A stretch of DNA of 64,000 nt from an uncultured Nitrosomonas sp. Lineage in GTDB: Bacteria; Pseudomonadota; Gammaproteobacteria; Burkholderiales; Nitrosomonadaceae. Below are positions 1-64,000 of this stretch, piece by piece. The notes beneath the pieces are model-generated. The model was not told the DNA's origin and made no database searches. It worked only from the letters and a program-made list of their open reading frames with translations. The stretch is taken from NCBI GenBank assembly GCA_902826115.1, contig CADEDO010000007.1, forward strand, positions 1 through 64,000, read 5' to 3'. How positions within the stretch are numbered: the first letter of the stretch is position 1; every line of letters begins with the position of its first letter. The position numbers and the translations under genes are program-made.

Positions 1-848
1 ATTCTTACTTGGTAGCGCATATCTGATCGCTGAATTTCTGAGTAAGCTCTAGTTAAATTCTTCCAAGGTCGTTCAATTTCGTTAGGCAATTCATCAAGTG
101 CAAGTTTAGAATAAAATTCTAAAGGTAAACCATTCACTGTTATTTTCTTATTTACTGTTTCATTAATTTTAAATTCGTCTACATCATGGAAACCTGCATA
201 ACCAGCATAAATAAACCTTGCGGACTGCGCTTCAATTCTTCTGGTGAAAACAAGAGGCACTACGATCAATGCATTGTTAGCAATTTCAGGCAAAATTGTG
301 CTCTTATTTTTATCATCTTTTCTATTATAAGAAATGCCTTCGTGTTGACCTACTCTTACAGTTAGTCCTTTACTATCTCGAGTATCTTTATCATGTAATT
401 TCATTACATAAAAAACACCATCCGTATCACCATGATGTTTCCAAGCTGAAAAATATAGAGCAACTAGTGGATTGATTGTCCAATCGGAAAGCAAAGTCGG
501 CAATCCATGATGCTGAGCCACACTTAACCATTCCCATACTGACGGTTGTTCTCCCTGCCAGGGTCTATTATTTTGTAAATATAAATGAACGGCGTATCTT
601 TTTAGTCTATTCAATAAACGCTTTTGAATATCAATAATTGTTGAACTTCCTCTTACAAGACCAGGCATACCATGTTCACCGAGTAATATAGCGTTACGAA
701 TGAGCTTTGGTATAAGTGGTCGTCCATAAATTGATTCACCTCTAAAATAATACGTAGGTGAGCTCCCTTGATCTAGGTTTGAGTTACCAAGTATATTTAG
801 CAAATCGGATAAACTTTTAATAATCAATTCTTCTTTATTTTGACTCAT
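1..848 (-). CDS. FRG-domain protein, C-terminus cut by window edge
   Basis: An open frame runs from an ATG at 848-846 leftward through the window edge without a stop, giving at least 282 residues. The product has the features of the FRG domain (PF08867): a YYFRGES stretch at residues 33-39 and, near residue 105, QHHGLPT followed by a DWT-x-NP-LVALYFS block. FRG proteins are of uncertain biochemical function; many lie on mobile elements or in defence islands. The gene is AT-rich compared with the siderophore genes to the right, and it lies just inside a putative tRNA attachment site. I infer it is cargo of an integrated element whose bulk lies left of the window. Family assignment is fairly sure; function is not. 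Confidence 0.8.
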   Translation of the reverse strand, partial: MSQNKEELIIKSLSDLLNILGNSNLDQGSSPTYYFRGESIYGRPLIPKLIRNAILLGEHGMPGLVRGSSTIIDIQKRLLNRLKRYAVHLYLQNNRPWQGEQPSVWEWLSVAQHHGLPTLLSDWTINPLVALYFSAWKHHGDTDGVFYVMKLHDKDTRDSKGLTVRVGQHEGISYNRKDDKNKSTILPEIANNALIVVPLVFTRRIEAQSARFIYAGYAGFHDVDEFKINETVNKKITVNGLPLEFYSKLALDELPNEIERPWKNLTRAYSEIQRSDMRYQVR

Positions 849-875
849 ATGAACATTATTAATAATAAAAAGGGT

Positions 876-899
876 AGCTTGATTATTATAAATCAAGCT
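876..899. repeat. Inverted repeat upstream of FRG gene
   Basis: A perfect 9-bp stem (AGCTTGATT / AATCAAGCT) with a 6-nt loop (ATTATA) starts 28 bp upstream of the FRG start codon. Its AT-rich symmetry could be an operator for the FRG gene or a small hairpin in its leader. No T-run follows on either side, so it is not a clear terminator. Confidence 0.4.
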
Positions 900-1111
900 T
901 AAACCTGATTCACATGTAATATATTATTTGGTGCATTTATTAACAGAACTTAGAACTCCAAGAGAGCAAAGAAAACACAGAATTGATTGTGACAAATTTG
1001 TGCCGAACCACATTAGAATCATTACCGTGTGAGGTTGTTTTACACTGATTTAGTGCATGGCAAGCATTATAAGTGATTGTTTTAGAATAATACTATATTT
1101 AATAAGTGTGT

Positions 1112-1156
1112 CTCATAATCCCTTGGTCGCTGGTTCGAGTCCAGCCAGACCCACCA
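1112..1156 (+). other. tRNA-Met (CAT) 3' fragment, putative att site of an integrated element
   Basis: These 45 nt read as the 3' part of a tRNA: anticodon loop CTCATAA (anticodon CAT), the 3' strand of the anticodon stem, a variable loop, a T arm with stem GCTGG/CCAGC around TTCGAGT, acceptor strand CAGACCC, A73 and an encoded CCA. The 5' half is absent: the bases just before the loop cannot pair with the anticodon-stem strand, and no GGGTCTG acceptor strand is found upstream. Integrative elements that use the 3' half of a tRNA gene leave exactly such a duplicate at their far end. Because a terminator directly follows, the fragment looks like the original host 3' end, which places the element on its left (the FRG side). 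The element identity is inference. Confidence 0.7.
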
Positions 1157-1163
1157 AAAAATC

Positions 1164-1200
1164 AAGCACTTGGGTATTATTGACCAAGTGCTTTTTCTTT
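1164..1200 (+). terminator. Rho-independent terminator behind the tRNA fragment
   Basis: A perfect 10-bp stem (AAGCACTTGG / CCAAGTGCTT) with a 10-nt loop is followed by TTTCTTT. It sits 7 nt after the CCA of the tRNA-Met fragment, as expected for the native terminator of that tRNA gene. An A-run on the other side makes it potentially bidirectional. Confidence 0.7.
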
Positions 1201-1390
1201 TTATTTCTCTGTGTAGTCCCGGTAGGAAATAGCAGAACAGCATAGTAGGTAGCAAGAAACTGAACAAACTGCACAATTTGGTAGGCTCTAGATTAGTAGG
1301 AGCAATCTGTTAGTCTAGTAAAATGTCAAGAAACAGTAAATTAAGTGATTGAGGCATTGAGAGTGCATTGACACTCGTTTTCATTTCTTC

Positions 1391-1422
1391 TTCCAGTTAA
1401 TACTATTTTCTTTTAACTGGAA
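1391..1422. repeat. 10-bp inverted repeat
   Basis: A perfect inverted repeat, TTCCAGTTAA / TTAACTGGAA, has a 12-nt T-rich loop. It lies in non-coding DNA about 60 bp left of the solitary CRISPR-type repeat. No T-run follows the stem. Its function is unknown; it may be a relic of an inserted element end. Confidence 0.35.
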
Positions 1423-1475
1423 TGTCCGGATTCATTAGACCGATTCACTGTGTAAATTTGTCTGGATCGCATGAC

Positions 1476-1778
1476 GACAGCGGTTCATCCCCACGAGCGT
1501 GGGGAACACAAAAATTCATAGCGGAAGCTCGTGAGGAATTTCGGTTCACACCTGATCACGTAGCAAATCCGGGTTGTTATTCCTACGATCTGGCGGCATA
1601 GCGGGTGCGTTTGCATATCAGGAATGATAAAGGTGACCTCTGGACAAAAGAGGTCAATTATTATTCACGTACTCCAAAACATAATGCAAAGTATCACGCT
1701 GATCTCATTGTAAAAGCTGTTAAATGTGCGGGTTGGCTGAAAGGCCGGTTCTTTTCATCAAATACCCATAATCAGTAA
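1476..1778 (+). pseudogene. Decayed ORF with internal stop, family not recognised
   Basis: One frame is open through this stretch except for an in-frame TAG at 1599-1601, and ends at TAA 1776-1778. The second half reads as plausible protein (…NDKGDLWTKEVNYYSRTPKH…, then KAVKCAGWLKGRFF). No ribosome-binding site or start was found, and the frame runs through the CRISPR-like repeat, so the true 5' end is lost. I do not recognise the family. It is probably a leftover of mobile DNA near the att site. Confidence 0.35.
1481..1509 (-). repeat. Solitary CRISPR-type repeat, type I-E-like
   Basis: This 29-nt unit opens CGGTTCATCCCC, ends GGGGAACAC and has the short central palindrome CCCCACG..CGTGGGG, matching the form of type I-E repeats. 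On the minus strand it would end in ATGAACCG, the form of a type I-E crRNA 5' handle. No second full repeat is visible. Exactly 61 nt (one 29+32 unit) to the right, at 1542, the first seven bases CGGTTCA recur, with 16 of 29 positions matching overall. No cas gene is in the window. It is best read as a remnant or stray repeat. Confidence 0.65.
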
Positions 1779-1873
1779 GAAAACTTTTCCGTAAAATCTG
1801 TGGATAAAGCTGTAAATGAATACGCTTCGTACAATTCTGTCAGAGTTCCCGAAGTGTCGCTATTTACAAGATT

Positions 1874-1892
1874 AATAAGAATCATTATCATT
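1874..1892. promoter_or_regulatory. Fur box
   Basis: AATAAGAATCATTATCATT agrees at 17 of 19 positions with the Fur-box form AATGAGAATNATTCTCATT (N counted as a match). The next strong coding features downstream are the DUF2325 gene at 2720 and the ECF sigma gene at 4157. The box may therefore put the sigma factor under iron control through a long leader or a poorly conserved upstream gene. A weak sigma-70-like promoter starts 33 bp to the right. Confidence 0.65.
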
Positions 1893-1924
1893 ATGAACTG
1901 AAATGATATAAAAAGTGCCAGATT

Positions 1925-1953
1925 TTGATATGAAATATCTTTGCTTATATAGA
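1925..1953 (+). promoter_or_regulatory. Possible sigma-70 promoter
   Basis: TTGATA (-35) and TATAGA (-10) are separated by 17 bp, just right of the Fur box. The -10 match is only 4 of 6, so this is a weak call, supported mainly by its position next to a Fur box. Confidence 0.3.
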
Positions 1954-1977
1954 AAAATTATGTATGAGCAAAGATAT
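1935..1977. repeat. 11-bp inverted repeat with 21-nt spacer
   Basis: ATATCTTTGCT at 1935-1945 and AGCAAAGATAT at 1967-1977 are perfect inverted copies. They overlap the possible -10 region, so they could form an operator or a leader hairpin. No known regulator site is recognised. Confidence 0.35.
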
Positions 1978-2093
1978 GGCTAATAGCAAAATTACCTGCC
2001 TATTCTTCATCGCAAAGAGGCGCATCGCAGCCAGCCAACAAAGTTTCAATCTTTTGTCAGCCAGCCATCACTTAATAATCAGGAGATGGCGCT

Positions 2094-2723
2094 ATGCGCA
2101 CAAGAAAGAAATTAGTAGAGGGTGGAAGTTGTTGCTTGTCATGGATTTCGAACATGTGTTCGGCATCTATACCATTTATAGCAAGTAACACTCAATGTAA
2201 AGCTATAAAATTACCCATCACCGAGAGCTTAGTTCCTAAATCTCCAGTTAGTTTCAGATTAGTTGTATTCAAACTCCGCCACGATTGCACAGAATCCAAG
2301 TGCTGCAACGACTTTGAAGTTAATGATACTGGGAACTGTCGCACGATCTTACCTTACAGCAAGATACACAAACAAGACAATACCAAAATTACTCCTCCAA
2401 AAGACCCTATGGCTGGTGTACTTGAGTGTGAATTTTGGTTTATCAAATACCGGTGCTTAGCTGGGTATGATTTTTTTCTTACGTTAGCGTATTGGTTCGT
2501 ACTAGCACTTCTAGCTTTCAATAACCTATTAGCAATTAGTCGACGGCCCGTTCAAATTAGCAAGTGTTTGTCGAGAAAATCCATTTATGAAGCCGCTTAC
2601 CAAAGTCTGGTGATGATTTTCCATCAATTTAGCAGCGTGAATGCTAATAGATCAACGATTAATCCCAGTTGGATGTATCTGGATGTAGGGTCATTCTACA
2701 TAAATGGAGAAATACTGTTATGA
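2094..2723 (+). CDS. Doubtful 209-aa ORF
   Basis: The frame has an ATG at 2094 with AGGAG eight bases upstream and runs to 2723, overlapping the start of the DUF2325 gene by 4 nt. The product has many Cys and Trp residues, no recognisable domain and a low-complexity look; one hydrophobic stretch lies near residues 125-147. The good Shine-Dalgarno and end-to-start overlap argue for a gene, the composition against. It may be chance coding in decayed DNA. If real, it would be the first gene after the Fur box at 1874. Confidence 0.2.
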   Translation: MRTRKKLVEGGSCCLSWISNMCSASIPFIASNTQCKAIKLPITESLVPKSPVSFRLVVFKLRHDCTESKCCNDFEVNDTGNCRTILPYSKIHKQDNTKITPPKDPMAGVLECEFWFIKYRCLAGYDFFLTLAYWFVLALLAFNNLLAISRRPVQISKCLSRKSIYEAAYQSLVMIFHQFSSVNANRSTINPSWMYLDVGSFYINGEILL

Positions 2724-4042
2724 ATGAATCCCTCATGCCTGCATTATCGATTACAGATTTATTATCGGCAGGAAACCAGGATCTATCTCAATTTCCGCGT
2801 TCATATTTCGAAATACTGCCGACCAAACGTAGCAAAATCTGGGAGCTTAAAGGAGCCAATCGTTGCCCAGTTGTCGGTACCTGTCTATCGCTGGACGAAT
2901 TGGTGAACTTTGCCCAGCGATACCATTTTAGCGCATCGCTAAACGATACTTTTTCTCTACACATCGAAATGATAGATCGCATGGCTACGCGGAATAGTGC
3001 TTCTGAAGCCATACAAAAGCACCTCGACTTAAAGTATCAAATCTTTCTGGCACGTTTTAAGTCAGCCAAAACAGATGCTGAAGTTCTCAATTTGTGGAAA
3101 AAATGTTTTGCACACGGAGATATTGCCGGTGCTTTATGGGCAGCACTGACCCATAAACAAGTCAGCAATGAAACAAGAGGAAATATTTATGGCGACATTC
3201 ATATGCATTCCCACCAAATGGGAGCAGGCCAAGCTACCAATACACGTCGATTAGTCCAGTTGGAAAAAGACTATGCTGAACTGGAAGTGGTGATGGCGCT
3301 TCAGAAGCAACGTCATGTGCATGTCGAAGCAAAATTGCGTCGGCAGTTCCAGGAAATCCTGGCTGAAATAGAGCATTTGCGTCAGGCTCAGAAAGATATG
3401 TTAGCGCTACAAGCTCGGCTGGAAGCCATTGAATCTGGTAGGGCGATAACTGAAATGGGACAACGTTTGATGAAATTAGCCGTGGCAAACGAGCGGTTAC
3501 AGAGCTCAGCCAAACAAGTTACTTTTCTCGAGCAAGCGCTGCAGATTGCTAATGGCAAAATAGCAGAGTTGACCCATGAGTGTGACGTTCTGACTGCAGA
3601 ACGAGATTCGCTAGAAATACTCTTGCAATCTAGTAGTGTAAGTAATGTTCCTTGCAATCCTTCTCATTTTCATAACACATCACAAATAAAAAATTGTTGT
3701 GTGATTTGTGTCGGCGGGCATGTCACACAATTTCCAAAATATCGTTTGCTGGCCGAGCAATTAGGTATTTATTTAATCCACCATGATGGTGGTCAGAATG
3801 ATGCACTTTCCCGCCTGCCGGAAATGATCAGTCGAGCTGCTGCTGCAATCTGCCCAACTGATTGCATTAGTCAGGCTGCCTATTATCGGATGAAGCGTCT
3901 CTGTAAACGTAACGGCAAGCCTTGCTTGCTATTCAAAGGAAATGGTATTTCCGGCTTCGCCTCAGCCCTTACCCAAGTATTTTCAGATCAAGTGAATTTG
4001 AAAGGTGGTGTTATTGAGCTATTGAAGGAAGTGGCGGATTAA
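2720..4042 (+). CDS. DUF2325 domain protein with coiled-coil middle
   Basis: The protein is 440 aa from the ATG at 2720, chosen because GGAG lies 10 bases upstream; an in-frame ATG at 2669 has no such support. Residues about 170-320 are heptad-like and rich in Leu, Glu, Gln and Arg, and look like a coiled coil. The last ~100 residues match DUF2325 (PF10087): a CVICVGGH opening, a HHDGG motif, CPTDCISQAA, and a K-x-x-C-K-x-x-G-K-P segment. DUF2325 proteins have no settled function; the conserved Cys and His residues suggest metal or redox sensing (inference). It sits between a Fur box and an iron-starvation sigma gene, so a link to iron is likely. Confidence 0.75.
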   Translation: MNESLMPALSITDLLSAGNQDLSQFPRSYFEILPTKRSKIWELKGANRCPVVGTCLSLDELVNFAQRYHFSASLNDTFSLHIEMIDRMATRNSASEAIQKHLDLKYQIFLARFKSAKTDAEVLNLWKKCFAHGDIAGALWAALTHKQVSNETRGNIYGDIHMHSHQMGAGQATNTRRLVQLEKDYAELEVVMALQKQRHVHVEAKLRRQFQEILAEIEHLRQAQKDMLALQARLEAIESGRAITEMGQRLMKLAVANERLQSSAKQVTFLEQALQIANGKIAELTHECDVLTAERDSLEILLQSSSVSNVPCNPSHFHNTSQIKNCCVICVGGHVTQFPKYRLLAEQLGIYLIHHDGGQNDALSRLPEMISRAAAAICPTDCISQAAYYRMKRLCKRNGKPCLLFKGNGISGFASALTQVFSDQVNLKGGVIELLKEVAD

Positions 4043-4156
4043 CTAATAAAGCACCTCGTCGTGCGCAGCGGGGTATTAACTGCACTTTTCAACCAGCTTT
4101 CGCCCCAAGGAGCGGGGAGTTGAACCCGTAGAGATTAACAATAAATTATAAAGATC

Positions 4157-4681
4157 ATGATGGTGCCTGTAGAAAAATGGACTCAAGAACTGAATACATT
4201 GTTCATTATTAATCGTGTGCAATTGCGTCGAGCTGCATACAAAATCTTGGGAGATTGGGATATTTCGGATGATATCGTACAAGATGCTTATATTAAAGTA
4301 ACCGAAGTATCGGCCACGCAGAATATCAGACAGCCGTTGGCATACCTGTTTCGGATCGTACGCAACTTAGCGATTGATTACTACCGGCGCGGTATATTTG
4401 AAACTGAACTATTTGGAACAGAGGAGGAAGGATTATACGTCCAGACTTTGACAGAAATGCCTGAAGCCAATGCAATCAATCGCCAGCATCTAGCACTGGT
4501 GGTAAAAGCTTTAGCTGAGCTCCCTGAACGTACAAAGCGGGTTTTTATGCTTTATCGAGTAGAGGGATATACACATCGAATGATTGCCGATGAACTGAAT
4601 ATCTCTACCTCATTGGCAAATATGCTCATCCATGAGGCAACGGAGCATTGTAGAAATGTTTTTTTGAAAAAGATGGAATAA
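4157..4681 (+). CDS. ECF sigma factor, iron-starvation (PvdS/OrbS-like) type
   Basis: This 174-aa sigma-70-family factor has region 2 at about residues 20-85 (DWDISDDIVQDAYIKVTE, then RQPLAYLFRIVRNLAIDYYRR) and region 4 at about 110-165 (LPERTKRVFMLYRVEGYTH, then a helix-turn-helix ending near EHCRNVF). The region-4 tail resembles the PvdS/OrbS group, which directs siderophore genes from promoters with a TAAA -35 and CGTC -10. Two such promoters are seen at 34894-34918 and 35079-35103. No FecR-type anti-sigma gene is present, and the TonB receptor lacks a signalling domain, as expected for this group. ATG codons at 4157 and 4160 are both possible; neither has a strong ribosome-binding site. 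Confidence 0.85.
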   Translation: MMVPVEKWTQELNTLFIINRVQLRRAAYKILGDWDISDDIVQDAYIKVTEVSATQNIRQPLAYLFRIVRNLAIDYYRRGIFETELFGTEEEGLYVQTLTEMPEANAINRQHLALVVKALAELPERTKRVFMLYRVEGYTHRMIADELNISTSLANMLIHEATEHCRNVFLKKME

Positions 4682-4811
4682 GTAAATCCATTGAGTGTTG
4701 ATTGCTGAATGAGATTAGCTGCTGTAGCTGTGCTTACTCGCCAAAAGAATGGCTTTCTTCAATTTCTTTGCTGTTTTTTTGTATTCTTAATAAGCCGATT
4801 CGTCTACTCTG

Positions 4812-4830
4812 AATAAGAAGCATTCTTATT
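4812..4830. promoter_or_regulatory. Fur box upstream of the mbtH-NRPS genes
   Basis: AATAAGAAGCATTCTTATT is a perfect palindrome around a central C and agrees at 16 of 19 positions with AATGAGAATNATTCTCATT. It lies 46 bp before the MbtH start codon. A CGTC that could be a PvdS/OrbS-type -10 lies just upstream at 4801-4804, but the expected TAAA 17 bp before it reads TGTA, so I do not call that promoter. Fur repression of the MbtH-thioesterase-PPTase-NRPS transcript is inferred. Confidence 0.75.
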
Positions 4831-4876
4831 AAAGAGAATTTAAAACTTATTGTCCTGTAAATTTGAGGTGTTGACT

Positions 4877-5092
4877 ATGACGAGTTGCTTTGATCGTGAA
4901 GATGGCGTGTTCCGTGTGTTGGTTAATCATGAAGAGCAATACTCTATTTGGCCGGAATGGAAAGCTGTTCCGGGTGGTTGGAAAGATACCGGTGTGTTAG
5001 GCGACAAGAAAACCTGCCTGGATCATATCGAGAAAGTCTGGACAGATATGCGTCCACTCAGCTTGAGACGATTCATGGACAATCACGTTTAG
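4877..5092 (+). CDS. MbtH-like NRPS accessory protein
   Basis: The protein is 71 aa from the ATG at 4877, with GAGG eight bases upstream; a TTG at 4850 is also in frame but less likely. It carries the family hallmarks: [10 protein letters not shown], then VPGGW, and [10 protein letters not shown] near the C-terminus. MbtH proteins bind NRPS adenylation domains and make them soluble and active. It is the first gene of the synthetase block, right behind a Fur box, so it probably serves all five A domains downstream. Confidence 0.95.
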
Positions 5093-5104
5093 TTCGCTGC
5101 AGCG

Positions 5105-5842
5105 ATGCAAAAGCCATTAACACTTTTCTGTTTGCCATGCGCAGGTGCAAGTGCAACGATGTATCTACGCTGGCGACGCTTATTGCCTTCCTGGATAACA
5201 GTGAAACCGATTGAATTACCGGGTCGTGGCAATCGAATGGATGAGTTTCCCGCAGAAAGTTATGCGGAACTGACACAAAGTTTGTGCGATGAGCTTGTAC
5301 CCTCATTGCCTGAACGATACGTTCTTTTTGGTCACAGTATGGGTGCTTTGCTTGCTTATGGTATCGCTCAGGGTTTGTGCGCTCGACGATCATCCATGCC
5401 TATAGCACTGCTGGTATCTGGCTGTGCGGCGCCAAGTTGTCAGGATAGTCAGCGTTACAGCAATATGCAGAGTGATGCCGCATTAATAGCGGATTTAAGC
5501 AAACAGGGTGGTACGCCGGAAGAGGTATTTGACAACCAGGAATTGCTGAAAATGACATTGGATTTATTGAGGGTGGATTATCGTGTTTGTGGAAGTTTTG
5601 AATACGCTCAATTACCACCTCTGCCAATTCCGATTCACAGCTTTGGTGGGCGTGCTGATGAGATTAGTGCCGCAAGGCTAAATGACTGGCGGCTGGAAAA
5701 TACTCAAACATTTACGTTGGATTGGTTTGATGGAGGACATTTTTTTCTTCGTCAGTCTGAAGACTGGTTTATGTATGTGTTAAAAAAACGTTTGATGGAC
5801 AGTCGAATTGAGGTGTTTAGTGCAACGCTTACATCTGCCTAA
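5105..5842 (+). CDS. Type II (editing) thioesterase
   Basis: This 245-aa alpha/beta hydrolase starts 12 bp after the MbtH stop. The catalytic triad is visible: Ser78 in GHSMG, Asp185 in GGRADEIS and His212 in GGHFF. The length and the N-terminal LFCLPCAGAS segment fit discrete type II thioesterases, which clear mis-loaded acyl groups from carrier proteins. The assembly line ends in its own TE domain, so the likely role here is editing. Its 3' end overlaps the start of the next gene by 23 bp, a sign of one operon. Confidence 0.92.
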   Translation: MQKPLTLFCLPCAGASATMYLRWRRLLPSWITVKPIELPGRGNRMDEFPAESYAELTQSLCDELVPSLPERYVLFGHSMGALLAYGIAQGLCARRSSMPIALLVSGCAAPSCQDSQRYSNMQSDAALIADLSKQGGTPEEVFDNQELLKMTLDLLRVDYRVCGSFEYAQLPPLPIPIHSFGGRADEISAARLNDWRLENTQTFTLDWFDGGHFFLRQSEDWFMYVLKKRLMDSRIEVFSATLTSA

Positions 5843-6527
5843 GACCGTGCCCGCTGGCATTGAGGTTTGGTTACTCAAATTTGACTTTCACTCAACGCAA
5901 CTCATTAATGACTGGCCGTTACTGAGTATGGACGAGCAGATACGTACACAGCGTTTTCGTCAGCATGAAGATCAGGTACGCAGCATTGTGACACGGGCGG
6001 CATTGCGTCGTCTGCTAGCAGAACGTGTAATGTCATCTCCCCACGACATTCAGATTGAATTAGACAAGTTTGGTAAACCTCGACTACCAGCCTCTTACGG
6101 TGTTGAGTTTAATGTTTCACATGCGGGCGATTTTGCATTGATTGCATTATCTACTCGGGGAGAAATTGGAGTTGATATTGAATATCGTCATAGAGATGTC
6201 AGTAATCTGTGTATTCATGTGCTTTCCTCAGTGGAGCGTGCCCGGAGAGTCTGGTCAAATAAAAATTTCATCGACCTCTGGGTAGTCAAAGAATCTGTAT
6301 TAAAGGCGCTAGGGTTCGGCATTGCCGAATATCTGCAAGCCATTACGGTGTTACCTGATCATGGCGGAAGCTACCATGTGATGCATGATCAAACCGAATG
6401 GGCAGGAGTTAAAGCGTGGTCGATTGATGCACCAATTCACTATGTGGCGGCACTGGCATTGACAAAACATCGCAAGCTGGAGGTAGAACGCCACCCCTTC
6501 CTATCTTGTGTTTCCAAATGTACCTGA
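5820..6527 (+). CDS. Sfp-type 4'-phosphopantetheinyl transferase
   Basis: The protein is 235 aa if translation begins at GTG 5820, which has GAGG six bases upstream; a TTG at 5808 is in frame. Family marks are FNVSHAGDFA, GVDIEY (Asp119 and Glu121, magnesium ligands) and WVVKESVLKA (Lys157, Glu158). Sfp-type enzymes transfer phosphopantetheine from CoA to the conserved Ser of carrier domains. All seven carrier domains in this cluster (six PCP, one ACP) would need it. The start overlaps the thioesterase gene. A half Fur-like AATGAGAAT lies just after the stop. Confidence 0.92.
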   Translation: MQRLHLPKTVPAGIEVWLLKFDFHSTQLINDWPLLSMDEQIRTQRFRQHEDQVRSIVTRAALRRLLAERVMSSPHDIQIELDKFGKPRLPASYGVEFNVSHAGDFALIALSTRGEIGVDIEYRHRDVSNLCIHVLSSVERARRVWSNKNFIDLWVVKESVLKALGFGIAEYLQAITVLPDHGGSYHVMHDQTEWAGVKAWSIDAPIHYVAALALTKHRKLEVERHPFLSCVSKCT

Positions 6528-6630
6528 TCCAAATGAGAATTATATATAGAAGTAATGAAACACGAACTTCACGTTCGGATTGTAGAGAATTTACTTGTAT
6601 CAAAGAATGTAAATTGATTAGGTGTAAATA

Positions 6631-9600
6631 ATGAGTACAAGATTGATTCCATCGCGCAGATACCCTGACAACATCGTTGTGCATCTACAGACACTGGCGC
6701 GTGAACGTCCGGCAGACACTGCGTTGATTGTTGTCAGTGCAGAAGGTGAAGCTTTTATCGACAGGAAATTTGCTTATGCGTCACTCGATCTGCAAGTCAA
6801 AGCACTGGCTGCGGTGATACAAAAAAAATATTTACCGGGAGAACGAGCGTTATTGCTTTTGAACAACGATGAACATTATGTCATTAGTTTTCTGGCGTGC
6901 CTGTATGCAGGAATAATTGCCGTGCCCATTTTTCCTCCGGAGTCTGTACGGGAAAAGCATTTGGCAAGATTAATTGCGATTGCCAATGATGCACAGGCCA
7001 GTTGTATCCTGACGACCAGCGAGTTTCTCCCACTGATCAGTAGTGCAGCTATCGCACAATTTGCTAAGGCTGACATTCTTGCCGTAGATACCATTGAACA
7101 GAGTAACGCATCACGATGGCATGCCCATACCCCGAAGGGGGATGAAATTGCTTTCCTCCAATATACCTCTGGATCCACCGCCACGCCCAAAGGTGTCATG
7201 GTCAGTCATCATAATCTGATGGTGAATGCCCGAGCGTTTGAAGAGGGTATGTCGATCAATGCCGACGACATTTTCGTGAGCTGGTTGCCGTTGTACCATG
7301 ATATGGGATTGATCGGAGGACTCTTGCAACCGATACATCGCGGCATTCCGGCAATACTGATGACCCCCCGATTTTTTATAGAAAGACCCATACGATGGCT
7401 CGAGGTCATTGCGTATTATCGCGCTACTGTCAGTGGTGCACCCAATTTTGCTTTCCAACTCTGTGTGGAGCGTGTGAGAAGTACGCAGTTACAAGGACTC
7501 GATTTGTCTAGCTGGCGTGTCGCTTTTTCTGGTGCTGAACCTGTACGCCGAGACACCATGCTTGCATTCATTGAGCGCTTCAAATCCACCGGTTTCTCGG
7601 CGGGCACTATTTATCCTTGTTATGGTTTGGCTGAAGCAACATTATTTGTCACCGGAGGGGTGCGCGGAGAAGGAGTAAGGGCGCATGAATTTTCTTCAGA
7701 ATTGCTTGCGCAAGGCAAAGCGGAAATGGTGGCACAGGGAATTCCGATAATTGCATGTGGTTTTCCTGCTTCGAATCATGCAGTTAAAATCTTTGATCCG
7801 GAAAAGCTGATGCCATTGCCGGATGGTCATGTTGGCGAAATATGGACGGATGGCCCCAGTTTGGCCTGTGGCTACTGGCAGCGTCCCCAGGAAACCGCAG
7901 AAAATTTTCTGGATCATGACGGTGGACGTTGGTTACGTACCGGTGATCTGGGTTTTATTCATGCACGGCAGTTGTACATTATGGGACGGCGCAAGGATCT
8001 CATCATCATCCGTGGACAAAATATTTATCCGCAGGATATTGAGCTGATCATCGAGGAAGAAGTCGAAGCCGTACGTAAAGGACGAGTGGCCGCATTTGCA
8101 GTTGAACATACAGAAGGTGAAAGCATCGGTGTCGCAGTCGAAGTGTCGCGTAGCATGCAAAAACTCATTCCCACTGAAACATTGGTAGAAGCGCTCAGTG
8201 AAGCAGTCAGTGCAAGTTGCCACGAATCCTTATCGGTGGTGGTATTGCTCAATCCGGGCGCGCTGCCCAAGACATCGAGTGGCAAACTGCAGCGTTCCGC
8301 GTGTCGCCAAGGATGGCGCGAACGTACACTGGATGCCTATGCTATCTACGAATACGGTCATTTCGTATTGGGTGGAAGCAGTCCGTCTTCCCAGGCGTTA
8401 TTGGATGAAACAGAAATCGCAGTAGCCACTGTCTGGAAAACGGTATTAGCTTGCACCGAATTGGGACGTGAAGATCATTTCTTTGCCATCGGTGGCAATT
8501 CACTGAAGGTTGCTCAGGTTGCGGCACGTATTTCCGATCAGTGGCACATTCCATTTACCCCACGCAGCTTGTTTCAGTATCCGCGCTTGCATGAATGCGC
8601 AGCGGAAATTAAACACTTATTGTCAGGGAACTCTTCTTCGCCAGTTACTGACAATCGCATATTGCCCTGCAACGATGAAATCAGCTCATTACCCCTATCC
8701 CACGGACAGCAGAGCCTTTGGTTTCTATGGCAACTTGATCCATTCAGTACCGCCTATCATGTGCAATATGCTGTGCGTTTATCAGGTGTGCTGGACAGAC
8801 CGGCATTTCAGGCGAGTTTTCAGGACTTGATCGAGCGGCACGAGTCCTTGCGCACAATTTTTCGTGTCAATGCAGCAGGTTCAGTCGAGCAAGTGATTCA
8901 ACCGGTATCGCCGCTGGCGATTACCGATATCGATTTGCTGGATTTGGCTGTTTCACAGCGCGAACAAAATGTCGCAGAGGAAGTGCGGAGCATGACTTCA
9001 TTGCCGTTTGATCTGACGAGGGATCCATTGCTGCGGGTTGCTTTGATCCGGGTAACGGAAAATGAAAATATTATGATCATCATCATGCACCATATCATTT
9101 CGGATGGTGTTTCGATGCAAATCCTGCTGAATGAATTTGCAGCATTCTATCAGGCGCATGTGCAAGGGAAGGCCGCTGACCTTGATCATCTGCCTATCCA
9201 ATACTCTGACTATACGTTCTGGCAGAAAAATTGGCTGGAAGCGGGTGAAAAAGACCGGCAGCTTATTTATTGGCAAAATTATTTAGGCAATGAACATCCG
9301 CTTTTAATGCTCCCGGTTGATCGTGCACGGCAGCTTGCCACCAGTTACCGAGCGGCACGTTATCGTTTTGATTTACCTCTGGATGTATTGGAAAAATTGC
9401 GTCAACTGACACTTGAGCGTGGGGCAACGCTGTTTATGGCATTGTTGACCGCGTTTCAGGTATTACTGTTTCGCCATACGGGGCAACAGGATATTCGCGT
9501 GGGTGTGCCGATCGCCAACCGCAATCGCATTGAAACGTCCGGTTTGATCGGTTTTTTCGTCAATACCCAGGTACTGCGTAGTCAATTGCATGGCCGTATG

Positions 9601-11928
9601 TCGCTTGCTGAACTTTTGCATCAAGTACGGGAAGATGCGCTGATTGCGCAATCTTTCCAAGATCTCCCATTCGAGCAGTTGGTCGAAGCACTGCACCCGC
9701 AAAGGGATTTGCGTCATAACCCGCTATTTCAGGTAACCATCAACCATCTGCAAAAAGATTACCGGATGCTTCAACAGCTTTCCGGATTGATAGTTACTGA
9801 TTACATCCTCCCGGAGCAGGCGGCGCAATTGGAATTCAGGCTCGAAACGGTCGAATTGCTCGATGGCAGCGTAAGCGCCAGTTTTATTTATGCGGCTGAT
9901 TTGTTTGAATCGGATGGGATTGAAAGATTGGCGCATCACTTTATCCGTATTCTACAAACATTGGCGGCGTACCCGCAAACAGCCATCAGTGAGATCGACC
10001 TATTAAGTGATAAAGACAAGGAGCAGCTCAAAATTTGGGGGAATCATGCGCCGTGTACTGCGATTAACCAACCGGTTCACCATCTCATAGAACAGCAAGC
10101 GAATAAATATCCGCAAATGACGGCGGTAATCTCGAATTGCATCGAATTGAGTTATGCGGAACTCAATTGCAGGGCGAATCGACTGGCACATCGCCTGATC
10201 AGTTTGGGTGTTAAGCCGGAAATACGCGTTGGTATTGCCATCGAGCGTGATTCTGTTGAATTGATAGTGGGTCTTCTGGCTATCTTGAAGGCGGGTGGCG
10301 GTTATGTCCCGCTGGATCCTGCCTATCCGATAGAACGCCTGAATCACATGATTGAAGACAGTGCCATTCAGTTTCTGCTGACACAAACACATATCAAACC
10401 AAGAATTCCGCATAGGGAAGGGATGGAATTACTGGAACTTGATGCGCTCGATCTTAGCAATGAGGTGCAGGAAAATCCTCGGATTGCATTGCACGGCGAG
10501 AATTTGGCGTATGTCATTTATACCTCAGGATCTACTGGTCGTCCCAAAGGGGTACCAGTTGCACATGGTCCTTTAGCGATGCATTTGACAGCGATCCAGG
10601 AAATTTACGACGTTCAACCCAGTGATCGGGAATTGATGTTTTTCTCAATGAATTTTGATGCAGCAGCAGAACAATGGATTACCCCTCTGACTCAGGGCGC
10701 CACGCTTGTGCTCTCTTCCACAAACGATTTGGCGGGCGAGGGTTTCGTAGAACTAATCGAAAAACATCGGATAACCATTCTGCATCTTCCCCCCGCTTAT
10801 TTGCGCATGCTGTTACCGCTGATAGAAGGCAAAGAACATGTCGTACGCACCTGTATCGCCGGCGGTGAAGCATGGTATACCTCCGATGTGATCGCTGCGC
10901 AGGCGATGTTCCAAGGTGTCAGGCTGGTAAACGCATATGGTCCGACTGAAACGGTGATAACACCGGCGGCATGGGTGAGTCATACGAGTGAAAAGACTGG
11001 AGCACAGGTCGGGGGCGATCATGCCCCGATTGGCCGCTCTATTGGCGCACGCAATCTGTATGTCCTGGATACAGAACTCAACCTTGCACCTGCGGGCACA
11101 ACCGGGGAACTCTATGTAGGCGGTGAAGGATTGGCGCGTGGTTATCATGATAGGCCAGCATTGACCAGTGAGCGCTTTGTTTCCGATCCTTTTAGTCAGA
11201 CCGGAGGCCGTCTCTACCGTACAGGTGACTTGGTTCGTTGGCGCGGCGATGGACAGCTTGAATATTTGGATCGTATCGATCATCAGATCAAGATTCGCGG
11301 TTTCCGCATTGAGTTGGGTGAAATCGAAGCCCAATTGCATGCCCAGGCGGAAGTGCGTGAAGCTGTCGTTGTCGCTCATGAAGGGTGCAGTGGGATACGT
11401 TTAGTCGCCTATGTGACGGCGCATCAGGGAATTCAGCTTAACCCGTTGCTATTAAAAACGGCATTAGGTAACACGCTACCCGATTATATGATCCCCGGCC
11501 TGTTCATTTTCCTGGATGTGTTGCCACTTAATCCCAACGGCAAAATAGACCGAAAAGCATTGCCTTCTCCCGAGCAGTTTGACAAATCGGATTATGAGCC
11601 ACCTGCTGATGCAACTGAAATGACTATTGCGGAAATATGGGCTGATATCTTAGGGATTCCTCAGGTTGGATTACATAACAATTTTTTTGATTTGGGCGGG
11701 CATTCGTTATTGCTGATCAAAGTCAAACACAGATTGGAAACGCATTTAAGTGTATCTATAGCCATTGTGGATCTTTTTAGATATACCACCGTTGCAAGCT
11801 TGGCGAAATATTTGAGTCAAGGGGACAACAACACGGGGCATGCATCTTTGCAGCGCCATCGGGATCGGGCGCAGCGGCAGCGTGGCGCGTTCATTCAACG
11901 AAAACAGAAAATAGAGAGGACGCATTGA
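6631..11928 (+). CDS. NRPS loading and first module: FAAL-PCP-C-A-PCP
   Basis: 1,765 aa. Residues about 10-575 are a fatty-acyl-AMP ligase (FAAL)-type adenylation domain: A3 motif YTSGSTATPKG near 178 and YGLAEATLF near 331, with a DMGLIGG segment typical of that family. A carrier domain follows (GGNS, Ser624). Next come a C domain (about 690-1110; HHIISDG, His820, His821, Asp825), an A domain (about 1140-1640; YTSGSTGRPKG at 1297-1307, FDAAAEQW at 1342-1349, NAYGPTE at 1434-1440) and a PCP (LGGHS, Ser1692). My alignment to GrsA gives the code D-A-E-H-I-G-A-I-T-K, whose substrate I do not know. The enzyme would load a fatty acid and join it to the first amino acid, as the PvdL start module does for pyoverdine. 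Its stop overlaps the PKS start (TGATG). Confidence 0.95.
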   Translation: MSTRLIPSRRYPDNIVVHLQTLARERPADTALIVVSAEGEAFIDRKFAYASLDLQVKALAAVIQKKYLPGERALLLLNNDEHYVISFLACLYAGIIAVPIFPPESVREKHLARLIAIANDAQASCILTTSEFLPLISSAAIAQFAKADILAVDTIEQSNASRWHAHTPKGDEIAFLQYTSGSTATPKGVMVSHHNLMVNARAFEEGMSINADDIFVSWLPLYHDMGLIGGLLQPIHRGIPAILMTPRFFIERPIRWLEVIAYYRATVSGAPNFAFQLCVERVRSTQLQGLDLSSWRVAFSGAEPVRRDTMLAFIERFKSTGFSAGTIYPCYGLAEATLFVTGGVRGEGVRAHEFSSELLAQGKAEMVAQGIPIIACGFPASNHAVKIFDPEKLMPLPDGHVGEIWTDGPSLACGYWQRPQETAENFLDHDGGRWLRTGDLGFIHARQLYIMGRRKDLIIIRGQNIYPQDIELIIEEEVEAVRKGRVAAFAVEHTEGESIGVAVEVSRSMQKLIPTETLVEALSEAVSASCHESLSVVVLLNPGALPKTSSGKLQRSACRQGWRERTLDAYAIYEYGHFVLGGSSPSSQALLDETEIAVATVWKTVLACTELGREDHFFAIGGNSLKVAQVAARISDQWHIPFTPRSLFQYPRLHECAAEIKHLLSGNSSSPVTDNRILPCNDEISSLPLSHGQQSLWFLWQLDPFSTAYHVQYAVRLSGVLDRPAFQASFQDLIERHESLRTIFRVNAAGSVEQVIQPVSPLAITDIDLLDLAVSQREQNVAEEVRSMTSLPFDLTRDPLLRVALIRVTENENIMIIIMHHIISDGVSMQILLNEFAAFYQAHVQGKAADLDHLPIQYSDYTFWQKNWLEAGEKDRQLIYWQNYLGNEHPLLMLPVDRARQLATSYRAARYRFDLPLDVLEKLRQLTLERGATLFMALLTAFQVLLFRHTGQQDIRVGVPIANRNRIETSGLIGFFVNTQVLRSQLHGRMSLAELLHQVREDALIAQSFQDLPFEQLVEALHPQRDLRHNPLFQVTINHLQKDYRMLQQLSGLIVTDYILPEQAAQLEFRLETVELLDGSVSASFIYAADLFESDGIERLAHHFIRILQTLAAYPQTAISEIDLLSDKDKEQLKIWGNHAPCTAINQPVHHLIEQQANKYPQMTAVISNCIELSYAELNCRANRLAHRLISLGVKPEIRVGIAIERDSVELIVGLLAILKAGGGYVPLDPAYPIERLNHMIEDSAIQFLLTQTHIKPRIPHREGMELLELDALDLSNEVQENPRIALHGENLAYVIYTSGSTGRPKGVPVAHGPLAMHLTAIQEIYDVQPSDRELMFFSMNFDAAAEQWITPLTQGATLVLSSTNDLAGEGFVELIEKHRITILHLPPAYLRMLLPLIEGKEHVVRTCIAGGEAWYTSDVIAAQAMFQGVRLVNAYGPTETVITPAAWVSHTSEKTGAQVGGDHAPIGRSIGARNLYVLDTELNLAPAGTTGELYVGGEGLARGYHDRPALTSERFVSDPFSQTGGRLYRTGDLVRWRGDGQLEYLDRIDHQIKIRGFRIELGEIEAQLHAQAEVREAVVVAHEGCSGIRLVAYVTAHQGIQLNPLLLKTALGNTLPDYMIPGLFIFLDVLPLNPNGKIDRKALPSPEQFDKSDYEPPADATEMTIAEIWADILGIPQVGLHNNFFDLGGHSLLLIKVKHRLETHLSVSIAIVDLFRYTTVASLAKYLSQGDNNTGHASLQRHRDRAQRQRGAFIQRKQKIERTH

Positions 11929-14900
11929 TGAATAGCTCTGAAAAATTAACGCAAAACGTAGAAATTGATATTGCGATCATTGGTATGGCATGCCGTTTCC
12001 CGGGCGCGAACGATGTCAATGCGTTTTGGCATAATCTACGGGAAGGCGTTGAGTCAATCACGTTCTTTAGCGATGAGGAATTGCTCGAACTTGGTGTATC
12101 TGCCGAGGTGTTGAATGATCCCCATTACATTAAAGCAGGCGCTCATTTAAGCGATGTCGATTGCTTCGATGCGTCTTTTTTTGGATATACGCCTCGGGAA
12201 GCAGCAGAAACAGATCCGCAACATCGATTGTTTCTGGAGGTGGCATGGCAAGCCTTGGAAGATGCCGGTTACGATACTTCGCGGTACGCCGATCCGGTCG
12301 GCGTATACGCTGGATGTGGCGTGAATACTTATCTGATGCTGAACTTGCTATCCAGCGGGCGTATGGCGGATAAACACGATATTTCTTCGTTGCAAGGGCT
12401 AATGAATGGTAACAATAAAGATTCGATGACCACCACGGTCGCATATAAGCTTAATTTACGCGGCCCCGGAATTACAGTACAGACAGCCTGTTCCACTTCT
12501 CTTGCGGCCACTCATGTTGCTTGCCGCGGACTGCTCAATCATGAGGCCGATATGGCTATTGCAGGGGGCGTCTGGGTAAATCTGTTACATGAGGGTGGAT
12601 ATCATTATCAGCCTGGCGCAATCCTCTCACCGGATGGTCATTGCCGTGCTTTTGATGCAAAAGCAGCAGGAACGGTCATCGGTAGTGGGGTGGGTGTCGT
12701 AGTATTGAAACGACTGGCCGATGCGCTGGCGGATGGCGATACCATTCACGCGGTGATTAAAGGTTCTGCGATCAATAATGATGGCTCCGCTAAAATCGGT
12801 TATACCGCTCCCAGTGTGGAAGGGCAAGCAGAAGTGATACTGGCCGCTCAGTCGATTGCCGGTATTTCCGCAGACACGATCAGTTATATTGAAACACATG
12901 GCACCGGTACCACCATCGGTGATCCGATAGAAATTGCGGCATTAACGCAGGCTTTCCGGGAAAGCACCGACAAACGGGGATTTTGTGGCGTTGGTTCGGT
13001 CAAGACCAATGTAGGGCATTTGGATGCAGCAGCAGGAGTGGCGGGGTTGATCAAGGCAACACTTTCACTCAAGCACCAGATTTTGCCGCCCAGTTTGAAT
13101 TTTGAGCAACCCAATGCACAAATCGATTTTTCCTCGAGCCCTTTCTACGTGAATACGGTGGGTAAGGTCTGGGAGAGTGGTGCGACGCCACGCCGTGCCG
13201 GTGTCAGTTCGTTTGGCATCGGTGGAACCAATGTACACATGATTGTTGAAGAAGCTCCACCAATCCTCCCATCCGGTCCCTCACGCGAATGGCAGATACT
13301 CATGGTTTCAGCACGCAGTCGGGATGCGCTGGAAAATGCGGTGGTGCGTTTGCAGAATCATATCGTTGCGCATCCAGAACAGCCATTGGCTGATGTCGCC
13401 TATACGCTGCAGACCGGGAGAAAGCATTTTTCGCATCGGACGATTGCGCTATGCCGTGATCATGATGATGCTGGGATGTTGTTAAAGAACCGGGATGGCG
13501 ATCGTTTTCTGATGCAAAAAGTAGCCGTTGAAAATCGCTCTGTCACCTTCCTGTTTCCCGGCCAGGGCGCACAATATGTCGATATGGCGCGCGATCTTTA
13601 TCAGTATGAGCCAGTATTTCGTGAAGAATTCGATCGTTGCCTGCGACTATTAAAATCCCACCTTGATTTTGATTTATTCAAACTGATATACCCGGACGCA
13701 AACGAGGAGGCGCGGATTTCCGCTTCAGCACGGCTGGAGCAGACCGAAGCTACACAACCCGCGCTGTTCGTTATTGAATATGCCTTGGCTCAGCTATGGA
13801 TGTCATGGGGAATTCAACCTGCATCGATGATCGGACATAGTGTGGGGGAATACGTGGCTGCCTGCCTGGCAGGGGTATTTTCCCTGGAAGATGCCTTGTG
13901 GCTGGTTGCTATGCGAGGGCGTCTGTTACAACAAATGGAAACAGGCGCCATGCTGGCTGTTATGCTGCCTGAAACAGAACTTGCGCCTTATGTGATCGAA
14001 GGGTGTGATTTGGCAGCGGTTAACGGACCAGCACTGTGCGTGTTATCTGCGCCAACCGCAGTGATGGAAATTGTGGAAAAGAATCTGACCGAAAATGGCA
14101 TTGCAAGCCGGCACTTGCATGTTTCACATGCATTTCATTCCAGCATGGTGGATTCCATATTGCCTGTTTTTGTCGAGATGGTTACCAAGATTAGGTTGCG
14201 TCCACCCAAAATTCCATTTTTCTCTAATCTGAGTGGGGATTGGATTACACCTCAGGAAGCAATGGATGGCGGTTATTGGGGGCGGCATTTACGTGGAACA
14301 GTACGTTTTAACGATGGTTTGCAAAAATTGCTGGTTGATCAGGCACAGATTTTATTGGAAGTCGGGCCTGGAGAAACATTGATAACGCTGGCGCAACGCC
14401 ATCCTTTGGCAAAACCTGAGCAACTCATGCTGTCGTCGTTACCTCATCCCAGTAAAGGCCATGTAGCCCAGAAGCACTTATATCTTAATTTGGGCAAGCT
14501 TTGGTTGAATGGTGTGATGATTGACTGGCAAGCATTCTATGCGCATGAACGCCGACATCGTGTTTCATTGCCGACGTATCCGTTCGAGCGTCAATCTTAC
14601 TGGATTAAACCCGGCGAATCGAATGCACAAGCTGCTTCTAAGCCAGGCAGTCATTCGGCTGCGGGGTCAAAAGAAGCAGAAAATGTTCTTGTACATTCAA
14701 GCAATGATTGGCTTTATGTACCTTCATGGCGGCGGGCCGATGAAATTAATTCTGACAGCTTTGTTCCTGAAACAGCCAGTACTTATTTAATTTTCAGCGA
14801 TGAGCATGCGCTCAGCACCGCTTTGATTGAGTGTTTGTTGTGTTTGGGCGTCAATCCCGTTGTGGTTTCTGCTGGTACAACATTCCAACGTAAGAGTAGG

Positions 14901-16526
14901 CATAGCTATATCCTTTGTCCTAGGGAACAACAGGACTTCGACTTGTTGTTTCAGAGTATCCGCGAGGAAGGTAAAACGCTGGGTCAAATCTTTCATCTTT
15001 GGAGTTTAAGTGAAGAAAACACAGTGAGATCTGAAGCAGAAAGCCTGACCAGGAATTTCTACAGCCTGCTTAATCTGGCAAAGTCTCTGGAAAATTCCAA
15101 GACGCTTATTCCGTCTGGTAAGCAGGTAGGTATTACCATTGTAACCAATCAATTGGCTGATGTTACCGGTGTGGAAACGTTGTGTTCAGAGAAGGCGTTT
15201 CTGTTGGGGCCATGCAAAGTCATTCCACAGGAATACTCAAATCTGGATTGCCGCATCATCGATATTGAATTACAGCCGTCGGATGAGGCTATGCAGGCCC
15301 GGCTGGCAAAACAAATTCTCACTGAGTTACGAACAGATACCGGTACTTCTATTGTGGCCTACCGCGGGCCCTATCGCTGGACTCCATTTTTTAAACCGGC
15401 ACAACCTCCTTCAGTTGTAAAAAACCGTCTCAAGTCAGGAGGCGTTTATTTGATTACCGGCGGACTCGGCGGCATCGGCTTAGCGGTGGCGGAATATTTG
15501 GCTCGGACCCAGCAAGCAAAATTGGTGCTTCTAGGCCGTTCCATTATTCCCGCGCGTGAACAATGGCAAGAAATTTTATCTGCACTCGGCAAAGAAGATT
15601 CACTGCGGCGCAAAATAAAAAATATCATGCAGCTGGAAAAATTGGGTGCCAAGGTACTGATAGTGAATGCTGATGTTGCAAACCTGACTGAATTAAAGAT
15701 CGTTGTTACTAAGGCACGGCGATTGTTCGGTGCTATTGATGGGGTGATTCATGCGGCAGGCGAGGTTAGCAGCGGACTAATGTCAACCAAGACAGAAGAG
15801 ATGATTGCGCGGGTATTTGCACCTAAAGTGCAAGGAATGCAGGCATTGCAAGCGGTATTCAAGGATGATCCTATTGATTTCATGTTGTTATGCTCATCAC
15901 TGGCTACGATTGCAGGCGGTCTTAGCAAGGTGGATTACTGCGCGGCTAACGCTTATCTGGATGCAGCGGCTCATGTTGCTTATCGTAAATCCGCCTATCC
16001 GGTTATTTCAATCAATTGGGATAGCTGGCGGGAAGTTGGCATGGCTGCAGGCATGGAGATGCCGGAAGGCGTCGGGATTTCTCCCAGAGAAGGCGCGAAG
16101 GTATTCGAGCAGATTGTGAATGGTCCGAATATCCCGCAAATTATTGTTTCAACAGTTGATCTGTCGGCACGATTGCGTCAGACCCAGCACGATCTGATTG
16201 CACAACCGTTTACTTTTACCCTGACAGCCAAGACAGGAAGATTCCCAAGACCGGCATTGCCAACGGTATTTAAATCCCCAGAAAGTGATCTGGAAACAGG
16301 TATTGCGGAAATTTGGCAGAGTCTGCTGGGAATAGAAGCTATCGGCGTGGATGATAATTTATTCGAATTGGGTGGCGACTCATTGTTAGGAATACAGTTG
16401 TTATCCAGAGTGAGAACAAGTTTTTCCGTTGATTTGCATCCGGCGGATTTCTTCAGATCGCCTACCATCACAAGATTGGCCGCATTGGTCGAGACAAAAT
16501 TGCTCAATGAAATTGAATGTTCATAA
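11928..16526 (+). CDS. Type I polyketide synthase module KS-AT-KR-ACP
   Basis: 1,532 aa from the ATG at 11928, which shares its A with the preceding TGA and has AGAGG upstream. The KS (about 12-435) has Cys188 in TACSTS, His324 in ETHGTGT and His364 in NVGHL. The AT (about 545-840) has Ser638 in GHSVGEY; its HAFH motif at 734-737 points to malonyl-CoA. The KR (about 1160-1340) has TGGLGGIG at 1177-1184, Tyr1337 and Asn1341. The ACP has Ser1485 in LGGDS. No DH, ER or methyltransferase motif is seen, so the product is a beta-hydroxy unit. Placed after an amino-acid module, it should extend that residue by two carbons to a statine-like gamma-amino-beta-hydroxy acid (inference). Confidence 0.95.
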   Translation: MNSSEKLTQNVEIDIAIIGMACRFPGANDVNAFWHNLREGVESITFFSDEELLELGVSAEVLNDPHYIKAGAHLSDVDCFDASFFGYTPREAAETDPQHRLFLEVAWQALEDAGYDTSRYADPVGVYAGCGVNTYLMLNLLSSGRMADKHDISSLQGLMNGNNKDSMTTTVAYKLNLRGPGITVQTACSTSLAATHVACRGLLNHEADMAIAGGVWVNLLHEGGYHYQPGAILSPDGHCRAFDAKAAGTVIGSGVGVVVLKRLADALADGDTIHAVIKGSAINNDGSAKIGYTAPSVEGQAEVILAAQSIAGISADTISYIETHGTGTTIGDPIEIAALTQAFRESTDKRGFCGVGSVKTNVGHLDAAAGVAGLIKATLSLKHQILPPSLNFEQPNAQIDFSSSPFYVNTVGKVWESGATPRRAGVSSFGIGGTNVHMIVEEAPPILPSGPSREWQILMVSARSRDALENAVVRLQNHIVAHPEQPLADVAYTLQTGRKHFSHRTIALCRDHDDAGMLLKNRDGDRFLMQKVAVENRSVTFLFPGQGAQYVDMARDLYQYEPVFREEFDRCLRLLKSHLDFDLFKLIYPDANEEARISASARLEQTEATQPALFVIEYALAQLWMSWGIQPASMIGHSVGEYVAACLAGVFSLEDALWLVAMRGRLLQQMETGAMLAVMLPETELAPYVIEGCDLAAVNGPALCVLSAPTAVMEIVEKNLTENGIASRHLHVSHAFHSSMVDSILPVFVEMVTKIRLRPPKIPFFSNLSGDWITPQEAMDGGYWGRHLRGTVRFNDGLQKLLVDQAQILLEVGPGETLITLAQRHPLAKPEQLMLSSLPHPSKGHVAQKHLYLNLGKLWLNGVMIDWQAFYAHERRHRVSLPTYPFERQSYWIKPGESNAQAASKPGSHSAAGSKEAENVLVHSSNDWLYVPSWRRADEINSDSFVPETASTYLIFSDEHALSTALIECLLCLGVNPVVVSAGTTFQRKSRHSYILCPREQQDFDLLFQSIREEGKTLGQIFHLWSLSEENTVRSEAESLTRNFYSLLNLAKSLENSKTLIPSGKQVGITIVTNQLADVTGVETLCSEKAFLLGPCKVIPQEYSNLDCRIIDIELQPSDEAMQARLAKQILTELRTDTGTSIVAYRGPYRWTPFFKPAQPPSVVKNRLKSGGVYLITGGLGGIGLAVAEYLARTQQAKLVLLGRSIIPAREQWQEILSALGKEDSLRRKIKNIMQLEKLGAKVLIVNADVANLTELKIVVTKARRLFGAIDGVIHAAGEVSSGLMSTKTEEMIARVFAPKVQGMQALQAVFKDDPIDFMLLCSSLATIAGGLSKVDYCAANAYLDAAAHVAYRKSAYPVISINWDSWREVGMAAGMEMPEGVGISPREGAKVFEQIVNGPNIPQIIVSTVDLSARLRQTQHDLIAQPFTFTLTAKTGRFPRPALPTVFKSPESDLETGIAEIWQSLLGIEAIGVDDNLFELGGDSLLGIQLLSRVRTSFSVDLHPADFFRSPTITRLAALVETKLLNEIECS

Positions 16527-16603
16527 TGTGATTGGCTTGACTTGAGAAATGTGAGTGCCCCGTAACAAGGTATCCCACCGAGGAATAAATCAGAGATTTT
16601 TTT

Positions 16604-19600
16604 ATGGCAGATAATGACGATCTTGCGCGACGACGAGCGCGCCTGACGCCGGAACAGCGTCAACGATTAACGCAGCGACTCCGGGCAAGCGGTGATTCAT
16701 TAAGACAAGCAACTACCACCATTCCACGCCGACCGGACGGTGAATTCGCAAATCTTTCCTATGCGCAGCAGCGGCACTGGTTTTTATGGCAATTGGATCC
16801 GCAGAGCACGGCATATCATCTGGGCGGCGCGCTGTGTTTGCTTGGGGAACTGGATATTGAAGCTTTGCAGGCAAGTTTCCAGGGGCTGATAACACGGCAT
16901 GAATCGTTGCGCACGGTTTTTCAGGTGGATGAAATAGGATTGCCGCAGCAGAAGATCGATGTGCAAGGGAAATTCGAACTGATTCGGATCGATTTGAGCG
17001 ATTTGCCGGTTGCGCAAAGTCGTCAGCGTGCGCATGAAGAAGCGCTACGGATCAACGTCACGCCGTTCGATCTGACGCAAGGGCCGCTACTGCGTGTGGC
17101 ACTCATCCGGGTGGCTGCGGAAGAACACCATTTGGTGGTAGTGATGCACCATATCATCTCGGACGCCTGGTCCAATCGTATCATTATCGATGAATTCGCT
17201 GCACGCTACCGTGCTCAGGTGGAAGGATTGGAATTTTCGCTGCCGCCGCTGGCGATTCAGTATGCAGATTATGCGCTATGGCAGCGCAACTGGCTGGAAG
17301 CGGGAGAAAAAGAGCGGCAGTTAACCTATTGGCGCAGTCAACTGGGAGAAATGCATCCGGTATTGCAATTGCCTACCGATCACCCGCGCACATCGACAGC
17401 AAATTACCGGGCGGCAAAGCATGATTTTGTGTTGCCAATTGCACTCGCGGCCCGCCTGCAGCGTCAGGCACAGGGTCGGGGAACAACGCTGTTTATGGCA
17501 TTGCTGACTGGTTTTCAGGCATTGTTATATCGCTATACCGGGCAAAGCGATCTGCGCGTGGGCGTACCGATTGCCAACCGTCATCGTGTCGAGATAGAGA
17601 ATATTGTCGGTCTGTTCGTGAATACCCAGGTACTGTGCAACCGCATCGACAGCCGCATGCCGCTGAGCAAGCTACTCGAACGAACCCGTGAGGCCGCGCT
17701 GGGTGCGCAGACGTACCAGGATCTACCGTTTGAGCAACTGGTGGAAGCGCTACAGCCGGAACGCAGTCTGCATCAGAATCCGCTGTTTCAGGTCATGTTT
17801 AATCACCTGCGCGAGGACTATCGCGCACTGGGGCAATTGCCCGGACTGACCGTTGAAGAATATGAACTCGGCGAGCGCGGTGCGCAGTTTGAATTGACGC
17901 TGGATACCGTGGAGAGACCGAACGGACGAATTGACGCACGTTTCACCTACGCCGCCGAATTGTTTGGGGCGGACACGATCAAGCGGTTGAGCGAACATTA
18001 TCTCAGGGTACTGGAACAACTGGCTGAAAGCCCGGAGCGATGTTTGGGCGACATCACGCTCTTAAGCGCAGCGGAATGGCAACAGCTAAAAGATTGGGGG
18101 GTTAACGGACGGCGCTATGCCAATACGGAACCGGTGCACCGCTTGATCGAGCGGCAGGTCAATGATTGTTCTGATGCAACTGCGCTTATTTTTGGCGATA
18201 CGGAGCTTAGTTACGCGCAACTGAATAGCCGGGCGAACCGGCTGGCACATCAACTGATTGCTTTGGGAGTGAAACCCGAGAGTCGGGTAGGGATTGCGGT
18301 GGAACGCTCGGTCGACATGGTGGTTGGGCTGCTGGCGACGCTCAAGGCAGGCGGTGCATACGTGCCGCTGGATCCGGCATATCCGCGGGAGCGGCTGAAT
18401 CACATGGTGACAGACAGCGCGATTGAACTATTGCTGACACAAAGTCATGTCAGAGAGCGGATTCCCCTTGCGGAAGGGTGCCATGTTGTGGAACTGGACA
18501 TGCTGGATTTAACGGACTGGCCGGACAATAATCCGGCAGTGAACCTGCACGGGGAACATCTGGCTTACATCATCTATACCTCCGGCTCCACCGGAAAACC
18601 TAAGGGCGCCGTTAACCGTCACGGTGCGCTGTATAACCGGCTGGTTTGGATGCAGGAAGCCTATTCCCTGGATCATGGCGATACTGTGTTGCAGAAAACA
18701 CCGTTCAGCTTTGATGTGTCAGTTTGGGAATTTTTCTGGCCATTAATGTACGGAGCGCGCCTGGCTATCGCTAATCCGGGTGATCACCGTGATGCCGCGC
18801 GGTTAATTGCACTCATTCAGCAGCACAAAGTAACGACGCTGCATTTTGTTCCGGCCATGTTACGGGCTTTTATGGCAGAAAGCGGTGTTGCAGCCTGCAG
18901 CAGCTTGAAACAAATTGTCTGTAGCGGGGAAGTGCTGCCATTGGAAATGCAAGAAGCCGTTTTCAGGCAACTCCCTAATGTCAAACTTTACAATCTCTAT
19001 GGACCGACGGAAGCGGCCATCGACGTAACCCATTGGACTTGCCGCGATGAAGCATCCAGTAATATTCCGATCGGGCAACCGATAGTCGCTACCCAAACCT
19101 ATATTCTGGATACCGATCTTAACCCGGTGCCACAAGGCGTGGCAGGGGAATTGTATCTTGGCGGCGCTGGACTTGCTCGCGGTTATCTGAATCGGCCTGG
19201 TCTGACAGCGGAGCGGTTCGTGGCGAGCTCGTTTGATGGGAATGGAGCGCGGCTCTACCGCACGGGGGATTGGGCGAGATGGCGATCGGACGGGCAGATT
19301 GAATATTTAGGACGGCTTGATCATCAGGTCAAGGTAAGAGGTTTCCGCATCGAATTGGGTGAGATCGAAACACAGCTATTGTTACAGCCGGGAATCAGAG
19401 AAGCAGTGGTGATGGTGAAAGAAGGATCCAGCGGCGCAAGACTTGTTGCCTATGTGTCGTGTCATGCGAAAAATGAGGTGGATACGGTCGAATTGTGCGG
19501 AGTATTGGGAAAATCCTTGCCCAGTTACATGATTCCATCGGCGATCATCGTGCTGAAGAGCCTGCCGTTGAATGCGAATGGCAAGGTGGATCGCAAACTG

Positions 19601-19933
19601 TTGCCCGAGCCGGAATTCAGTAACGCAGGTCAATACGAAGCGCCGCAAGGTGAAGTGGAAGAAACATTGGCGGCAGTCTGGATGGAAGTTCTGCAGCTTA
19701 AGCGGGTCGGACGAAACGATCATTTCTTTGAGCTGGGAGGGCATTCCCTGTTGATTCTGCAAGTTCGACAGAAATTACAACGCAACAGATCGCTTGCATT
19801 GCCGCTGCGGATGTATTTTGAGCATCCTGTTTTGCATGAAATCGCTGCGATGATACAGACGAGCTCCTTGGCTTCCAATCAGGGCGATGAATTGTCTGAA
19901 ATGTCTGAATTACTTGATTTATTGGAGAATTGA
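16604..19933 (+). CDS. NRPS module C-A(Ser)-PCP
   Basis: 1,109 aa. A short N-terminal docking-like segment precedes the C domain (about 45-475), whose core reads HHIISDA (His182, His183, Asp187; Ala replaces the usual Gly). The A domain has YTSGSTGKPKG at 658-668, FDVSVWEF at 703-710 and LYGPTE; my code reading is D-V-W-H-V-S-L-I-D-K, one residue from a common serine code (D-V-W-H-L-S-L-I-D-K). The PCP has LGGHS with Ser1048. It takes the chain from the PKS ACP and adds serine. The gene lies 77 bp after the PKS and runs directly into the next NRPS gene. Its C domain and the front of its A domain are almost base-for-base repeated in that next gene. Confidence 0.95.
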   Translation: MADNDDLARRRARLTPEQRQRLTQRLRASGDSLRQATTTIPRRPDGEFANLSYAQQRHWFLWQLDPQSTAYHLGGALCLLGELDIEALQASFQGLITRHESLRTVFQVDEIGLPQQKIDVQGKFELIRIDLSDLPVAQSRQRAHEEALRINVTPFDLTQGPLLRVALIRVAAEEHHLVVVMHHIISDAWSNRIIIDEFAARYRAQVEGLEFSLPPLAIQYADYALWQRNWLEAGEKERQLTYWRSQLGEMHPVLQLPTDHPRTSTANYRAAKHDFVLPIALAARLQRQAQGRGTTLFMALLTGFQALLYRYTGQSDLRVGVPIANRHRVEIENIVGLFVNTQVLCNRIDSRMPLSKLLERTREAALGAQTYQDLPFEQLVEALQPERSLHQNPLFQVMFNHLREDYRALGQLPGLTVEEYELGERGAQFELTLDTVERPNGRIDARFTYAAELFGADTIKRLSEHYLRVLEQLAESPERCLGDITLLSAAEWQQLKDWGVNGRRYANTEPVHRLIERQVNDCSDATALIFGDTELSYAQLNSRANRLAHQLIALGVKPESRVGIAVERSVDMVVGLLATLKAGGAYVPLDPAYPRERLNHMVTDSAIELLLTQSHVRERIPLAEGCHVVELDMLDLTDWPDNNPAVNLHGEHLAYIIYTSGSTGKPKGAVNRHGALYNRLVWMQEAYSLDHGDTVLQKTPFSFDVSVWEFFWPLMYGARLAIANPGDHRDAARLIALIQQHKVTTLHFVPAMLRAFMAESGVAACSSLKQIVCSGEVLPLEMQEAVFRQLPNVKLYNLYGPTEAAIDVTHWTCRDEASSNIPIGQPIVATQTYILDTDLNPVPQGVAGELYLGGAGLARGYLNRPGLTAERFVASSFDGNGARLYRTGDWARWRSDGQIEYLGRLDHQVKVRGFRIELGEIETQLLLQPGIREAVVMVKEGSSGARLVAYVSCHAKNEVDTVELCGVLGKSLPSYMIPSAIIVLKSLPLNANGKVDRKLLPEPEFSNAGQYEAPQGEVEETLAAVWMEVLQLKRVGRNDHFFELGGHSLLILQVRQKLQRNRSLALPLRMYFEHPVLHEIAAMIQTSSLASNQGDELSEMSELLDLLEN
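16753..18608 (+). repeat. Long direct repeat, copy 1 (C domain and A-domain front)
   Basis: This 1,856-bp block recurs at 20080-21935, offset 3,327 bp. By eye I find two mismatches (16762 T/C and 18586 C/T), both silent. It runs from the start of the C domain to just past the A3 motif SGSTGKPKG. Beyond it the two genes diverge at once. Confidence 0.9.
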
Positions 19934-22900
19934 TTGGAACTGAATAAGCAGGATATTGCCGAGCGATTTTCCGCGCTTTCCTCCGGCAAGCAAAAGACAT
20001 TTCTTAATGCATTGAAGGAGCGGGGAATTGATTTTTCTTTGCTGCCTATCATTCGACAATCTTCGGATAACCGTCCGATTCTTTCCTACGCGCAGCAGCG
20101 GCACTGGTTTTTATGGCAATTGGATCCGCAGAGCACGGCATATCATCTGGGCGGCGCGCTGTGTTTGCTTGGGGAACTGGATATTGAAGCTTTGCAGGCA
20201 AGTTTCCAGGGGCTGATAACACGGCATGAATCGTTGCGCACGGTTTTTCAGGTGGATGAAATAGGATTGCCGCAGCAGAAGATCGATGTGCAAGGGAAAT
20301 TCGAACTGATTCGGATCGATTTGAGCGATTTGCCGGTTGCGCAAAGTCGTCAGCGTGCGCATGAAGAAGCGCTACGGATCAACGTCACGCCGTTCGATCT
20401 GACGCAAGGGCCGCTACTGCGTGTGGCACTCATCCGGGTGGCTGCGGAAGAACACCATTTGGTGGTAGTGATGCACCATATCATCTCGGACGCCTGGTCC
20501 AATCGTATCATTATCGATGAATTCGCTGCACGCTACCGTGCTCAGGTGGAAGGATTGGAATTTTCGCTGCCGCCGCTGGCGATTCAGTATGCAGATTATG
20601 CGCTATGGCAGCGCAACTGGCTGGAAGCGGGAGAAAAAGAGCGGCAGTTAACCTATTGGCGCAGTCAACTGGGAGAAATGCATCCGGTATTGCAATTGCC
20701 TACCGATCACCCGCGCACATCGACAGCAAATTACCGGGCGGCAAAGCATGATTTTGTGTTGCCAATTGCACTCGCGGCCCGCCTGCAGCGTCAGGCACAG
20801 GGTCGGGGAACAACGCTGTTTATGGCATTGCTGACTGGTTTTCAGGCATTGTTATATCGCTATACCGGGCAAAGCGATCTGCGCGTGGGCGTACCGATTG
20901 CCAACCGTCATCGTGTCGAGATAGAGAATATTGTCGGTCTGTTCGTGAATACCCAGGTACTGTGCAACCGCATCGACAGCCGCATGCCGCTGAGCAAGCT
21001 ACTCGAACGAACCCGTGAGGCCGCGCTGGGTGCGCAGACGTACCAGGATCTACCGTTTGAGCAACTGGTGGAAGCGCTACAGCCGGAACGCAGTCTGCAT
21101 CAGAATCCGCTGTTTCAGGTCATGTTTAATCACCTGCGCGAGGACTATCGCGCACTGGGGCAATTGCCCGGACTGACCGTTGAAGAATATGAACTCGGCG
21201 AGCGCGGTGCGCAGTTTGAATTGACGCTGGATACCGTGGAGAGACCGAACGGACGAATTGACGCACGTTTCACCTACGCCGCCGAATTGTTTGGGGCGGA
21301 CACGATCAAGCGGTTGAGCGAACATTATCTCAGGGTACTGGAACAACTGGCTGAAAGCCCGGAGCGATGTTTGGGCGACATCACGCTCTTAAGCGCAGCG
21401 GAATGGCAACAGCTAAAAGATTGGGGGGTTAACGGACGGCGCTATGCCAATACGGAACCGGTGCACCGCTTGATCGAGCGGCAGGTCAATGATTGTTCTG
21501 ATGCAACTGCGCTTATTTTTGGCGATACGGAGCTTAGTTACGCGCAACTGAATAGCCGGGCGAACCGGCTGGCACATCAACTGATTGCTTTGGGAGTGAA
21601 ACCCGAGAGTCGGGTAGGGATTGCGGTGGAACGCTCGGTCGACATGGTGGTTGGGCTGCTGGCGACGCTCAAGGCAGGCGGTGCATACGTGCCGCTGGAT
21701 CCGGCATATCCGCGGGAGCGGCTGAATCACATGGTGACAGACAGCGCGATTGAACTATTGCTGACACAAAGTCATGTCAGAGAGCGGATTCCCCTTGCGG
21801 AAGGGTGCCATGTTGTGGAACTGGACATGCTGGATTTAACGGACTGGCCGGACAATAATCCGGCAGTGAACCTGCACGGGGAACATCTGGCTTACATCAT
21901 CTATACCTCCGGTTCCACCGGAAAACCTAAGGGCGTGGGGGTGGCGCATGGGCCGTTGGCAATGCATGTGCAATCAATTGGTGAGCTTTATGGTATGACT
22001 GCGGCAGATCGCGAGCTGCAATTTGCCTCGATCAATTTTGATGGTGCGCATGAGCGTTGGCTAGTGCCATTGGCTTTTGGTGCCGCATTGATGCCGCGAG
22101 ACAACGAATTATGGCCGGTTGACCATACGGTTGCTGAGATAGCCAAACATCGTATTACGATTGCTTGCTTTACCCCAGGTTATTTGCAGCAACTGGCGGA
22201 GTTTACCGGTAATGCTGGTCAGGATTTGCCGATTCGTTCCTACACGGTGGGCGGTGAAGCAATGAATCGCACCAGTTTTGATTTTGTGCAACAGACACTG
22301 CATCCACCACGCATTATCAATGGCTATGGTCCGACTGAAACAGTAATCACGCCACTGATTTTTAAAGCCTATCCGGGAACTCAATTTGATTCGGGTTATC
22401 TGCCGATTGGTTCACCGGTGGGGGACCGCACTGCTTATATTGTGGATGCTGAGATGAATCCGGTTGCGCAGGGTGTGACCGGTGAGCTGTATCTCGGTGG
22501 AGTGGGATTGGCACGAGGTTATCTGAACCGGCCGGATCTGACGGCGGAACGGTTCGTGGCGAACCCGTTTGACGGGAACGGGGAACGGCTCTATCGCACA
22601 GGGGATCTGGCGCGATGGCGATCGGACGGGCAGATTGACTATCTGGGGCGGCTTGATCATCAGGTCAAGGTAAGAGGTTTTCGCATTGAACTGGGTGAAA
22701 TCGAAACACAATTATTATTACAGCCGGAAATCAGAGATGCGGTAGTGGTAGCGATGGAAGGGCCTGGCGGTGCAAAGCTTGTGGGTTATATTGTACTGCA
22801 TGCAGGAAGCGAGGTGGACACGTCTGAACTGCGGGGATCCCTGGGGAATTCCTTGCCAGACTACATGATTCCATCGGCAATCATCGTGTTGGATAGCCTG

Positions 22901-25900
22901 CCGCTGAATGCGAATGGCAAGGTGGATCGCAAACTGTTGCCCGAGCCGGAATTTGCAGGTGCGGGTGACTATGAAGCGCCACAAGGGACAGTGGAAGAAC
23001 TATTGACTGCGATTTGGAAAGAAGTGTTGGGAATCGGCCAAGTTGGGCGCAATGATAATTTCTTCGAACTCGGGGGAGATTCTATTCTCAGTCTTCAGAT
23101 TGTGACCAAAGCGCGCCGTGCAGGCTGGAAGATCATGCCGCGGCAATTGTTCGAACGGCAGACAATTGCTGCACTGGCAAGTATTGCCAAGCCGCTGGAA
23201 GAGCTTGCTAAAACGATTCCTGCACAGCGTGATTTATCGGATATCACCGCGCCCATTCCCATGTTGCCGATTCAGCTTGATTTTTTTGCACAAGCGATAC
23301 CCAGGCGGCAGCACTGGAATCAGGCGGTACTGCTGAAAAGCCGCCAGCCTTTACAGGAAAATTGGCTGGATCAGGTATTGCAAGCTGTTGTACAGCATCA
23401 TCAGGCATTGCATTTTTGTTATAGGGAACAAACCAACGGTCAATGGCAGCAAATGAACGCTGAATCCAGTACGCAGGAAGTGTTGTGGGTTCGGCAGGCG
23501 GCAGATGCTGAACAGTTACTGGCGCTCTGTAATGAAGCCCAGCGCAGTCTGAATCTGCAGCAAGGATCGCTGCTACGCGCCATGCTGGTGGATATGGCGG
23601 ATCATACTCAACGTTTGCTGTTGGTTGTGCATCATTTGGTGATTGATGGTGTTTCCTGGCGCATTCTGATAGAGGATCTGGAGATCGCCTATCATCAGGC
23701 GATGAATCATGCAGCTATTAACTTGTCCGAAGTGACTACCGGTTACCCGGTATGGACTCAGCGGCTGCAACAGTATTCGGATGGTCATGCGGTTGAGTTT
23801 GCCTATTGGCAAGGCCAGGCGAATGTACCCGTTTCCCTTCCTTGTGATTTCCCAGAAGGTTCCAATAGTACGTTTAACCATACTCGCATCACCGCGAGGC
23901 TTGATCAGACGCGAACTCAGGCGTTGCTCAAAGACGCACCGGTTGCCTATCGCACGCAAGTCAACGATTTGCTGCTTACCGCGCTAGGCAGCGCCTTATG
24001 TCAATGGAGCGGGCATCAGAAGATTCTGGTAAACCTTGAAGGCCATGGACGTGAAGATCTTTATCCTGATATCGATCTGTCCAGGACGATTGGATGGTTT
24101 ACTACGCTGTTTCCGGTAATCCTCGATCCATCAGGTGATTTATCACAAAGAATCAAGCGTATTAAGGAGAGTTTGCGGCAAATTCCCAGTAAAGGATTGG
24201 GTTATGGTTTATTCAAACACTACGGCACTGCAGCACAACGGCAAATTATCCACGGTCTTCCCAAGGCGCAAGTGGTATTTAATTATTTGGGGCAATTTGA
24301 TTCCAGTTTCGGAGAACAGGCTCCTTGGATGTTGGCTGATGAAGCGCTAGGTGATTTGATGGATCATGACGTGAACCAGCAGCATGACCTTTCGATTAAC
24401 AGCTACATCTACAGTGGTGAGCTGTGTCTGGAAGTCAACTACAGTGAAGTCCGCTATGCCAAAACAGCAATTGAAGCATTTGTCGAATCGTTACTGATTG
24501 AACTCAAAGCGATTATTGATCATTGTGGGCGCGGTGTTCGCGGAGTGACACCTTCTGATTTTCCTTTGGTTCAGCTGACTCAGGATGAGTTGGATGACTT
24601 ACCTATTCCTGTTGAGCAACTTGAGGATCTTTATCCGCTGTCACCGATGCAAACCGGCATGCTGTTTCATAGTGTATTTGATCAGAATGGCGGCATGTAT
24701 CTCAACCAACTAAGCGCTGATATTGAGCATCTGTCGGTGGAGCGATTCAGAGCTGTCTGGCAGTCTGCGATTGACCGACATGAGATATTGCGAACCGGTT
24801 TTGTGCAGGAAGGAAAAATACCGTTGCAATGGGTAGCGAAAGTAGCTGAATTACCTTTCATTGTGCATGACTGGCGCAATCAGAATATGCGCTCTTTAGC
24901 TTATCAAAAGCGTGATTTGGATGCGCTCGCGCAATCAGAGCACGCGTCAGGCATCGATCTGAAAAAACCACCGCTGATTCGGATTGTCGTGGTACGCCTC
25001 ACTGATGAGCGATATCACGTCATCATGACCATCCATCATTTACTGTTGGATGGCTGGAGTACTTCTCAATTGCTGGGTGAAGTGCTGCGGCATTATGGTG
25101 GTGCGACGCTGCCATCGCTTCGCACGCACTACCGGGATTTCATTGAATGGTTGCGTGATCGAGATCAGAAAGCATCTGGAGCTTATTGGCAGGAGCGTTT
25201 ACGCGATATCACTGAATCCACCCGATTAGCGGATGTGTTTCCAGCATCAACAACGCATGAGAGCTATGGAGAATCCATTCATCCGCTCAACCGGACCTTG
25301 AACGATGATTTAGTTCATTTTTGCAAACGCGAACACATTACGATCAATACAGTAATACAAGCTGCGTGGGCTTTGTTGCTTGGTCATTATACGGGTCAGC
25401 AAACGGTTACCTTTGGGGTGACTGTGGCGGGCAGGCCGGCAGATTTGCCGGGAGCGGATCAGATACTCGGACTCTTCATCAATACCTTGCCAGTGAGTAT
25501 TGCACTGAAACCTGAATGGGCGGTCGGTACGTGGCTCCGGGATTTACAAATACAAAACTTGGCTTCTCGCGAACATGAACACACGCCACTGTATGAAATT
25601 CAGCGTTGGGCGGGGCAAAGCCGGCAGGGACTGTTTGATAGTATTTTAGTGTTTGAAAATTATCCCATTGATGAAGCATTCAAACAGCATACGCCGGGCG
25701 GATTGGCTTTTTCCGGTGTCAAAGGCCGGGAGGCCACCAATTATCCGATGACCGTATCGGTGGTAGAGAATGATGGATTGACCTTGCAATATGGGTATGC
25801 CTGCAAAGATTTTGCGCAAGCAACGGTCCGTTGTATCGCGGTGCAAGTTGAACAACTGCTGCGTGAAATCATGCGAAACGAAGTCAAATGTTTAGGTGAC

Positions 25901-28900
25901 ATCACGCGATTGAGCTTGGCGGAATGGCAACAGCTGAAAGACTGGGGGATTAACGAACGGTGCTATGCCAATACCGAGCCGGTGCATCGTTTGATTGAGC
26001 GGCAAGCGAGTGAGCATCCTGATGCGATCGCACTCATTTTTGGTGAGATGACACTCAGTTACGCTGAGCTGAACCGGCAGGCAAATCGGCTGGCGCACCA
26101 ATTGATTACGCTGGGAGTCAAGCCGGAGAGCCGGATAGGGATTGCAGTGGAACGCTCGATTGATATGCTGGCTGGGTTGCTGGCGACGCTCAAAGCAGGT
26201 GCAGCGTATGTATCATTGGATCCGGACTATCCGCGCGAGCGGTTGGATCACATGGTGGCGGACAGCGCGATTGAATTGCTGTTGACGCAAAGCCCGCTGC
26301 GGGCACGGATTCCGCATGCTGCGACTTGTCATGTGCTGGAATTGGATACACTGGATTTGACCGGCTGGCCGGAAAACAATCCCGATGTGGGACTGCAGGG
26401 TGGGCATCTGGCCTATATTATTTATACTTCCGGTTCTACCGGGAAACCCAAGGGTGTGGGTGTATCCCATTTTGCCCTGTCTCAACATGTTCAGGCCGCG
26501 ATAGATTCATTTAATCTGAGTATCGCAGATCGAGTATTACTGTTCTCGACGATTAATTTTGATGCTTTTATCGATCAGTTTTTCCCCGCGTTATGTGTCG
26601 GAGCAAGTATTGTTTTACGCGACTCGACCTTATGGGATAGCGAGACTTTTTATCGTGAATTGCTTGCCAGGCAGATTACAGTCGCTGACTTAACGACTGC
26701 GTACTGGCAATTATTGATCAGTGATTTTGCCAAGATAGGCGCGCGCCATTACGGTTCACTCAGGCAGATGAATGTAGGTGGCGAACGAATGCCACCTGAA
26801 GCATTGGATATATGGCGTGAGGCTGGATTGGATGCGGTCACATTATTTAATGCTTACGGACCTACTGAAGCGGTTGTCACAGCAACTTTTGCAGATTGCA
26901 GTACACATTTACCCAAGCAGGTTGCCCGTTCTAACAATATTGCGATTGGCAGACCACTGGCCGGACGTCATATTTACTTGCTTGATGCCAACTTGGCGCC
27001 TGTACTGCCTGGAGTTTCCGGTGAACTTTATATCGGTGGAGAATTGCTCGCGCGCGGATATTTGAATAGACCAGAATTAACTGCGGAGCGGTTTATCGCC
27101 GATCCTTTTGATCAAAAAGGAGGGCGGCTTTACCGCACCGGAGATCTGGCGAGATGGCGTTCGGACGGGCAAATAGAATATATGGGCCGTCTGGATCATC
27201 AAGTTAAGGTCAGGGGATTTCGCATTGAACTCGGAGAAGTGGAGGCGCAGCTTTTATTACAACCGGAAGTAAGAGAAGCGGTAGTGATCGCCAAGGAAGG
27301 ACCCAGCGGAGTAAGGCTGGTAGCCTATATTTCGTTGCATGCAGGCAGTACGCTGGATACCACGGTGCTGCGTGAATCGATGGAAAAAGCTTTGCCGGAT
27401 TACATGATGCCATCGGTAATTGTTGTTTTGGAGCGCCTGCCGTTGAGTGTGAACGGAAAGGTGGATCGCAAATTGCTGCCCGAACCGGAATTTGTCAGCG
27501 CGAACCAATATGAAGCGCCGCAAGGTGAGGTGGAAGCCGCATTAGTTGCGATCTGGGTGGAAGTACTTGGCATAAGTCAGATAGGGCGCAGCGATAACTT
27601 CTTCGAACTGGGAGGAGATTCGATCCTCAGCTTGCAGATTGTCACTAAAGCGCGCCGGACGGGTTGGAAAATCACGCCGCGACAATTATTCGAGCAACAG
27701 ACAATTGCTGCATTGGCGCAGGTGGCAGAGGTCGTATCTGAATCCTTGGTCGAGGAATCTCAGCCTGAGAATGCTTGTCTGGAAGATTATCTGGATGCTG
27801 GAATAATGGCTGAGTTGCCATTCGGAAATAGTCAAATAGAAGATATCTATCCCTTGTCGCCGACGCAAGAAGGGATGTTATTCCATACACTGGCGGCGCC
27901 AGGTACCGGACTGTATGTGAATCAGATGAGTGTTGCAGTGGAAGGGCTTGATGCGGAACGGCTGGCACATGCTTGGCAACAAATGGTCATCCGGCATCCG
28001 GTATTGCGCACAGGATTTTTATGGCAAGCGGGACTTGTCCATCCGTTGCAGATTGTATTTAAACAAGTCGAAGCTACTGTCACTTATATGGATTGGCGCG
28101 GTAATCATCATCTGGAAGAGTGCATTGTTGCCTATGCGGATGAAGAATTAAGGCGAGAGTTTGATTTTCTTAATCCTCCGATTCGATTGAGTTTGATCCG
28201 GATAGACGAGAACCGCCATCAATTAGTATGGACCAAACACCATATATTGCTGGATGGTTGGGGTGATTCCATGCTGATCAGTGATTGGTTGCGTTGCTAT
28301 AACGGCGAAACGCTTGCGCAACCAGGACCGGATTATAGTGTTTATGTGCGCTGGCTTGCAAAGCAAGATAAGCAGATGAACCAGCATTTCTGGCAAGCTG
28401 AGCTTGGTGACACGGAAGGTCCGACACTCTTAGCGAAATCGATCAATACGATAGTCAAAAAAGACGGTCGATCCGATTTTGCACAGATTTATACGCATCT
28501 GAATCCCGAAGAAACACGCCGGTTGCAAGCGTTTGCACAACAAATGCACATTACGTTGAATACTTTCGTGCAAGCGGCATGGGCGTTACTGTTACAACGC
28601 TACACAGGGAAACAGACGGTGATTTTTGGTGCCACCGTCGCAGGTCGACCACCCAGCTTGCCCAAAGCTGATCAGATTCTTGGCTTGTTTATCAATACCA
28701 TTCCTATTCCGGTTGAGCGACGCAGTGATTTGACAGTCGGCGAATATTTAAGCGCGTTGCAGGCGACCAATGCCCGTTTGCGCGACTATGAATATACATC
28801 GCTGGCAGATATCCAGCGTTGGGCAGGTTTTTCCGGTCAGCCGCTGTTTGACAGTATTGTCGTATTTGAAAACTATCCTATCGAAGCCGCATTGCGCAGT

Positions 28901-31840
28901 GACGAGCACTATGGCCTGCGTTTTGGTGAGATAGCCGGTAAAGGACTGACCGGTTATGCAATGGATTTGCAAGTGATAGTAGGTGACATGCTGGAAATTG
29001 AGTATGCTTATGCGTGTAACGATTTTTCCGAAGAATTTGTGACCGATCTGCGTAGTCAAATGGAAGGTCTGATGCGGGAAATGATGAATTATCCGCAGCG
29101 CGTGGTTGGGGAACTGGGGGGGCTAGGAAAACCGCAGCTTGATCAACTGTTTTTGCTGCGTGGTAATACTGATTCGAGCGAGCCTTTATCTCGAGCCTAT
29201 CAGTCTGTGCATCATTTGATCGAGCGTAATGCATCACATCAACCCGATGCCATTGCGCTGCTGATGGGTGAGCAGGAAATTTCTTATGCTGAGTTGAATG
29301 TATGCGCCAATAAACTTGCACACCGATTGATTTCTCTGGGTGCTGGCAGGGAAATCCGCATCGGTGTTGCGATGGAACGCTCCCTGGATATCATTGTGAC
29401 GCTGCTCGCGATTCTTAAATCCGGTGCTGCTTATGTTCCGCTTGATGTGGACTATCCTGCTGATCGGCTTGCATTCATGATAAAAGACAGCGCGTTGTCG
29501 CTGTTGATTACGCAAAGTAAGGTATTGGCTAAGCACGAGTTCGATGCCGCTGTACCTAAACTGGTTTTGGATGCCATCAAGCTTGAGGCGGAATCAGCAC
29601 GTAATCCGCAGATATCTGTTCATGAGCATAATCTTGCTTATGTCATTTACACATCTGGATCCACCGGTTTGCCGAAAGGGGTGGCGGTGACGCATGGCCC
29701 GCTTGCCATGCATTGCCAAGCGACCGCCCGGATTTACGAGATGCATCCCAATTCCTGCGAATTGCTGTTCATGTCATTCTCGTTCGATGGCGCGCATGAA
29801 CGCTGGTTGACTGCATTGACCGTCGGAGCCGGACTGGCGGTGCGCGATCAGGAATTATGGACTGCCGAACAGACTTACGATGCTTTGCATCATTATGGTA
29901 TTACCAACGCTGCGTTTCCACCGGCTTATCTCGGCCAGGTTGCGGAATGGGCGATGCTGCGCGATGATCCGCCACCGGTAGAGTTGTATGTATTCGGTGG
30001 CGAAGCCATGCCCAAAGCTTCCTATGATTTGATTCGTCAGACATTGCGGCCGCGAACGTTGATTAATGGTTACGGGCCGACCGAAACCGTGGTCACGCCA
30101 TTAATCTGGAAAACGCAGGCCAGCAACAGTTTTGATTGTGTTTACGCGCCTATCGGACGACCCGTGGGTGAACGTGTCGTGTATGTATTGGATGTCGATA
30201 TGCAGCCGGTGCCAATGGGTATCGTAGGTGAGCTTTATATTGGCGGCTATGGATTGGCACGGGGTTATCTGGGACGCGCCGGTTTGACTGCTGAACGCTT
30301 CATTGCCGATCCATTTGACGACAATGGCAGCCGCCTCTACCGTACCGGTGATCTGGTCAGATGGATGGATGACGGCAATATCGAATATGTCGGTCGCGCT
30401 GATCATCAGGTGAAAATACGCGGATTTCGGATTGAATTAGGCGAAATCGAGGCGTGTATCCGTGAGACTTCAGGTGTTGCCGATGTGGCGGTTGTTGTCT
30501 ATGAAAGTGTAACGGGTGCGCAGCTGGTGGCCTATGTTGTTCCTGTCACTGAGCAAGCAGGGCAGAATCTGATAATGCAATTGAAACAGACGCTCACCAG
30601 CCGATTGCCCGAATATATGCTGCCGGCACACTTTATGCCATTAACCACGTTGCCACGTTTGCCGAGCGGCAAGCTTGACCGCAAAGCGCTGCCGGAACCG
30701 GGCGCTTTAGCGAGCGATACTTATCAAGAGCCATCGACGACTGCAGCCAGAATGCTGGCAGACATATGGCAAGCAGTGCTGGGTGTAGAAAGGGTCGGTG
30801 AAACAGATAATTTCTTTGCGTTAGGGGGTGATTCATTATCAAGTCTGAAGGTTATGGCGCGCATGCGTAATCTTAACGATGAGAAATTGAATTTTAAGTT
30901 GCGGGATTTGATACAACGACCAACCATCGCCAGTTTATTGGGATTGGACAAGCAAACAATTACAAGTCCGAACGGGCTATTGGCGCTCAACCAACCGAGC
31001 GGGAATGAGGAAATTAAACCACTATTTTGCATTCATGCGGGACTGGGTACTGTGTTTGACTACCAACCGCTGGCGCGGCAATTGCAAGGTACGCGAACGG
31101 TTTATGGACTACCTTGCCGCATGCTGGGCGATCCCGCGCACCGGGATGTATCCTTGAATCAAATGGCAGAGGATTACTGCACGATGATTCGGGCTATCCA
31201 ACCAGAAGGACCGTATCATTTGCTGGGTTGGTCATTGGGCGGCACATTGGTTGCCATGATGGCTGCAGTGCTGGAAGCCAGCGGGCAGACTGTGGCATTC
31301 CTGGGTTTGATCGACCTCTATATTCCTGGAGTCGAGCCATCGCAACCCGATGACTGGCGGCAGGATCTTGTTGATTTTATTTCTGTGGCAATTCCTGGCG
31401 CCGCACTGGATGTCATCATGGAGACAAAGCTATTCGGTCAGTCTCCAGCGGTGGTGACAAAGCGGACAATCATTGCGTTACTGGTAGAAGTGTTGGCTAC
31501 TAGACAAGCCGAGATTCTAGCTGGCAAACGTGCGGAACTTCAGGGCTATGCCGACATGGGCGCAGAAGAACTGGCGCATATCTTCCTTATTGCACGTCAT
31601 TTAAAAATGCTTTCGTTACAGACAACCGCCTTGAAATCTTTGAGAACCGAGACAATTTGCTGGTGGGCGGCTGGACGCAAGGTGGATGAACGGCTTGTGC
31701 TGGAACAGCAGATCAAACCGGCTGAGATACACTCGATGGAAATCGATGCCGGTCATTTTGACATCGTGCGCGCTGAATCATTGCTATCGGCGGTTAAGTT
31801 ACTGTTGACGACAACCTCAACTGATCGTGTTTATAGTTAA
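19934..31840 (+). CDS. Trimodular NRPS with terminal TE: C-A-PCP-E-C-A-PCP-C-A-PCP-TE
   Basis: 3,968 aa. Translation starts at a TTG directly abutting the previous stop (TGATTG), with GGAG six bases upstream, so it is probably coupled. Module 1: C (HHIISDA, His181), A (FDGAHERW at 702-709; code D-G-E-C-T-G-G-I-T-K), PCP Ser1050, E domain (HHLVIDG at 1233-1239). Module 2: C (HHLLLDG at 1701-1707), A (FDAFIDQF at 2209-2216; code D-A-D-D-N-G-A-V-T-K), PCP Ser2563. Module 3: C (HHILLDG at 2769-2775), A (FDGAHERW at 3284-3291; code D-G-E-A-V-G-G-V-T-K), PCP Ser3634. TE: Ser3767 in GWSLGG, His3941. The two D-G-E codes resemble one I recall for lysine in pyoverdine synthetases; the middle code is unknown to me. 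The first residue should be D-configured. The TE releases the peptide, linear or cyclic. Confidence 0.95.
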   Translation: MELNKQDIAERFSALSSGKQKTFLNALKERGIDFSLLPIIRQSSDNRPILSYAQQRHWFLWQLDPQSTAYHLGGALCLLGELDIEALQASFQGLITRHESLRTVFQVDEIGLPQQKIDVQGKFELIRIDLSDLPVAQSRQRAHEEALRINVTPFDLTQGPLLRVALIRVAAEEHHLVVVMHHIISDAWSNRIIIDEFAARYRAQVEGLEFSLPPLAIQYADYALWQRNWLEAGEKERQLTYWRSQLGEMHPVLQLPTDHPRTSTANYRAAKHDFVLPIALAARLQRQAQGRGTTLFMALLTGFQALLYRYTGQSDLRVGVPIANRHRVEIENIVGLFVNTQVLCNRIDSRMPLSKLLERTREAALGAQTYQDLPFEQLVEALQPERSLHQNPLFQVMFNHLREDYRALGQLPGLTVEEYELGERGAQFELTLDTVERPNGRIDARFTYAAELFGADTIKRLSEHYLRVLEQLAESPERCLGDITLLSAAEWQQLKDWGVNGRRYANTEPVHRLIERQVNDCSDATALIFGDTELSYAQLNSRANRLAHQLIALGVKPESRVGIAVERSVDMVVGLLATLKAGGAYVPLDPAYPRERLNHMVTDSAIELLLTQSHVRERIPLAEGCHVVELDMLDLTDWPDNNPAVNLHGEHLAYIIYTSGSTGKPKGVGVAHGPLAMHVQSIGELYGMTAADRELQFASINFDGAHERWLVPLAFGAALMPRDNELWPVDHTVAEIAKHRITIACFTPGYLQQLAEFTGNAGQDLPIRSYTVGGEAMNRTSFDFVQQTLHPPRIINGYGPTETVITPLIFKAYPGTQFDSGYLPIGSPVGDRTAYIVDAEMNPVAQGVTGELYLGGVGLARGYLNRPDLTAERFVANPFDGNGERLYRTGDLARWRSDGQIDYLGRLDHQVKVRGFRIELGEIETQLLLQPEIRDAVVVAMEGPGGAKLVGYIVLHAGSEVDTSELRGSLGNSLPDYMIPSAIIVLDSLPLNANGKVDRKLLPEPEFAGAGDYEAPQGTVEELLTAIWKEVLGIGQVGRNDNFFELGGDSILSLQIVTKARRAGWKIMPRQLFERQTIAALASIAKPLEELAKTIPAQRDLSDITAPIPMLPIQLDFFAQAIPRRQHWNQAVLLKSRQPLQENWLDQVLQAVVQHHQALHFCYREQTNGQWQQMNAESSTQEVLWVRQAADAEQLLALCNEAQRSLNLQQGSLLRAMLVDMADHTQRLLLVVHHLVIDGVSWRILIEDLEIAYHQAMNHAAINLSEVTTGYPVWTQRLQQYSDGHAVEFAYWQGQANVPVSLPCDFPEGSNSTFNHTRITARLDQTRTQALLKDAPVAYRTQVNDLLLTALGSALCQWSGHQKILVNLEGHGREDLYPDIDLSRTIGWFTTLFPVILDPSGDLSQRIKRIKESLRQIPSKGLGYGLFKHYGTAAQRQIIHGLPKAQVVFNYLGQFDSSFGEQAPWMLADEALGDLMDHDVNQQHDLSINSYIYSGELCLEVNYSEVRYAKTAIEAFVESLLIELKAIIDHCGRGVRGVTPSDFPLVQLTQDELDDLPIPVEQLEDLYPLSPMQTGMLFHSVFDQNGGMYLNQLSADIEHLSVERFRAVWQSAIDRHEILRTGFVQEGKIPLQWVAKVAELPFIVHDWRNQNMRSLAYQKRDLDALAQSEHASGIDLKKPPLIRIVVVRLTDERYHVIMTIHHLLLDGWSTSQLLGEVLRHYGGATLPSLRTHYRDFIEWLRDRDQKASGAYWQERLRDITESTRLADVFPASTTHESYGESIHPLNRTLNDDLVHFCKREHITINTVIQAAWALLLGHYTGQQTVTFGVTVAGRPADLPGADQILGLFINTLPVSIALKPEWAVGTWLRDLQIQNLASREHEHTPLYEIQRWAGQSRQGLFDSILVFENYPIDEAFKQHTPGGLAFSGVKGREATNYPMTVSVVENDGLTLQYGYACKDFAQATVRCIAVQVEQLLREIMRNEVKCLGDITRLSLAEWQQLKDWGINERCYANTEPVHRLIERQASEHPDAIALIFGEMTLSYAELNRQANRLAHQLITLGVKPESRIGIAVERSIDMLAGLLATLKAGAAYVSLDPDYPRERLDHMVADSAIELLLTQSPLRARIPHAATCHVLELDTLDLTGWPENNPDVGLQGGHLAYIIYTSGSTGKPKGVGVSHFALSQHVQAAIDSFNLSIADRVLLFSTINFDAFIDQFFPALCVGASIVLRDSTLWDSETFYRELLARQITVADLTTAYWQLLISDFAKIGARHYGSLRQMNVGGERMPPEALDIWREAGLDAVTLFNAYGPTEAVVTATFADCSTHLPKQVARSNNIAIGRPLAGRHIYLLDANLAPVLPGVSGELYIGGELLARGYLNRPELTAERFIADPFDQKGGRLYRTGDLARWRSDGQIEYMGRLDHQVKVRGFRIELGEVEAQLLLQPEVREAVVIAKEGPSGVRLVAYISLHAGSTLDTTVLRESMEKALPDYMMPSVIVVLERLPLSVNGKVDRKLLPEPEFVSANQYEAPQGEVEAALVAIWVEVLGISQIGRSDNFFELGGDSILSLQIVTKARRTGWKITPRQLFEQQTIAALAQVAEVVSESLVEESQPENACLEDYLDAGIMAELPFGNSQIEDIYPLSPTQEGMLFHTLAAPGTGLYVNQMSVAVEGLDAERLAHAWQQMVIRHPVLRTGFLWQAGLVHPLQIVFKQVEATVTYMDWRGNHHLEECIVAYADEELRREFDFLNPPIRLSLIRIDENRHQLVWTKHHILLDGWGDSMLISDWLRCYNGETLAQPGPDYSVYVRWLAKQDKQMNQHFWQAELGDTEGPTLLAKSINTIVKKDGRSDFAQIYTHLNPEETRRLQAFAQQMHITLNTFVQAAWALLLQRYTGKQTVIFGATVAGRPPSLPKADQILGLFINTIPIPVERRSDLTVGEYLSALQATNARLRDYEYTSLADIQRWAGFSGQPLFDSIVVFENYPIEAALRSDEHYGLRFGEIAGKGLTGYAMDLQVIVGDMLEIEYAYACNDFSEEFVTDLRSQMEGLMREMMNYPQRVVGELGGLGKPQLDQLFLLRGNTDSSEPLSRAYQSVHHLIERNASHQPDAIALLMGEQEISYAELNVCANKLAHRLISLGAGREIRIGVAMERSLDIIVTLLAILKSGAAYVPLDVDYPADRLAFMIKDSALSLLITQSKVLAKHEFDAAVPKLVLDAIKLEAESARNPQISVHEHNLAYVIYTSGSTGLPKGVAVTHGPLAMHCQATARIYEMHPNSCELLFMSFSFDGAHERWLTALTVGAGLAVRDQELWTAEQTYDALHHYGITNAAFPPAYLGQVAEWAMLRDDPPPVELYVFGGEAMPKASYDLIRQTLRPRTLINGYGPTETVVTPLIWKTQASNSFDCVYAPIGRPVGERVVYVLDVDMQPVPMGIVGELYIGGYGLARGYLGRAGLTAERFIADPFDDNGSRLYRTGDLVRWMDDGNIEYVGRADHQVKIRGFRIELGEIEACIRETSGVADVAVVVYESVTGAQLVAYVVPVTEQAGQNLIMQLKQTLTSRLPEYMLPAHFMPLTTLPRLPSGKLDRKALPEPGALASDTYQEPSTTAARMLADIWQAVLGVERVGETDNFFALGGDSLSSLKVMARMRNLNDEKLNFKLRDLIQRPTIASLLGLDKQTITSPNGLLALNQPSGNEEIKPLFCIHAGLGTVFDYQPLARQLQGTRTVYGLPCRMLGDPAHRDVSLNQMAEDYCTMIRAIQPEGPYHLLGWSLGGTLVAMMAAVLEASGQTVAFLGLIDLYIPGVEPSQPDDWRQDLVDFISVAIPGAALDVIMETKLFGQSPAVVTKRTIIALLVEVLATRQAEILAGKRAELQGYADMGAEELAHIFLIARHLKMLSLQTTALKSLRTETICWWAAGRKVDERLVLEQQIKPAEIHSMEIDAGHFDIVRAESLLSAVKLLLTTTSTDRVYS
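20080..21935 (+). repeat. Long direct repeat, copy 2 (C domain and A-domain front)
   Basis: Second copy of the 1,856-bp block at 16753-18608, in frame with it (offset 3,327 = 3 x 1,109). Even the antisense shadow frames are identical. The shared part ends at the codon after the A3 motif, and the substrate-binding half of the A domain is then unrelated at fine scale. Confidence 0.9.
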
Positions 31841-31924
31841 AATAACCGATTCATCAAGGGTATTGATTTCGTCGGGGAGTTTCAGCGCTGATCGATCAAT
31901 AATCAAATGGCGCGTGCATACAAT

Positions 31925-33187
31925 TTAGCGCTGATTGACGATTCTTGCACGTGCCCAGCGTTTTCTTTGCCAAATAATGATCCCTGTGACCGAGAGCATG
32001 GCGACCAATAATCCCAGTATAGAAATCATAATGCGTCCAGGTAAGCCAAGAATGCGCCCGGAATGAAGTGGAAATTGGGCATCCAGAAAGATGTCGCCAG
32101 CACTACCGCTGCCTGGAATTCTGTCGCCCAAATAGGCACCATCCTGTCCGTCGAAATAAAGCCATGGATTGCCGAGGCCAAACTCAGCGTGATCGTGTCC
32201 TGGTTCGTGAAATGTAACGCCATAAATCCCATATTCCGGTTCGTAAAACATGCCGCCGAGCGATGTATGCCAATTTCTTCTTTGAGCTTCTGCGCTGGCG
32301 AGCTGAATGATCTCGCGTCGCCCGATACCGGGTTCGATCGGTTCATCATGCGGATTCGGTGTGCGTATGGCAAAGGGATCAGGCGTAAGTTCGGAAAAAA
32401 TCGATACAATGGGGCGTGTGACTTCCAGTTTGAGATTCATTGATACCGCAGTGACGGCAAGGATTAATAATAAGCTCCATAGCCATACACCGCCTGAGCG
32501 GTGCAAATCAAAATTTAACTTATAACTGCCTTGCTGCCAGCGAAAAGCAAATGATTTGCGCCATGTTTGAAAATTCGGAAACGATATCCATAATGCGATG
32601 AAGCAATCGATGCACCATACGATGGCCAGAATGCCCATAAACACAATGCCTAATTCGATATTGAATGCCTCCGGAATATGCATGCTGAAGTGCAATTTGT
32701 ACAGAAAAGATAGGAGATCTTCCCGGTTGAGTGAAATTTCACCCCACATGCGCGAACCACGTATTTCTCCATTAACCGGATCCAGTGCAATTTGATTGAA
32801 GCCCAAATCAAATGCTTTGCCGGTTGTGGGATCAATGCGGCCAATCACACCGAGCCCCAGGTTATGTTCAGGTTCAATGGATAACGGTAACCAGGTGACA
32901 AGTATTTTTGGATCGGATGCTTCGAGCTGGTCAGCGAGTGCTAATGGGGGAAGCGGTTCTCCTTGGCTTTGTCGTTCGAATAATTGTGGATTCAGCCATT
33001 CATCGAGTTCATGGTCCCAGGAAATGATCGCGCCGGTCAGCCCTGAAATAAACAGGAAGACAGCCAAAAAAAGGCCAATCCAGCGGTGTAGCAGCGTAAG
33101 AATTTGACGGCTTACTCTGGATTTCCCAGATTGCTTGTCCTGCTGTTGAATTTCGGTGGGTATTGTTGATTCAGTAAATTTTTTCAT
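31925..33187 (-). CDS. PepSY-type membrane protein, probable siderophore reductase
   Basis: 420 aa from the ATG at 33187, four bases after the upstream ABC gene's stop. It has a transmembrane segment near residues 33-55 with an HRWIGL motif, a pair of central segments (about 185-215 and 235-262) and a C-terminal one (about 385-410), with HFSMHIPE and LHSGRILGLPGR motifs. This layout fits the PepSY-TM family (PiuB, FoxB and FsrB relatives). FoxB-like members are known in ferric-siderophore reduction and uptake at the inner membrane. Being in the exporter operon of a siderophore cluster, it probably frees iron from the imported complex. Which residues bind haem is not settled here. Confidence 0.85.
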   Translation of the reverse strand: MKKFTESTIPTEIQQQDKQSGKSRVSRQILTLLHRWIGLFLAVFLFISGLTGAIISWDHELDEWLNPQLFERQSQGEPLPPLALADQLEASDPKILVTWLPLSIEPEHNLGLGVIGRIDPTTGKAFDLGFNQIALDPVNGEIRGSRMWGEISLNREDLLSFLYKLHFSMHIPEAFNIELGIVFMGILAIVWCIDCFIALWISFPNFQTWRKSFAFRWQQGSYKLNFDLHRSGGVWLWSLLLILAVTAVSMNLKLEVTRPIVSIFSELTPDPFAIRTPNPHDEPIEPGIGRREIIQLASAEAQRRNWHTSLGGMFYEPEYGIYGVTFHEPGHDHAEFGLGNPWLYFDGQDGAYLGDRIPGSGSAGDIFLDAQFPLHSGRILGLPGRIMISILGLLVAMLSVTGIIIWQRKRWARARIVNQR

Positions 33188-33191
33188 CACT

Positions 33192-34862
33192 TTAAGCTAC
33201 GCTATTTGCTGTCAACAATGGAGAAATGGTTGTATCAACTTCGGTTTTTGAAGGCTTGGAATTAGCATGAGTCAAACGACCATTTTCCATGCGTATGAGT
33301 CGATCGGCTAAGTGAAAATAACGATCATCATGCGAAATGACTAATATTGTTTTTCCCATCGCGCGTAATTCGGGAAGCAATTCATGATAAAAGATTTCTT
33401 TAAAAACAGGATCCTGATCAGCCGCCCATTCATCAAATACCAGGAAAGGGCGATTTTCGAGATAAGCGACCACTAAAGCTAACCGTTTACGTTGCCCTTG
33501 CGATAGCGTTAGCGTAGTAAAAGCGCCATCCTGGACTTTTACTTTATTTTGTAGATGAAGTTTGGCTAGAAGCTCATTTCCCCTTTGATCCAGATCTTTG
33601 CCATGGTTCGTTTCAAGCAATTGATCAAAAAGATGGAAGTCAGAAAAAATTGTCGTGAAGAACTGTCGGTAGTAATCACGATTAGTAGCATCGACGATGG
33701 CACCATTGAGAATGATTTTACCTTCTTCCGGAGGATAGAGACCTACCAACAACTTCGCTAGGGTTGTTTTGCCGCTGCCATTACCCCCGACCAGGAAGGT
33801 GATTTCTCCCGCATGAAACTGCAAGTCAATCGGACCCAGGGTAAACATTTCATCCTTTTGCTCATGATAATAACGATGTAATATCCCTTGCAATACGATG
33901 GACTGTAGCGGTGGTAGCTTGATTTTGCTGGTTTGAGGTTCCGAAGAGAACATGGAGCGCGTAATTTCATCGATTCGATCAGCCGATACTTGCGCCAGAT
34001 TGGCGCGTGGAATATTCAATAGCAGCGCTTCGAGTGGTCCCAGCATATAAACAAATACCAAAGCATATCCCGTCATGATCAATGTTCGATCGGGCACATC
34101 ACCAACCAGCATGAATAGCACCATGCCAATGAATGCATAAATCAGAAAATTCCCCCAGCTTGCTGAAGCCACAAAGATGGACATGCCCAGTGTGCGCTCT
34201 TTACGCACTTTTTCAATTGACTGTCCGAGTACTTTATCGTAGAAGGCGGTGCGTTTATCTCGATTAAGGCGTAATTCCTTTGCACCGTCTGTGAGTGAAC
34301 GAAAACAAGCAAATAAATTATCCTGCTCCTGGGCAGCGATATCGAGGTGCCGTATAGCGCGAAGATGCGCAAGATGATATCCGAGTGAGCCAAATCCAAT
34401 CACAAGGATTGCGAGTAAGAAAACGTGCCATGACAGAAAAGCCATGTAGACCAGACAGCCGGCAACCACGACGGCATTTGTCAGAATTACCGGAAAACTG
34501 ACAAAAAATTCGGCCACACGAGTGCAATGTTCGGAAAGAGCGGATTGTATGCGTGCAGCACCCAGTAATTCGAGTTGTCGATAATCAGCATCAATTACGC
34601 GTTTTGCGATAAAGCTACGCAATTCTGCGTGCGCACGCTGTCCTAACCGTTCAAATAAAATGGCTGCCGCCATATAACTCAACATGACACAAAGCGCGGT
34701 TGCTGCGAATACAAGCGCCATTTCTCCGTTATCCGATTCGGCGGTTGTTAGCGCAGCGCTGATTTGAGCAAGTAGAAGGACACTGCAAATCCCATGCACT
34801 ATGCTAGCAATTGCCGCGCTTAAAAGTAGGGGGGTGGATTGTTTAATAAGATACTTCAGCAT
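33192..34862 (-). CDS. PvdE/SyrD-like ABC exporter, fused permease and ATPase
   Basis: 556 aa. The N-terminal ~320 residues hold about six transmembrane segments; the C-terminal part is an ATPase with Walker A GGNGSGKTT (Lys365), signature LSQGQ and Walker B FLVFDEW (Asp477, Glu478) followed by AADQDP. That Walker B neighbourhood is typical of the cyclic-peptide exporter group (SyrD, PvdE). PvdE is known to carry the acylated pyoverdine precursor into the periplasm. Here it would export the FAAL-started acyl-peptide. It is transcribed away from the N-acyltransferase gene and has a PvdS/OrbS-type promoter starting 32 bp upstream of its ATG. The PepSY gene follows in the same operon. Confidence 0.92.
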   Translation of the reverse strand: MLKYLIKQSTPLLLSAAIASIVHGICSVLLLAQISAALTTAESDNGEMALVFAATALCVMLSYMAAAILFERLGQRAHAELRSFIAKRVIDADYRQLELLGAARIQSALSEHCTRVAEFFVSFPVILTNAVVVAGCLVYMAFLSWHVFLLAILVIGFGSLGYHLAHLRAIRHLDIAAQEQDNLFACFRSLTDGAKELRLNRDKRTAFYDKVLGQSIEKVRKERTLGMSIFVASASWGNFLIYAFIGMVLFMLVGDVPDRTLIMTGYALVFVYMLGPLEALLLNIPRANLAQVSADRIDEITRSMFSSEPQTSKIKLPPLQSIVLQGILHRYYHEQKDEMFTLGPIDLQFHAGEITFLVGGNGSGKTTLAKLLVGLYPPEEGKIILNGAIVDATNRDYYRQFFTTIFSDFHLFDQLLETNHGKDLDQRGNELLAKLHLQNKVKVQDGAFTTLTLSQGQRKRLALVVAYLENRPFLVFDEWAADQDPVFKEIFYHELLPELRAMGKTILVISHDDRYFHLADRLIRMENGRLTHANSKPSKTEVDTTISPLLTANSVA

Positions 34863-34893
34863 GGTTTATCCATTTGACAGAGATATATCTAGT

Positions 34894-34918
34894 GACGAAT
34901 GGTGAAAGAAAATGTTTA
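34894..34918 (-). promoter_or_regulatory. PvdS/OrbS-type promoter for the ABC-PepSY operon
   Basis: On the minus strand TAAA (34918-34915) is followed after exactly 17 bp by CGTC (34897-34894), the element described for OrbS/PvdS-type sigma factors. The ATG of the ABC gene lies about 30 bp downstream of the -10. Short elements can occur by chance, but a second identical-spacing copy faces the other way in the same intergenic region. Confidence 0.7.
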
Positions 34919-35078
34919 CTCTGCAGTGGCGTATCTAAGGTGTTTCTCAGTAGATAAACAATCTATCCCCAAAGATTTTATTACCGGCTGTTCGGCACGA
35001 TTTGCCAATAGCACGGCCATTTTCTCATTCCAATTAAGCATTTTGCAGATAGTCAATATTCTCTGAGAAATAAAATTA

Positions 35079-35103
35079 TAAATAATAATACTTCTCATTC
35101 GTC
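35079..35103 (+). promoter_or_regulatory. PvdS/OrbS-type promoter for the tailoring/uptake operon
   Basis: TAAA at 35079-35082 (with a following T) and CGTC at 35100-35103 are 17 bp apart, fitting the iron-starvation sigma consensus. The start codon of the N-acyltransferase is 50 bp further on. A Fur box occupies nearly the whole spacer. The cognate sigma factor is presumably the one at 4157. Confidence 0.75.
35081..35099. promoter_or_regulatory. Fur box overlapping the divergent promoter region
   Basis: Read on the minus strand, AATGAGAAGTATTATTATT matches 16 of 19 positions of AATGAGAATNATTCTCATT. It lies between the -35 and -10 of the plus-strand PvdS/OrbS-type promoter, so Fur binding would block it directly, adding to indirect control through the sigma factor. 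Confidence 0.6.
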
Positions 35104-35153
35104 TTCAAGAAATAGATGACGTAATTACTGAAATTAATTTCTCTTGGAAAAGA

Positions 35154-36260
35154 ATGGAGTCACCTCAATTAAATGATCAATCTTGTGAGTTGCTGATGGA
35201 ACAATCGATGTTCCCAACACGCTTGTTATCCTGCCCTGATCAAGTTTGCTATCACGTTACGTATGAAGCCAAAACATTGCGTGTCACGAGTCATGAAAAT
35301 GGGAAAGAATCCATCTGGCATTTGGATAAGCAATCCGATCAATTAAGATTGCAATGGATCTATTCCTCTTCAGTTCCGCCTTCAGTGTCTGAATTACTGA
35401 CTGCAATAGAAGCTTCGTTCGCCAGCTATCCGCACCAGAAAAAATTATCTTTATTGATTCCGATTAGACAATGCAGGGAACTATTCGACTCGGGTATTTT
35501 GGTCAGGGATGAGGATAATCAGATTGCTGTATACGTCGATATGTTTTGGCAACAAGCCAGAGTATGGCGTTCTTCAATTCTCACTCAGGTTTTTCCCATT
35601 CGCTATGTCTTTAGTCATGGGCGACGCCATCCGCTTCGACCTCCCAAGCCTATAGGCTTGGTTTATCAACGCTATATTACGTGGCTGGGGCGTACTTTAA
35701 TTTTTCGAACAGTTGATCTGACAACTGATCTGAGTCGTTTCCATAGCTGGATGAATGATCCAGTCGTAGCGGAATTCTGGCAGGAATCAGGAGATCTGAC
35801 GAAACATCATGCTTATCTCGCAGCTATCGAAGCCGATCCACATGTAATCAATTTAATTGGTTGCCTGGATGATGAGCCATTTGGTTACTTCGAAGTTTAT
35901 TGGGCCAAGGAAGATCGCATAGCGCCTTATTACGACGTGGATGATTTTGATCGGGGCTGGCACGTGTTGATCGGGGAGCCGCATATGCGCGGCAAGCGTT
36001 TTGTGACCGCTTGGCTGCCATCGATTTCGCACTATTTGTTTCTTGATGATGACAGGACGCAGCGCATCGTCATTGAGCCCCGTGCAGATAATTTCAAGAT
36101 GATCCGTAACCTTGCGCAGTGCGGCTATGCACATCTCAAAGAATTTGATTTTCCACATAAGCGCGCGATGCTTGGCATGTTGTCGCGCGAGCGGTTTTTT
36201 TCTGAACAATTATGGGTGCCGCGCAGTATTACGTCATCCCATTCTGTATTTTTATCCTAA
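35154..36260 (+). CDS. Siderophore N-acyltransferase, AlcB/IucB-like GNAT
   Basis: 368 aa, with GGAAAAG just before the ATG. The C-terminal ~190 residues match the acyltransferase domain of siderophore biosynthesis (IucB, AlcB, MbtK group, PF13523): FHSWMNDPVVAEFWQESG, then GYFEVYWAKEDRI, then HVLIGEPHMRGKRF, and RIVIEPRADN. The N-terminal ~160 residues are a less conserved extension seen in this group. These enzymes acylate the N-hydroxyl amine of ornithine, lysine or a diamine to give a hydroxamate. The N-hydroxylase gene follows within 11 bp, so the two form a hydroxamate pair. The acyl donor is unknown; an acyl-CoA ligase lies downstream in the same direction. Confidence 0.92.
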   Translation: MESPQLNDQSCELLMEQSMFPTRLLSCPDQVCYHVTYEAKTLRVTSHENGKESIWHLDKQSDQLRLQWIYSSSVPPSVSELLTAIEASFASYPHQKKLSLLIPIRQCRELFDSGILVRDEDNQIAVYVDMFWQQARVWRSSILTQVFPIRYVFSHGRRHPLRPPKPIGLVYQRYITWLGRTLIFRTVDLTTDLSRFHSWMNDPVVAEFWQESGDLTKHHAYLAAIEADPHVINLIGCLDDEPFGYFEVYWAKEDRIAPYYDVDDFDRGWHVLIGEPHMRGKRFVTAWLPSISHYLFLDDDRTQRIVIEPRADNFKMIRNLAQCGYAHLKEFDFPHKRAMLGMLSRERFFSEQLWVPRSITSSHSVFLS

Positions 36261-36270
36261 GGATTACTTC

Positions 36271-37572
36271 ATGAAAATTTATGATTTGATCGGCATTGGT
36301 TTTGGCCCATCCAATATCGCATTGGCTATTGCACTCGAAGAGAAAAAACAGATTGATCATCATGTTGAATCTTTTTTTATAGAAAAACAACCCAGTTTTG
36401 CTTGGCATGCCAACATGATGCTGGATAACGCACATATGCAAGTTTCCTTCCTGAAGGATTTGGTCACGATGCGTAATCCTTCAAGCCGTTTTACGTTTAT
36501 CAATTACCTGCACGAAAATAACCGATTGCAGGATTTCATCAACCTAAAAACTTTTTTCCCAAGCCGTCATGAGTTTAATGATTACCTGACATGGGCAGCA
36601 GCACATTTTAATCACTGTTGTGCTTACGGTGAAGAAGTGATTGAAGTGCTTCCGGAAAAATTGGGCGATGAGATTGCATTATTACGAGTTCGCTCGCGCG
36701 ATAAATCACAAGTTGTACATGAACGTGTAACCCGAAGCCTGGTTATCAGTATTGGGGGGCAACCCAGGATTCCTGATTGCTTCTCGTCATTAAAAAAAGA
36801 TGCGCGGATTTTTCATTCAAATAACTATCTGCAAGAGATTAAACAACATGTGAGCGCCAAAAAAATCGCTGTAGTAGGAGCGGGACAGAGTGCATCAGAA
36901 ATTTTTATGGATTTGCATCATCGTTCCAAACACACACAAGTGGATCTGATTATGCGTGCTCGCTCAATCAAACCCTCTGATGATAGCCCCTTTGTGAATG
37001 AGATTTTCAATACCGATTTTACTGACTATGTTTTTAATAGTCCTGAGCAGAAGCGCACCGAAATTCTCGATGAATTTTGGCATACCAACTATGCTGCACC
37101 TGATCTGGTTTTGATTGAACAGATTTTTAATGTGTTTTATCAACAAAAAGTTTCTGGCATTGAGCGGCATCGTTTTCTACGACGACATGAGGTCAGGAAA
37201 GCTATCGCTCAACCAGGAGGCATTCAGCTTATCCTGCACGATCTCAATGCAGATAACCCGCGAGCGGAAACCTATGATGCAGTGGTGCTTGCCACAGGTT
37301 ACCACCGCGATCACTACAAATCTTTATTAACACCACTTGCACCATATTTCAGAGACTTGACGGTCGATCGACACTATCGATTATGTAGCGCGCCGAATTT
37401 CAAGCCGGCAGTTTTTCTCCAGGGTGCCTGTGAGTCGAGTCACGGCTTGAGCGATACCTTGCTGTCAGTTACAGCGGTGCGCACGAGTGAAATAGCGCAA
37501 GCGCTTATTCAGTCCCTTAACCATTCTAAAAATATGCCTGCAAAACGCACGATGTCAACTGAATTGGTTTGA
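36271..37572 (+). CDS. L-ornithine/L-lysine N-monooxygenase
   Basis: 433 aa from the ATG at 36271; the open frame extends upstream to 36112, but that part is antisense-like overlap with the acyltransferase gene. The FAD site is GIGFGPSN at residues 8-15, the NADPH site VVGAGQSASE starts at 201, and an ATGYH motif lies near the C-terminus. The opening YDLIGIGFGPSN and IALAIALEE is closer to PvdA/SidA-type ornithine 5-monooxygenases than to IucD, in my reading, but substrate cannot be fixed. It makes the N-hydroxy amine that the preceding acyltransferase turns into a hydroxamate iron ligand. Confidence 0.92.
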   Translation: MKIYDLIGIGFGPSNIALAIALEEKKQIDHHVESFFIEKQPSFAWHANMMLDNAHMQVSFLKDLVTMRNPSSRFTFINYLHENNRLQDFINLKTFFPSRHEFNDYLTWAAAHFNHCCAYGEEVIEVLPEKLGDEIALLRVRSRDKSQVVHERVTRSLVISIGGQPRIPDCFSSLKKDARIFHSNNYLQEIKQHVSAKKIAVVGAGQSASEIFMDLHHRSKHTQVDLIMRARSIKPSDDSPFVNEIFNTDFTDYVFNSPEQKRTEILDEFWHTNYAAPDLVLIEQIFNVFYQQKVSGIERHRFLRRHEVRKAIAQPGGIQLILHDLNADNPRAETYDAVVLATGYHRDHYKSLLTPLAPYFRDLTVDRHYRLCSAPNFKPAVFLQGACESSHGLSDTLLSVTAVRTSEIAQALIQSLNHSKNMPAKRTMSTELV

Positions 37573-37637
37573 TGTGATAAATCGCGGTTTTGAGGGATTA
37601 ATTCCAAATTAACAATAGAATATACAAACACTTAATC

Positions 37638-39917
37638 ATGGATATTTTGATTCAACATAACAGATTGATTATGATGCTTAAACGCTCGGTATTTTTTTTC
37701 GTTTTACCATTGACTGTTGGGGCTTTGGCAAGCGATGGTCATGCACAGTCTCAACAACAAGCTATAGATAGGCCCGCTGAAGCCAAAACCCAACAAAATA
37801 AAACTTCTTCAGAAGAAAATCATACAGCACCATCAGTGTCGCCAAATACGACAGTGCTGCCTCCGGTAACTGTTGAAGCTAAAGCCTCCGAAGAGGTTGC
37901 TGGATATGTTGCCAAACGTAGCTCTACAGCCACCAAAACGGATACGCCGATTCTTGAGATACCGCAATCCGTTTCTGTGGTTACTCGTCGAGAGCTGGAT
38001 ATGCGCAGCGTACAGAATTTTACTGAAGCCTTACGCTATGTTCCTGGGGTCACTGTGGATCAATTCGGGTTTGAGGGGCGTGGTTTTGAATACTTGTTGA
38101 TGCGCGGTTTCAATGGCCTCACGACAGCAAATTTTCGTGATGGCTTGAGTAATGCAGCACAGGGATTGTTTTTCGGTTCATTCATTACCGATACCTATGG
38201 ACTTGAGCGAGTTGACGTGTTGCGCGGACCCTCTTCGGTTCTGTTCGGCCGTGGTGACGCCGGAGGTATTGTTAATCGTGTGACGAAACGACCCAATGCC
38301 AATCCAGCGCGTGAAATTCAATTTCAGTATGGTAATTTTGATCGTAAACGTATTGCTGCTGATGTTGGTGCTGTCAGTAAAGATGGTACGCTGATGTTTC
38401 GATTGGTCACGTCGGCGCTGGATAGTGACACGCAAGTCAAATTCCCGGGTGCCGGTGGCGATCGCGCTGAAAATCGGCGGTTTTATATTGCACCGTCGGT
38501 GACATGGCGACCAACAGTAGACACAACCATTACTCTGATGGGGGATGTGCTCAATAATCGTAGCGGAGCATCTGCATTTTTACTCACTGCGCCAGATGGT
38601 GGTTTTACAAATATTCAGCAGGGTGATCCGAAATTTTCAAGATATGCAACGAATCAATCTTCCTTTAGCTATCAGATTGAGCATCATTTCAATGACATCC
38701 TGACCGCCCGCCAGAATTTCCGCTATGCACAGCAAAGCGGACAATTTAGGGATTTATTTTCACTGGGATACAATACGATAGACCAACCTTCGCTAGCGGA
38801 CCGTGGAACCTATGCAACCAAAGAGCGATTGAGTCAAATTGTGCTCGATACCCATTTGCAAGCGAAAGTCAATACGGGTCCAATCAATCATACAGTGTTA
38901 TTGGGTGCGGATTGGAATCAGACCAATGCATCAATGAGATATTTTGAAGGTTACGTGAATGGATTTACACCGCCAGGAATCGATATTCTTAATCCAGTGT
39001 ATTTGCAATCAATTCCTACGCCAGATCTACTACTGACCCATGCTAAGCAGAAAATCGATCAACTCGGATTTTATTTGCAGGATCAGATTCGTTACGATCA
39101 AAACTGGATTCTAACTTTAAGTGGGCGTTATGATCGAATTCATTCTAAAGATAATGATCTGCTAAGTGTAACCACTACTCGTGGCAAGGATAGTGCATTT
39201 ACCGGAAGAGCCGGTTTAACCTATTTATTCTCTAACGGAATTGCTCCCTATGTTAGTTATTCGCAATCATTTTTGCCACAAGCTGGATTTGATTCCAATA
39301 ATCGTGCTTTTGATCCGACGCGTGGTTCGCAATATGAAGTCGGGATTAAATATCAACCTGTGGGCGGAAACAGCCTTTATACCATGGCGTTGTTTGATCT
39401 GACCAAAACCAATGTGTTGACTCGTGATCCGAATGATGAAAGCGGTTTCCGTTTTGTGCAAACCGGTGAAGTCGGATCGCGCGGTGCCGAGTTAGAAGCA
39501 AGAACAGAGTTGTTGCATGGTTTGAATTTTATCGGCGCATTTACTTATCATGAAGTCACTGTCACGAAAAGCAATGATGGGAATGAAGGCAGAATGCCGG
39601 TTCAAACGCCTACCACAATGACTTCAGCTTGGTTGGATTACTCATTGGGAAGTACTGGGATTAACTGGTTGCAAGGGGTTGGGATTGGTGGTGGAGTACG
39701 TTATGTAGGACGAGTCTTTAACGATGAGGAAAATACCAATTCTACCCCGGCATTTACATTGTTTGACGCCACGCTGCGCTATGACCGTGGTCCTGTGTTG
39801 TTTACTCTCAATGCCAGCAATCTATTCAATAACCATTATTTGTCTTCCACTTTCTTCGGCAGAAACTATCTTGGAACAGAGCGAACAGTCATTGGTTCTA
39901 TGACATTCAGATTCTAG
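37638..39917 (+). CDS. TonB-dependent ferric-siderophore receptor
   Basis: 759 aa. An N-terminal signal peptide ends near GHA; ATGs at 37671 and 37674 would give a more typical signal peptide than the ATG at 37638, and no start has a clear ribosome-binding site. A Gln/Thr/Pro-rich linker leads to a TonB-box-like VTVEAKA, then a plug domain (IPQSVSVVTRREL, VERVDVLRGPSSVLFGRG-like block) and a beta barrel ending in Phe. This fits the hydroxamate-receptor group (FhuA/FoxA-like). There is no N-terminal signalling (STN) domain, unlike FpvA, so it should not control the sigma factor. It lies in the siderophore operon and probably takes up the cluster's own product. Confidence 0.9.
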   Translation: MDILIQHNRLIMMLKRSVFFFVLPLTVGALASDGHAQSQQQAIDRPAEAKTQQNKTSSEENHTAPSVSPNTTVLPPVTVEAKASEEVAGYVAKRSSTATKTDTPILEIPQSVSVVTRRELDMRSVQNFTEALRYVPGVTVDQFGFEGRGFEYLLMRGFNGLTTANFRDGLSNAAQGLFFGSFITDTYGLERVDVLRGPSSVLFGRGDAGGIVNRVTKRPNANPAREIQFQYGNFDRKRIAADVGAVSKDGTLMFRLVTSALDSDTQVKFPGAGGDRAENRRFYIAPSVTWRPTVDTTITLMGDVLNNRSGASAFLLTAPDGGFTNIQQGDPKFSRYATNQSSFSYQIEHHFNDILTARQNFRYAQQSGQFRDLFSLGYNTIDQPSLADRGTYATKERLSQIVLDTHLQAKVNTGPINHTVLLGADWNQTNASMRYFEGYVNGFTPPGIDILNPVYLQSIPTPDLLLTHAKQKIDQLGFYLQDQIRYDQNWILTLSGRYDRIHSKDNDLLSVTTTRGKDSAFTGRAGLTYLFSNGIAPYVSYSQSFLPQAGFDSNNRAFDPTRGSQYEVGIKYQPVGGNSLYTMALFDLTKTNVLTRDPNDESGFRFVQTGEVGSRGAELEARTELLHGLNFIGAFTYHEVTVTKSNDGNEGRMPVQTPTTMTSAWLDYSLGSTGINWLQGVGIGGGVRYVGRVFNDEENTNSTPAFTLFDATLRYDRGPVLFTLNASNLFNNHYLSSTFFGRNYLGTERTVIGSMTFRF

Positions 39918-39968
39918 GCAAAGATAAACTGCATTGATCATTGCAATTGCACTATTGGAGGACACTTG

Positions 39969-40934
39969 ATGTTACTTGATCCTGATCTGGCGGCTTTTCT
40001 TGAGCTGGTCGAAGCAAATATCATGAGCGGGGAAAAACCGGAGATGCATACGCTGACACCTGAGAAAGCACGCAACGAATATGAAGCTTCAACGCAAATT
40101 CTCGATGTACCTGGAGTGCCGGTAGGCAGCGTTACTCATATCAGTATTCCATGCCGCGATGGTCAATCGATCGCTGCGCGCTTATATAAGCCGACTGAAT
40201 CCAGTGAAACGATGGATTCTCTGCCAGTACTGCTCTATTTCCATGGCGGAGGATATTGTATTGGGAGTCTTGATTCTCATGATTCATTGTGTCGATCATT
40301 GACAACCTTGACACCTTGCTGCGTGTTGAATGTGGCCTACCGGCTAGCGCCTGAATATCAATTTCCAACCGCTGTCTATGATGCGCAAGATGCCTATCGT
40401 TGGTTACTGTCCACAGGATCGGAATATGGTCTGGATGTGGGGCGGGTCGCGGTTGGAGGGGATAGTGCCGGCGGTACGTTGGCTACGGGCTTGACTATTG
40501 CCGCACAGCAGGAAAATTGGCCGCAACCGGTGTGCCAGATATTACTCTATCCTTGTACCAGCGTCTGGCAGAATACCGAATCGCATCATCGTTTTGCACA
40601 AGGTTATTTACTCGAAGCGAAAACGCTTCAGTGGATGTTTGCAAATTACCTGCGTACCGATGCCGATCGAACGGATTGGCGTTTTGCGCCACTGCAAGCG
40701 AGCGACTTGCGTAATCTTGCGCCGACCTTCTTGGTGTTGGCTGAGTATGATCCTTTGCTTGATGAAGGAATCGCGTATGCAGAAAAGCTTAAAACCGCCG
40801 GTATTTCCACGCGAATCAAAATTTATTCCGGAATGACACACGATTTTGCTCGCCTCGGGAACATTGTCAGCGAAGCCGAGCAAGTGCGTAACGACATAGC
40901 CGGCGAGCTTGCTAATGCATTTTGTCCAAAATAG
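39969..40934 (+). CDS. Alpha/beta hydrolase, hormone-sensitive-lipase family
   Basis: 321 aa from ATG 39969, with GGAGG seven bases upstream; a TTG at 39966 is also in frame. It has the HSL oxyanion motif HGGGY near residue 93, the nucleophile Ser166 in GDSAGG, and downstream Asp and His (EYDPLLDEG; MTHDF). Such enzymes hydrolyse short esters. Its place right after the receptor suggests a task in siderophore breakdown or maturation, such as cleaving an ester of a TE-cyclised product, but this is a guess. It is not of the Fes or IroE family. Confidence 0.85.
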   Translation: MLLDPDLAAFLELVEANIMSGEKPEMHTLTPEKARNEYEASTQILDVPGVPVGSVTHISIPCRDGQSIAARLYKPTESSETMDSLPVLLYFHGGGYCIGSLDSHDSLCRSLTTLTPCCVLNVAYRLAPEYQFPTAVYDAQDAYRWLLSTGSEYGLDVGRVAVGGDSAGGTLATGLTIAAQQENWPQPVCQILLYPCTSVWQNTESHHRFAQGYLLEAKTLQWMFANYLRTDADRTDWRFAPLQASDLRNLAPTFLVLAEYDPLLDEGIAYAEKLKTAGISTRIKIYSGMTHDFARLGNIVSEAEQVRNDIAGELANAFCPK

Positions 40935-41011
40935 ATTGAGTAACTCGTACCTGTATCTTCAGACTTCATTGATGATCAAATGCCCTGCCAAATGGGATTG
41001 GATGGATCTCA

Positions 41012-42379
41012 GTGATTAGGATTTTTATTTGGGCGATGCTTTTTTTTATTCTGGCAGGCTGCATGACAGCGCCACAGCGTCAAGTTGAAGAAGTCGGCGC
41101 GAAATTACCGGATCAATGGGGCGAGGAGGAAGCGTTTAATCAACCGATCCCTACGCGATGGGTGGAGACCTTTGGTGACGCGCAGTTGAATGCTTTGGTT
41201 GATACTGCGTTAGTCAACAATTATGAATTGAAAGCGGCGGCAGCACGCGTGAGTGCGGCGATTGCGCAAGCGCGTATTGACGGTTCGAGCCGCTGGCCAC
41301 AGTTTTTCTTTACCGCCGATCACCAACAAGTTCAGATTCGTGAAGCAGGTTTTGGCTCATCAAGGTTTGGTGTGTTTGAGGCGCTGTTTGGTCTGAGCTG
41401 GGAAGTGGATGTGTGGGGGCGAATACGCGATTTCCAGCAAGCTTCGGTGTTAGAAGCGGACGCGATGAATACCGATTATTATGGTGCACGACTATCTCTT
41501 GCAGCGCGAGTGGCACAAAGTTATTTTGAATTAACGGAAGCTAAAAGTCTGGCGGCGATCGTCGAGCAATCGATTAAAGACCGTACTATCATCGTCAATC
41601 TGGTACGTGGGCGTTTTCAACGCGGCCTGGTACGGGGTCTGGATTTGCGCTTGGCGCTTACCGATTTGGCGAATGCCGAAGCGGAACTCAAGGAGGCACG
41701 CAATCTAATCCAGAATATCGCGCGCCGACTGGAGATTTTGTTAGGGCATTACCCGGCAGGAAAGGAAGTTACATCGACAACGCTGCCGCAACTGCCGACT
41801 ACCATTCCTGCCGGTTTACCTGCAGAGTTGCTGGAACGGCGACCGGACATGGTCGCCGCGTTCAGACGTTTGCAAGCTGACGATCTGCGAGCCGTCAGTG
41901 CAAGGAAATTGCGTTTGCCGCGCATTACCCTGACGGCTGTCGGCGGCACACGCAGCGCCGATCTGACCGAGCTGATCGACCCCAGATCTGCGGCCTGGAA
42001 CGTATTTTCCGGACTCATGCAACCCCTGTTTGCCGGTGGGCGCATTCAGGGTGAAATCTTTCGCACGCAAGCTTTTGCAGAGGAAGCATTGAATATTTAC
42101 AAAAATACCGCACTGAACGCTTTCCGAGAGGTTGAACAAGCACTGGCGGCGGAAGAATGGTTGCGGCAACAAGAAATATCGCTCAAGAAAGCTGTTGAAC
42201 AAACTGAAGCCAGTCAGAAAATGGCAGTTTATTCTTATCGTAATGGCCTGATTGGAATCCTCACGTTACTGGACAGCTACCGCAGTACACTCAATGCCCA
42301 AAGCGCCCATCTGTCGGTTACTCGGCAATTGCTCAGCAACCGCATCAATCTGTATCTGGCGCTGGGAGGAGATGTGTGA
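41012..42379 (+). CDS. Outer-membrane efflux lipoprotein, TolC/NodT family
   Basis: 455 aa from a GTG at 41012. A lipoprotein signal with lipobox LAGC is followed by two long repeats of the outer-membrane efflux protein domain (alpha-helical barrel; the second half contains LLERRPDMVAAFRRLQ and a FAGGRIQGE segment). It forms the outer-membrane exit duct of a tripartite pump with the adaptor and RND genes just downstream. In this setting it is a candidate for siderophore secretion, comparable to OpmQ in the pyoverdine system (inference). Confidence 0.92.
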   Translation: MIRIFIWAMLFFILAGCMTAPQRQVEEVGAKLPDQWGEEEAFNQPIPTRWVETFGDAQLNALVDTALVNNYELKAAAARVSAAIAQARIDGSSRWPQFFFTADHQQVQIREAGFGSSRFGVFEALFGLSWEVDVWGRIRDFQQASVLEADAMNTDYYGARLSLAARVAQSYFELTEAKSLAAIVEQSIKDRTIIVNLVRGRFQRGLVRGLDLRLALTDLANAEAELKEARNLIQNIARRLEILLGHYPAGKEVTSTTLPQLPTTIPAGLPAELLERRPDMVAAFRRLQADDLRAVSARKLRLPRITLTAVGGTRSADLTELIDPRSAAWNVFSGLMQPLFAGGRIQGEIFRTQAFAEEALNIYKNTALNAFREVEQALAAEEWLRQQEISLKKAVEQTEASQKMAVYSYRNGLIGILTLLDSYRSTLNAQSAHLSVTRQLLSNRINLYLALGGDV

Positions 42380-42427
42380 TGAGGCGACTGCAGTGACTAT
42401 AAACCGGAATTTGATTATTACCCATTT

Positions 42428-43618
42428 ATGAATATACGTCGGCAATTACTCATCGCACTCATGATTGCGATTACAGGCGGATTGGTCGCGCTGGTCATTG
42501 TTAATTCGCCACCGCAAACCGATCAGCAGGAAGACATCGTCAAACCGCCTGCCGTTCGCGTCATCACAGTGAAACCTGAACGGCTGCGCATGGACGTGCG
42601 CTCGCAAGGACGGGTCATGGCGCAAACCGAGATAGACCTGGTGACCGGCGTCTCGGGCAATATCATTAAAATCTCTCCCGCCTTTGTCAGTGGTGGTTTT
42701 TTCAAGAAAGGCGATTTGTTGGTTGCGATCGATCCGGCAGAATATGATCTGCGGGTAGCGCAAGCGCAAGCACGGGTAATGGAGGCACAATACCAACTGA
42801 CACGCGAAGAAGCGGAAGCGGAACAGGCGCGCGATGAATGGCAGCATCTGGGGCAGGGAGATCCCAATCCGCTCAGCTTGAGAATTCCGCAACTGAATGA
42901 AAAGAAAGCAAAACTCTCGGCCGAGCAAGAAGAGCTGAAAAATGCCCGATTATTGAGGCAGCGCACCGACATACGCGCACCCTTCGATGGCCGGGTGCGT
43001 AACAAAGAAGTTGGCATGGGACAATATCTCAGCAGCGGTGTCGTATTAGGCAGAATCTACAACAGCGACCTGGCGGAAGTGCGCCTGTCCTTAAGCACGC
43101 AAGAACTCGCTTTCGTGGATTTTCCGGACTTACCCAACCGTACGCAATCCAAGCAGGGAACGGCGGTGAAACTCACCGCAAGCTACCAAGGACAGCAGCA
43201 CACCTGGTTGGGTCGTATTGTGCGCAGTGAAGGTGTGGTCGATCAAGAAACAGGCATGGTGATGGTGATTGCACAAATTCCGGATCCATTCGGTCTGGGT
43301 GCAAAGAAACCTGAACTATCGGGTACGCAATCATCTGCTGCTATTTTGCCGGTCGGCCTGTTTGTCGAAGCCAACATTGAAGGACGTTGGTTCGACAATA
43401 TGATCGTTTTGCCAGCGAGTGCATTGCTCAGGAACAATCAGGTCGCTGTCCTGGATCAAGATAACCGCTTACGTTTCCGCGCTGTGGAAATACTCAGGAG
43501 AGAACGCGAACAAGCCATCGTTAAGGCCGGATTAAATGCGGGGGAACGCGTATTGGTTTCCGGCTTATCTCATCCGGCTGAAGGGATGACAGTGACACCC
43601 ATTGAGCTTGTTCCATGA
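42428..43618 (+). CDS. RND efflux periplasmic adaptor (HlyD/AcrA family)
   Basis: 396 aa with an N-terminal membrane anchor (about residues 7-25), a lipoyl half-motif region, a helical hairpin around residues 110-175 (ARVMEAQYQLTREEAEAEQ) and the return strand DIRAPFDGRVRNKEVGMGQY. It links the inner-membrane RND pump to the outer-membrane channel. The stop codon overlaps the ATG of the RND gene by four bases, showing tight coupling. Substrate unknown; the siderophore is the obvious candidate from context. Confidence 0.93.
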   Translation: MNIRRQLLIALMIAITGGLVALVIVNSPPQTDQQEDIVKPPAVRVITVKPERLRMDVRSQGRVMAQTEIDLVTGVSGNIIKISPAFVSGGFFKKGDLLVAIDPAEYDLRVAQAQARVMEAQYQLTREEAEAEQARDEWQHLGQGDPNPLSLRIPQLNEKKAKLSAEQEELKNARLLRQRTDIRAPFDGRVRNKEVGMGQYLSSGVVLGRIYNSDLAEVRLSLSTQELAFVDFPDLPNRTQSKQGTAVKLTASYQGQQHTWLGRIVRSEGVVDQETGMVMVIAQIPDPFGLGAKKPELSGTQSSAAILPVGLFVEANIEGRWFDNMIVLPASALLRNNQVAVLDQDNRLRFRAVEILRREREQAIVKAGLNAGERVLVSGLSHPAEGMTVTPIELVP

Positions 43619-46600
43619 AACTGATCATCTGGTTTGCGCGTAATCCGGTTGCTGCCAATTTCCTCATGTTACTGATTATTGCGGGAGGATTGCTGGGTTT
43701 AACGATATCCAAGCGCCACACCGTTCCTCCCGCTCCACAAAACCAGCTGCAGATTGAAATTAACTATCCCGGTGCGGGTCCTGCGGAAGTAGAGCAAGCA
43801 TTGTGCATTCCGATTGAAGAAGCTATTCATGATCTGGAAGGGATTCGGCATATCAACTCAACGGCTCACCAAGCACAGTGCGAGATTATCGTTGAATTTG
43901 ATCCCGCAATCGGTTCGGCACGATTCCAGGCTGCTGTGCAGGGCAGGATGGATCGCATTACGACTTTTCCGAAAGAAGTTGAGAAACTGAAAATCCAGGA
44001 AATGAAAATTGGCACATCCGCGGTAACCATCATGGTGCACGGTGAAGTTGATATGCTGACCTTGATGCGTCAACGCGATCGACTGCAAGCCATGTTAAGC
44101 AAACATCCGGATATTGGAAAGCTGACGCCTTGGCCTCAGCTTTCCTATGAAATATCGATTGAAATTACAGAAGCGGATTTACGTCGACATGCACTAAGTT
44201 TTGAAGAAATGGCAGAAGTCATTCGCGCCGCTTCCAATAACATACCGGCAGGTGAATTGAAAAAATCTGATGGCAAGTTGTTGTTAAGGAGCAATAATCA
44301 GGCGATGACCGTGGCCGATTATGGAGTAATTAATCTGCGACCTGATCAGCATGGTGCGCGCTTGCTGCTCGGCGATATTGCGCAGATTCGTGAAACTGTC
44401 AGTGACAGGGATATATTGGCAAGAATCGATGGTAAACCGGCTGTGCAGATATTTGTGATATCCAAAGACCGGATCAAAACGACGGTGGAAGCGGTTAATG
44501 AAGTCATTGCAGCATTTCGTCCTGAATTGCCCCATGGGGTTGGTATTACCACTTGGGATGATTGGTCAAAATATTATGATCATAATATGTCCATGCTGTG
44601 GGAGAACGCAGTATCGGGCTTTATTCTGGTTTTTCTGATCTTGATGTTTACCATGCGATTCTATCTGGCGTTATGGGTGAGTTGCGGTATTTTGATTTCC
44701 CTGTTGGGAGCACTCTGGCTGATGCCGATGCTGGGAATTTCACTGAATACTTATTCAATCGCCGCCCTGATTTTGATTCTGGGTGTGTTGGCGGATGATG
44801 CTATCGTCGTGGGTGAGAATATATATACCCATCAACAGCGCGGTCGGCCTGGTTTGTCCGGTGCGATCAGCGGGACGCTGGAAGTCGCGCCATTAGTAGT
44901 GTTGATGGTGTCGTCCACGATGATTGCTTTCATCCCCGGACTGTTTTTGCCGGGACTTAGTGGATACTTGATGTACAACATTTCCCTAGTGATTATCGTA
45001 ACCCTAGCATTTTCCATGCTGGAGGCACTGCTGATACTGCCTGCTCATCTGGCTGTTAATTTTACACCTGCTAAAAAACAAAATGTCTGGTCTGCGACTA
45101 TCAGTGCGATCCAAGATCGAGTAGATGGCGGACTGCAATGGTTCATTGACTGTGTGTATATTCCGGTATTGAAATCATTGTTAAGGTTCCGCTATATAAC
45201 GCTATCAGTGTTCTCTATTGTGTTGATCATTACTGGAGCACTTGTTTTTTCCGGACGTATTCACAGTGTGATGGAAGCGCCGGTGAATGACTATTATTTG
45301 TTTGCCATTCTTCAGCTTCCGGCGGGTACCCCGTTAGAAGAGGTTAATCATCAAATCATGCGCCTGGAGCATATTGCCAACGAGATCCGGCTCGAATTAA
45401 ATACCGAACTCGGACTCGGTACATCGGATAAATTAAAGGATAGTTTTCAGCATATTATCGCTGTCATTGATGACAATTCCGGTTTCGTCGACATCGAAAT
45501 ATCGATTGACGAACGTATTCGTTCCAAAGTGGATAGTATTAAAAGACAATGGCAGGAGCGTTTTGGTGAGCTGCCTGCCGACACGACACTGTCTTTCCAG
45601 ACCTTCTGGCCAAGGGATCTGGGTATGCCCGCCATTCATTCTGCAAAAGCTATCGAGTTGAAGTTGATCGCAGCCGATGCCGCGCTGCAAAGCGCTGCTG
45701 GGGAGATACTTAAAGCCAGACTTTCTTCCTATGCCGGCGTGCACAGCGTAGCTGGCTCCATGCAGGCAGGTAAACCTGAGCTGCGCCTCAAGCTTAGGCC
45801 CGAAGCGGCGCTCCATGGTTTAACAATGCAAAGTTTGGGTGAACAGGTTCGCCATAGTTTTTTTGGATTGGAGGTGCAGCGCTTTTATCAGAATCGGGAT
45901 GAGATCCGCGTGATGCTGCGTTTTCCTTCTGAGCATCGCCGTTCCTTGGATGATTTATATCGCATGCCGATTAAACTGGATAACGGGAGTACTGCTCCGT
46001 TTGCTGTAGTAGCCGAAGCCGAATATACCCCTGGCTTCGCCAGTATTACCCGGCAAAATCGTGAGCGAATCCAAACAATCAGTGCGGAAGTTTTTAAAGG
46101 AGAAGCTAACGCCGAGGTTATTCTTGCTGATTTGCGCATCAAGGTGATTCCGGAATTGGAAGTGCAATATCCGGGGCTAAAGATCGAACCGGGTCAATCC
46201 AGACAGAAGCAGGAAAAAGCCATGTCTTCTTTATGGGGCTATGGCGCACTGGCAGTATTGGGAATCTACGCACTTCTGGCTGTTCCGCTACGTTCTTATA
46301 TACAGCCGCTAGTCATTATGCTGGCCATTCCATTTGGTTTCGTTGGCGCAGTATTGGGCCACCTGTTGCTGAAAATTCCTTTATCCCTGGAATCTTATGT
46401 GGCGTTATTTGCCGTGGGGGGAGTTGCTATCAACGATAGTTTGATATTGGTTGCAAAAATCAATGAAATGCTACAGAAAAACACATCGATTGATAAGGCT
46501 GTGGTTCTGGCAGGTAAGGCGCGTTTTCGCGCGATATTCCTGACCACAGCGACTACTGTTATGGGATTATTGCCACTCATTAATGAACAAAGTTCAGATG

Positions 46601-46725
46601 CTGAGAAACTCATGCCAATGGTGATTACACTGGCATTTGGTATATTTTTCTCGTCTTTAGTCACTTTGTTGCTAGTGCCAGTCAGTTGTGTGGTATTAAA
46701 AGATACCCAATCAAAAGCCTGTTAA
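43615..46725 (+). CDS. RND-type efflux transporter
   Basis: 1,036 aa, the usual size for AcrB-family proteins. It has an N-terminal transmembrane helix, two large periplasmic loops and about 12 predicted membrane segments. GVLADDAIVVGENIY in the fourth segment carries the paired Asp residues of the proton relay. Some segments look less like AcrB and more like the divergent RND group seen beside siderophore or metal genes. With the preceding adaptor and OMF genes it makes a complete pump, inside a siderophore operon. A PvdRT-OpmQ-like role in secretion or recycling is inferred. Confidence 0.92.
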   Translation: MKLIIWFARNPVAANFLMLLIIAGGLLGLTISKRHTVPPAPQNQLQIEINYPGAGPAEVEQALCIPIEEAIHDLEGIRHINSTAHQAQCEIIVEFDPAIGSARFQAAVQGRMDRITTFPKEVEKLKIQEMKIGTSAVTIMVHGEVDMLTLMRQRDRLQAMLSKHPDIGKLTPWPQLSYEISIEITEADLRRHALSFEEMAEVIRAASNNIPAGELKKSDGKLLLRSNNQAMTVADYGVINLRPDQHGARLLLGDIAQIRETVSDRDILARIDGKPAVQIFVISKDRIKTTVEAVNEVIAAFRPELPHGVGITTWDDWSKYYDHNMSMLWENAVSGFILVFLILMFTMRFYLALWVSCGILISLLGALWLMPMLGISLNTYSIAALILILGVLADDAIVVGENIYTHQQRGRPGLSGAISGTLEVAPLVVLMVSSTMIAFIPGLFLPGLSGYLMYNISLVIIVTLAFSMLEALLILPAHLAVNFTPAKKQNVWSATISAIQDRVDGGLQWFIDCVYIPVLKSLLRFRYITLSVFSIVLIITGALVFSGRIHSVMEAPVNDYYLFAILQLPAGTPLEEVNHQIMRLEHIANEIRLELNTELGLGTSDKLKDSFQHIIAVIDDNSGFVDIEISIDERIRSKVDSIKRQWQERFGELPADTTLSFQTFWPRDLGMPAIHSAKAIELKLIAADAALQSAAGEILKARLSSYAGVHSVAGSMQAGKPELRLKLRPEAALHGLTMQSLGEQVRHSFFGLEVQRFYQNRDEIRVMLRFPSEHRRSLDDLYRMPIKLDNGSTAPFAVVAEAEYTPGFASITRQNRERIQTISAEVFKGEANAEVILADLRIKVIPELEVQYPGLKIEPGQSRQKQEKAMSSLWGYGALAVLGIYALLAVPLRSYIQPLVIMLAIPFGFVGAVLGHLLLKIPLSLESYVALFAVGGVAINDSLILVAKINEMLQKNTSIDKAVVLAGKARFRAIFLTTATTVMGLLPLINEQSSDAEKLMPMVITLAFGIFFSSLVTLLLVPVSCVVLKDTQSKAC

Positions 46726-46778
46726 TAAATTGATCAGTAGATTTTCCAGTTGAAATCTCTCGTTTATTGGAAGGAAAA

Positions 46779-48398
46779 ATGACATCGTATCCTCTATTAC
46801 TAAAACAACTCTGGCATACACCTTTGACGAATGCGCCAGAACAGGAAATCGTCTATCGTGATCAGTTACGCCTGACTTATCGTCAAGCGTATGCCCGTAT
46901 TAATCGATTCGCTGGAGCTTTGGTTGCCGATGGCTTCAGGCAAGGTGACGTGATCGCAATCATGGATCACGACAGCCATCGTTATCTCGAATGCTATTTT
47001 GCCATACCGATGATTGGTGCAACGATGATGACGGTCAATACCAAGCTGATACCGACGCAGATTGCCTATACGTTGAATCACTCCCGCGCATCGATGCTGT
47101 TGCTACATGCTGATTTCATTCCGATTATCGAAAGCATTCGTGCAGAATTACCGGGAATACGCAAGTTTATTGTCATGGCGGATGGGGTAGGGGTACCGCA
47201 AACCATTTTGCAATTTGATGATGAATATGAAAACTGGCTGGCGAGTCAAACAGATGATTTTAATTTTGCAGATTTTGATGAGAATACCCGCGCGACGGTT
47301 TTCTATACTACCGGTACTACCGGTGGACCTAAAGGTGTTTATTATACGCACAGACAATTGGTGCTGCATACGCTGGCAGCTGGCATGGCATTGACGGCAC
47401 CGGCAGTGCGGCAACGATTCCACTCTGAAGACGTCTACATGCCGCTGACACCGATGTTTCATGTGCATGCCTGGGGTATCCCTTATATTGCCACGCTGCT
47501 GGGTTTAAAACAGGTTTATCCGGGGCGTTACGCGCCCGATATGCTGTTGAAACTGATTCGTGAAGAACAGGTGACTTGCTCACATTGTGTACCTACCTTA
47601 TTGAAAATGGTATTGACAGCAGCGCAAGCATCCGCAGTGGATCTGCGTGGATGGAAAGTCGTTATTGGCGGATCCGCGTTGCCGCACGTACTGACCAGGC
47701 AAGCGCTGGAAATGGGGGTCGATTGCTTCGCCGGTTACGGTTTATCTGAGACTGCGCCCATATTGACGCTGGCGCAATTGACTGGGAATAAAAGCACGCA
47801 AGATTCGATAACGGATGACGCATTGACTGATTTGTGTTGTGCCGGACGTGCGATACCACTGGTGGACTTGCAAATCGTCGATGGGGCGATGCAGCCGCAA
47901 GCACATGATGGGCAGAGTAGCGGAGAAATTGTGGTACGTGCGCCTTGGCTGACGCAGGGTTATCTGGATAATCCAAAAGCCAGCGAGGAGCTCTGGCGCG
48001 GTGATTATCTGCACACGCAAGATATTGGTGCTATCGATTCAAATGGCTACCTGCGTATTACCGATCGTCTGAAAGATGTCATCAAAGTTGCCGGTGAGTG
48101 GGTATCCTCACTGGAAGTGGAAAATGCATTAGCCTTAGTTTCCGGTATCAGGGAAGTTGCCGTAATTGGCATGCCGGATAAACGCTGGGGAGAACGCCCG
48201 CTGGCATTGCTGGTCGTAGATAAGCATTTGTTCAATGAGTTGGCTGCACAGGAACAGCTGCGGTTATTTATTGCGCGTGGGTCGATTTCAAAACACGCGC
48301 TGCTGACGCAATTCAAGCAGGTTGATGCCATTGCCAAAACCAGTGTGGGTAAAATCGATAAAAAAGCCTTGCGTGTTGAGCATATTCCTGCAAGTTAA
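46779..48398 (+). CDS. Fatty-acid/acyl-CoA ligase
   Basis: 539 aa from ATG 46779, preceded by GGAAGGA. It belongs to the AMP-forming adenylate family with YTTGTTGGPKGV (AMP binding), a YGLSETAP motif and a C-terminal D-R-L-K-D-V-I-K hinge; the end, KTSVGKIDKKALR, holds the catalytic Lys. It resembles medium-chain fatty-acid-CoA ligases (AlkK type). In this operon it may supply the acyl-CoA for the N-acyltransferase, or salvage the fatty acid freed by the acylase. The FAAL domain works without CoA, so this ligase is not needed for loading. Confidence 0.88.
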   Translation: MTSYPLLLKQLWHTPLTNAPEQEIVYRDQLRLTYRQAYARINRFAGALVADGFRQGDVIAIMDHDSHRYLECYFAIPMIGATMMTVNTKLIPTQIAYTLNHSRASMLLLHADFIPIIESIRAELPGIRKFIVMADGVGVPQTILQFDDEYENWLASQTDDFNFADFDENTRATVFYTTGTTGGPKGVYYTHRQLVLHTLAAGMALTAPAVRQRFHSEDVYMPLTPMFHVHAWGIPYIATLLGLKQVYPGRYAPDMLLKLIREEQVTCSHCVPTLLKMVLTAAQASAVDLRGWKVVIGGSALPHVLTRQALEMGVDCFAGYGLSETAPILTLAQLTGNKSTQDSITDDALTDLCCAGRAIPLVDLQIVDGAMQPQAHDGQSSGEIVVRAPWLTQGYLDNPKASEELWRGDYLHTQDIGAIDSNGYLRITDRLKDVIKVAGEWVSSLEVENALALVSGIREVAVIGMPDKRWGERPLALLVVDKHLFNELAAQEQLRLFIARGSISKHALLTQFKQVDAIAKTSVGKIDKKALRVEHIPAS

Positions 48399-48516
48399 AC
48401 GATTCATGGCGAAACGGCATTGGTTCTTCGCTTCATACGCCACTCAGTATTTTTATCAAGCTTGTTTGAATCTCATCAACCAGTAAACAACTCGTTTCAC
48501 AATCAAGGAAATTAAC

Positions 48517-50706
48517 GTGAAAATTCGCTCCGTGTTGCGTTCATTCTTGTGCATACTATTATCCACAACTCTATTCCTGAGTGCGTGCCAGCAATCTATC
48601 CGATCGTTAGCACAAAATCATAATGGTGCGGAAATTTTGTGGGATACCTGGGGCGTTCCGCATATTGTGGCCCGGAAAGATAGCGACGCCTTCTATGCCT
48701 TTGGTTGGGCGCAGATGAGAAGTCATGCCGATTTGTTGCTCAAACTCTATGCCGTGGCACGTGGGCGCGGTGCTGAAATTTTTGGTGAAAGTTATCTGCC
48801 CGCTGACCGGTCCGTGCGGATGCTGGGTATTCCAAGCCTGGCTGAGCAATGGTATGCGAAACAAGACGTTGCCTTCCGTGCCAATCTGGATGCATTTGCC
48901 GCCGGCATCAATGATTTCGCGCGCCGACATCCAGAGAACATTTCTGATGCGGTTAAAGCGGTATTGCCGGTGACGCCGCAGGATGTGATTGCGCATACCA
49001 CGCGGGTAATGACCGTTTTTATTGCTGGCACTTCCGAGTGCGGTGCGGTATTGCCGGGTTTTGATTTTATTGGCCAGCCGGTTGCCTCGAATGGTTGGGC
49101 GCTAGGCCCCGGTTATTCAACCAGCGGTAACGCTATGTTACTGACTAATCCGCATCTGGATTGGCATGGATTAGAAACATTCTACGAATCACATTTCCTG
49201 CTGCCGGATGTGAATCTCTATGGCACGGCATTGGTGGGTTCTCCTGTTTTGCAGATCGCTTTTAACGATCATTTGGGCTGGACGCATACCGTCAACACCA
49301 TGGATGGTTGCGACCTCTATCAACTGAAGCTGGCGGGATCCTCATTGAACGATGGTTATATATTGGATGGCGTCGCACAATCTTTCATCACTATTACCGA
49401 AACTATTCAAATCCGTCAGCAGGACGGCAGCATGACAAGCGAATCTTTGCGCATTCATCGAGCTAAACAAGGGCCAGTGATTGAAACGGGCGATCAAATT
49501 TTAGCGGTACGTTTTGCTTTATTGGAAACATCATTATTGGCTGATATGAACCGGCAATGGTGGGAAATGGGGCATGCCAGCAACCTGAAAGAATTTCAAA
49601 ATGTGCTGCAAGGCCAGCATCTTCCGCTATTCAACGTTATTTATGCGGATGTGGATAAGCATATTATGCTTGCTTTTAATGGCATTATCCCAGTACGGGA
49701 CGTGGGGGATGCAGCTTTCTGGCGTGCGCATGTTAGCGGGGATGATTCGAGCTTGATCTGGACAAAAGCACACGCCTACGCGGACCTGCCCAAATCGATT
49801 GATCCTCCCGGCGGTTGGGTACAAAATTCAAATGGCGCACCTTGGTATATGACGATGCCTTTTCTCGATAAAAACCAGTATCCGCCTAACATCGCGGCGG
49901 ATGTGATCAATAATCGTGAGTTGCGTGGATTGCAGATGCTGAATGAACATAAACAAATGAGCTATGCTGAATTGATTGCTGCCAAGCATTCGACACGTGC
50001 TTTAGTTGCCGATCAATTGCTTGATGAATTGGTCGCTGCTGCACGCGCGAATCATGATCCGTTGCTGCGACAGGCTGCCGATGTGTTAAATCGCTGGGAT
50101 CGACAATATTTAGCAGAAAGTAAAGGCGGATGGCTTTTCGGCATCTGGTTCGAGAAATGGTTGGAAAGAACAATTACCAAAGCCACGGATGCTGATCCCA
50201 ATTACGACTTTACCTTTAGTCAGCTTGTCGGGGATCTTTTTTATGCACAACCTTTTGATTCGACTCAACCACTGACTACACCGCGCGGCTTGGCTGACGT
50301 GCCGTTGGCGATACTGGCCCTGCATGATGCTGCCAGTGAATTGCAAGCGACTATTGGCGCACTCGATATAGCTTGGGGTGATATTGCTCGTTTGCGTCGC
50401 GGTAAGATTGATTTGCCCGGCAATGGTGCCGGTACTGAACTAGGCGTTTTCCGCGAAATTATTTACCAACCAGATGAAGATGGTAAATTTCAGTCGTCTT
50501 CCGGCGATACGTATATTGCACTGGTTGAATTCTCACGACCTGTTCGCGCTCAGGTATTAACAACCTACGGTAACGCTACCCAGAACAATACTTTTGGAAT
50601 AGGCGATCAGCTGCATCTGGCAGCCAAACAACAGCTTCGATCTGCTTGGCGTACGTTGGAAGAGATCGAAACGAATTTGGCGTTACGTGAGAATTTGACA
50701 TATTGA
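48517..50706 (+). CDS. PvdQ-like N-terminal-nucleophile acylase, predicted lipoprotein
   Basis: 729 aa from GTG 48517, with AGGAA upstream. The penicillin-acylase family layout is clear: an alpha-chain segment, a linker, then VASNGWALGPG where Ser191 becomes the N-terminal nucleophile after self-cleavage. Beta-chain marks include HLDWHGLETFYESH and GWTHTVNTMD. PvdQ removes the fatty-acid tail of the pyoverdine precursor in the periplasm, and the FAAL start of the NRPS here predicts such a tail. Unlike PvdQ it carries a lipobox (LSAC, Cys24), so it should be membrane-anchored; sorting to inner or outer membrane is not decided. Quorum-signal or antibiotic acylase activity is the alternative. 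Confidence 0.88.
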   Translation: MKIRSVLRSFLCILLSTTLFLSACQQSIRSLAQNHNGAEILWDTWGVPHIVARKDSDAFYAFGWAQMRSHADLLLKLYAVARGRGAEIFGESYLPADRSVRMLGIPSLAEQWYAKQDVAFRANLDAFAAGINDFARRHPENISDAVKAVLPVTPQDVIAHTTRVMTVFIAGTSECGAVLPGFDFIGQPVASNGWALGPGYSTSGNAMLLTNPHLDWHGLETFYESHFLLPDVNLYGTALVGSPVLQIAFNDHLGWTHTVNTMDGCDLYQLKLAGSSLNDGYILDGVAQSFITITETIQIRQQDGSMTSESLRIHRAKQGPVIETGDQILAVRFALLETSLLADMNRQWWEMGHASNLKEFQNVLQGQHLPLFNVIYADVDKHIMLAFNGIIPVRDVGDAAFWRAHVSGDDSSLIWTKAHAYADLPKSIDPPGGWVQNSNGAPWYMTMPFLDKNQYPPNIAADVINNRELRGLQMLNEHKQMSYAELIAAKHSTRALVADQLLDELVAAARANHDPLLRQAADVLNRWDRQYLAESKGGWLFGIWFEKWLERTITKATDADPNYDFTFSQLVGDLFYAQPFDSTQPLTTPRGLADVPLAILALHDAASELQATIGALDIAWGDIARLRRGKIDLPGNGAGTELGVFREIIYQPDEDGKFQSSSGDTYIALVEFSRPVRAQVLTTYGNATQNNTFGIGDQLHLAAKQQLRSAWRTLEEIETNLALRENLTY

Positions 50707-50737
50707 GATTTTTATAAAACTCTGTTTTTATAATTTT

Positions 50738-51043
50738 CTATCGGTGTACAGACAACTTTAGGCCTGCTGCATTAATCACAGCTAGCAAGGTTTTATTGTC
50801 GGATTTCCTTTTGTGGATAATGCCCGGTAAAGACTCTCTCTTGGGATTCCAGCACGGTCAGCTACCGTGGACATGCCTTGCGCTTCTGCTATATGCCGCA
50901 GCGCTGCTAGCAAAGCTTCGCGCCCCCTCCCGGTTGATTAACTTCATCAAGTGCGGTAGAGAGGGGTATTCGTCGGCAAAAGCCGGATCTGCTCGCAGTA
51001 GCTCCACTACTGTATCATCATGAGGGCGGGATAATTTAATCAT
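50738..51043 (-). pseudogene. HigA-like antitoxin pseudogene with frameshifts
   Basis: Reading from ATG 51043, the start MIKLSRPHDDTVVELLRADP and following residues fit the addiction-module antidote family (COG3636). The frame soon breaks, but the rest is present in other frames: LDEVNQPGG in one, GREALLAALRHIAEAQG through GIPRESLYRALS and KGNPTIK in another, then LLAVINAAGLKLSV back in the first, ending at TAG 50738-50740. At least three small indels are thus needed. The helix-turn-helix part is intact as sequence but no single frame encodes it, so the gene is dead. Confidence 0.75.
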
Positions 51044-51120
51044 GCTGTGTTTCTCCTATTCCAATTCTTCCAGTGTTCCAATGCAGTATCAATTTCAGCC
51101 TGTTGTCTTATCAACATCAT
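51040..51120 (-). pseudogene. C-terminal remnant of a RelE/HigB-type toxin
   Basis: A 26-codon frame ending at TGA 51042-51040 overlaps the antitoxin ATG by four bases (ATGA), the usual toxin-antitoxin arrangement. Its AEIDTALEHWKNW segment looks like the tail of addiction-module killer proteins. The rest of the toxin is missing; the 3' end of the acyltransferase gene (51095-52237) takes its place. It is too short for certainty. Confidence 0.45.
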
Positions 51121-52237
51121 TTCTTCGATTCAGTAATCCATGATTTCTAGCTAAAACATAAAGCCAGTTTCGAACTGGCTGATCAATGAATAGCCATAAC
51201 AGAATGCTAAGGATGATTAATGCAATCATCAGACCCAATGTAACGCTTGGCGAATCAATGTGCACATCCAATGCATGAGCCATTTCCCATAATGTCCAGT
51301 GTATCAAGTAAATGATATAGCTCGATCCGCCCGCAACAACTGAAAATCTTGTAAAAGTAAATTTTATTTGACTGAGTATTAAGATATTCCACAATAGCAG
51401 AGGAACGGCAATCCAATACAGATTAAATGGAGTGGGGATCTTAGGTGCGATCATGATGATGCCAACTAAAGCAATCAGATTCATGCCAATAAAAATTGGA
51501 TGACGTAATCGCTGGCGAGCCGAATGACTTGCGGAACTCAGCCAATGGCATGCCAATATTCCGATGACGAACTCAATCAATCTCACCAGAGGATTGCTGT
51601 AGATAATGGCTTGTGTGGTTACGAAATCACGATTGGGTAATTGTTCCACGCAAACAAAGATGATCACACCTTGTGCTAGCCACAAAACAAATGCCAGACT
51701 TAATCCCCATTCTTTTTTAATATATAGAACCAATGGCATAAGGAATGGGAACAATAGATAAAAAAACATCTCGCTATAGAGTGACCAGAGCGGCGGAGAA
51801 AACAAATAACGCCCACTCGATGCTTCATCGAATGCTCCAAGAAATAAGAAGTGATCAATGAATTTCGTCTGCCAATCTGACAGATATGCGCTTGAAGCGA
51901 TATCGAATGTTAAGAATTCCGGGCGTCCAGCTATTTGAAACCAATGCACTCCATATTGTCCGATTCCCCAAGCAAACCAGACTGCAGACAGTATCAAGAA
52001 AATCCAGTAGGCGGGTACGATCCGAATAATACGGCGCAGCCAAAAATCGACCAGCACTTTGCGCACTGGACGGCAGTCCGGATGAGCATGCGCCATAATA
52101 AAGCCAGACAGCACAAAGAACCAGGAGAGTGCCACAGTGGCCCATGTATCATTCCAACCGAGCTTGAATATGAGCGACAAGTGTGCCATTGCTACTGCGA
52201 GAGCCGCCAGTAAGCGGCCAATATCTAGCCAGGGCAT
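51095..52237 (-). CDS. Membrane acyltransferase, acyltransferase-3 (OafA) family
   Basis: 380 aa with about ten hydrophobic segments. The N-terminal pattern WLDIGRLLAALAVAMAHLS, then FFVLSGFIMAHAH, RRIIRIVPAYWIFL and the central SLYSEMFFYLLFPF fit the acyltransferase-3 family, which O-acylates sugars or other exported molecules at the inner membrane. The usual R-D-x-R-x-L-A-x-x-x-V-x-x-H opening is here D-I-G-R-L-L-A-A-L-A-V-A-x-A-H. It could modify the glycan made by the genes to the right. Its last ~25 bp overlap the toxin remnant. Confidence 0.88.
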   Translation of the reverse strand: MPWLDIGRLLAALAVAMAHLSLIFKLGWNDTWATVALSWFFVLSGFIMAHAHPDCRPVRKVLVDFWLRRIIRIVPAYWIFLILSAVWFAWGIGQYGVHWFQIAGRPEFLTFDIASSAYLSDWQTKFIDHFLFLGAFDEASSGRYLFSPPLWSLYSEMFFYLLFPFLMPLVLYIKKEWGLSLAFVLWLAQGVIIFVCVEQLPNRDFVTTQAIIYSNPLVRLIEFVIGILACHWLSSASHSARQRLRHPIFIGMNLIALVGIIMIAPKIPTPFNLYWIAVPLLLWNILILSQIKFTFTRFSVVAGGSSYIIYLIHWTLWEMAHALDVHIDSPSVTLGLMIALIILSILLWLFIDQPVRNWLYVLARNHGLLNRRNDVDKTTG

Positions 52238-52283
52238 CGGGTGATGTGACGATCAATCAAGTATGGTAATGATGAGAGACGCA

Positions 52284-53081
52284 TTATCGTGAGAAAATAC
52301 TTGAAACATAGTGTTTCATCTTTCTTGTCGCATAATAAAAAGGCAATAATTGCTGCACGATATAGTTGTTACTGTAATTTTGATCGCCGAAATTCTGCGC
52401 TTTTTTATCTTTTGGGTAGTATGCGGTTCCGAATAGATAATCCAGTATTACCAGATTTCGCGAGAAATTTTTATCAGCCGCTTCTGGTTCAGTGGAATGA
52501 TGCCAGGCATGGAAATGGGGTGTCATCAAGATCCGCCCGGTAAAACGAGGCCCATTAATATTGCTATGACCATAACGATCCACAAAGCCTTGAAAAAAGC
52601 CAAACCAAAGTAAACCGATGCCGCCGGCTCCAAACCACCCCATGATGACTACATAAGGAGCAATAAACAAAACCACATCCAGCAAATGGAAGCGTGATGT
52701 CATCAAAGAGTAATAACGTGTCGAGCTGTGATGCACACGGTGAAACTCCCATAAGATCGGATTCCAGTGAAGCAGACGATGGACAAAATAAAAACTTGTC
52801 TCACTGACAAATAAAGCCATCAAAAATATTTGCCATGCCGGTGCTTCCAAGAGCAGATCTTTTAGGGGGCCATGCATCGGCAGTAAGCCATTAATGCCTA
52901 CCACACAGGCATTGATTAACATAGCGCGAGCCATGGGCTCATAGGTATGAAAAAGGTCGCTCAACCAACCTTGATTTAACAATTCATAGCGACGATTCGG
53001 AAAGAGATATTCAAGAAAGATGATCAGGCTAAACCAACCGTATGCATTAAAGTAATGCAACCACTCATACATATCTTGCAT
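52284..53081 (-). CDS. Sterol desaturase / fatty-acid hydroxylase family protein
   Basis: 265 aa, several membrane segments. Three histidine clusters of the di-iron site are visible: HRLLH, HRVHH and, later, HFHAWHH. Family members hydroxylate or desaturate lipids using oxygen. It is 46 bp upstream of the acyltransferase gene on the same strand and is likely co-transcribed. A role in lipid modification is all that can be said; it might act on hydroxylated acyl chains of the siderophore or on membrane lipids. Confidence 0.88.
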   Translation of the reverse strand: MQDMYEWLHYFNAYGWFSLIIFLEYLFPNRRYELLNQGWLSDLFHTYEPMARAMLINACVVGINGLLPMHGPLKDLLLEAPAWQIFLMALFVSETSFYFVHRLLHWNPILWEFHRVHHSSTRYYSLMTSRFHLLDVVLFIAPYVVIMGWFGAGGIGLLWFGFFQGFVDRYGHSNINGPRFTGRILMTPHFHAWHHSTEPEAADKNFSRNLVILDYLFGTAYYPKDKKAQNFGDQNYSNNYIVQQLLPFYYATRKMKHYVSSIFSR

Positions 53082-53620
53082 GTTTTTATTCCAAATCTAC
53101 AAAATTAAGTGAGTAGACGTTCGATGTTATTATTGATTGATAGGGATAATTGAAAAAGGCAAACTCTTAAATTTGGGCGCTGCATGAATAATATGAGAAT
53201 GTCTACTGGTGTATTGGCGATAATATAGAGCAAACATGCTCTAATTGTTTATTTATTCTAACTTATTAAGCTTCGTTGCATGAAATATAGCATGGACGTT
53301 GTCTCTATGTCCAGAATAAGGCTTGTGTGAAGTGGCTTGTCATTTTTGACAAGTTTTCAACAGAAGCTGGCTCGTGTGCCAGATATTATTTATCATTGTT
53401 TTAGCATAATACATAAAAATATCAATCCCATATCATAGGATCAAAGCGCTATCTTCCTTCATTGCTACTTATTCCTTTAATTGAAAATCAAAAAATATGC
53501 TCATTAATTGCTGAGTAACCGCTTCCTATTTGAGGGTATGAATGAGAGATGATGGCTATCATTCAAATGAAAGCGTATGTGAATATTTTTCATTCTATAA
53601 TTAAAATCAAGCGCTAGAAC
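53082..53620. other. 539-bp intergenic region without a gene
   Basis: It lies between divergent genes (sterol-desaturase family to the left, glycosyltransferase to the right), so promoters for both should be here. It is AT-rich and no ORF of note is open. Two small hairpins are seen: a 7-bp stem with loop AACA at 53226-53243, and a 7-bp stem with loop TTTT at 53336-53353. I find no clear Fur box or PvdS-type promoter, which suggests the glycan genes are outside the iron regulon. Confidence 0.5.
53336..53357 (+). terminator. Weak terminator-like hairpin
   Basis: CTTGTCA / TGACAAG form a 7-bp stem around TTTT, followed by TTTT. The stem is short and no plus-strand gene ends nearby, so it may be a leader element rather than a terminator. 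Confidence 0.25.
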
Positions 53621-54832
53621 ATGAATCTATCAAAAGCAGAAGCGGTATCAATGAAAATTCTTATGGTTACACGCGAAAGCCAAGCCGACAGGCGCTATGG
53701 GTTGGGGCAGAGTTTATCCCCTTTAATTCAGGAACTTTCGCGACGTGGATTGGCTACGGATTATCTGTGTCAGGTTGACCTTGGGCAACGTGCCGTGCGC
53801 TGGCAATTGAGATTGCATCGTGTGCTCTCAAGTTTTGCAAGCATGGGTAAAACCTCTACAAATTTTCCAATGTTATTTTATGTTCTGCTTGAGCGTTTTA
53901 ATGTGGGGCGGCTTGCCGCAAAAGTAGCCGTAAGAGATGGTTATACGCATGTGCACTGCCACGATCCGATTATTGCAGCGGGCTTCTGTTTTTTCTTGCG
54001 TTTTCAGCCAGCGTGTCGACTGGTATGGGGAGTGACCGAGCATGGTTTTGGTTGTTACGCGCAAGCGATACACGAAGATGGCATTCATCTCGGTCGGCAT
54101 GTCATGAATGGGATGCGTAAATGGGAAAAAAGTACGCTACTCAATGCCTCCTGGGTCATTGCGCCAACCCAAAGCGGTATTGCTCAGATCGCTCGTGACC
54201 TGGAAATTTCTCCGGTTCCAATGAACTGGTATCACATACCGCATGCACTTCCGAAGCTCAATCCTTACAGCAAGGAGGAATCACGAAATCGACTGGATTG
54301 GAACGAAGATATCGTTTACTTGCTGGCGGTTGGCCGCATTGCTCCAGTCAAACAATTTGCGCTGCTGATTCAGGCCTGTGCCAAATTGAAATTGGAAAAA
54401 GGTTTTCAGCTGGTGATTCTGGGGGATGGAAATTACGATGATTTGCAGAAATTAGCACAGCAACTGGAGTTTTCCCGAGAAATTATTTTTACTACTACTG
54501 AAGATATCGGCTTATACCTTTGTGCCGCCGATCTGTATATCAGTACCTCGGCTTCTGAATCCTTCGGGATAGCCAATCTCGAGGCTCTGGCAATGGGCGC
54601 CCCAGCAATTTGCACGGCTGTAGGTGGTGTGCCGGAAGTGGTAGGCGATGGGGCGCTTTTGATTGAACCGGAACTTGATGCTTTGATAGCCGCGATACAA
54701 TCCATGTTGGATGACAGGGAATTGCGCGAGGCGACTGCTCAGAAGGGTCGGATGAGAGCCAAAACGTGGCCTGATATTATAAAAATTACGGATATCTATG
54801 AAGCAATTTATCGCCAAGTGGCAGCAAGCTAA
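53621..54832 (+). CDS. Glycosyltransferase family 4
   Basis: 403 aa. It has a GT-B fold layout: an N-terminal opening MKILMVTRES with a YGLGQSLSPL segment, and a C-terminal GT4 block with LLAVGRIAPVKQF, LVILGDG, and SASESFGIANLEALAMGAP (the E-x7-E motif that binds the sugar nucleotide). An internal ATG at 53651 fits the family start better than 53621; no strong ribosome-binding site separates them. Its end overlaps the deacetylase gene by 35 bp. It probably adds a sugar in a surface polysaccharide. Confidence 0.9.
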   Translation: MNLSKAEAVSMKILMVTRESQADRRYGLGQSLSPLIQELSRRGLATDYLCQVDLGQRAVRWQLRLHRVLSSFASMGKTSTNFPMLFYVLLERFNVGRLAAKVAVRDGYTHVHCHDPIIAAGFCFFLRFQPACRLVWGVTEHGFGCYAQAIHEDGIHLGRHVMNGMRKWEKSTLLNASWVIAPTQSGIAQIARDLEISPVPMNWYHIPHALPKLNPYSKEESRNRLDWNEDIVYLLAVGRIAPVKQFALLIQACAKLKLEKGFQLVILGDGNYDDLQKLAQQLEFSREIIFTTTEDIGLYLCAADLYISTSASESFGIANLEALAMGAPAICTAVGGVPEVVGDGALLIEPELDALIAAIQSMLDDRELREATAQKGRMRAKTWPDIIKITDIYEAIYRQVAAS

Positions 54833-55577
54833 GATAGCCCGGCTAGGACTCTGTCCACTACCGGCCGTGTTATCTCTTGTTGAAGGTGGAAGAATACTCG
54901 TTTTTGCTCCCCACCCGGATGATGAAGTGCTTGGCTGCGGGGGCACGTTAGCCTTGCTCCAGCAGAAAGGCTGTGCAATTAAGGTCATTTTCGTCACTGA
55001 TGGCGCTGGTGCCGGTAGTCTTGGTCCAGATGCACCGATGATTCGGCGTAAGGAAGCCACGGAATCTCTCGCGGTATTGGGCGTGAATGATATGGAGTTT
55101 CTCGATGAGCCCGATGGCAGCTTTCGCAACTCACCCCGCTTCGAAAAAAAAGTGCAGACGCTGCTACAGGAATTTAAACCGGACTGGTTGTTTTTACCTT
55201 CAGTGCTTGACTATCATCGTGATCATGTCGCCATCGGACAAGCGGTATTGTCTTGTTGGCAGCGCGGGGGAATGCCAGGTCGCGCCTTCATTTACGAAAT
55301 ATGGAGTCCATTGCCGGCCACTCGTGTGGTAGACATCAGTAGTGTCATTGATCTCAAAAAACAAGCAATCTCCCGCTACGTGCTGCCACTTTCCCATTGC
55401 GATTATCTTTCTGCCAGCCTTGGACTGGCGGGTTACCGAGGTCTTTATCTGCCTGGAAAGGAAGGCCACAAATACGCTGAAGCCTTTATTGAGGCTGAAA
55501 AGAAAGTGGCTTTTAGAGACATGCCGCAAATAATGCTAAAATTGCGTTTATATCTCGAAAGCCTGTTGAAGAGCTAA
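54798..55577 (+). CDS. PIG-L family deacetylase
   Basis: 259 aa. The zinc-site motif HPDDE is at residues 39-43 and the second motif YHRDHVAIG near 138-146. PIG-L enzymes (MshB, BtrD, GlcNAc-PI de-N-acetylase) remove N-acetyl groups from sugars. The gene starts inside the glycosyltransferase gene, so the two are probably coupled: the transferase adds an N-acetyl sugar and this enzyme deacetylates it (inference). Confidence 0.9.
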   Translation: MKQFIAKWQQAKIARLGLCPLPAVLSLVEGGRILVFAPHPDDEVLGCGGTLALLQQKGCAIKVIFVTDGAGAGSLGPDAPMIRRKEATESLAVLGVNDMEFLDEPDGSFRNSPRFEKKVQTLLQEFKPDWLFLPSVLDYHRDHVAIGQAVLSCWQRGGMPGRAFIYEIWSPLPATRVVDISSVIDLKKQAISRYVLPLSHCDYLSASLGLAGYRGLYLPGKEGHKYAEAFIEAEKKVAFRDMPQIMLKLRLYLESLLKS

Positions 55578-55625
55578 TATCGCAGGCTTTTCTAGTTGCT
55601 TCTTAACTGATTCCGGAATTCAAGG

Positions 55626-58600
55626 ATGTCTGAAAAAAACAGCGCTGTTTTTCCCCTGGTTAGTGTCATCATTCGCAGTATGGATCGCGCAACGCTTGAA
55701 GATGCGCTGGATTCTGTAGCTTCACAAACTTATCGGCATATTGAAGTAATCATTGTCAATGCTAAAGGCGCGGGTCATCGCGAAGCAGGAGAATGGTGCG
55801 GACATTTTCCGCTGCGAATGATTGGAAGCGCTGTGCCATTAGATCGGGCTCGAGCAGCCAATATCGGGTTGAATGCGGCCAAAGGCGATTATCTGATTTT
55901 TCTGGATGACGATGATCTATTTTATCCAGTGCATATATCAAATCTCGTCACTGCCTTGCAAAGCCATCCGAATGTTCGATGCGCTTATGCCGGTGTACAT
56001 GTTGAATACTATGTGGATGGACAGCTTGAAACCACCACTCAATTTAATGAACCATTCGATCAGCGCCGACTCTGGGGAAGAAACTTCATTCCGATTCACG
56101 CCATGCTGTTTGAACAGTCTTTGGTTACCAAAGATCATTGTCGCTTTGATGAGGATCTTGGAGTTTTTGAAGATTGGGATTTCTGGATTCAGCTCATGCA
56201 ACACAGTGAGATACTGCATATCGTTGAAATTACAGCCGCTTACCGGAATCATGGCCACTCTGGCATGGGACTTGGATATGATGAAGATTTTGTGAGGGAA
56301 TCGAGAAGTAAGGTTTTCGATAAATGGAAAGTGTTTTTAACCGGTAAACAACTGGATGATCTGATTGAATTTAGAGAAAACCTTATTTCTGATCTCCGGA
56401 GCCAATTAGCCGACAGGGAGAATCTGGTTGTTTCTCTGCAAAATCGTCTCGAGCAAGAAGCGCTGGCAAGTACTCATCGTGAACAATCGCTGCATAGAAC
56501 AATTAATGACTTACATAGAACAATCAGCGATCTAAATAAAACAATTCATAGCTTATTTTGTTCAACTTCCTGGAAAATGACAGCCCCGTTGCGATTCTTG
56601 ATCCGGATCATTCGCGGGCAATATCACGAGGCGTGGGATGGTTTGCGCCGTAAAGTTTTCCCTTTGTTGAAAATAATCTACTGGCGATTGCCGGCACGAT
56701 GGCGCAACATCGCACTAAATATGGTTTATCGAATGGCGGGCCCTCTTTTTTCTGGCATGGGGCATTATGAGTTATGGCGTTTCGGTAGGACCGACTCTAT
56801 TCATCAGTTACCTATGGATACGGATGCCAGTGGCTTTTTAGCAGGCATGATGGATCTATCTACAGTTGATCCATTAACAACGCCACCACCGGGGCGCATT
56901 GCAATCCACGCTCATATTTTTTATGCGGAACTGGCAGCAGAATTTGCAAAATTCTTGGAGAACATGCCCTTTCCCTATGATCTGTTTATCTCAACGCCCA
57001 ATGAGGCAGCAAGCCAAACGTGCAGACAAGCTTTTTCTCAGCTGCATCAACTGGAGCAACTGACCATCACCATCGTACCCAACCGCGGACGCGATATTGC
57101 GCCCCTGTTTTGCACATTTGGAGATACGCTTCAACAATATGAATATATAGCTCATTTTCACAGTAAAAAATCTTTGCATACCAATGGTGCTATTGATGGG
57201 TGGCGAGAATATTTGCTAACAAATCTACTTGGAAGCAAATTACAAATTCAAAAAATTTTTGCATTGCTGGCCGGAGAAAAAGCTGTTGGCTTTGTTTATC
57301 CCCAGAATTTTTCAAAAATAACTTATGCAGCAAACACATGGCTCTCCAATCAAGCTTTGGGGCACCTTTGGTGCAACAAACTGGGGATCGAAAAAATCCC
57401 GAGAGGCTATTTTGATTTTCCGGCAGGATCGATGTTTTGGGCTCGCACCGAGGCTCTGCGGCCGTTGTTTAAAGCGCATATCAAGATTGAGGATTTTCCT
57501 GAAGAAGCAGGACAAACCGACGCAACCCTGGCGCACTGCATAGAACGTTTATTTGTTCTGGTGACCAAGCGATTAGGATTGAATGCCATCATTCTTCGAG
57601 ACAACAAATCCATGAGCTGGTCTCGCTGGCGCTTTGAACAATATCTGCTACGCAACCAGGAAAACACACAGGCTATGTTGGCTGATCCAGTTCTACGCGT
57701 AGTTGTTTTTGATATTTTTGATACGTTATTGACACGCCCGCTCCTCAATCCTGAGAATATTAAAAATATTGTCGCCCAACGGGCCGGAGGCGAGGCAGGC
57801 AAACTTTATCTTGAATTACGCGCCGTTGCAGAAACTCAGGCGCGCCAGAAAGCCGGGCGCGATATTGGTCTGGATGCTATTTTTGCAGAGCTTGCTACCT
57901 TGTCCGGACTTTCATCCGAAGTCATCAATCAATTACGCAGCCTTGAGGAAACTATTGAGCTGGAAATCGTCACGCCGCGATCGGAAGTCATCACCTTGCT
58001 ATACCTCGCGATTACTTTGGGTAAACGCGTCATATTAGCCAGCGATATGTACCTGCCAAAGCCAGTGATTGAAAAGATGTTAAAGCACCACGGAATCAGC
58101 GGATGGCATGCGTTTTATTTATCTTCCGATACCGGTTTTAGAAAAGATACCGGTGATTTTTATCGTCAACTTTTGATACAAGAAAATGTGTCTCCAAGTG
58201 AAATCATGGTGATCGGAGACAACGAACATTCTGATTTGCAAATACCCGATATTATCGGGATGAAGCTCCTGCATGTAATGCGACCCGTTGAATTGGCACG
58301 AGCAATTCCCCGTTTTGGGGCAATCATTGAGAATACATTATATTGTGGTGATCTAAACCGGCAGCTTACTTTAGGGACACTTGTTCAAGCGAATTTTCGC
58401 CCTTTATTTTTTCCTCACTTTGATCCCTCCGATCTCGTTCCTGCCACCCCTTGGACGACTGGATTCACTATTGCCGGACCTTTGGTTCTATCCTTTGTAC
58501 AGTGGTTAGCGGCAAAAGCTGCTGCCGATAGCATTCAGCATTTGTATTTTCTTGCACGCGAGGGACAAATCTTAAAATTAGTTTACGATCAATGGGTATC

Positions 58601-59495
58601 CAATGATGCCAACGCAATTCCATCAGATTACTTGGTGCTTTCCCGCCGCGCAATCACTGTACCGATGATTTCAAATTTTGATGACATTCTTCAAATAGCG
58701 CGTGTGCAGTATTATCCAAACCATCTATCTGAATTTATACAAGAAAGATATGGATTGAAACTATCCCATGAAGAGCTTCAGAATTTTGCAAGACTCGGAC
58801 TTTGGCCGAAAAACAAGTTGGTCTCCGTTGAAAATGAAAATATCGATCATTTAATGCCTGTGTTGCAAACTCTGGAAGAGCGTATTCTGACAAATGCCCA
58901 GATTGAACACCCAGGACTGCTGTCTTATCTGAATAGTGTGGGTTTAAATACAAACTCTAAATCTGCAATTGTAGACATTGGTTATTCTGCAACAATACAA
59001 GGTTATCTTAATCGCTTGATGAATCAGGCTATACATGGATACTATCTGATGACGACAACGCGAGTACAAAAAATATCTTCACAATACGGTGCAATCACTC
59101 AGGGATACTTTGCTCATGACATTGATCCAAAGATTAGTCCCCCGCCAATATTCTTGAAAAGCTTCTCTCTTGAAAAACTACTCAGTTCAGATGATGCGCA
59201 AATAGTATGCTATCGGCAATTAGATTCGGACAATATTATTCCTGAATTCCGTCAATTAGCCGATGAAGAACGACAATCAATGATAATACGTGCGGAAATC
59301 AGACGCGGAATAATGGATTTTGTAAATCAATCCATTATGATACGCGATAAATTAGTCAGTGATTTCAAAGTTCCTCCCGATATTGCAATCGATTTGTTTG
59401 AGGAATTTATCGCACACCCTTCCCAAGCAGAACAAGATATTCTTGGCGCATTGGTGCTGGATGATCACTACTGTGGCCGCGGGATTGTGAGTTAA
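55626..59495 (+). CDS. Giant glycan protein: GT2 - coiled coil - RgpF-like - HAD - C-terminal domain
   Basis: 1,289 aa. Residues about 8-235 are a GT2 glycosyltransferase (LVSVIIRSMDR, LDDDDLFYP, FEDWDFW). A coiled coil of about 260-310 follows. Residues about 415-670 resemble the rhamnan-synthesis F family (RIAIHAHIFY, NRGRDIAPLF, HFHSKKS, YPQNFSK). Residues about 690-890 are a HAD hydrolase (VVFDIFDTLLTRP with Asp696 and ILASDMYLP, then MVIGDNEHSD). The last ~390 residues are unassigned. The chain probably builds and trims a rhamnose-type surface glycan. The start of its GT2 domain is close kin to that of the minus-strand protein at 60574. Confidence 0.9.
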   Translation: MSEKNSAVFPLVSVIIRSMDRATLEDALDSVASQTYRHIEVIIVNAKGAGHREAGEWCGHFPLRMIGSAVPLDRARAANIGLNAAKGDYLIFLDDDDLFYPVHISNLVTALQSHPNVRCAYAGVHVEYYVDGQLETTTQFNEPFDQRRLWGRNFIPIHAMLFEQSLVTKDHCRFDEDLGVFEDWDFWIQLMQHSEILHIVEITAAYRNHGHSGMGLGYDEDFVRESRSKVFDKWKVFLTGKQLDDLIEFRENLISDLRSQLADRENLVVSLQNRLEQEALASTHREQSLHRTINDLHRTISDLNKTIHSLFCSTSWKMTAPLRFLIRIIRGQYHEAWDGLRRKVFPLLKIIYWRLPARWRNIALNMVYRMAGPLFSGMGHYELWRFGRTDSIHQLPMDTDASGFLAGMMDLSTVDPLTTPPPGRIAIHAHIFYAELAAEFAKFLENMPFPYDLFISTPNEAASQTCRQAFSQLHQLEQLTITIVPNRGRDIAPLFCTFGDTLQQYEYIAHFHSKKSLHTNGAIDGWREYLLTNLLGSKLQIQKIFALLAGEKAVGFVYPQNFSKITYAANTWLSNQALGHLWCNKLGIEKIPRGYFDFPAGSMFWARTEALRPLFKAHIKIEDFPEEAGQTDATLAHCIERLFVLVTKRLGLNAIILRDNKSMSWSRWRFEQYLLRNQENTQAMLADPVLRVVVFDIFDTLLTRPLLNPENIKNIVAQRAGGEAGKLYLELRAVAETQARQKAGRDIGLDAIFAELATLSGLSSEVINQLRSLEETIELEIVTPRSEVITLLYLAITLGKRVILASDMYLPKPVIEKMLKHHGISGWHAFYLSSDTGFRKDTGDFYRQLLIQENVSPSEIMVIGDNEHSDLQIPDIIGMKLLHVMRPVELARAIPRFGAIIENTLYCGDLNRQLTLGTLVQANFRPLFFPHFDPSDLVPATPWTTGFTIAGPLVLSFVQWLAAKAAADSIQHLYFLAREGQILKLVYDQWVSNDANAIPSDYLVLSRRAITVPMISNFDDILQIARVQYYPNHLSEFIQERYGLKLSHEELQNFARLGLWPKNKLVSVENENIDHLMPVLQTLEERILTNAQIEHPGLLSYLNSVGLNTNSKSAIVDIGYSATIQGYLNRLMNQAIHGYYLMTTTRVQKISSQYGAITQGYFAHDIDPKISPPPIFLKSFSLEKLLSSDDAQIVCYRQLDSDNIIPEFRQLADEERQSMIIRAEIRRGIMDFVNQSIMIRDKLVSDFKVPPDIAIDLFEEFIAHPSQAEQDILGALVLDDHYCGRGIVS

Positions 59496-59553
59496 CGGCC
59501 TTATATCACACGATAATACAATTGACTAACCGATTGTTCCCTATGGTTTATTA

Positions 59554-60537
59554 ATGAAGCATCCTTTCATCTCTGTCGTGATTGTCAATTATAATGCTGG
59601 CGACATGCTGTCTAAGGTAATGTCAGCGCTATCGCAACAAACTTATAAAAATTTTGAAGTGGTTGTCGTGGATAACAATAGCCAGGATGATTCCTGGCGC
59701 GCGACGGAAAATTTGCCTTTCCCATGCCACTTAGTGCGATTGAACGACAATATTGGATTTTCCTCTGCCAATAATCTTGCGGTAAAAAGCCATGTCAATG
59801 GCGAATGGTTGTTTTTATTGAATCCCGATGCCTATCCTGAATCTGAATGTCTGGAGGCAATCGTAAAAAACTTAAACCAAGTATCTGATGTGGATTGCTT
59901 CTCCTGCGTATTGATCGATGCAAATCAGCCCACACAACTGGATGGACTTGGCGATGCTTATCATATATCCGGATTGCATTGGCGCAATGGCTATGGTGCT
60001 CCCTGTGACATCACACCCAAGTATCCGGTAGAAGTTTTCTCAGCATGCGCAGCTGCTGCGGTATATCGCACCGAGACCTATCGTCAATTAGGTGGCTTTG
60101 ATGAAACGTACTTTGCCTATTCGGAAGATGTCGATCTTGGTTTCCGCTTACGGCTGGCTGGTGGAAAAAGCGTGTTATTACCTGATGCTAAAGTTCATCA
60201 TGTGGGTTCCGGTATTACCGGTCGCTCAAGCGATTTCTCGATTTATCATGGACACCGTAACCTTACCTGGACGTTTATAAAGAATGTGCCTAATCCATTG
60301 ATGTTCTTCCTGCTGCCAGTGCATGTGATCATGATATTTTATATGGGATTCTTCTTTGCTGCCTCTGGTCGTTTCGGGCTTTATATGCGAGCTAAGATCG
60401 ATGCTGTTAAACAGATCCGGTTTCATTGGGCGCAAAGAAAGGAAATTCAGCGTAAACGAAGGTGTTCTTGCTGGGATTTGCTTCGAGTGATGTCCTGGTG
60501 GCCGCGCAGTTTCTTGACCAAAGTGCATGTCAAGTAA
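59554..60537 (+). CDS. Glycosyltransferase family 2, rhamnosyltransferase-like
   Basis: 327 aa. The GT2 core is complete: ISVVIVNYN, VVDNNSQDDS, LLNPDAYPE (DxD-like), and a C-terminal GGFDETYFAYSEDVDLGFR acceptor-site motif typical of bacterial rhamnosyltransferases. A hydrophobic stretch (about 255-280) may attach it to the membrane. It follows the giant GT2-RgpF-HAD gene by 58 bp in the same direction and faces the convergent multidomain glycosyltransferase. Confidence 0.92.
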   Translation: MKHPFISVVIVNYNAGDMLSKVMSALSQQTYKNFEVVVVDNNSQDDSWRATENLPFPCHLVRLNDNIGFSSANNLAVKSHVNGEWLFLLNPDAYPESECLEAIVKNLNQVSDVDCFSCVLIDANQPTQLDGLGDAYHISGLHWRNGYGAPCDITPKYPVEVFSACAAAAVYRTETYRQLGGFDETYFAYSEDVDLGFRLRLAGGKSVLLPDAKVHHVGSGITGRSSDFSIYHGHRNLTWTFIKNVPNPLMFFLLPVHVIMIFYMGFFFAASGRFGLYMRAKIDAVKQIRFHWAQRKEIQRKRRCSCWDLLRVMSWWPRSFLTKVHVK

Positions 60538-60573
60538 GAAAGCACCAGTTGCTTCAATGCGTCTTTGAAAGGT

Positions 60574-63500
60574 TTATTCTCCTTCTCTGCGAGAAAACAA
60601 CTGTGCACGAAAATCCTCCATTTGCGCCAGTAACCTCGAGGGTGAGGTTGCGTCGCCGAGTATCAGTCCATTTGAGTAATTCGCCACGGCTTCGGCGGGG
60701 GCTCCAAGATTGAAGCAGCACAGCGGAACACCGCAAGCCATTAATTCGTGTGCAACGTAGGAAAAGGTCTCCGGCCAAATCGATGGAAACAGAAAGATAT
60801 TCGCATTCGATTGCTCAATGGCTGATGCCAGTGCGGTTCTTTCATAGCGCCCTGTTACATTCAGGCAATCGGCGGAAAAATTCGGCACCATGGCGCCAAT
60901 TACCGTCACTCGATATGGCAAACGATGTGAGTCGATTTCTTCGCATAATTGCTTGACAATGTTCCAGCCTTTCTGCCAACCAATTGATCCAACGACACCG
61001 ATATGCAGCGGCTTGCTTAGATCCACCGAAATAGACTGATGGCGGAAGCGCGCCATAGAGTGTGGTCGTACCACGATTTTTTCGGCATATTCCGGATAGA
61101 TGCGAGTGAATAAATCGCGCGTACTGTTAGAGAACGCCACTATGCTATTAATCATTGCCAGCGCCTTTTTCCAAGTTGCGCGCCATTCAGCAATCGAGTC
61201 AGTGCCAACGGGGAAATCGATAGGTAAGCGACTAAAGCAACTATGGCAGGTCGCGCTATCGGGTAAGCCGCAATAGTTGCGTTCGCTATCGATGAGAAAC
61301 AGGCTTGGGCACAGCATGAAGAAATCGTGCAAAGCAATGTTGATAGGAATATCACCGATATCTGATTGATCAGTCAGCCAATGCAAAAACGCCATCGGTT
61401 GTCGGAAAGAATAAAGGTTGTTGATGAGAATGCTACCTGCCTGGATGCCTGAAATCACTCGTCCCCATGCAGCGTAATCGCTAAAATTCAGAACTAAACG
61501 TTCGGTGGATGACATCCATTCGGCGCGTAATTCACCTGTACGAAAATCATCGAGTAAATGCAGAACGGGCGTTCCACTCTCCAGAGTATTGGCGATCAAT
61601 TCACGGCTATACGCATAGGCTCCTCCCTCGATGACGTTGTCAATAATCACTAGAGCGGGGCGGTCGGCTTGCTTTGCCAGTACCATCAGATACAAAAAAT
61701 CCCTGAGTGGTCGAATAGGATCGCGTCGAATAAAATCCTCGTAGTAGTCGAACAATCCAGGATAACGCGCGCGCAATATTGCTTCATTGCGATCAGCAAG
61801 CATCTGGCGCTCCTGAGAGGGAAAAGAGCCGCCATGCTTATGATAAACGAACAGGTTGGGGGCCAAAACATGCTGGTAGCCCAATGCCTTGGCTCGTGCG
61901 CACCAATCATTTTCTTCGCGATAACCCCTGCCAAAAATAGGATCGAACAAACCGATGCGTTTTGCGACTTCCCAGCGAATGGCCATGCAAAAGCCGACTC
62001 CTGATGAGATCTCAATGGCTGTCACATCCTTAAGGCGTGCAAGCACCGTATCCACTGCCAGTGCATTTAGTCCTTGTGGCAGCTCGTTATCGATAAAAAA
62101 TTGTGGAAAACTGCAAATCGCGCCAGCATTGGTAAACGGGGTGACACTCGCCACTTGTGAATTTGCCAGCATCGGTGCAAACAAACGCTCAAGCCAGAAT
62201 GGGGGCACCTGCACATCCGAATTGAGCAGCACAAAATCATTCATTACTTGCGCAAACAGGCGATTGACGGTTCCTACGAACCCCAAATTGTTTTCGTTGC
62301 ATAACAGGATGGCATCAGGGAAATCCTGCAAACGCTGCTCCAGCCAAGGTTGCACGCGCTCGTCCGTACTTGCGTCATCGCAAACCAGCAAACGAAATGG
62401 AGTGCTGTGCGCACATTCCAGGCTATCAAATAATGGCGCCAGAAATTCAAAACCATTGTAGATCGGAATCAAGACATCGATCCGCTCCGGTAAAGCCGGA
62501 AAGGAAGGCTGGTTCTCGTGCATGCGCGGTGCAACAGTGGCTGGCAATGTGCTTTGATGCGATACCTCTGTTGCTTGGGCGGCGAGAGATAGTTTGCGTC
62601 GCGCAGGTGCTATTTGTCCACTCATTAGCCAACCTAATACCCGCAAACGTGCATGCCAATCCAACAAACCAAATCCAAGCCAGGCGCGCTTGGCTAAATA
62701 TACCTGAGTGGAAATTTTGCGCAGTGGGCTGGTAATGAGCCACGAACGCGAATTTTCGTACATTGCGATCGTATCCTCGCGCAGACGACGCAACTCGGAT
62801 TGAGCTTGATTTGCTTCGCTTAACATTCGATTCGAATCCGTCAACATGCGTTTTAAATCTTTCACTTCAAATTGAAGGTGATTGTTATGTGCTTGCGCTT
62901 CCTGTAATTTTGGGAAAGTGCGTGCCCGATTGACAACTTCATAGAACAAATCAGCATTCATGCGAGTTTGCCACTTCGCGCAAACGGCTTGTTCAGCTGC
63001 TCTGGCAAGCTCTGGATCGCCCATGATGGCAAATCCGCTCCCTCTGCCAATGCGATAAACTGCCGTCATGGCATCTACGAAAATGAAATTACCTTGTTGA
63101 GCAATCTGTATCCAGAAATCCCAATCCTCGCAGAGATCGAGTGCTTCGTCGAAGCGAGCTCCTGTTGTGTATGCCTGGCGGCGAAATAAAACAGCATGGA
63201 TAGGCAAGAAATTGGCTAGATGCAGCGAAACTGCATCGAATGGTGTGGAAAATTCACGCAACAAATTCCCGTTAAAATCTAGCGCATGTACGCGCGAATA
63301 GGCTGCGACAGCCGTTGGATGAGTATCCAAGGCTGCAACGAGACGTGCCACATGTTCAGGGCGCAACAAGTCGTCATCATCGAGAAAGCCCAGCAGATTC
63401 CCTTGAGCTGCTTCCAAACCGGCATTGGCGGCAGCACTCCGTCCCATAGGTTTTCCGCCCTGATTGATCAGTTGCAGCGGAAATCGACTACAGCTTGAGG

Positions 63501-63663
63501 CAGGGTCGGTATGATCGCCGCCTTTGGCATTGACGACGATGATTTCAATGTTTGGATAAGTCTGACCGCACACAGAATCGAGAGCCTCTGCAAGTGTCGA
63601 TCGATCCATGCTGCGGATAATGATGCTTACCAGAGGTTGCTCAGGCGTCGTAAGCATATTCAT
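60574..63663 (-). CDS. Three-part glycosyltransferase: GT2 - coiled coil - GT2 - GT4-like
   Basis: 1,029 aa. First GT2 at about 10-230 (LVSIIIRSMDR, LDDDDLLRP, CEDWDFW), coiled coil at about 260-300, second GT2 at about 395-640 (DVLIPIYNG, LLNSDVQVP, FGRGYREENDWC) and a GT4-like GT-B domain at about 700-1010 (ALVIIDNVIEGGA, HIGVVGSIGWQKGW, FLFPSIWPETFSYVAHELMA). Such fusions build several linkages of one glycan. The first domain matches the N-terminus of the 1,289-aa protein almost motif for motif, so one arose from the other or from a shared parent. ATGs at 63663 and 63657 are both possible. Its coding end is 37 bp from the convergent GT2. Confidence 0.9.
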   Translation of the reverse strand: MNMLTTPEQPLVSIIIRSMDRSTLAEALDSVCGQTYPNIEIIVVNAKGGDHTDPASSCSRFPLQLINQGGKPMGRSAAANAGLEAAQGNLLGFLDDDDLLRPEHVARLVAALDTHPTAVAAYSRVHALDFNGNLLREFSTPFDAVSLHLANFLPIHAVLFRRQAYTTGARFDEALDLCEDWDFWIQIAQQGNFIFVDAMTAVYRIGRGSGFAIMGDPELARAAEQAVCAKWQTRMNADLFYEVVNRARTFPKLQEAQAHNNHLQFEVKDLKRMLTDSNRMLSEANQAQSELRRLREDTIAMYENSRSWLITSPLRKISTQVYLAKRAWLGFGLLDWHARLRVLGWLMSGQIAPARRKLSLAAQATEVSHQSTLPATVAPRMHENQPSFPALPERIDVLIPIYNGFEFLAPLFDSLECAHSTPFRLLVCDDASTDERVQPWLEQRLQDFPDAILLCNENNLGFVGTVNRLFAQVMNDFVLLNSDVQVPPFWLERLFAPMLANSQVASVTPFTNAGAICSFPQFFIDNELPQGLNALAVDTVLARLKDVTAIEISSGVGFCMAIRWEVAKRIGLFDPIFGRGYREENDWCARAKALGYQHVLAPNLFVYHKHGGSFPSQERQMLADRNEAILRARYPGLFDYYEDFIRRDPIRPLRDFLYLMVLAKQADRPALVIIDNVIEGGAYAYSRELIANTLESGTPVLHLLDDFRTGELRAEWMSSTERLVLNFSDYAAWGRVISGIQAGSILINNLYSFRQPMAFLHWLTDQSDIGDIPINIALHDFFMLCPSLFLIDSERNYCGLPDSATCHSCFSRLPIDFPVGTDSIAEWRATWKKALAMINSIVAFSNSTRDLFTRIYPEYAEKIVVRPHSMARFRHQSISVDLSKPLHIGVVGSIGWQKGWNIVKQLCEEIDSHRLPYRVTVIGAMVPNFSADCLNVTGRYERTALASAIEQSNANIFLFPSIWPETFSYVAHELMACGVPLCCFNLGAPAEAVANYSNGLILGDATSPSRLLAQMEDFRAQLFSRREGE

Positions 63664-63878
63664 GCTGGATTACTAAACGGTTGAGTCGAACTGAGATCAA
63701 GAAGCAAATTTTGCGCTATTACAAGGGGATGTGGCTGATTAATCATCCTGTTGAATTGTCCGGAATTGATAATTGAAGATTTTTCATCGGTAAAGTCAGC
63801 AAGCATTTCAATAGTTTCCAGTATTGGAAGAGCGGCTTTTTCCTTGGTCGTTGCGAAATAAAGCCGATGCAATGAAGA
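63660..63878 (-). CDS. Small ORF of unknown nature upstream of the glycosyltransferase
   Basis: The frame is open from 63878 to a TGA that overlaps the ATG of the large glycosyltransferase (ATGA at 63663-63660). No ATG start is well placed; a TTG at 63872 would give 70 aa. The product has no recognised domain. The stop-start overlap suggests it could be the 3' end of an upstream gene broken by a frameshift, with the rest beyond 63880 or lost. Nothing else convincing is seen to the window end. Confidence 0.25.
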   Translation of the reverse strand, partial: SSLHRLYFATTKEKAALPILETIEMLADFTDEKSSIINSGQFNRMINQPHPLVIAQNLLLDLSSTQPFSNPA

Positions 63879-64000
63879 TCAGTAAGGTGTCATTATGGCG
63901 AAACACGCTCTATGTCTGCACGAAGCGCGAAATTTTAATGTATATTTCCTCACAACGCTAACGATTTGATGGTCATGACTCGTTCGTATGACAATGTATT

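What the first reader, a model, noticed from the sequence alone, without database searches (positions are those of the whole stretch)
6631..50706. Acylate-then-deacylate siderophore pathway without pyoverdine chromophore genes
A FAAL-started NRPS (6631), a PvdE-like exporter (33192), an N-hydroxylase/N-acyltransferase pair (35154-37572) and a PvdQ-like acylase (48517) sit together under iron-type control signals. In pyoverdine these parts load a fatty acid, export the acyl-peptide and strip the tail in the periplasm. Here the periplasmic chromophore-maturation genes (pvdN/O/P type) and chromophore-forming Tyr/Dab modules are not visible, and a PKS unit is inserted. This would be a hydroxamate siderophore that uses the pyoverdine maturation logic for a different molecule. 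Whether the tail is removed or kept (an amphiphilic siderophore) is open.
Basis: partly seen in the sequence, partly recalled or inferred. Interest (0 to 1): 0.85.

Follow-up and report, generated by a model that had tools for sequence, protein, structure and literature searches.

The report
Tail-trimming siderophore genes in Nitrosomonas
An ammonia-oxidising bacterium carries genes that appear to build an iron-scavenging peptide on a fatty-acid handle, cut the handle off outside the inner membrane and possibly reload it for reuse; close relatives have lost the cutter, so they can test what the fatty tail is for.

Summary
The observed parts are real. The window lies in a Nitrosomonas genome and holds a complete-looking hydroxamate-siderophore cluster: ECF sigma factor, MbtH, FAAL-started NRPS, PKS, two further NRPSs, TIGR01194 exporter, N-acyltransferase, ornithine hydroxylase, TonB receptor, RND pump and an Ntn acylase. 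The core is not unique: related clusters occur in Nitrosospira, Cupriavidus, Variovorax, Delftia and Massilia, and the PKS step is usual (9 of 11 mapped).

(1) The acylase is not PvdQ: it is sister to cephalosporin acylases, so at least two, probably three, acylase lineages serve acyl-siderophore clusters. (2) Its neighbour is 50% identical to a solved acyl-ACP synthetase, a fitting enzyme to reload a released fatty acid. The two are adjacent in 18 of 20 acylase-bearing Nitrosomonas genomes. (3) The acylase is optional. Seven of seven Nitrosospira/Nitrosovibrio genomes carry the FAAL NRPS without a cluster acylase; seven cluster-bearing Nitrosomonas lack it, and in N. communis Nm44 both genes are frameshifted.

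The tail is probably removed here and kept in those relatives. Trimming, tail reuse and the product are inferred, not shown. New variant of a known kind.

The parts
4157..4681 (+). ECF sigma factor; iron-starvation role (FecI/PvdS type) inferred from its place
   Evidence: Pfam Sigma70_r2/r4_2; sigma70-ECF superfamily model 71 bits, cut-off 42.9; FecI equivalog not reached (65 vs 260)
4877..5092 (+). MbtH-like NRPS partner
   Evidence: PF03621 81.8 bits
5105..5842 (+). type II thioesterase
   Evidence: PF00975
5808..6527 (+). 4'-phosphopantetheinyl transferase
   Evidence: PF01648/PF22624
6631..11928 (+). FAAL-ACP-C-A-PCP; loads the fatty acid and acylates residue 1 (code DAEHIGAITK)
11925..16526 (+). 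PKS KS-AT-KR-ACP, malonyl-type AT (HAFH motif; meaning recalled)
16604..19933 (+). NRPS C-A-PCP, Ser-type code DVWHVSLIDK
19934..31840 (+). NRPS C-A-PCP-E-C-A-PCP-C-A-PCP-TE; codes DGECTGGITK, DADDNGAVTK, DGEAVGGVTK
   Evidence: E domain told from C by motif and place, recalled
31925..33190 (-). PepSY-TM inner-membrane protein, candidate ferric-siderophore reductase (FpvG-like by recall)
   Evidence: PF03929 194 bits
33192..34862 (-). peptide exporter (PvdE/SyrD type), cytoplasm to periplasm
   Evidence: TIGR01194 433 bits, cut-off 286
34894..34918 (-). ECF-sigma promoter-like site TAAA-N17-CGTC, exporter side
   Evidence: 26 of 28 regions
35079..35103 (+). ECF-sigma promoter-like site TAAA-N17-CGTC, acyltransferase side
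   Evidence: 27 of 28 regions
35154..36260 (+). N5-hydroxyornithine acyltransferase (IucB/SidF-type GNAT)
   Evidence: PF13523 198 bits; SidF 171 bits
36271..37572 (+). L-ornithine N5-monooxygenase (PvdA type)
   Evidence: PF13434 415 bits; PvdA 3s5w 437 bits
37638..39917 (+). TonB-dependent ferric-siderophore receptor
   Evidence: TIGR01783 313 bits, cut-off 223.5
39966..40934 (+). alpha/beta-hydrolase esterase, part of the core block in many relatives
   Evidence: PF07859
41012..42379 (+). outer-membrane factor of tripartite pump
   Evidence: PF02321
42428..43618 (+). HlyD-family adaptor
   Evidence: PF13437
43615..46725 (+). RND pump, candidate periplasm-to-outside exporter
   Evidence: PF00873 460 bits
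46767..48398 (+). acyl-ACP synthetase (AasS)-like ligase, proposed to reload the released fatty acid
   Evidence: 597 bits and 50% identity to PDB 8hsy acyl-ACP synthetase; a CoA-ligase subfamily model also passes; adjacent to the acylase in 18 of 20 acylase genomes
48517..50706 (+). Ntn-hydrolase acylase, predicted lipoprotein (LSAC), proposed to cut off the fatty tail
   Evidence: PF01804 373 bits; cephalosporin acylase 462 bits, PvdQ 163 bits; tree; residues

Best explanation
This is an iron-controlled NRPS/PKS hydroxamate-siderophore cluster with a tail-trimming cassette. The FAAL loads a fatty acid, the first module puts it on residue 1, a malonyl PKS step extends that residue, and four more residues are added and released by the terminal thioesterase. 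Two or three of the residues are probably N5-acyl-N5-hydroxyornithine. The exporter moves the acyl-peptide to the periplasm. There the lipoprotein acylase cuts the fatty amide, the RND pump sends the product out, the TonB receptor brings the ferric form back and the PepSY protein may reduce it. The freed fatty acid is probably taken up by the neighbouring AasS-like ligase and returned to ACP. In relatives without a working acylase the same machinery should yield a tail-bearing, amphiphilic siderophore. Shown from sequence: gene content, order, conservation, acylase lineage, joint presence and loss. Inferred: substrates of acylase and ligase, product structure, transport directions, timing.
For: Domain content. 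The acylase is tied to the siderophore: of 85 Nitrosomonas genomes it is found (E 1e-40) in 20, all among the 28 with the cluster hydroxylase. It is found in two places in the siderophore locus: at the end of the acyltransferase...RND arm (window, G068, G058, G029, G061, G073, G053) or behind exporter-PepSY (G060, G059, G054, G010), on the same strand as, and downstream of, one or the other arm of the divergent ECF-type promoter region; co-transcription is inferred. In 12 sampled Nitrosomonas acylases the catalytic Ser1b and Asn244b are kept in 12 of 12, while Tyr33b and Arg57b of cephalosporin acylase (glutaryl binding, recalled) are F/I/L and Q in 12 of 12 and kept in 4 of 4 of the cephalosporin clade. 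All 12 have a lipobox-like cysteine (6 by eye; see full report). The ligase is 50% identical to an acyl-ACP synthetase and tends to go with the acylase: both frameshifted in G077 (N. communis Nm44), both absent at the locus in G007, G031, G075 and G032, neither found in G051 or G078.
Against: No chemistry is known for this cluster. Changed pocket residues do not prove a fatty substrate. The acylase is not found in 7 cluster-bearing Nitrosomonas of 92% completeness or more, so it is not essential to the pathway. Two sister genomes (G027, G057) have the acylase without the ligase; a 26-codon ligase remnant is seen in G057. G025 has a ligase beside a frameshifted acylase. G041, G046, G033 and G064 have a 78-81% identical ligase without the siderophore cluster, in G041 next to Fe-ADH, MFS, SelO and FMO genes, so the ligase has another job there. 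In G028 the pair lies about 850 kb from the exporter in the assembly with no pump or exporter gene matched around it. The ligase also passes a CoA-ligase model.
Confidence: 0.62

Rival explanations
1. The siderophore is secreted with its tail. The acylase acts on the returning ferric siderophore, freeing a membrane-bound amphiphile into the periplasm so that iron can be taken off, and the ligase recovers the fatty acid.
For: The acylase is a predicted lipoprotein. Tail-bearing siderophores are reported in Cupriavidus and Herbaspirillum, and Variovorax and Azotobacter (crochelins) are named in the same list (PMC12904278 passages). TonB receptor and acylase lie on the same strand in the window.
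Against: Pyoverdine precedent is removal before secretion (PMC9569983 passages). The RND pump and acylase are near neighbours in the window arrangement.
Confidence: 0.2
2. The acylase has nothing to do with the siderophore: it quenches acyl-homoserine lactones or detoxifies other acyl amides, and is only a neighbour.
For: Ntn acylases are best known as AHL and beta-lactam acylases (abstract starts). The closest solved relative is a cephalosporin acylase. Four distant relatives (33-40%) in other families show no match to this cluster's other proteins within about 9 kb.
Against: 0 of 57 Nitrosomonas genomes without the cluster hydroxylase have it, against 20 of 28 with it (genomes are related, so not independent). 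Two different placements within the siderophore locus. Presumed glutaryl-binding residues are changed.
Confidence: 0.12
3. The acylase is inactive or a relic, and Nitrosomonas siderophores keep their tails.
For: Several absences and frameshifts.
Against: Catalytic residues kept in 12 of 12 sampled; 66-91% identity over most of the protein across the genus.
Confidence: 0.06

Closest known systems
Pyoverdine maturation (PvdL FAAL, PvdE, PvdQ) in Pseudomonas
   Same: Fatty-acid start, PvdE-type exporter, PvdA-type hydroxylase, Ntn acylase, ECF sigma gene
   Different: No chromophore modules; PKS step; acylase of another lineage (24-26% identical to PvdQ-clade proteins); AasS-like ligase beside the acylase
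Betaproteobacterial lipopeptide siderophores (cupriachelin, taiwachelin, variochelin, serobactin from PMC12904278 passages; delftibactin recalled)
   Same: FAAL-NRPS-PKS-NRPS order and the acyltransferase-hydroxylase-TonB core shared with Variovorax, Delftia and Cupriavidus genomes; that these very clusters make those compounds was not tested
   Different: No Asp-type code in the window's modules and no beta-hydroxylase domain found there; acylase from a different clade than the one in Cupriavidus/Variovorax/Massilia siderophore loci
Crochelins of Azotobacter chroococcum
   Same: Non-pyoverdine siderophore cited in connection with acylase maturation (PMC10587159 passages); PKS-derived moiety (recalled)
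   Different: Paper not held, so not compared directly. PMC12904278 lists crochelins together with lipopeptide siderophores. The acylase in an Azomonas locus (L135) falls with PvdQ
Glutaryl-7-ACA / cephalosporin acylases
   Same: Nearest solved relatives of the window acylase: 462 bits, 37% identity
   Different: Tyr33b and Arg57b not kept
Acyl-ACP synthetase of PDB 8hsy
   Same: 50% identity over the full length
   Different: Here beside an acylase in a siderophore locus; activity untested

Membership tests
PvdQ acylase | reaches the NCBIfam PvdQ equivalog cut-off | tested here: not met
   190.1 bits vs 950
PvdQ acylase | branches with Pseudomonas PvdQ | tested here: not met
   12 Nitrosomonas rows form a 100* clade, joined (95*) by the cephalosporin acylase clade; L132, L144, L135 lie elsewhere (quick method, long branches present)
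PvdQ acylase | Ntn nucleophile and oxyanion Asn | tested here: met
   S1b and N244b in 12 of 12 sampled
Pyoverdine pathway | Glu-Tyr-Dab chromophore modules | tested here: not met
   five codes, none Tyr- or Dab-like (code meanings recalled)
Pyoverdine pathway | PvdP tyrosinase | tested here: inconclusive
   no PF00264 match in own genome, but no control genome rang either
Pyoverdine pathway | PvdN and PvdO | not tested
   no such Pfam family among the window proteins scanned; the rest of the genome was not searched for them
Cyclic-peptide exporter TIGR01194 (PvdE/SyrD) | score over curated cut-off | tested here: met
   433 vs 286 bits
FAAL-started PKS/NRPS lipopeptide siderophore family of Betaproteobacteria | FAAL-C-A followed by KS-AT-KR and further NRPS | tested here: met
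   same order in 9 of 11 relatives' FAAL regions mapped, not in Aquabacterium L230 or Halomonas L231; also in Nitrosomonas relatives
FAAL-started PKS/NRPS lipopeptide siderophore family of Betaproteobacteria | product keeps a fatty tail | not testable with these tools
   needs chemistry; the cluster acylase argues against it here
Cephalosporin/glutaryl acylase | glutaryl-binding Tyr33b and Arg57b (roles recalled) | tested here: not met
   F/I/L and Q in 12 of 12 sampled; kept in 4 of 4 of the cephalosporin clade
Acyl-ACP synthetase (AasS) | full-length similarity to a solved member | tested here: met
   597 bits, 50% identity over 537 aligned columns
Acyl-ACP synthetase (AasS) | transfers acyl to ACP and not to CoA | not testable with these tools
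   PRK06187 long-chain fatty-acid-CoA ligase model also passes (572 vs 476 bits)

The most novel reading that the evidence does not exclude
Nitrosomonas runs a closed fatty-acid loop for siderophore making. Each peptide is built on a borrowed acyl chain, a lipoprotein acylase recruited from the cephalosporin-acylase lineage cuts it off, and a co-located acyl-ACP synthetase reloads it for the next round. The acylase-synthetase pair is an optional cassette that switches the same kind of molecule between membrane-bound and freely diffusing forms, and it has been lost several times within one genus.
Probability: 0.35. Interest if true: 0.68.

Novelty: new variant of a known kind. Interest (0 to 1): 0.5.

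Why it matters
Ammonia oxidisers need much iron, yet a 2022 review says that siderophore production by them had not been investigated in vitro, that N. europaea lacks a biosynthesis system, and that N. eutropha has an aerobactin pathway in its genome (PMC9693385, passages). The NRPS cluster described here is in 28 of 85 Nitrosomonas genomes by its hydroxylase. The presence/absence pattern of the acylase gives a natural comparison for an old question: why build siderophores on a fatty handle, and when to cut it. Isolates on both sides exist: N. nitrosa Nm90 and N. supralitoralis APG5 with uninterrupted acylase and ligase frames, N. communis Nm44 with both frameshifted. The acyl-ACP synthetase partner suggests a tail-salvage step that is not in the pyoverdine passages I read.

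Tried and rejected
Pyoverdine proper: rejected on adenylation codes. PvdQ orthology: rejected. The second Ntn acylase of the genome, on contig C15: no phmmer match to the window acylase, so left out of the tree; acylases of similar PF01804 score are the only ones in 7 of 7 Nitrosospira/Nitrosovibrio, so I did not take it as the siderophore acylase. This rests on lineage and place, not on a test of activity. Chance repeats of the promoter pattern: window-wide not enriched, so only placement and conservation are used. Fur box: none. Meaning of codes DAEHIGAITK, DGEDHGTVTK and DADDNGAVTK: two papers looked into (passages) gave no table; left open. Whole-genome test for PvdP: uninformative. Literature: ten searches in open PMC papers only; the three that name Nitrosomonas and the one for a recalled name (29) listed no title on a Nitrosomonas NRPS siderophore, which does not show there is none.

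Rows left out: the tree had 48 rows, of which 12 were a chosen part of the Nitrosomonas acylases; L001 (no match), L092, L093 and L109 were not in it. One search left out 10 distant rows of those 48. One search used 35 exporter rows; G025, G028, G050, G079, L070 and L074 among others were not in it; G077 was scored acylase-minus because it is frameshifted, and G086 from its own contig only, not from a genome-wide search. One search was given 32 loci; 4 lacked one of the two genes. I first wrote that three acylase lineages serve siderophores; the tree fully separates the Nitrosomonas lineage from the rest, while the PvdQ and betaproteobacterial groups share one 100* group with other acylases between them, so 'at least two, probably three' is what it bears.


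Full report
What is there. The window is the start of a 77-kb contig of a 3.09-Mb genome. Five genomes that the tools place in the same genus have contigs whose lengths equal those of named Nitrosomonas records (40,163; 188,828; 57,430; 141,280; 83,095 bases), so the genus is Nitrosomonas. From 4157 to 50706 runs one siderophore region: ECF sigma factor, MbtH, type II thioesterase, PPTase, FAAL-ACP-C-A-PCP, PKS, NRPS, a long NRPS with an epimerisation domain and terminal thioesterase, PepSY protein, exporter, N-acyltransferase, ornithine hydroxylase, TonB receptor, esterase, outer-membrane factor, adaptor, RND pump, an AMP-forming ligase and an Ntn acylase.

How common it is. In 85 genomes of the genus the hydroxylase occurs at 64% identity or more in 28 (two further genomes have matches at 32-33%), the PKS at 62% or more in 24. 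The exporter at 76% or more occurs in 27 Nitrosomonas among 149 relatives searched, plus one other genus of the family and one partial copy. The acyltransferase-hydroxylase-TonB block with an exporter nearby is shared widely among them, though single genes are missing in many loci. The order FAAL-NRPS-PKS-NRPS is seen in 9 of 11 relatives' FAAL regions mapped (Variovorax L227, Delftia L228, Cupriavidus L229, Nitrosovibrio L232, Nitrosospira L233 and L241, Thauera L239, Massilia L240, Deefgea L242), but not in Aquabacterium L230 or Halomonas L231. So the PKS unit is the family habit, not an oddity.

Control. Between exporter and acyltransferase two divergent sites TAAA-N17-CGTC begin 56 and 76 bases before the two gene starts. 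Of 28 regions with both genes, the window's own included, the acyltransferase-side site is kept in 27 and the exporter-side site in 26; many of these genomes are close kin. The acyltransferase-side site is also found in the 11 Halomonas/Vreelandella regions printed. This is the form recalled for PvdS/OrbS-type iron sigma factors. Window-wide the looser pattern is no more frequent than chance, and no canonical Fur box was found.

The product. Codes at modules 1 to 5 are DAEHIGAITK, DVWHVSLIDK, DGECTGGITK, DADDNGAVTK and DGEAVGGVTK. Across the other Nitrosomonas NRPS pieces I held, the codes at modules 1, 3 and 5 are kept (one I-to-V change at module 1; some letters unread), while module 2 is Ser-like, Gly-like, DGEDHGTVTK or DADDNGAVTK, and module 4 is DGEDHGTVTK or DADDNGVVTK (Ser and Gly meanings recalled). 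The terminal code is identical to one in the Delftia locus, where delftibactin is recalled to end in hydroxyornithine. My inference is that the conserved positions 1, 3 and 5 carry the iron ligands (N5-hydroxyornithines, one of them PKS-extended) and 2 and 4 are spacers. No Asp-type code and no beta-hydroxylase family was seen in the window.

The acylase. It has 462 bits to cephalosporin acylase and 163 to PvdQ in the PDB, and 37% identity to the former versus 24-26% to three PvdQ-clade proteins. The acylases of two Pseudomonas and one Azomonas siderophore loci form another group, and 16 from siderophore loci of Cupriavidus, Variovorax, Massilia and others a further one (100*). These last two lie together in a larger 100* group with acylases between them (quick method, with warnings on long branches). 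So at least two, probably three, lineages serve acyl-siderophore clusters. Among 397 other Pseudomonadota genomes only 4 have a match at E 1e-60 or better, 33-40% identical. The catalytic Ser and Asn are kept in 12 of 12, the cephalosporin Tyr33b and Arg57b in none (numbering by my count along the alignment, roles recalled). A lipobox-like cysteine is in all 12: the motif scan printed it for 6 (LSAC or LVAC), picked an unrelated cysteine in one (LGAC by eye) and printed nothing for 5, where I read LNAC or LQAC by eye, which are looser forms.

The partner. The ligase next to it is 50% identical to a solved acyl-acyl carrier protein synthetase, though a CoA-ligase model also passes. It lies beside the acylase in 18 of 20 acylase genomes, the broken pair of G077 included. 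In the two exceptions, close sisters G027 and G057, no ligase was found; in G057 a 26-codon remnant lies between pump and acylase. At E 1e-130 it is absent from 7 of 7 Nitrosospira/Nitrosovibrio and present in 7 of 26 named genomes, three of them Nitrosomonas. A 78-81% identical copy without other cluster genes around it stands in G041, G046, G028, G031 and G064; in G041 its neighbours are Fe-ADH, MFS, SelO and FMO genes.

An optional step. All 20 acylase genomes are among the 28 cluster genomes. Eight cluster genomes have no acylase match: G007, G031, G032, G051, G069, G075, G078 and the 66%-complete G079. In G007, G031 and G075 both possible sites were read and are empty; in G032 the contig ends about 6 kb past the pump; in G069 and G078 contig ends limit the view; in G051 the stretch beyond the hydroxylase where TonB to pump are expected matched none of the cluster's proteins. 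G077 (N. communis Nm44) has both ligase and acylase frameshifted. G069 has a frameshifted ligase. G025 has a frameshifted acylase beside an uninterrupted ligase, plus an uninterrupted acylase at the edge of a 3.6-kb contig. Nitrosospira and Nitrosovibrio: 7 of 7 carry the FAAL NRPS at 62-68% identity and a single Ntn acylase of the housekeeping type by score; none was found in the stretches around their hydroxylase. Two of two Halomonas have the FAAL NRPS and no Ntn acylase match, which fits the recalled amphiphilic siderophores of that genus. On an exporter tree of 35 rows acylase presence needs 7 changes, 5 forced by well-supported branches, and none of the 8 Nitrosospira-type rows has it. 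One gain at the base of Nitrosomonas with several losses is the simplest story. The tree cannot tell gain from loss by itself, and draft genomes can hide genes.

Mechanism. Most likely: acyl-peptide made in the cytosol, exported, trimmed in the periplasm by the lipoprotein acylase, secreted by the RND pump, reimported by the TonB receptor; fatty acid reloaded by the AasS-like ligase. Gene content and linkage are shown; trimming, timing (before secretion or after uptake) and salvage are inferred.

Against what is known. Acylase-dependent maturation exists for pyoverdine (PMC9569983 passages). PMC10587159 (passages) cites the crochelin paper on acylases and shows deacylation of glidonins by an acylase encoded about 1 Mb from the cluster. 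Lipopeptide siderophores that keep tails are known from Cupriavidus and Herbaspirillum, and variochelins and crochelins are named in the same list (PMC12904278 passages). What is new here, as far as I could search, is the combination: an acylase lineage apart from PvdQ, an acyl-ACP synthetase-like partner, and repeated absence or decay of the pair within one genus of ammonia oxidisers. I rate it a new variant of a known kind.

Noticed in passing
window 16763-18585 and 20090-21912: A perfect 1,823-bp repeat joins the second and third NRPS genes, covering the C domain and the start of the A domain. Recent gene conversion or duplication, or an assembly artefact.
   Followed up: partly
NRPS modules 2 and 4 in Nitrosomonas relatives (L058, L059, L249-L258): Codes at the two presumed spacer positions vary between species, and G007 (L258) carries at module 2 the code that the window has at module 4, which looks like module or A-domain shuffling.
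   Followed up: partly
L212, L243, L244: Frameshifted genes at the end of the siderophore locus: ligase in G069, ligase and acylase in N. communis Nm44, acylase in G025.
   Followed up: yes
L209:6109-8160 and L210:4757-6802: A second, distant TonB receptor match (27% identical) sits between exporter and acyltransferase in G075 and G032, both without an acylase match.
   Followed up: no
L234, L235, L236, L237, L238: A stand-alone copy of the AasS-like ligase without other cluster genes around it; in L234 its neighbours are Fe-ADH, MFS, SelO and FMO genes.
   Followed up: partly
window 53621-63663: Run of glycosyltransferases with an RgpF-type rhamnan protein and a PIG-L deacetylase right behind the siderophore region.
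   Followed up: no
window 51095-53081: Acyltransferase-3 and fatty-acid-hydroxylase family genes on the minus strand just behind the acylase; no hits to them in the 20 loci mapped, so not treated as part of the cluster.
   Followed up: partly

Follow-up and report, generated by a model that had tools for sequence, protein, structure and literature searches.

Front halves of two adjacent NRPS modules are very probably homogenised by recurrent gene conversion in Nitrosomonadaceae

Concerted evolution of PKS and NRPS domains has been described by Medema et al. (2014, PMC4256081), whose model shields diverged domains from conversion. The locus studied here, in the window (the whole 64,000-nucleotide stretch of an uncultured Nitrosomonas sp. 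that was analysed), resembles those clusters in that paralogous domains group by genome, their position notwithstanding. It differs in its scale, since whole domains in a few clusters were involved there, whereas here the unit is a half-module with a boundary inside the A domain, traced through about 20 species, and the Nitrosomonadaceae series extends that work with partial tracts, both directions of conversion and fusion products. A second described process is A-core exchange, with hotspots between motifs A2 and A4 and near A5, in which the C domain and the A-sub/T part are kept (Baunach et al. 2021, PMC8097286; Calcott et al. 2020, PMC7486941). There, cores are discordant with their flanks, and the core switching that we describe below for module M2 fits this pattern; however, the near-identity in the window would reflect conversion of flanks, not exchange of a core, and the two are usually discussed apart. 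The wolG1/wolG2 NRPS bifurcation (Booth et al. 2022, PMC9205934), a duplication with neofunctionalisation, shares with our locus near-identical duplicated NRPS parts and a marked identity drop over a recombined A-domain core. In contrast, here old modules appear to be kept similar by conversion, and the closest analogue of wolG1/wolG2 is genome G123, with tandem M2 copies that carry different cores. The parts of PMC8097286 that review the microcystin synthetases mcyB/mcyC describe intragenomic transfer between neighbouring modules, a likeness to our locus, with specificity changing there but preserved in the window. Concerted evolution and A-core exchange are both already known kinds of event, and the value of the locus lies in an unusually clear natural series. 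In the open-licence literature searched, Nitrosomonas and Nitrosospira NRPS siderophores included, we found no earlier report of this cluster or of the species series.

The features of the cluster are collected in Table 1. Its neighbours include a hydroxamate-type N-oxygenase, a GNAT acyltransferase, a TonB siderophore receptor, an ECF sigma factor and an export ABC transporter, and because of these we read it as a putative lipopeptide-siderophore-like cluster, with a predicted chemical product and predicted substrates. A PvdQ-like acylase (48517-50706) adjoins it, scoring 190 bits, far under the family cut-off of 950, and suggests a pyoverdine-like removal of the acyl chain. No TauD hydroxylase domain was found in the scanned NRPS and PKS proteins of the window cluster. 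Identity with variochelin, raised by the common fatty-acyl/NRPS/PKS order, was dropped, as no A code of the window was matched to a variochelin position.

Table 1. Positions of the NRPS and PKS features discussed in the text, numbered within the window.
Feature	Position	Strand	Remarks
Loading gene	6631..11928	+	acyl-AMP ligase-like domain, carrier, M1 (C-A-T, code DAEHIGAITK)
PKS module KS-AT-KR-ACP	11925..16526	+	directly upstream of M2; presumed M2 donor
M2 gene	16604..19933	+	stand-alone C-A-T module
M2-specific N-terminus	16604..16752	+	RRARLTPEQRQRL type, unrelated to that of M3; 5' homology limit
R1 copy in M2	16753..18608	+	C from C1 LSYAQQRHW plus A N-terminal part to A3 SGSTGKPKG; exact tract 16763-18585
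M2 A-core	18609..19093	+	serine-type DVWHVSLIDK; ~38% nucleotide identity to M3 core
M2 post-core segment R2	19100..19736	+	about A6 to T; A6-A9 79% identical to M3 copy; apparently no recent conversion
Second NRPS gene	19934..31840	+	M3 (C-A-T plus second C-family domain read as E), M4 (C-A-T), M5 (C-A-T), thioesterase
M3-specific N-terminus	19934..20079	+	LELNKQDIAERF type
R1 copy in M3	20080..21935	+	exact tract 20090-21912
M3 A-core	21936..22430	+	DGECTGGITK; same position in all readable relatives
M3 post-core segment R2	22436..23072	+	about A6 to T

The first-pass annotation had reported a near-perfect repeat with two silent differences that ends right behind SGSTGKPKG, and base-by-base comparison confirmed it. 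The two blocks, here called R1, are 1,856 bp long, lie at an offset of 3,327 in the adjacent modules M2 and M3, span the C domain from C1 and the A domain as far as A3 (YTSGSTGKPKG), and are the only full R1 sites in the window's own genome. Their two mismatches (16762, T/C; 18586, C/T) are silent third-position changes (TAT/TAC and GGC/GGT) at the extreme edges, no more than 23 bp from the block ends, and between them runs an uninterrupted identical tract of 1,823 bp. The R1 proteins are identical over 618/618 residues. Upstream of the blocks, ungapped identity drops straight to background, and downstream it does so directly past the A3 codons. In the homologous downstream part, from A6 to T, M2 and M3 differ at 206 of 717 bases, against 3 of 1,857 in the repeat region, and shuffling of the differences gave the longest identical run an approximate probability of 1e-109. 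The binding-pocket codes, when re-derived, were those reported earlier, namely the serine-type DVWHVSLIDK in M2 and DGECTGGITK in M3. Since the window's genome is a draft of 123 contigs, a few internal R1 differences may have been averaged away.

Synonymous divergence between M2 and M3 varied sharply by segment in the window, with dS of 0.00 in the C domain, 0.01 over A1-A3, saturation in the core, 0.82 over A6-A9 and 1.97 in the T domain. At the R1 positions, silent-site divergence between species ranged from 0.4 to saturation, and the window's M3 was separated from its nearest sampled relatives (G080, G101, G027 and N. supralitoralis) by a C-domain dS of 0.41-0.61. The 'very recent event' of the first-pass annotation is thus borne out by a within-genome dS of about 0, as opposed to 0.4-0.6 to the nearest sampled species; zero changes at the roughly 441 synonymous sites of the exact tract place dS since the last conversion below 0.007. 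From these segment values it follows that M2 and M3 are both old and that R1 alone is young. Phylogenetic trees gave a consistent picture. In the R1 tree, copies sorted by genome with M2 and M3 fully mixed (17 module-label changes, against a shuffle mean of 17.8), and a single M2 clade was rejected by the AU test (p=3e-10). The A-core tree separated M2 from M3 by 1 label change, the A6-T tree required 2, with G129, in which A6-A9 was converted too, as the lone exception, and the N-termini sorted by module across the family. Within a genome, then, R1 paralogues are closer to each other than orthologues are between species, silent sites included, while the flanks (N-terminus, core and A6-T) evolve independently, module by module. 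The sequences indicate that M2 and M3 are ancient modules, orthologous across Nitrosomonadaceae.

These patterns bear directly on the earlier suggestion of a module duplication. A recent tandem duplication of a C-A-T module, after which one of the copies received a different A-core, would account for the near-identical C-A(N) block and has a parallel in the tandem M2 copies of G123, with their different cores. However, M2 and M3 hold the same two positions family-wide, with module-specific N-termini, cores and A6-T parts; similarity in the window does not extend over the whole module, as dS over A6-T is about 0.8 or more; and a recent copy would have left the flanks identical too, or would need both flanks to have been replaced. 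We therefore rejected recent duplication for the window, where the M2 A6-T part and N-terminus are orthologous to those of other species, and consider it very improbable.

The same gene order was found across Nitrosomonas and the Nitrosospira/Nitrosovibrio group, with M2 as a stand-alone gene and M3 as the first module of the large gene. Both C-A(N) blocks were readable, in whole or in part, in 21 genomes, and the C segments of M2 and M3 were 99.6-100% identical in 10 of these, 92-98% identical in three and at most 84% identical in eight. Within-genome R1 identities by BLAST reached 100% in N. supralitoralis and G129, 99.9% in G107, 99.8% in G131, 99.7% in N. oligotropha Nm75 and G070, 99.4% in G116, 98.9% in G120 and 98.8% in G029, with 97.7% in G115 over the part read only. 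Because relatives homogenise R1 independently, the pattern argues for ongoing gene conversion, as the first-pass annotation had allowed, and not for a one-off duplication; it is not constant, since the eight genomes with C-domain identity of 84% or less lack recent homogenisation. Outside the family, the outgroups Pseudoduganella, Duganella and Halomonas carry serine codes at both M2 and M3, and their cores pair by genome; recent homogenisation is not seen in them either, as matching stretches are 82-86% identical. A general tendency of NRPS loci was rejected as an explanation: internal repeats of at least 95% identity and at least 300 bp occurred in 8 of 77 NRPS loci (the choice of query biases this sample), and of these loci only the two from Nitrosomonas, L027 and L028, showed the C1-to-A3 pattern at such identity.

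An assembly artefact, in which there is really one copy or two diverged copies have been collapsed to a consensus, had been named as a potential refutation. The 123-contig draft and the position of both differences at the block ends would be compatible with it, and in many draft relatives contig ends fall inside R1, as expected for an unresolved repeat. However, the two copies have different flanks, each sits in an intact reading frame of its own, the assemblies of unconverted relatives resolve a distinct pair of copies, and the single-contig genomes G029, G116 and G129, three of the ten near-identical cases, show the same pattern at 98.8-100% (G115 shows 97.7% over the part read). The refutation therefore fails, and we regard an artefact as having very little chance of being correct. 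The repeat does call for caution, as draft assemblies break, or may blur, at R1; in G091, G121 and G122 (L172, L174, L175), N runs begin at A3 or soon after, marking scaffold gaps at the repeat edge.

Full-length R1 blocks begin no more than a few tens of bases from C1 and end 31-57 bases past the first base of A3. In Nm34, identity is limited to about residues 146-466, and in G029 it ends near residue 606; together with G077, these genomes carry partial tracts that end inside homologous sequence. The first-pass annotation had placed the breakpoint where the substrate core begins, and identity does end just past A3. But because the Nm34 and G029 tracts end earlier, the A3 end reads as a homology limit set by the differing cores, with no dedicated site, and a motif-directed breakpoint at A3 was rejected. 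In G129, the flanks are near-identical on both sides and the cores still differ. As for direction, the R1 pairs of the window and N. supralitoralis are nested in a clade of M3 copies (G108, G010, G101, G080), so that conversion there most likely ran from M3 to M2, judging by tree topology; the copies of G115 and G116 group with the M2 copy of G010, and the same reasoning suggests M2 to M3.

Replacement of both R1 copies together by horizontal transfer from another species is even less probable than duplication or artefact. Inter-strain recombination does happen in this cluster, as the G027 and G101 mosaic described below illustrates, but the two window copies are each other's closest relatives (99.9%, with outside donors at no more than about 89%), and the same allele would have had to arrive in two separate transfers. 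Purifying selection that keeps both blocks identical because they need the same partners, although compatible with identical amino-acid sequences, is refuted by synonymous sites that are identical within genomes and diverge between species from dS 0.4 to saturation, and we give it almost no credence.

Recurrent gene conversion, by which the C-A(N) half-modules of two old, adjacent modules are homogenised in many Nitrosomonadaceae lineages, is thus very probably the correct reading of R1. The direct repeats lie 3.3 kb apart, and homologous recombination between them, presumably of the RecA type, would mostly resolve as conversion, with flanks not exchanged, and sometimes as crossover. Neither the N-termini nor the A-cores of the two modules are homologous, so that conversion would halt at C1 in the 5' direction and shortly past A3 in the 3' direction; the cores would thereby be shielded and substrate specificities would stay distinct. 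In the window, the last conversion probably spanned the entire homologous block and was very recent, with M3 the likeliest donor and M2 the recipient. On a longer time scale, and separately, the M2 core has been swapped among three specificity types via the same conserved flanks, in at least one case probably by copying from M4, and crossovers between the repeats would occasionally yield an M2-M3 fusion or a module duplication.

The core exchange leaves its own record. M2 cores are of three types, serine-type DVWH[V/I/L]SLIDK (as in N. oligotropha Nm75), the glycine-like DILQLGM[I/V]WK (as in Nm34) and DGEDHGTVTK (as in Nv4), each in both genera, whereas the M3 core stays DGEC[T/I]GGITK in relatives. 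At least 5 switches of M2 core type were counted on the M2 A6-T tree and at least 10 on the M2 R1 tree. Core phylogeny is discordant with that of the flanks, and near-sister backbones carry different codes, as in the single-contig G069, whose backbone is Nm34-like but whose core is of the serine type, against DILQLGMIWK in Nm34. When cores of different types are compared, similarity ends at A3 and returns after about residue 840, which matches the A2-A4 and A5/A6 boundaries. In G011 and G077, the M2 core nests with M4 cores, namely those of Nm34 and G069, a placement that suggests copying from M4 into M2, and the core that G007 carries at the M2 position clusters with the window M4 core. The window itself does not show its near-identity to be a product of core exchange: its M2 core type is that of N. 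supralitoralis and G101, with a vertical-looking dS of 0.23 to G101. Specificity-core replacement, as first proposed, therefore holds for the family, in that three M2 core types have been exchanged between species, but this is an older process, distinct from the conversion, and the window near-identity does not date it. Elsewhere in the line, the M4 core (window 26400-26950) alternates between DADDNG[A/V]VTK in the window and Nm75 and DGEDHGTVTK in N. supralitoralis, G029, Nm34 and G010, and in Nitrosovibrio Nv4 (L030 15182-16764 and 19781-21363) the M3 A domain with its core has been copied into the next module, at 99.8% over 1,583 bp, leaving two modules with the code DGECIGGITK.

Fusions of M2 and M3, with an M2-type N-terminus and an M3-type downstream part, were found in five genomes. 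In four of these (G096, G118, G069 and G007), an N-terminus of M2 type leads to a carrier domain of M3 type; the G096 fusion retains the M3 core, placing its junction in or before the core, and the other three retain the M2-position core, placing theirs past it. G027, read as the fifth, runs from an M2-type N-terminus through an interrupted C domain into the M3 block, and no core of M2 was found in it. The interruption is an IS66-like element (L106 1-130; L107 contig end), which splits the sole remaining C domain of the fused M2/M3 region, with a short target duplication, AACATC, as read. G027 and G101 (L106 and L147) are near-identical past A3, with patches of 92-97%, and only about 91% identical over the C-A(N) block, a mosaic that suggests inter-strain recombination. 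In G123 (L160 659-7513), the tandem M2 copies precede M3; their C-A(N) blocks are near-identical, and their cores are of DGEDHGTVTK type and then serine type, with a frameshift at a G run in the first copy that could stem from decay or sequencing error. Recent duplications that span E-C-A boundaries lie beside the M2/M3 fusions of G069 (L173, reverse strand, 3540-12053; 97.4% over 3,998 bp) and G007 (L111, reverse strand, 9118-16896; 93.6% over 3,267 bp).

The identical C domains presumably act on different partners, that of M2 joining a PKS-bound donor onto serine and that of M3 attaching a seryl donor to another residue. Provided that the line is colinear, such different donors and acceptors would imply relaxed C-domain selectivity, and C-domain gatekeeping, a disputed question, becomes directly testable on natural M2/M3 proteins. 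For NRPS engineering, the natural fusions, together with the boundaries at A3 and A6, offer ready designs for A-core swaps. The series also documents, over many species, how NRPS modules remain interchangeable, their front halves being recopied with the specificity core kept separate. It is conceivable, though unlikely, that R1 (C1 to A3) and R2 (A6 to T) serve as recombination arms around a heterologous A-core 'cassette'. If so, conversion would keep the arms identical, and their identity would permit core swaps and module deletion or duplication with the assembly line unbroken, which would amount to an evolved or self-sustaining generator of siderophore diversity in ammonia oxidisers.
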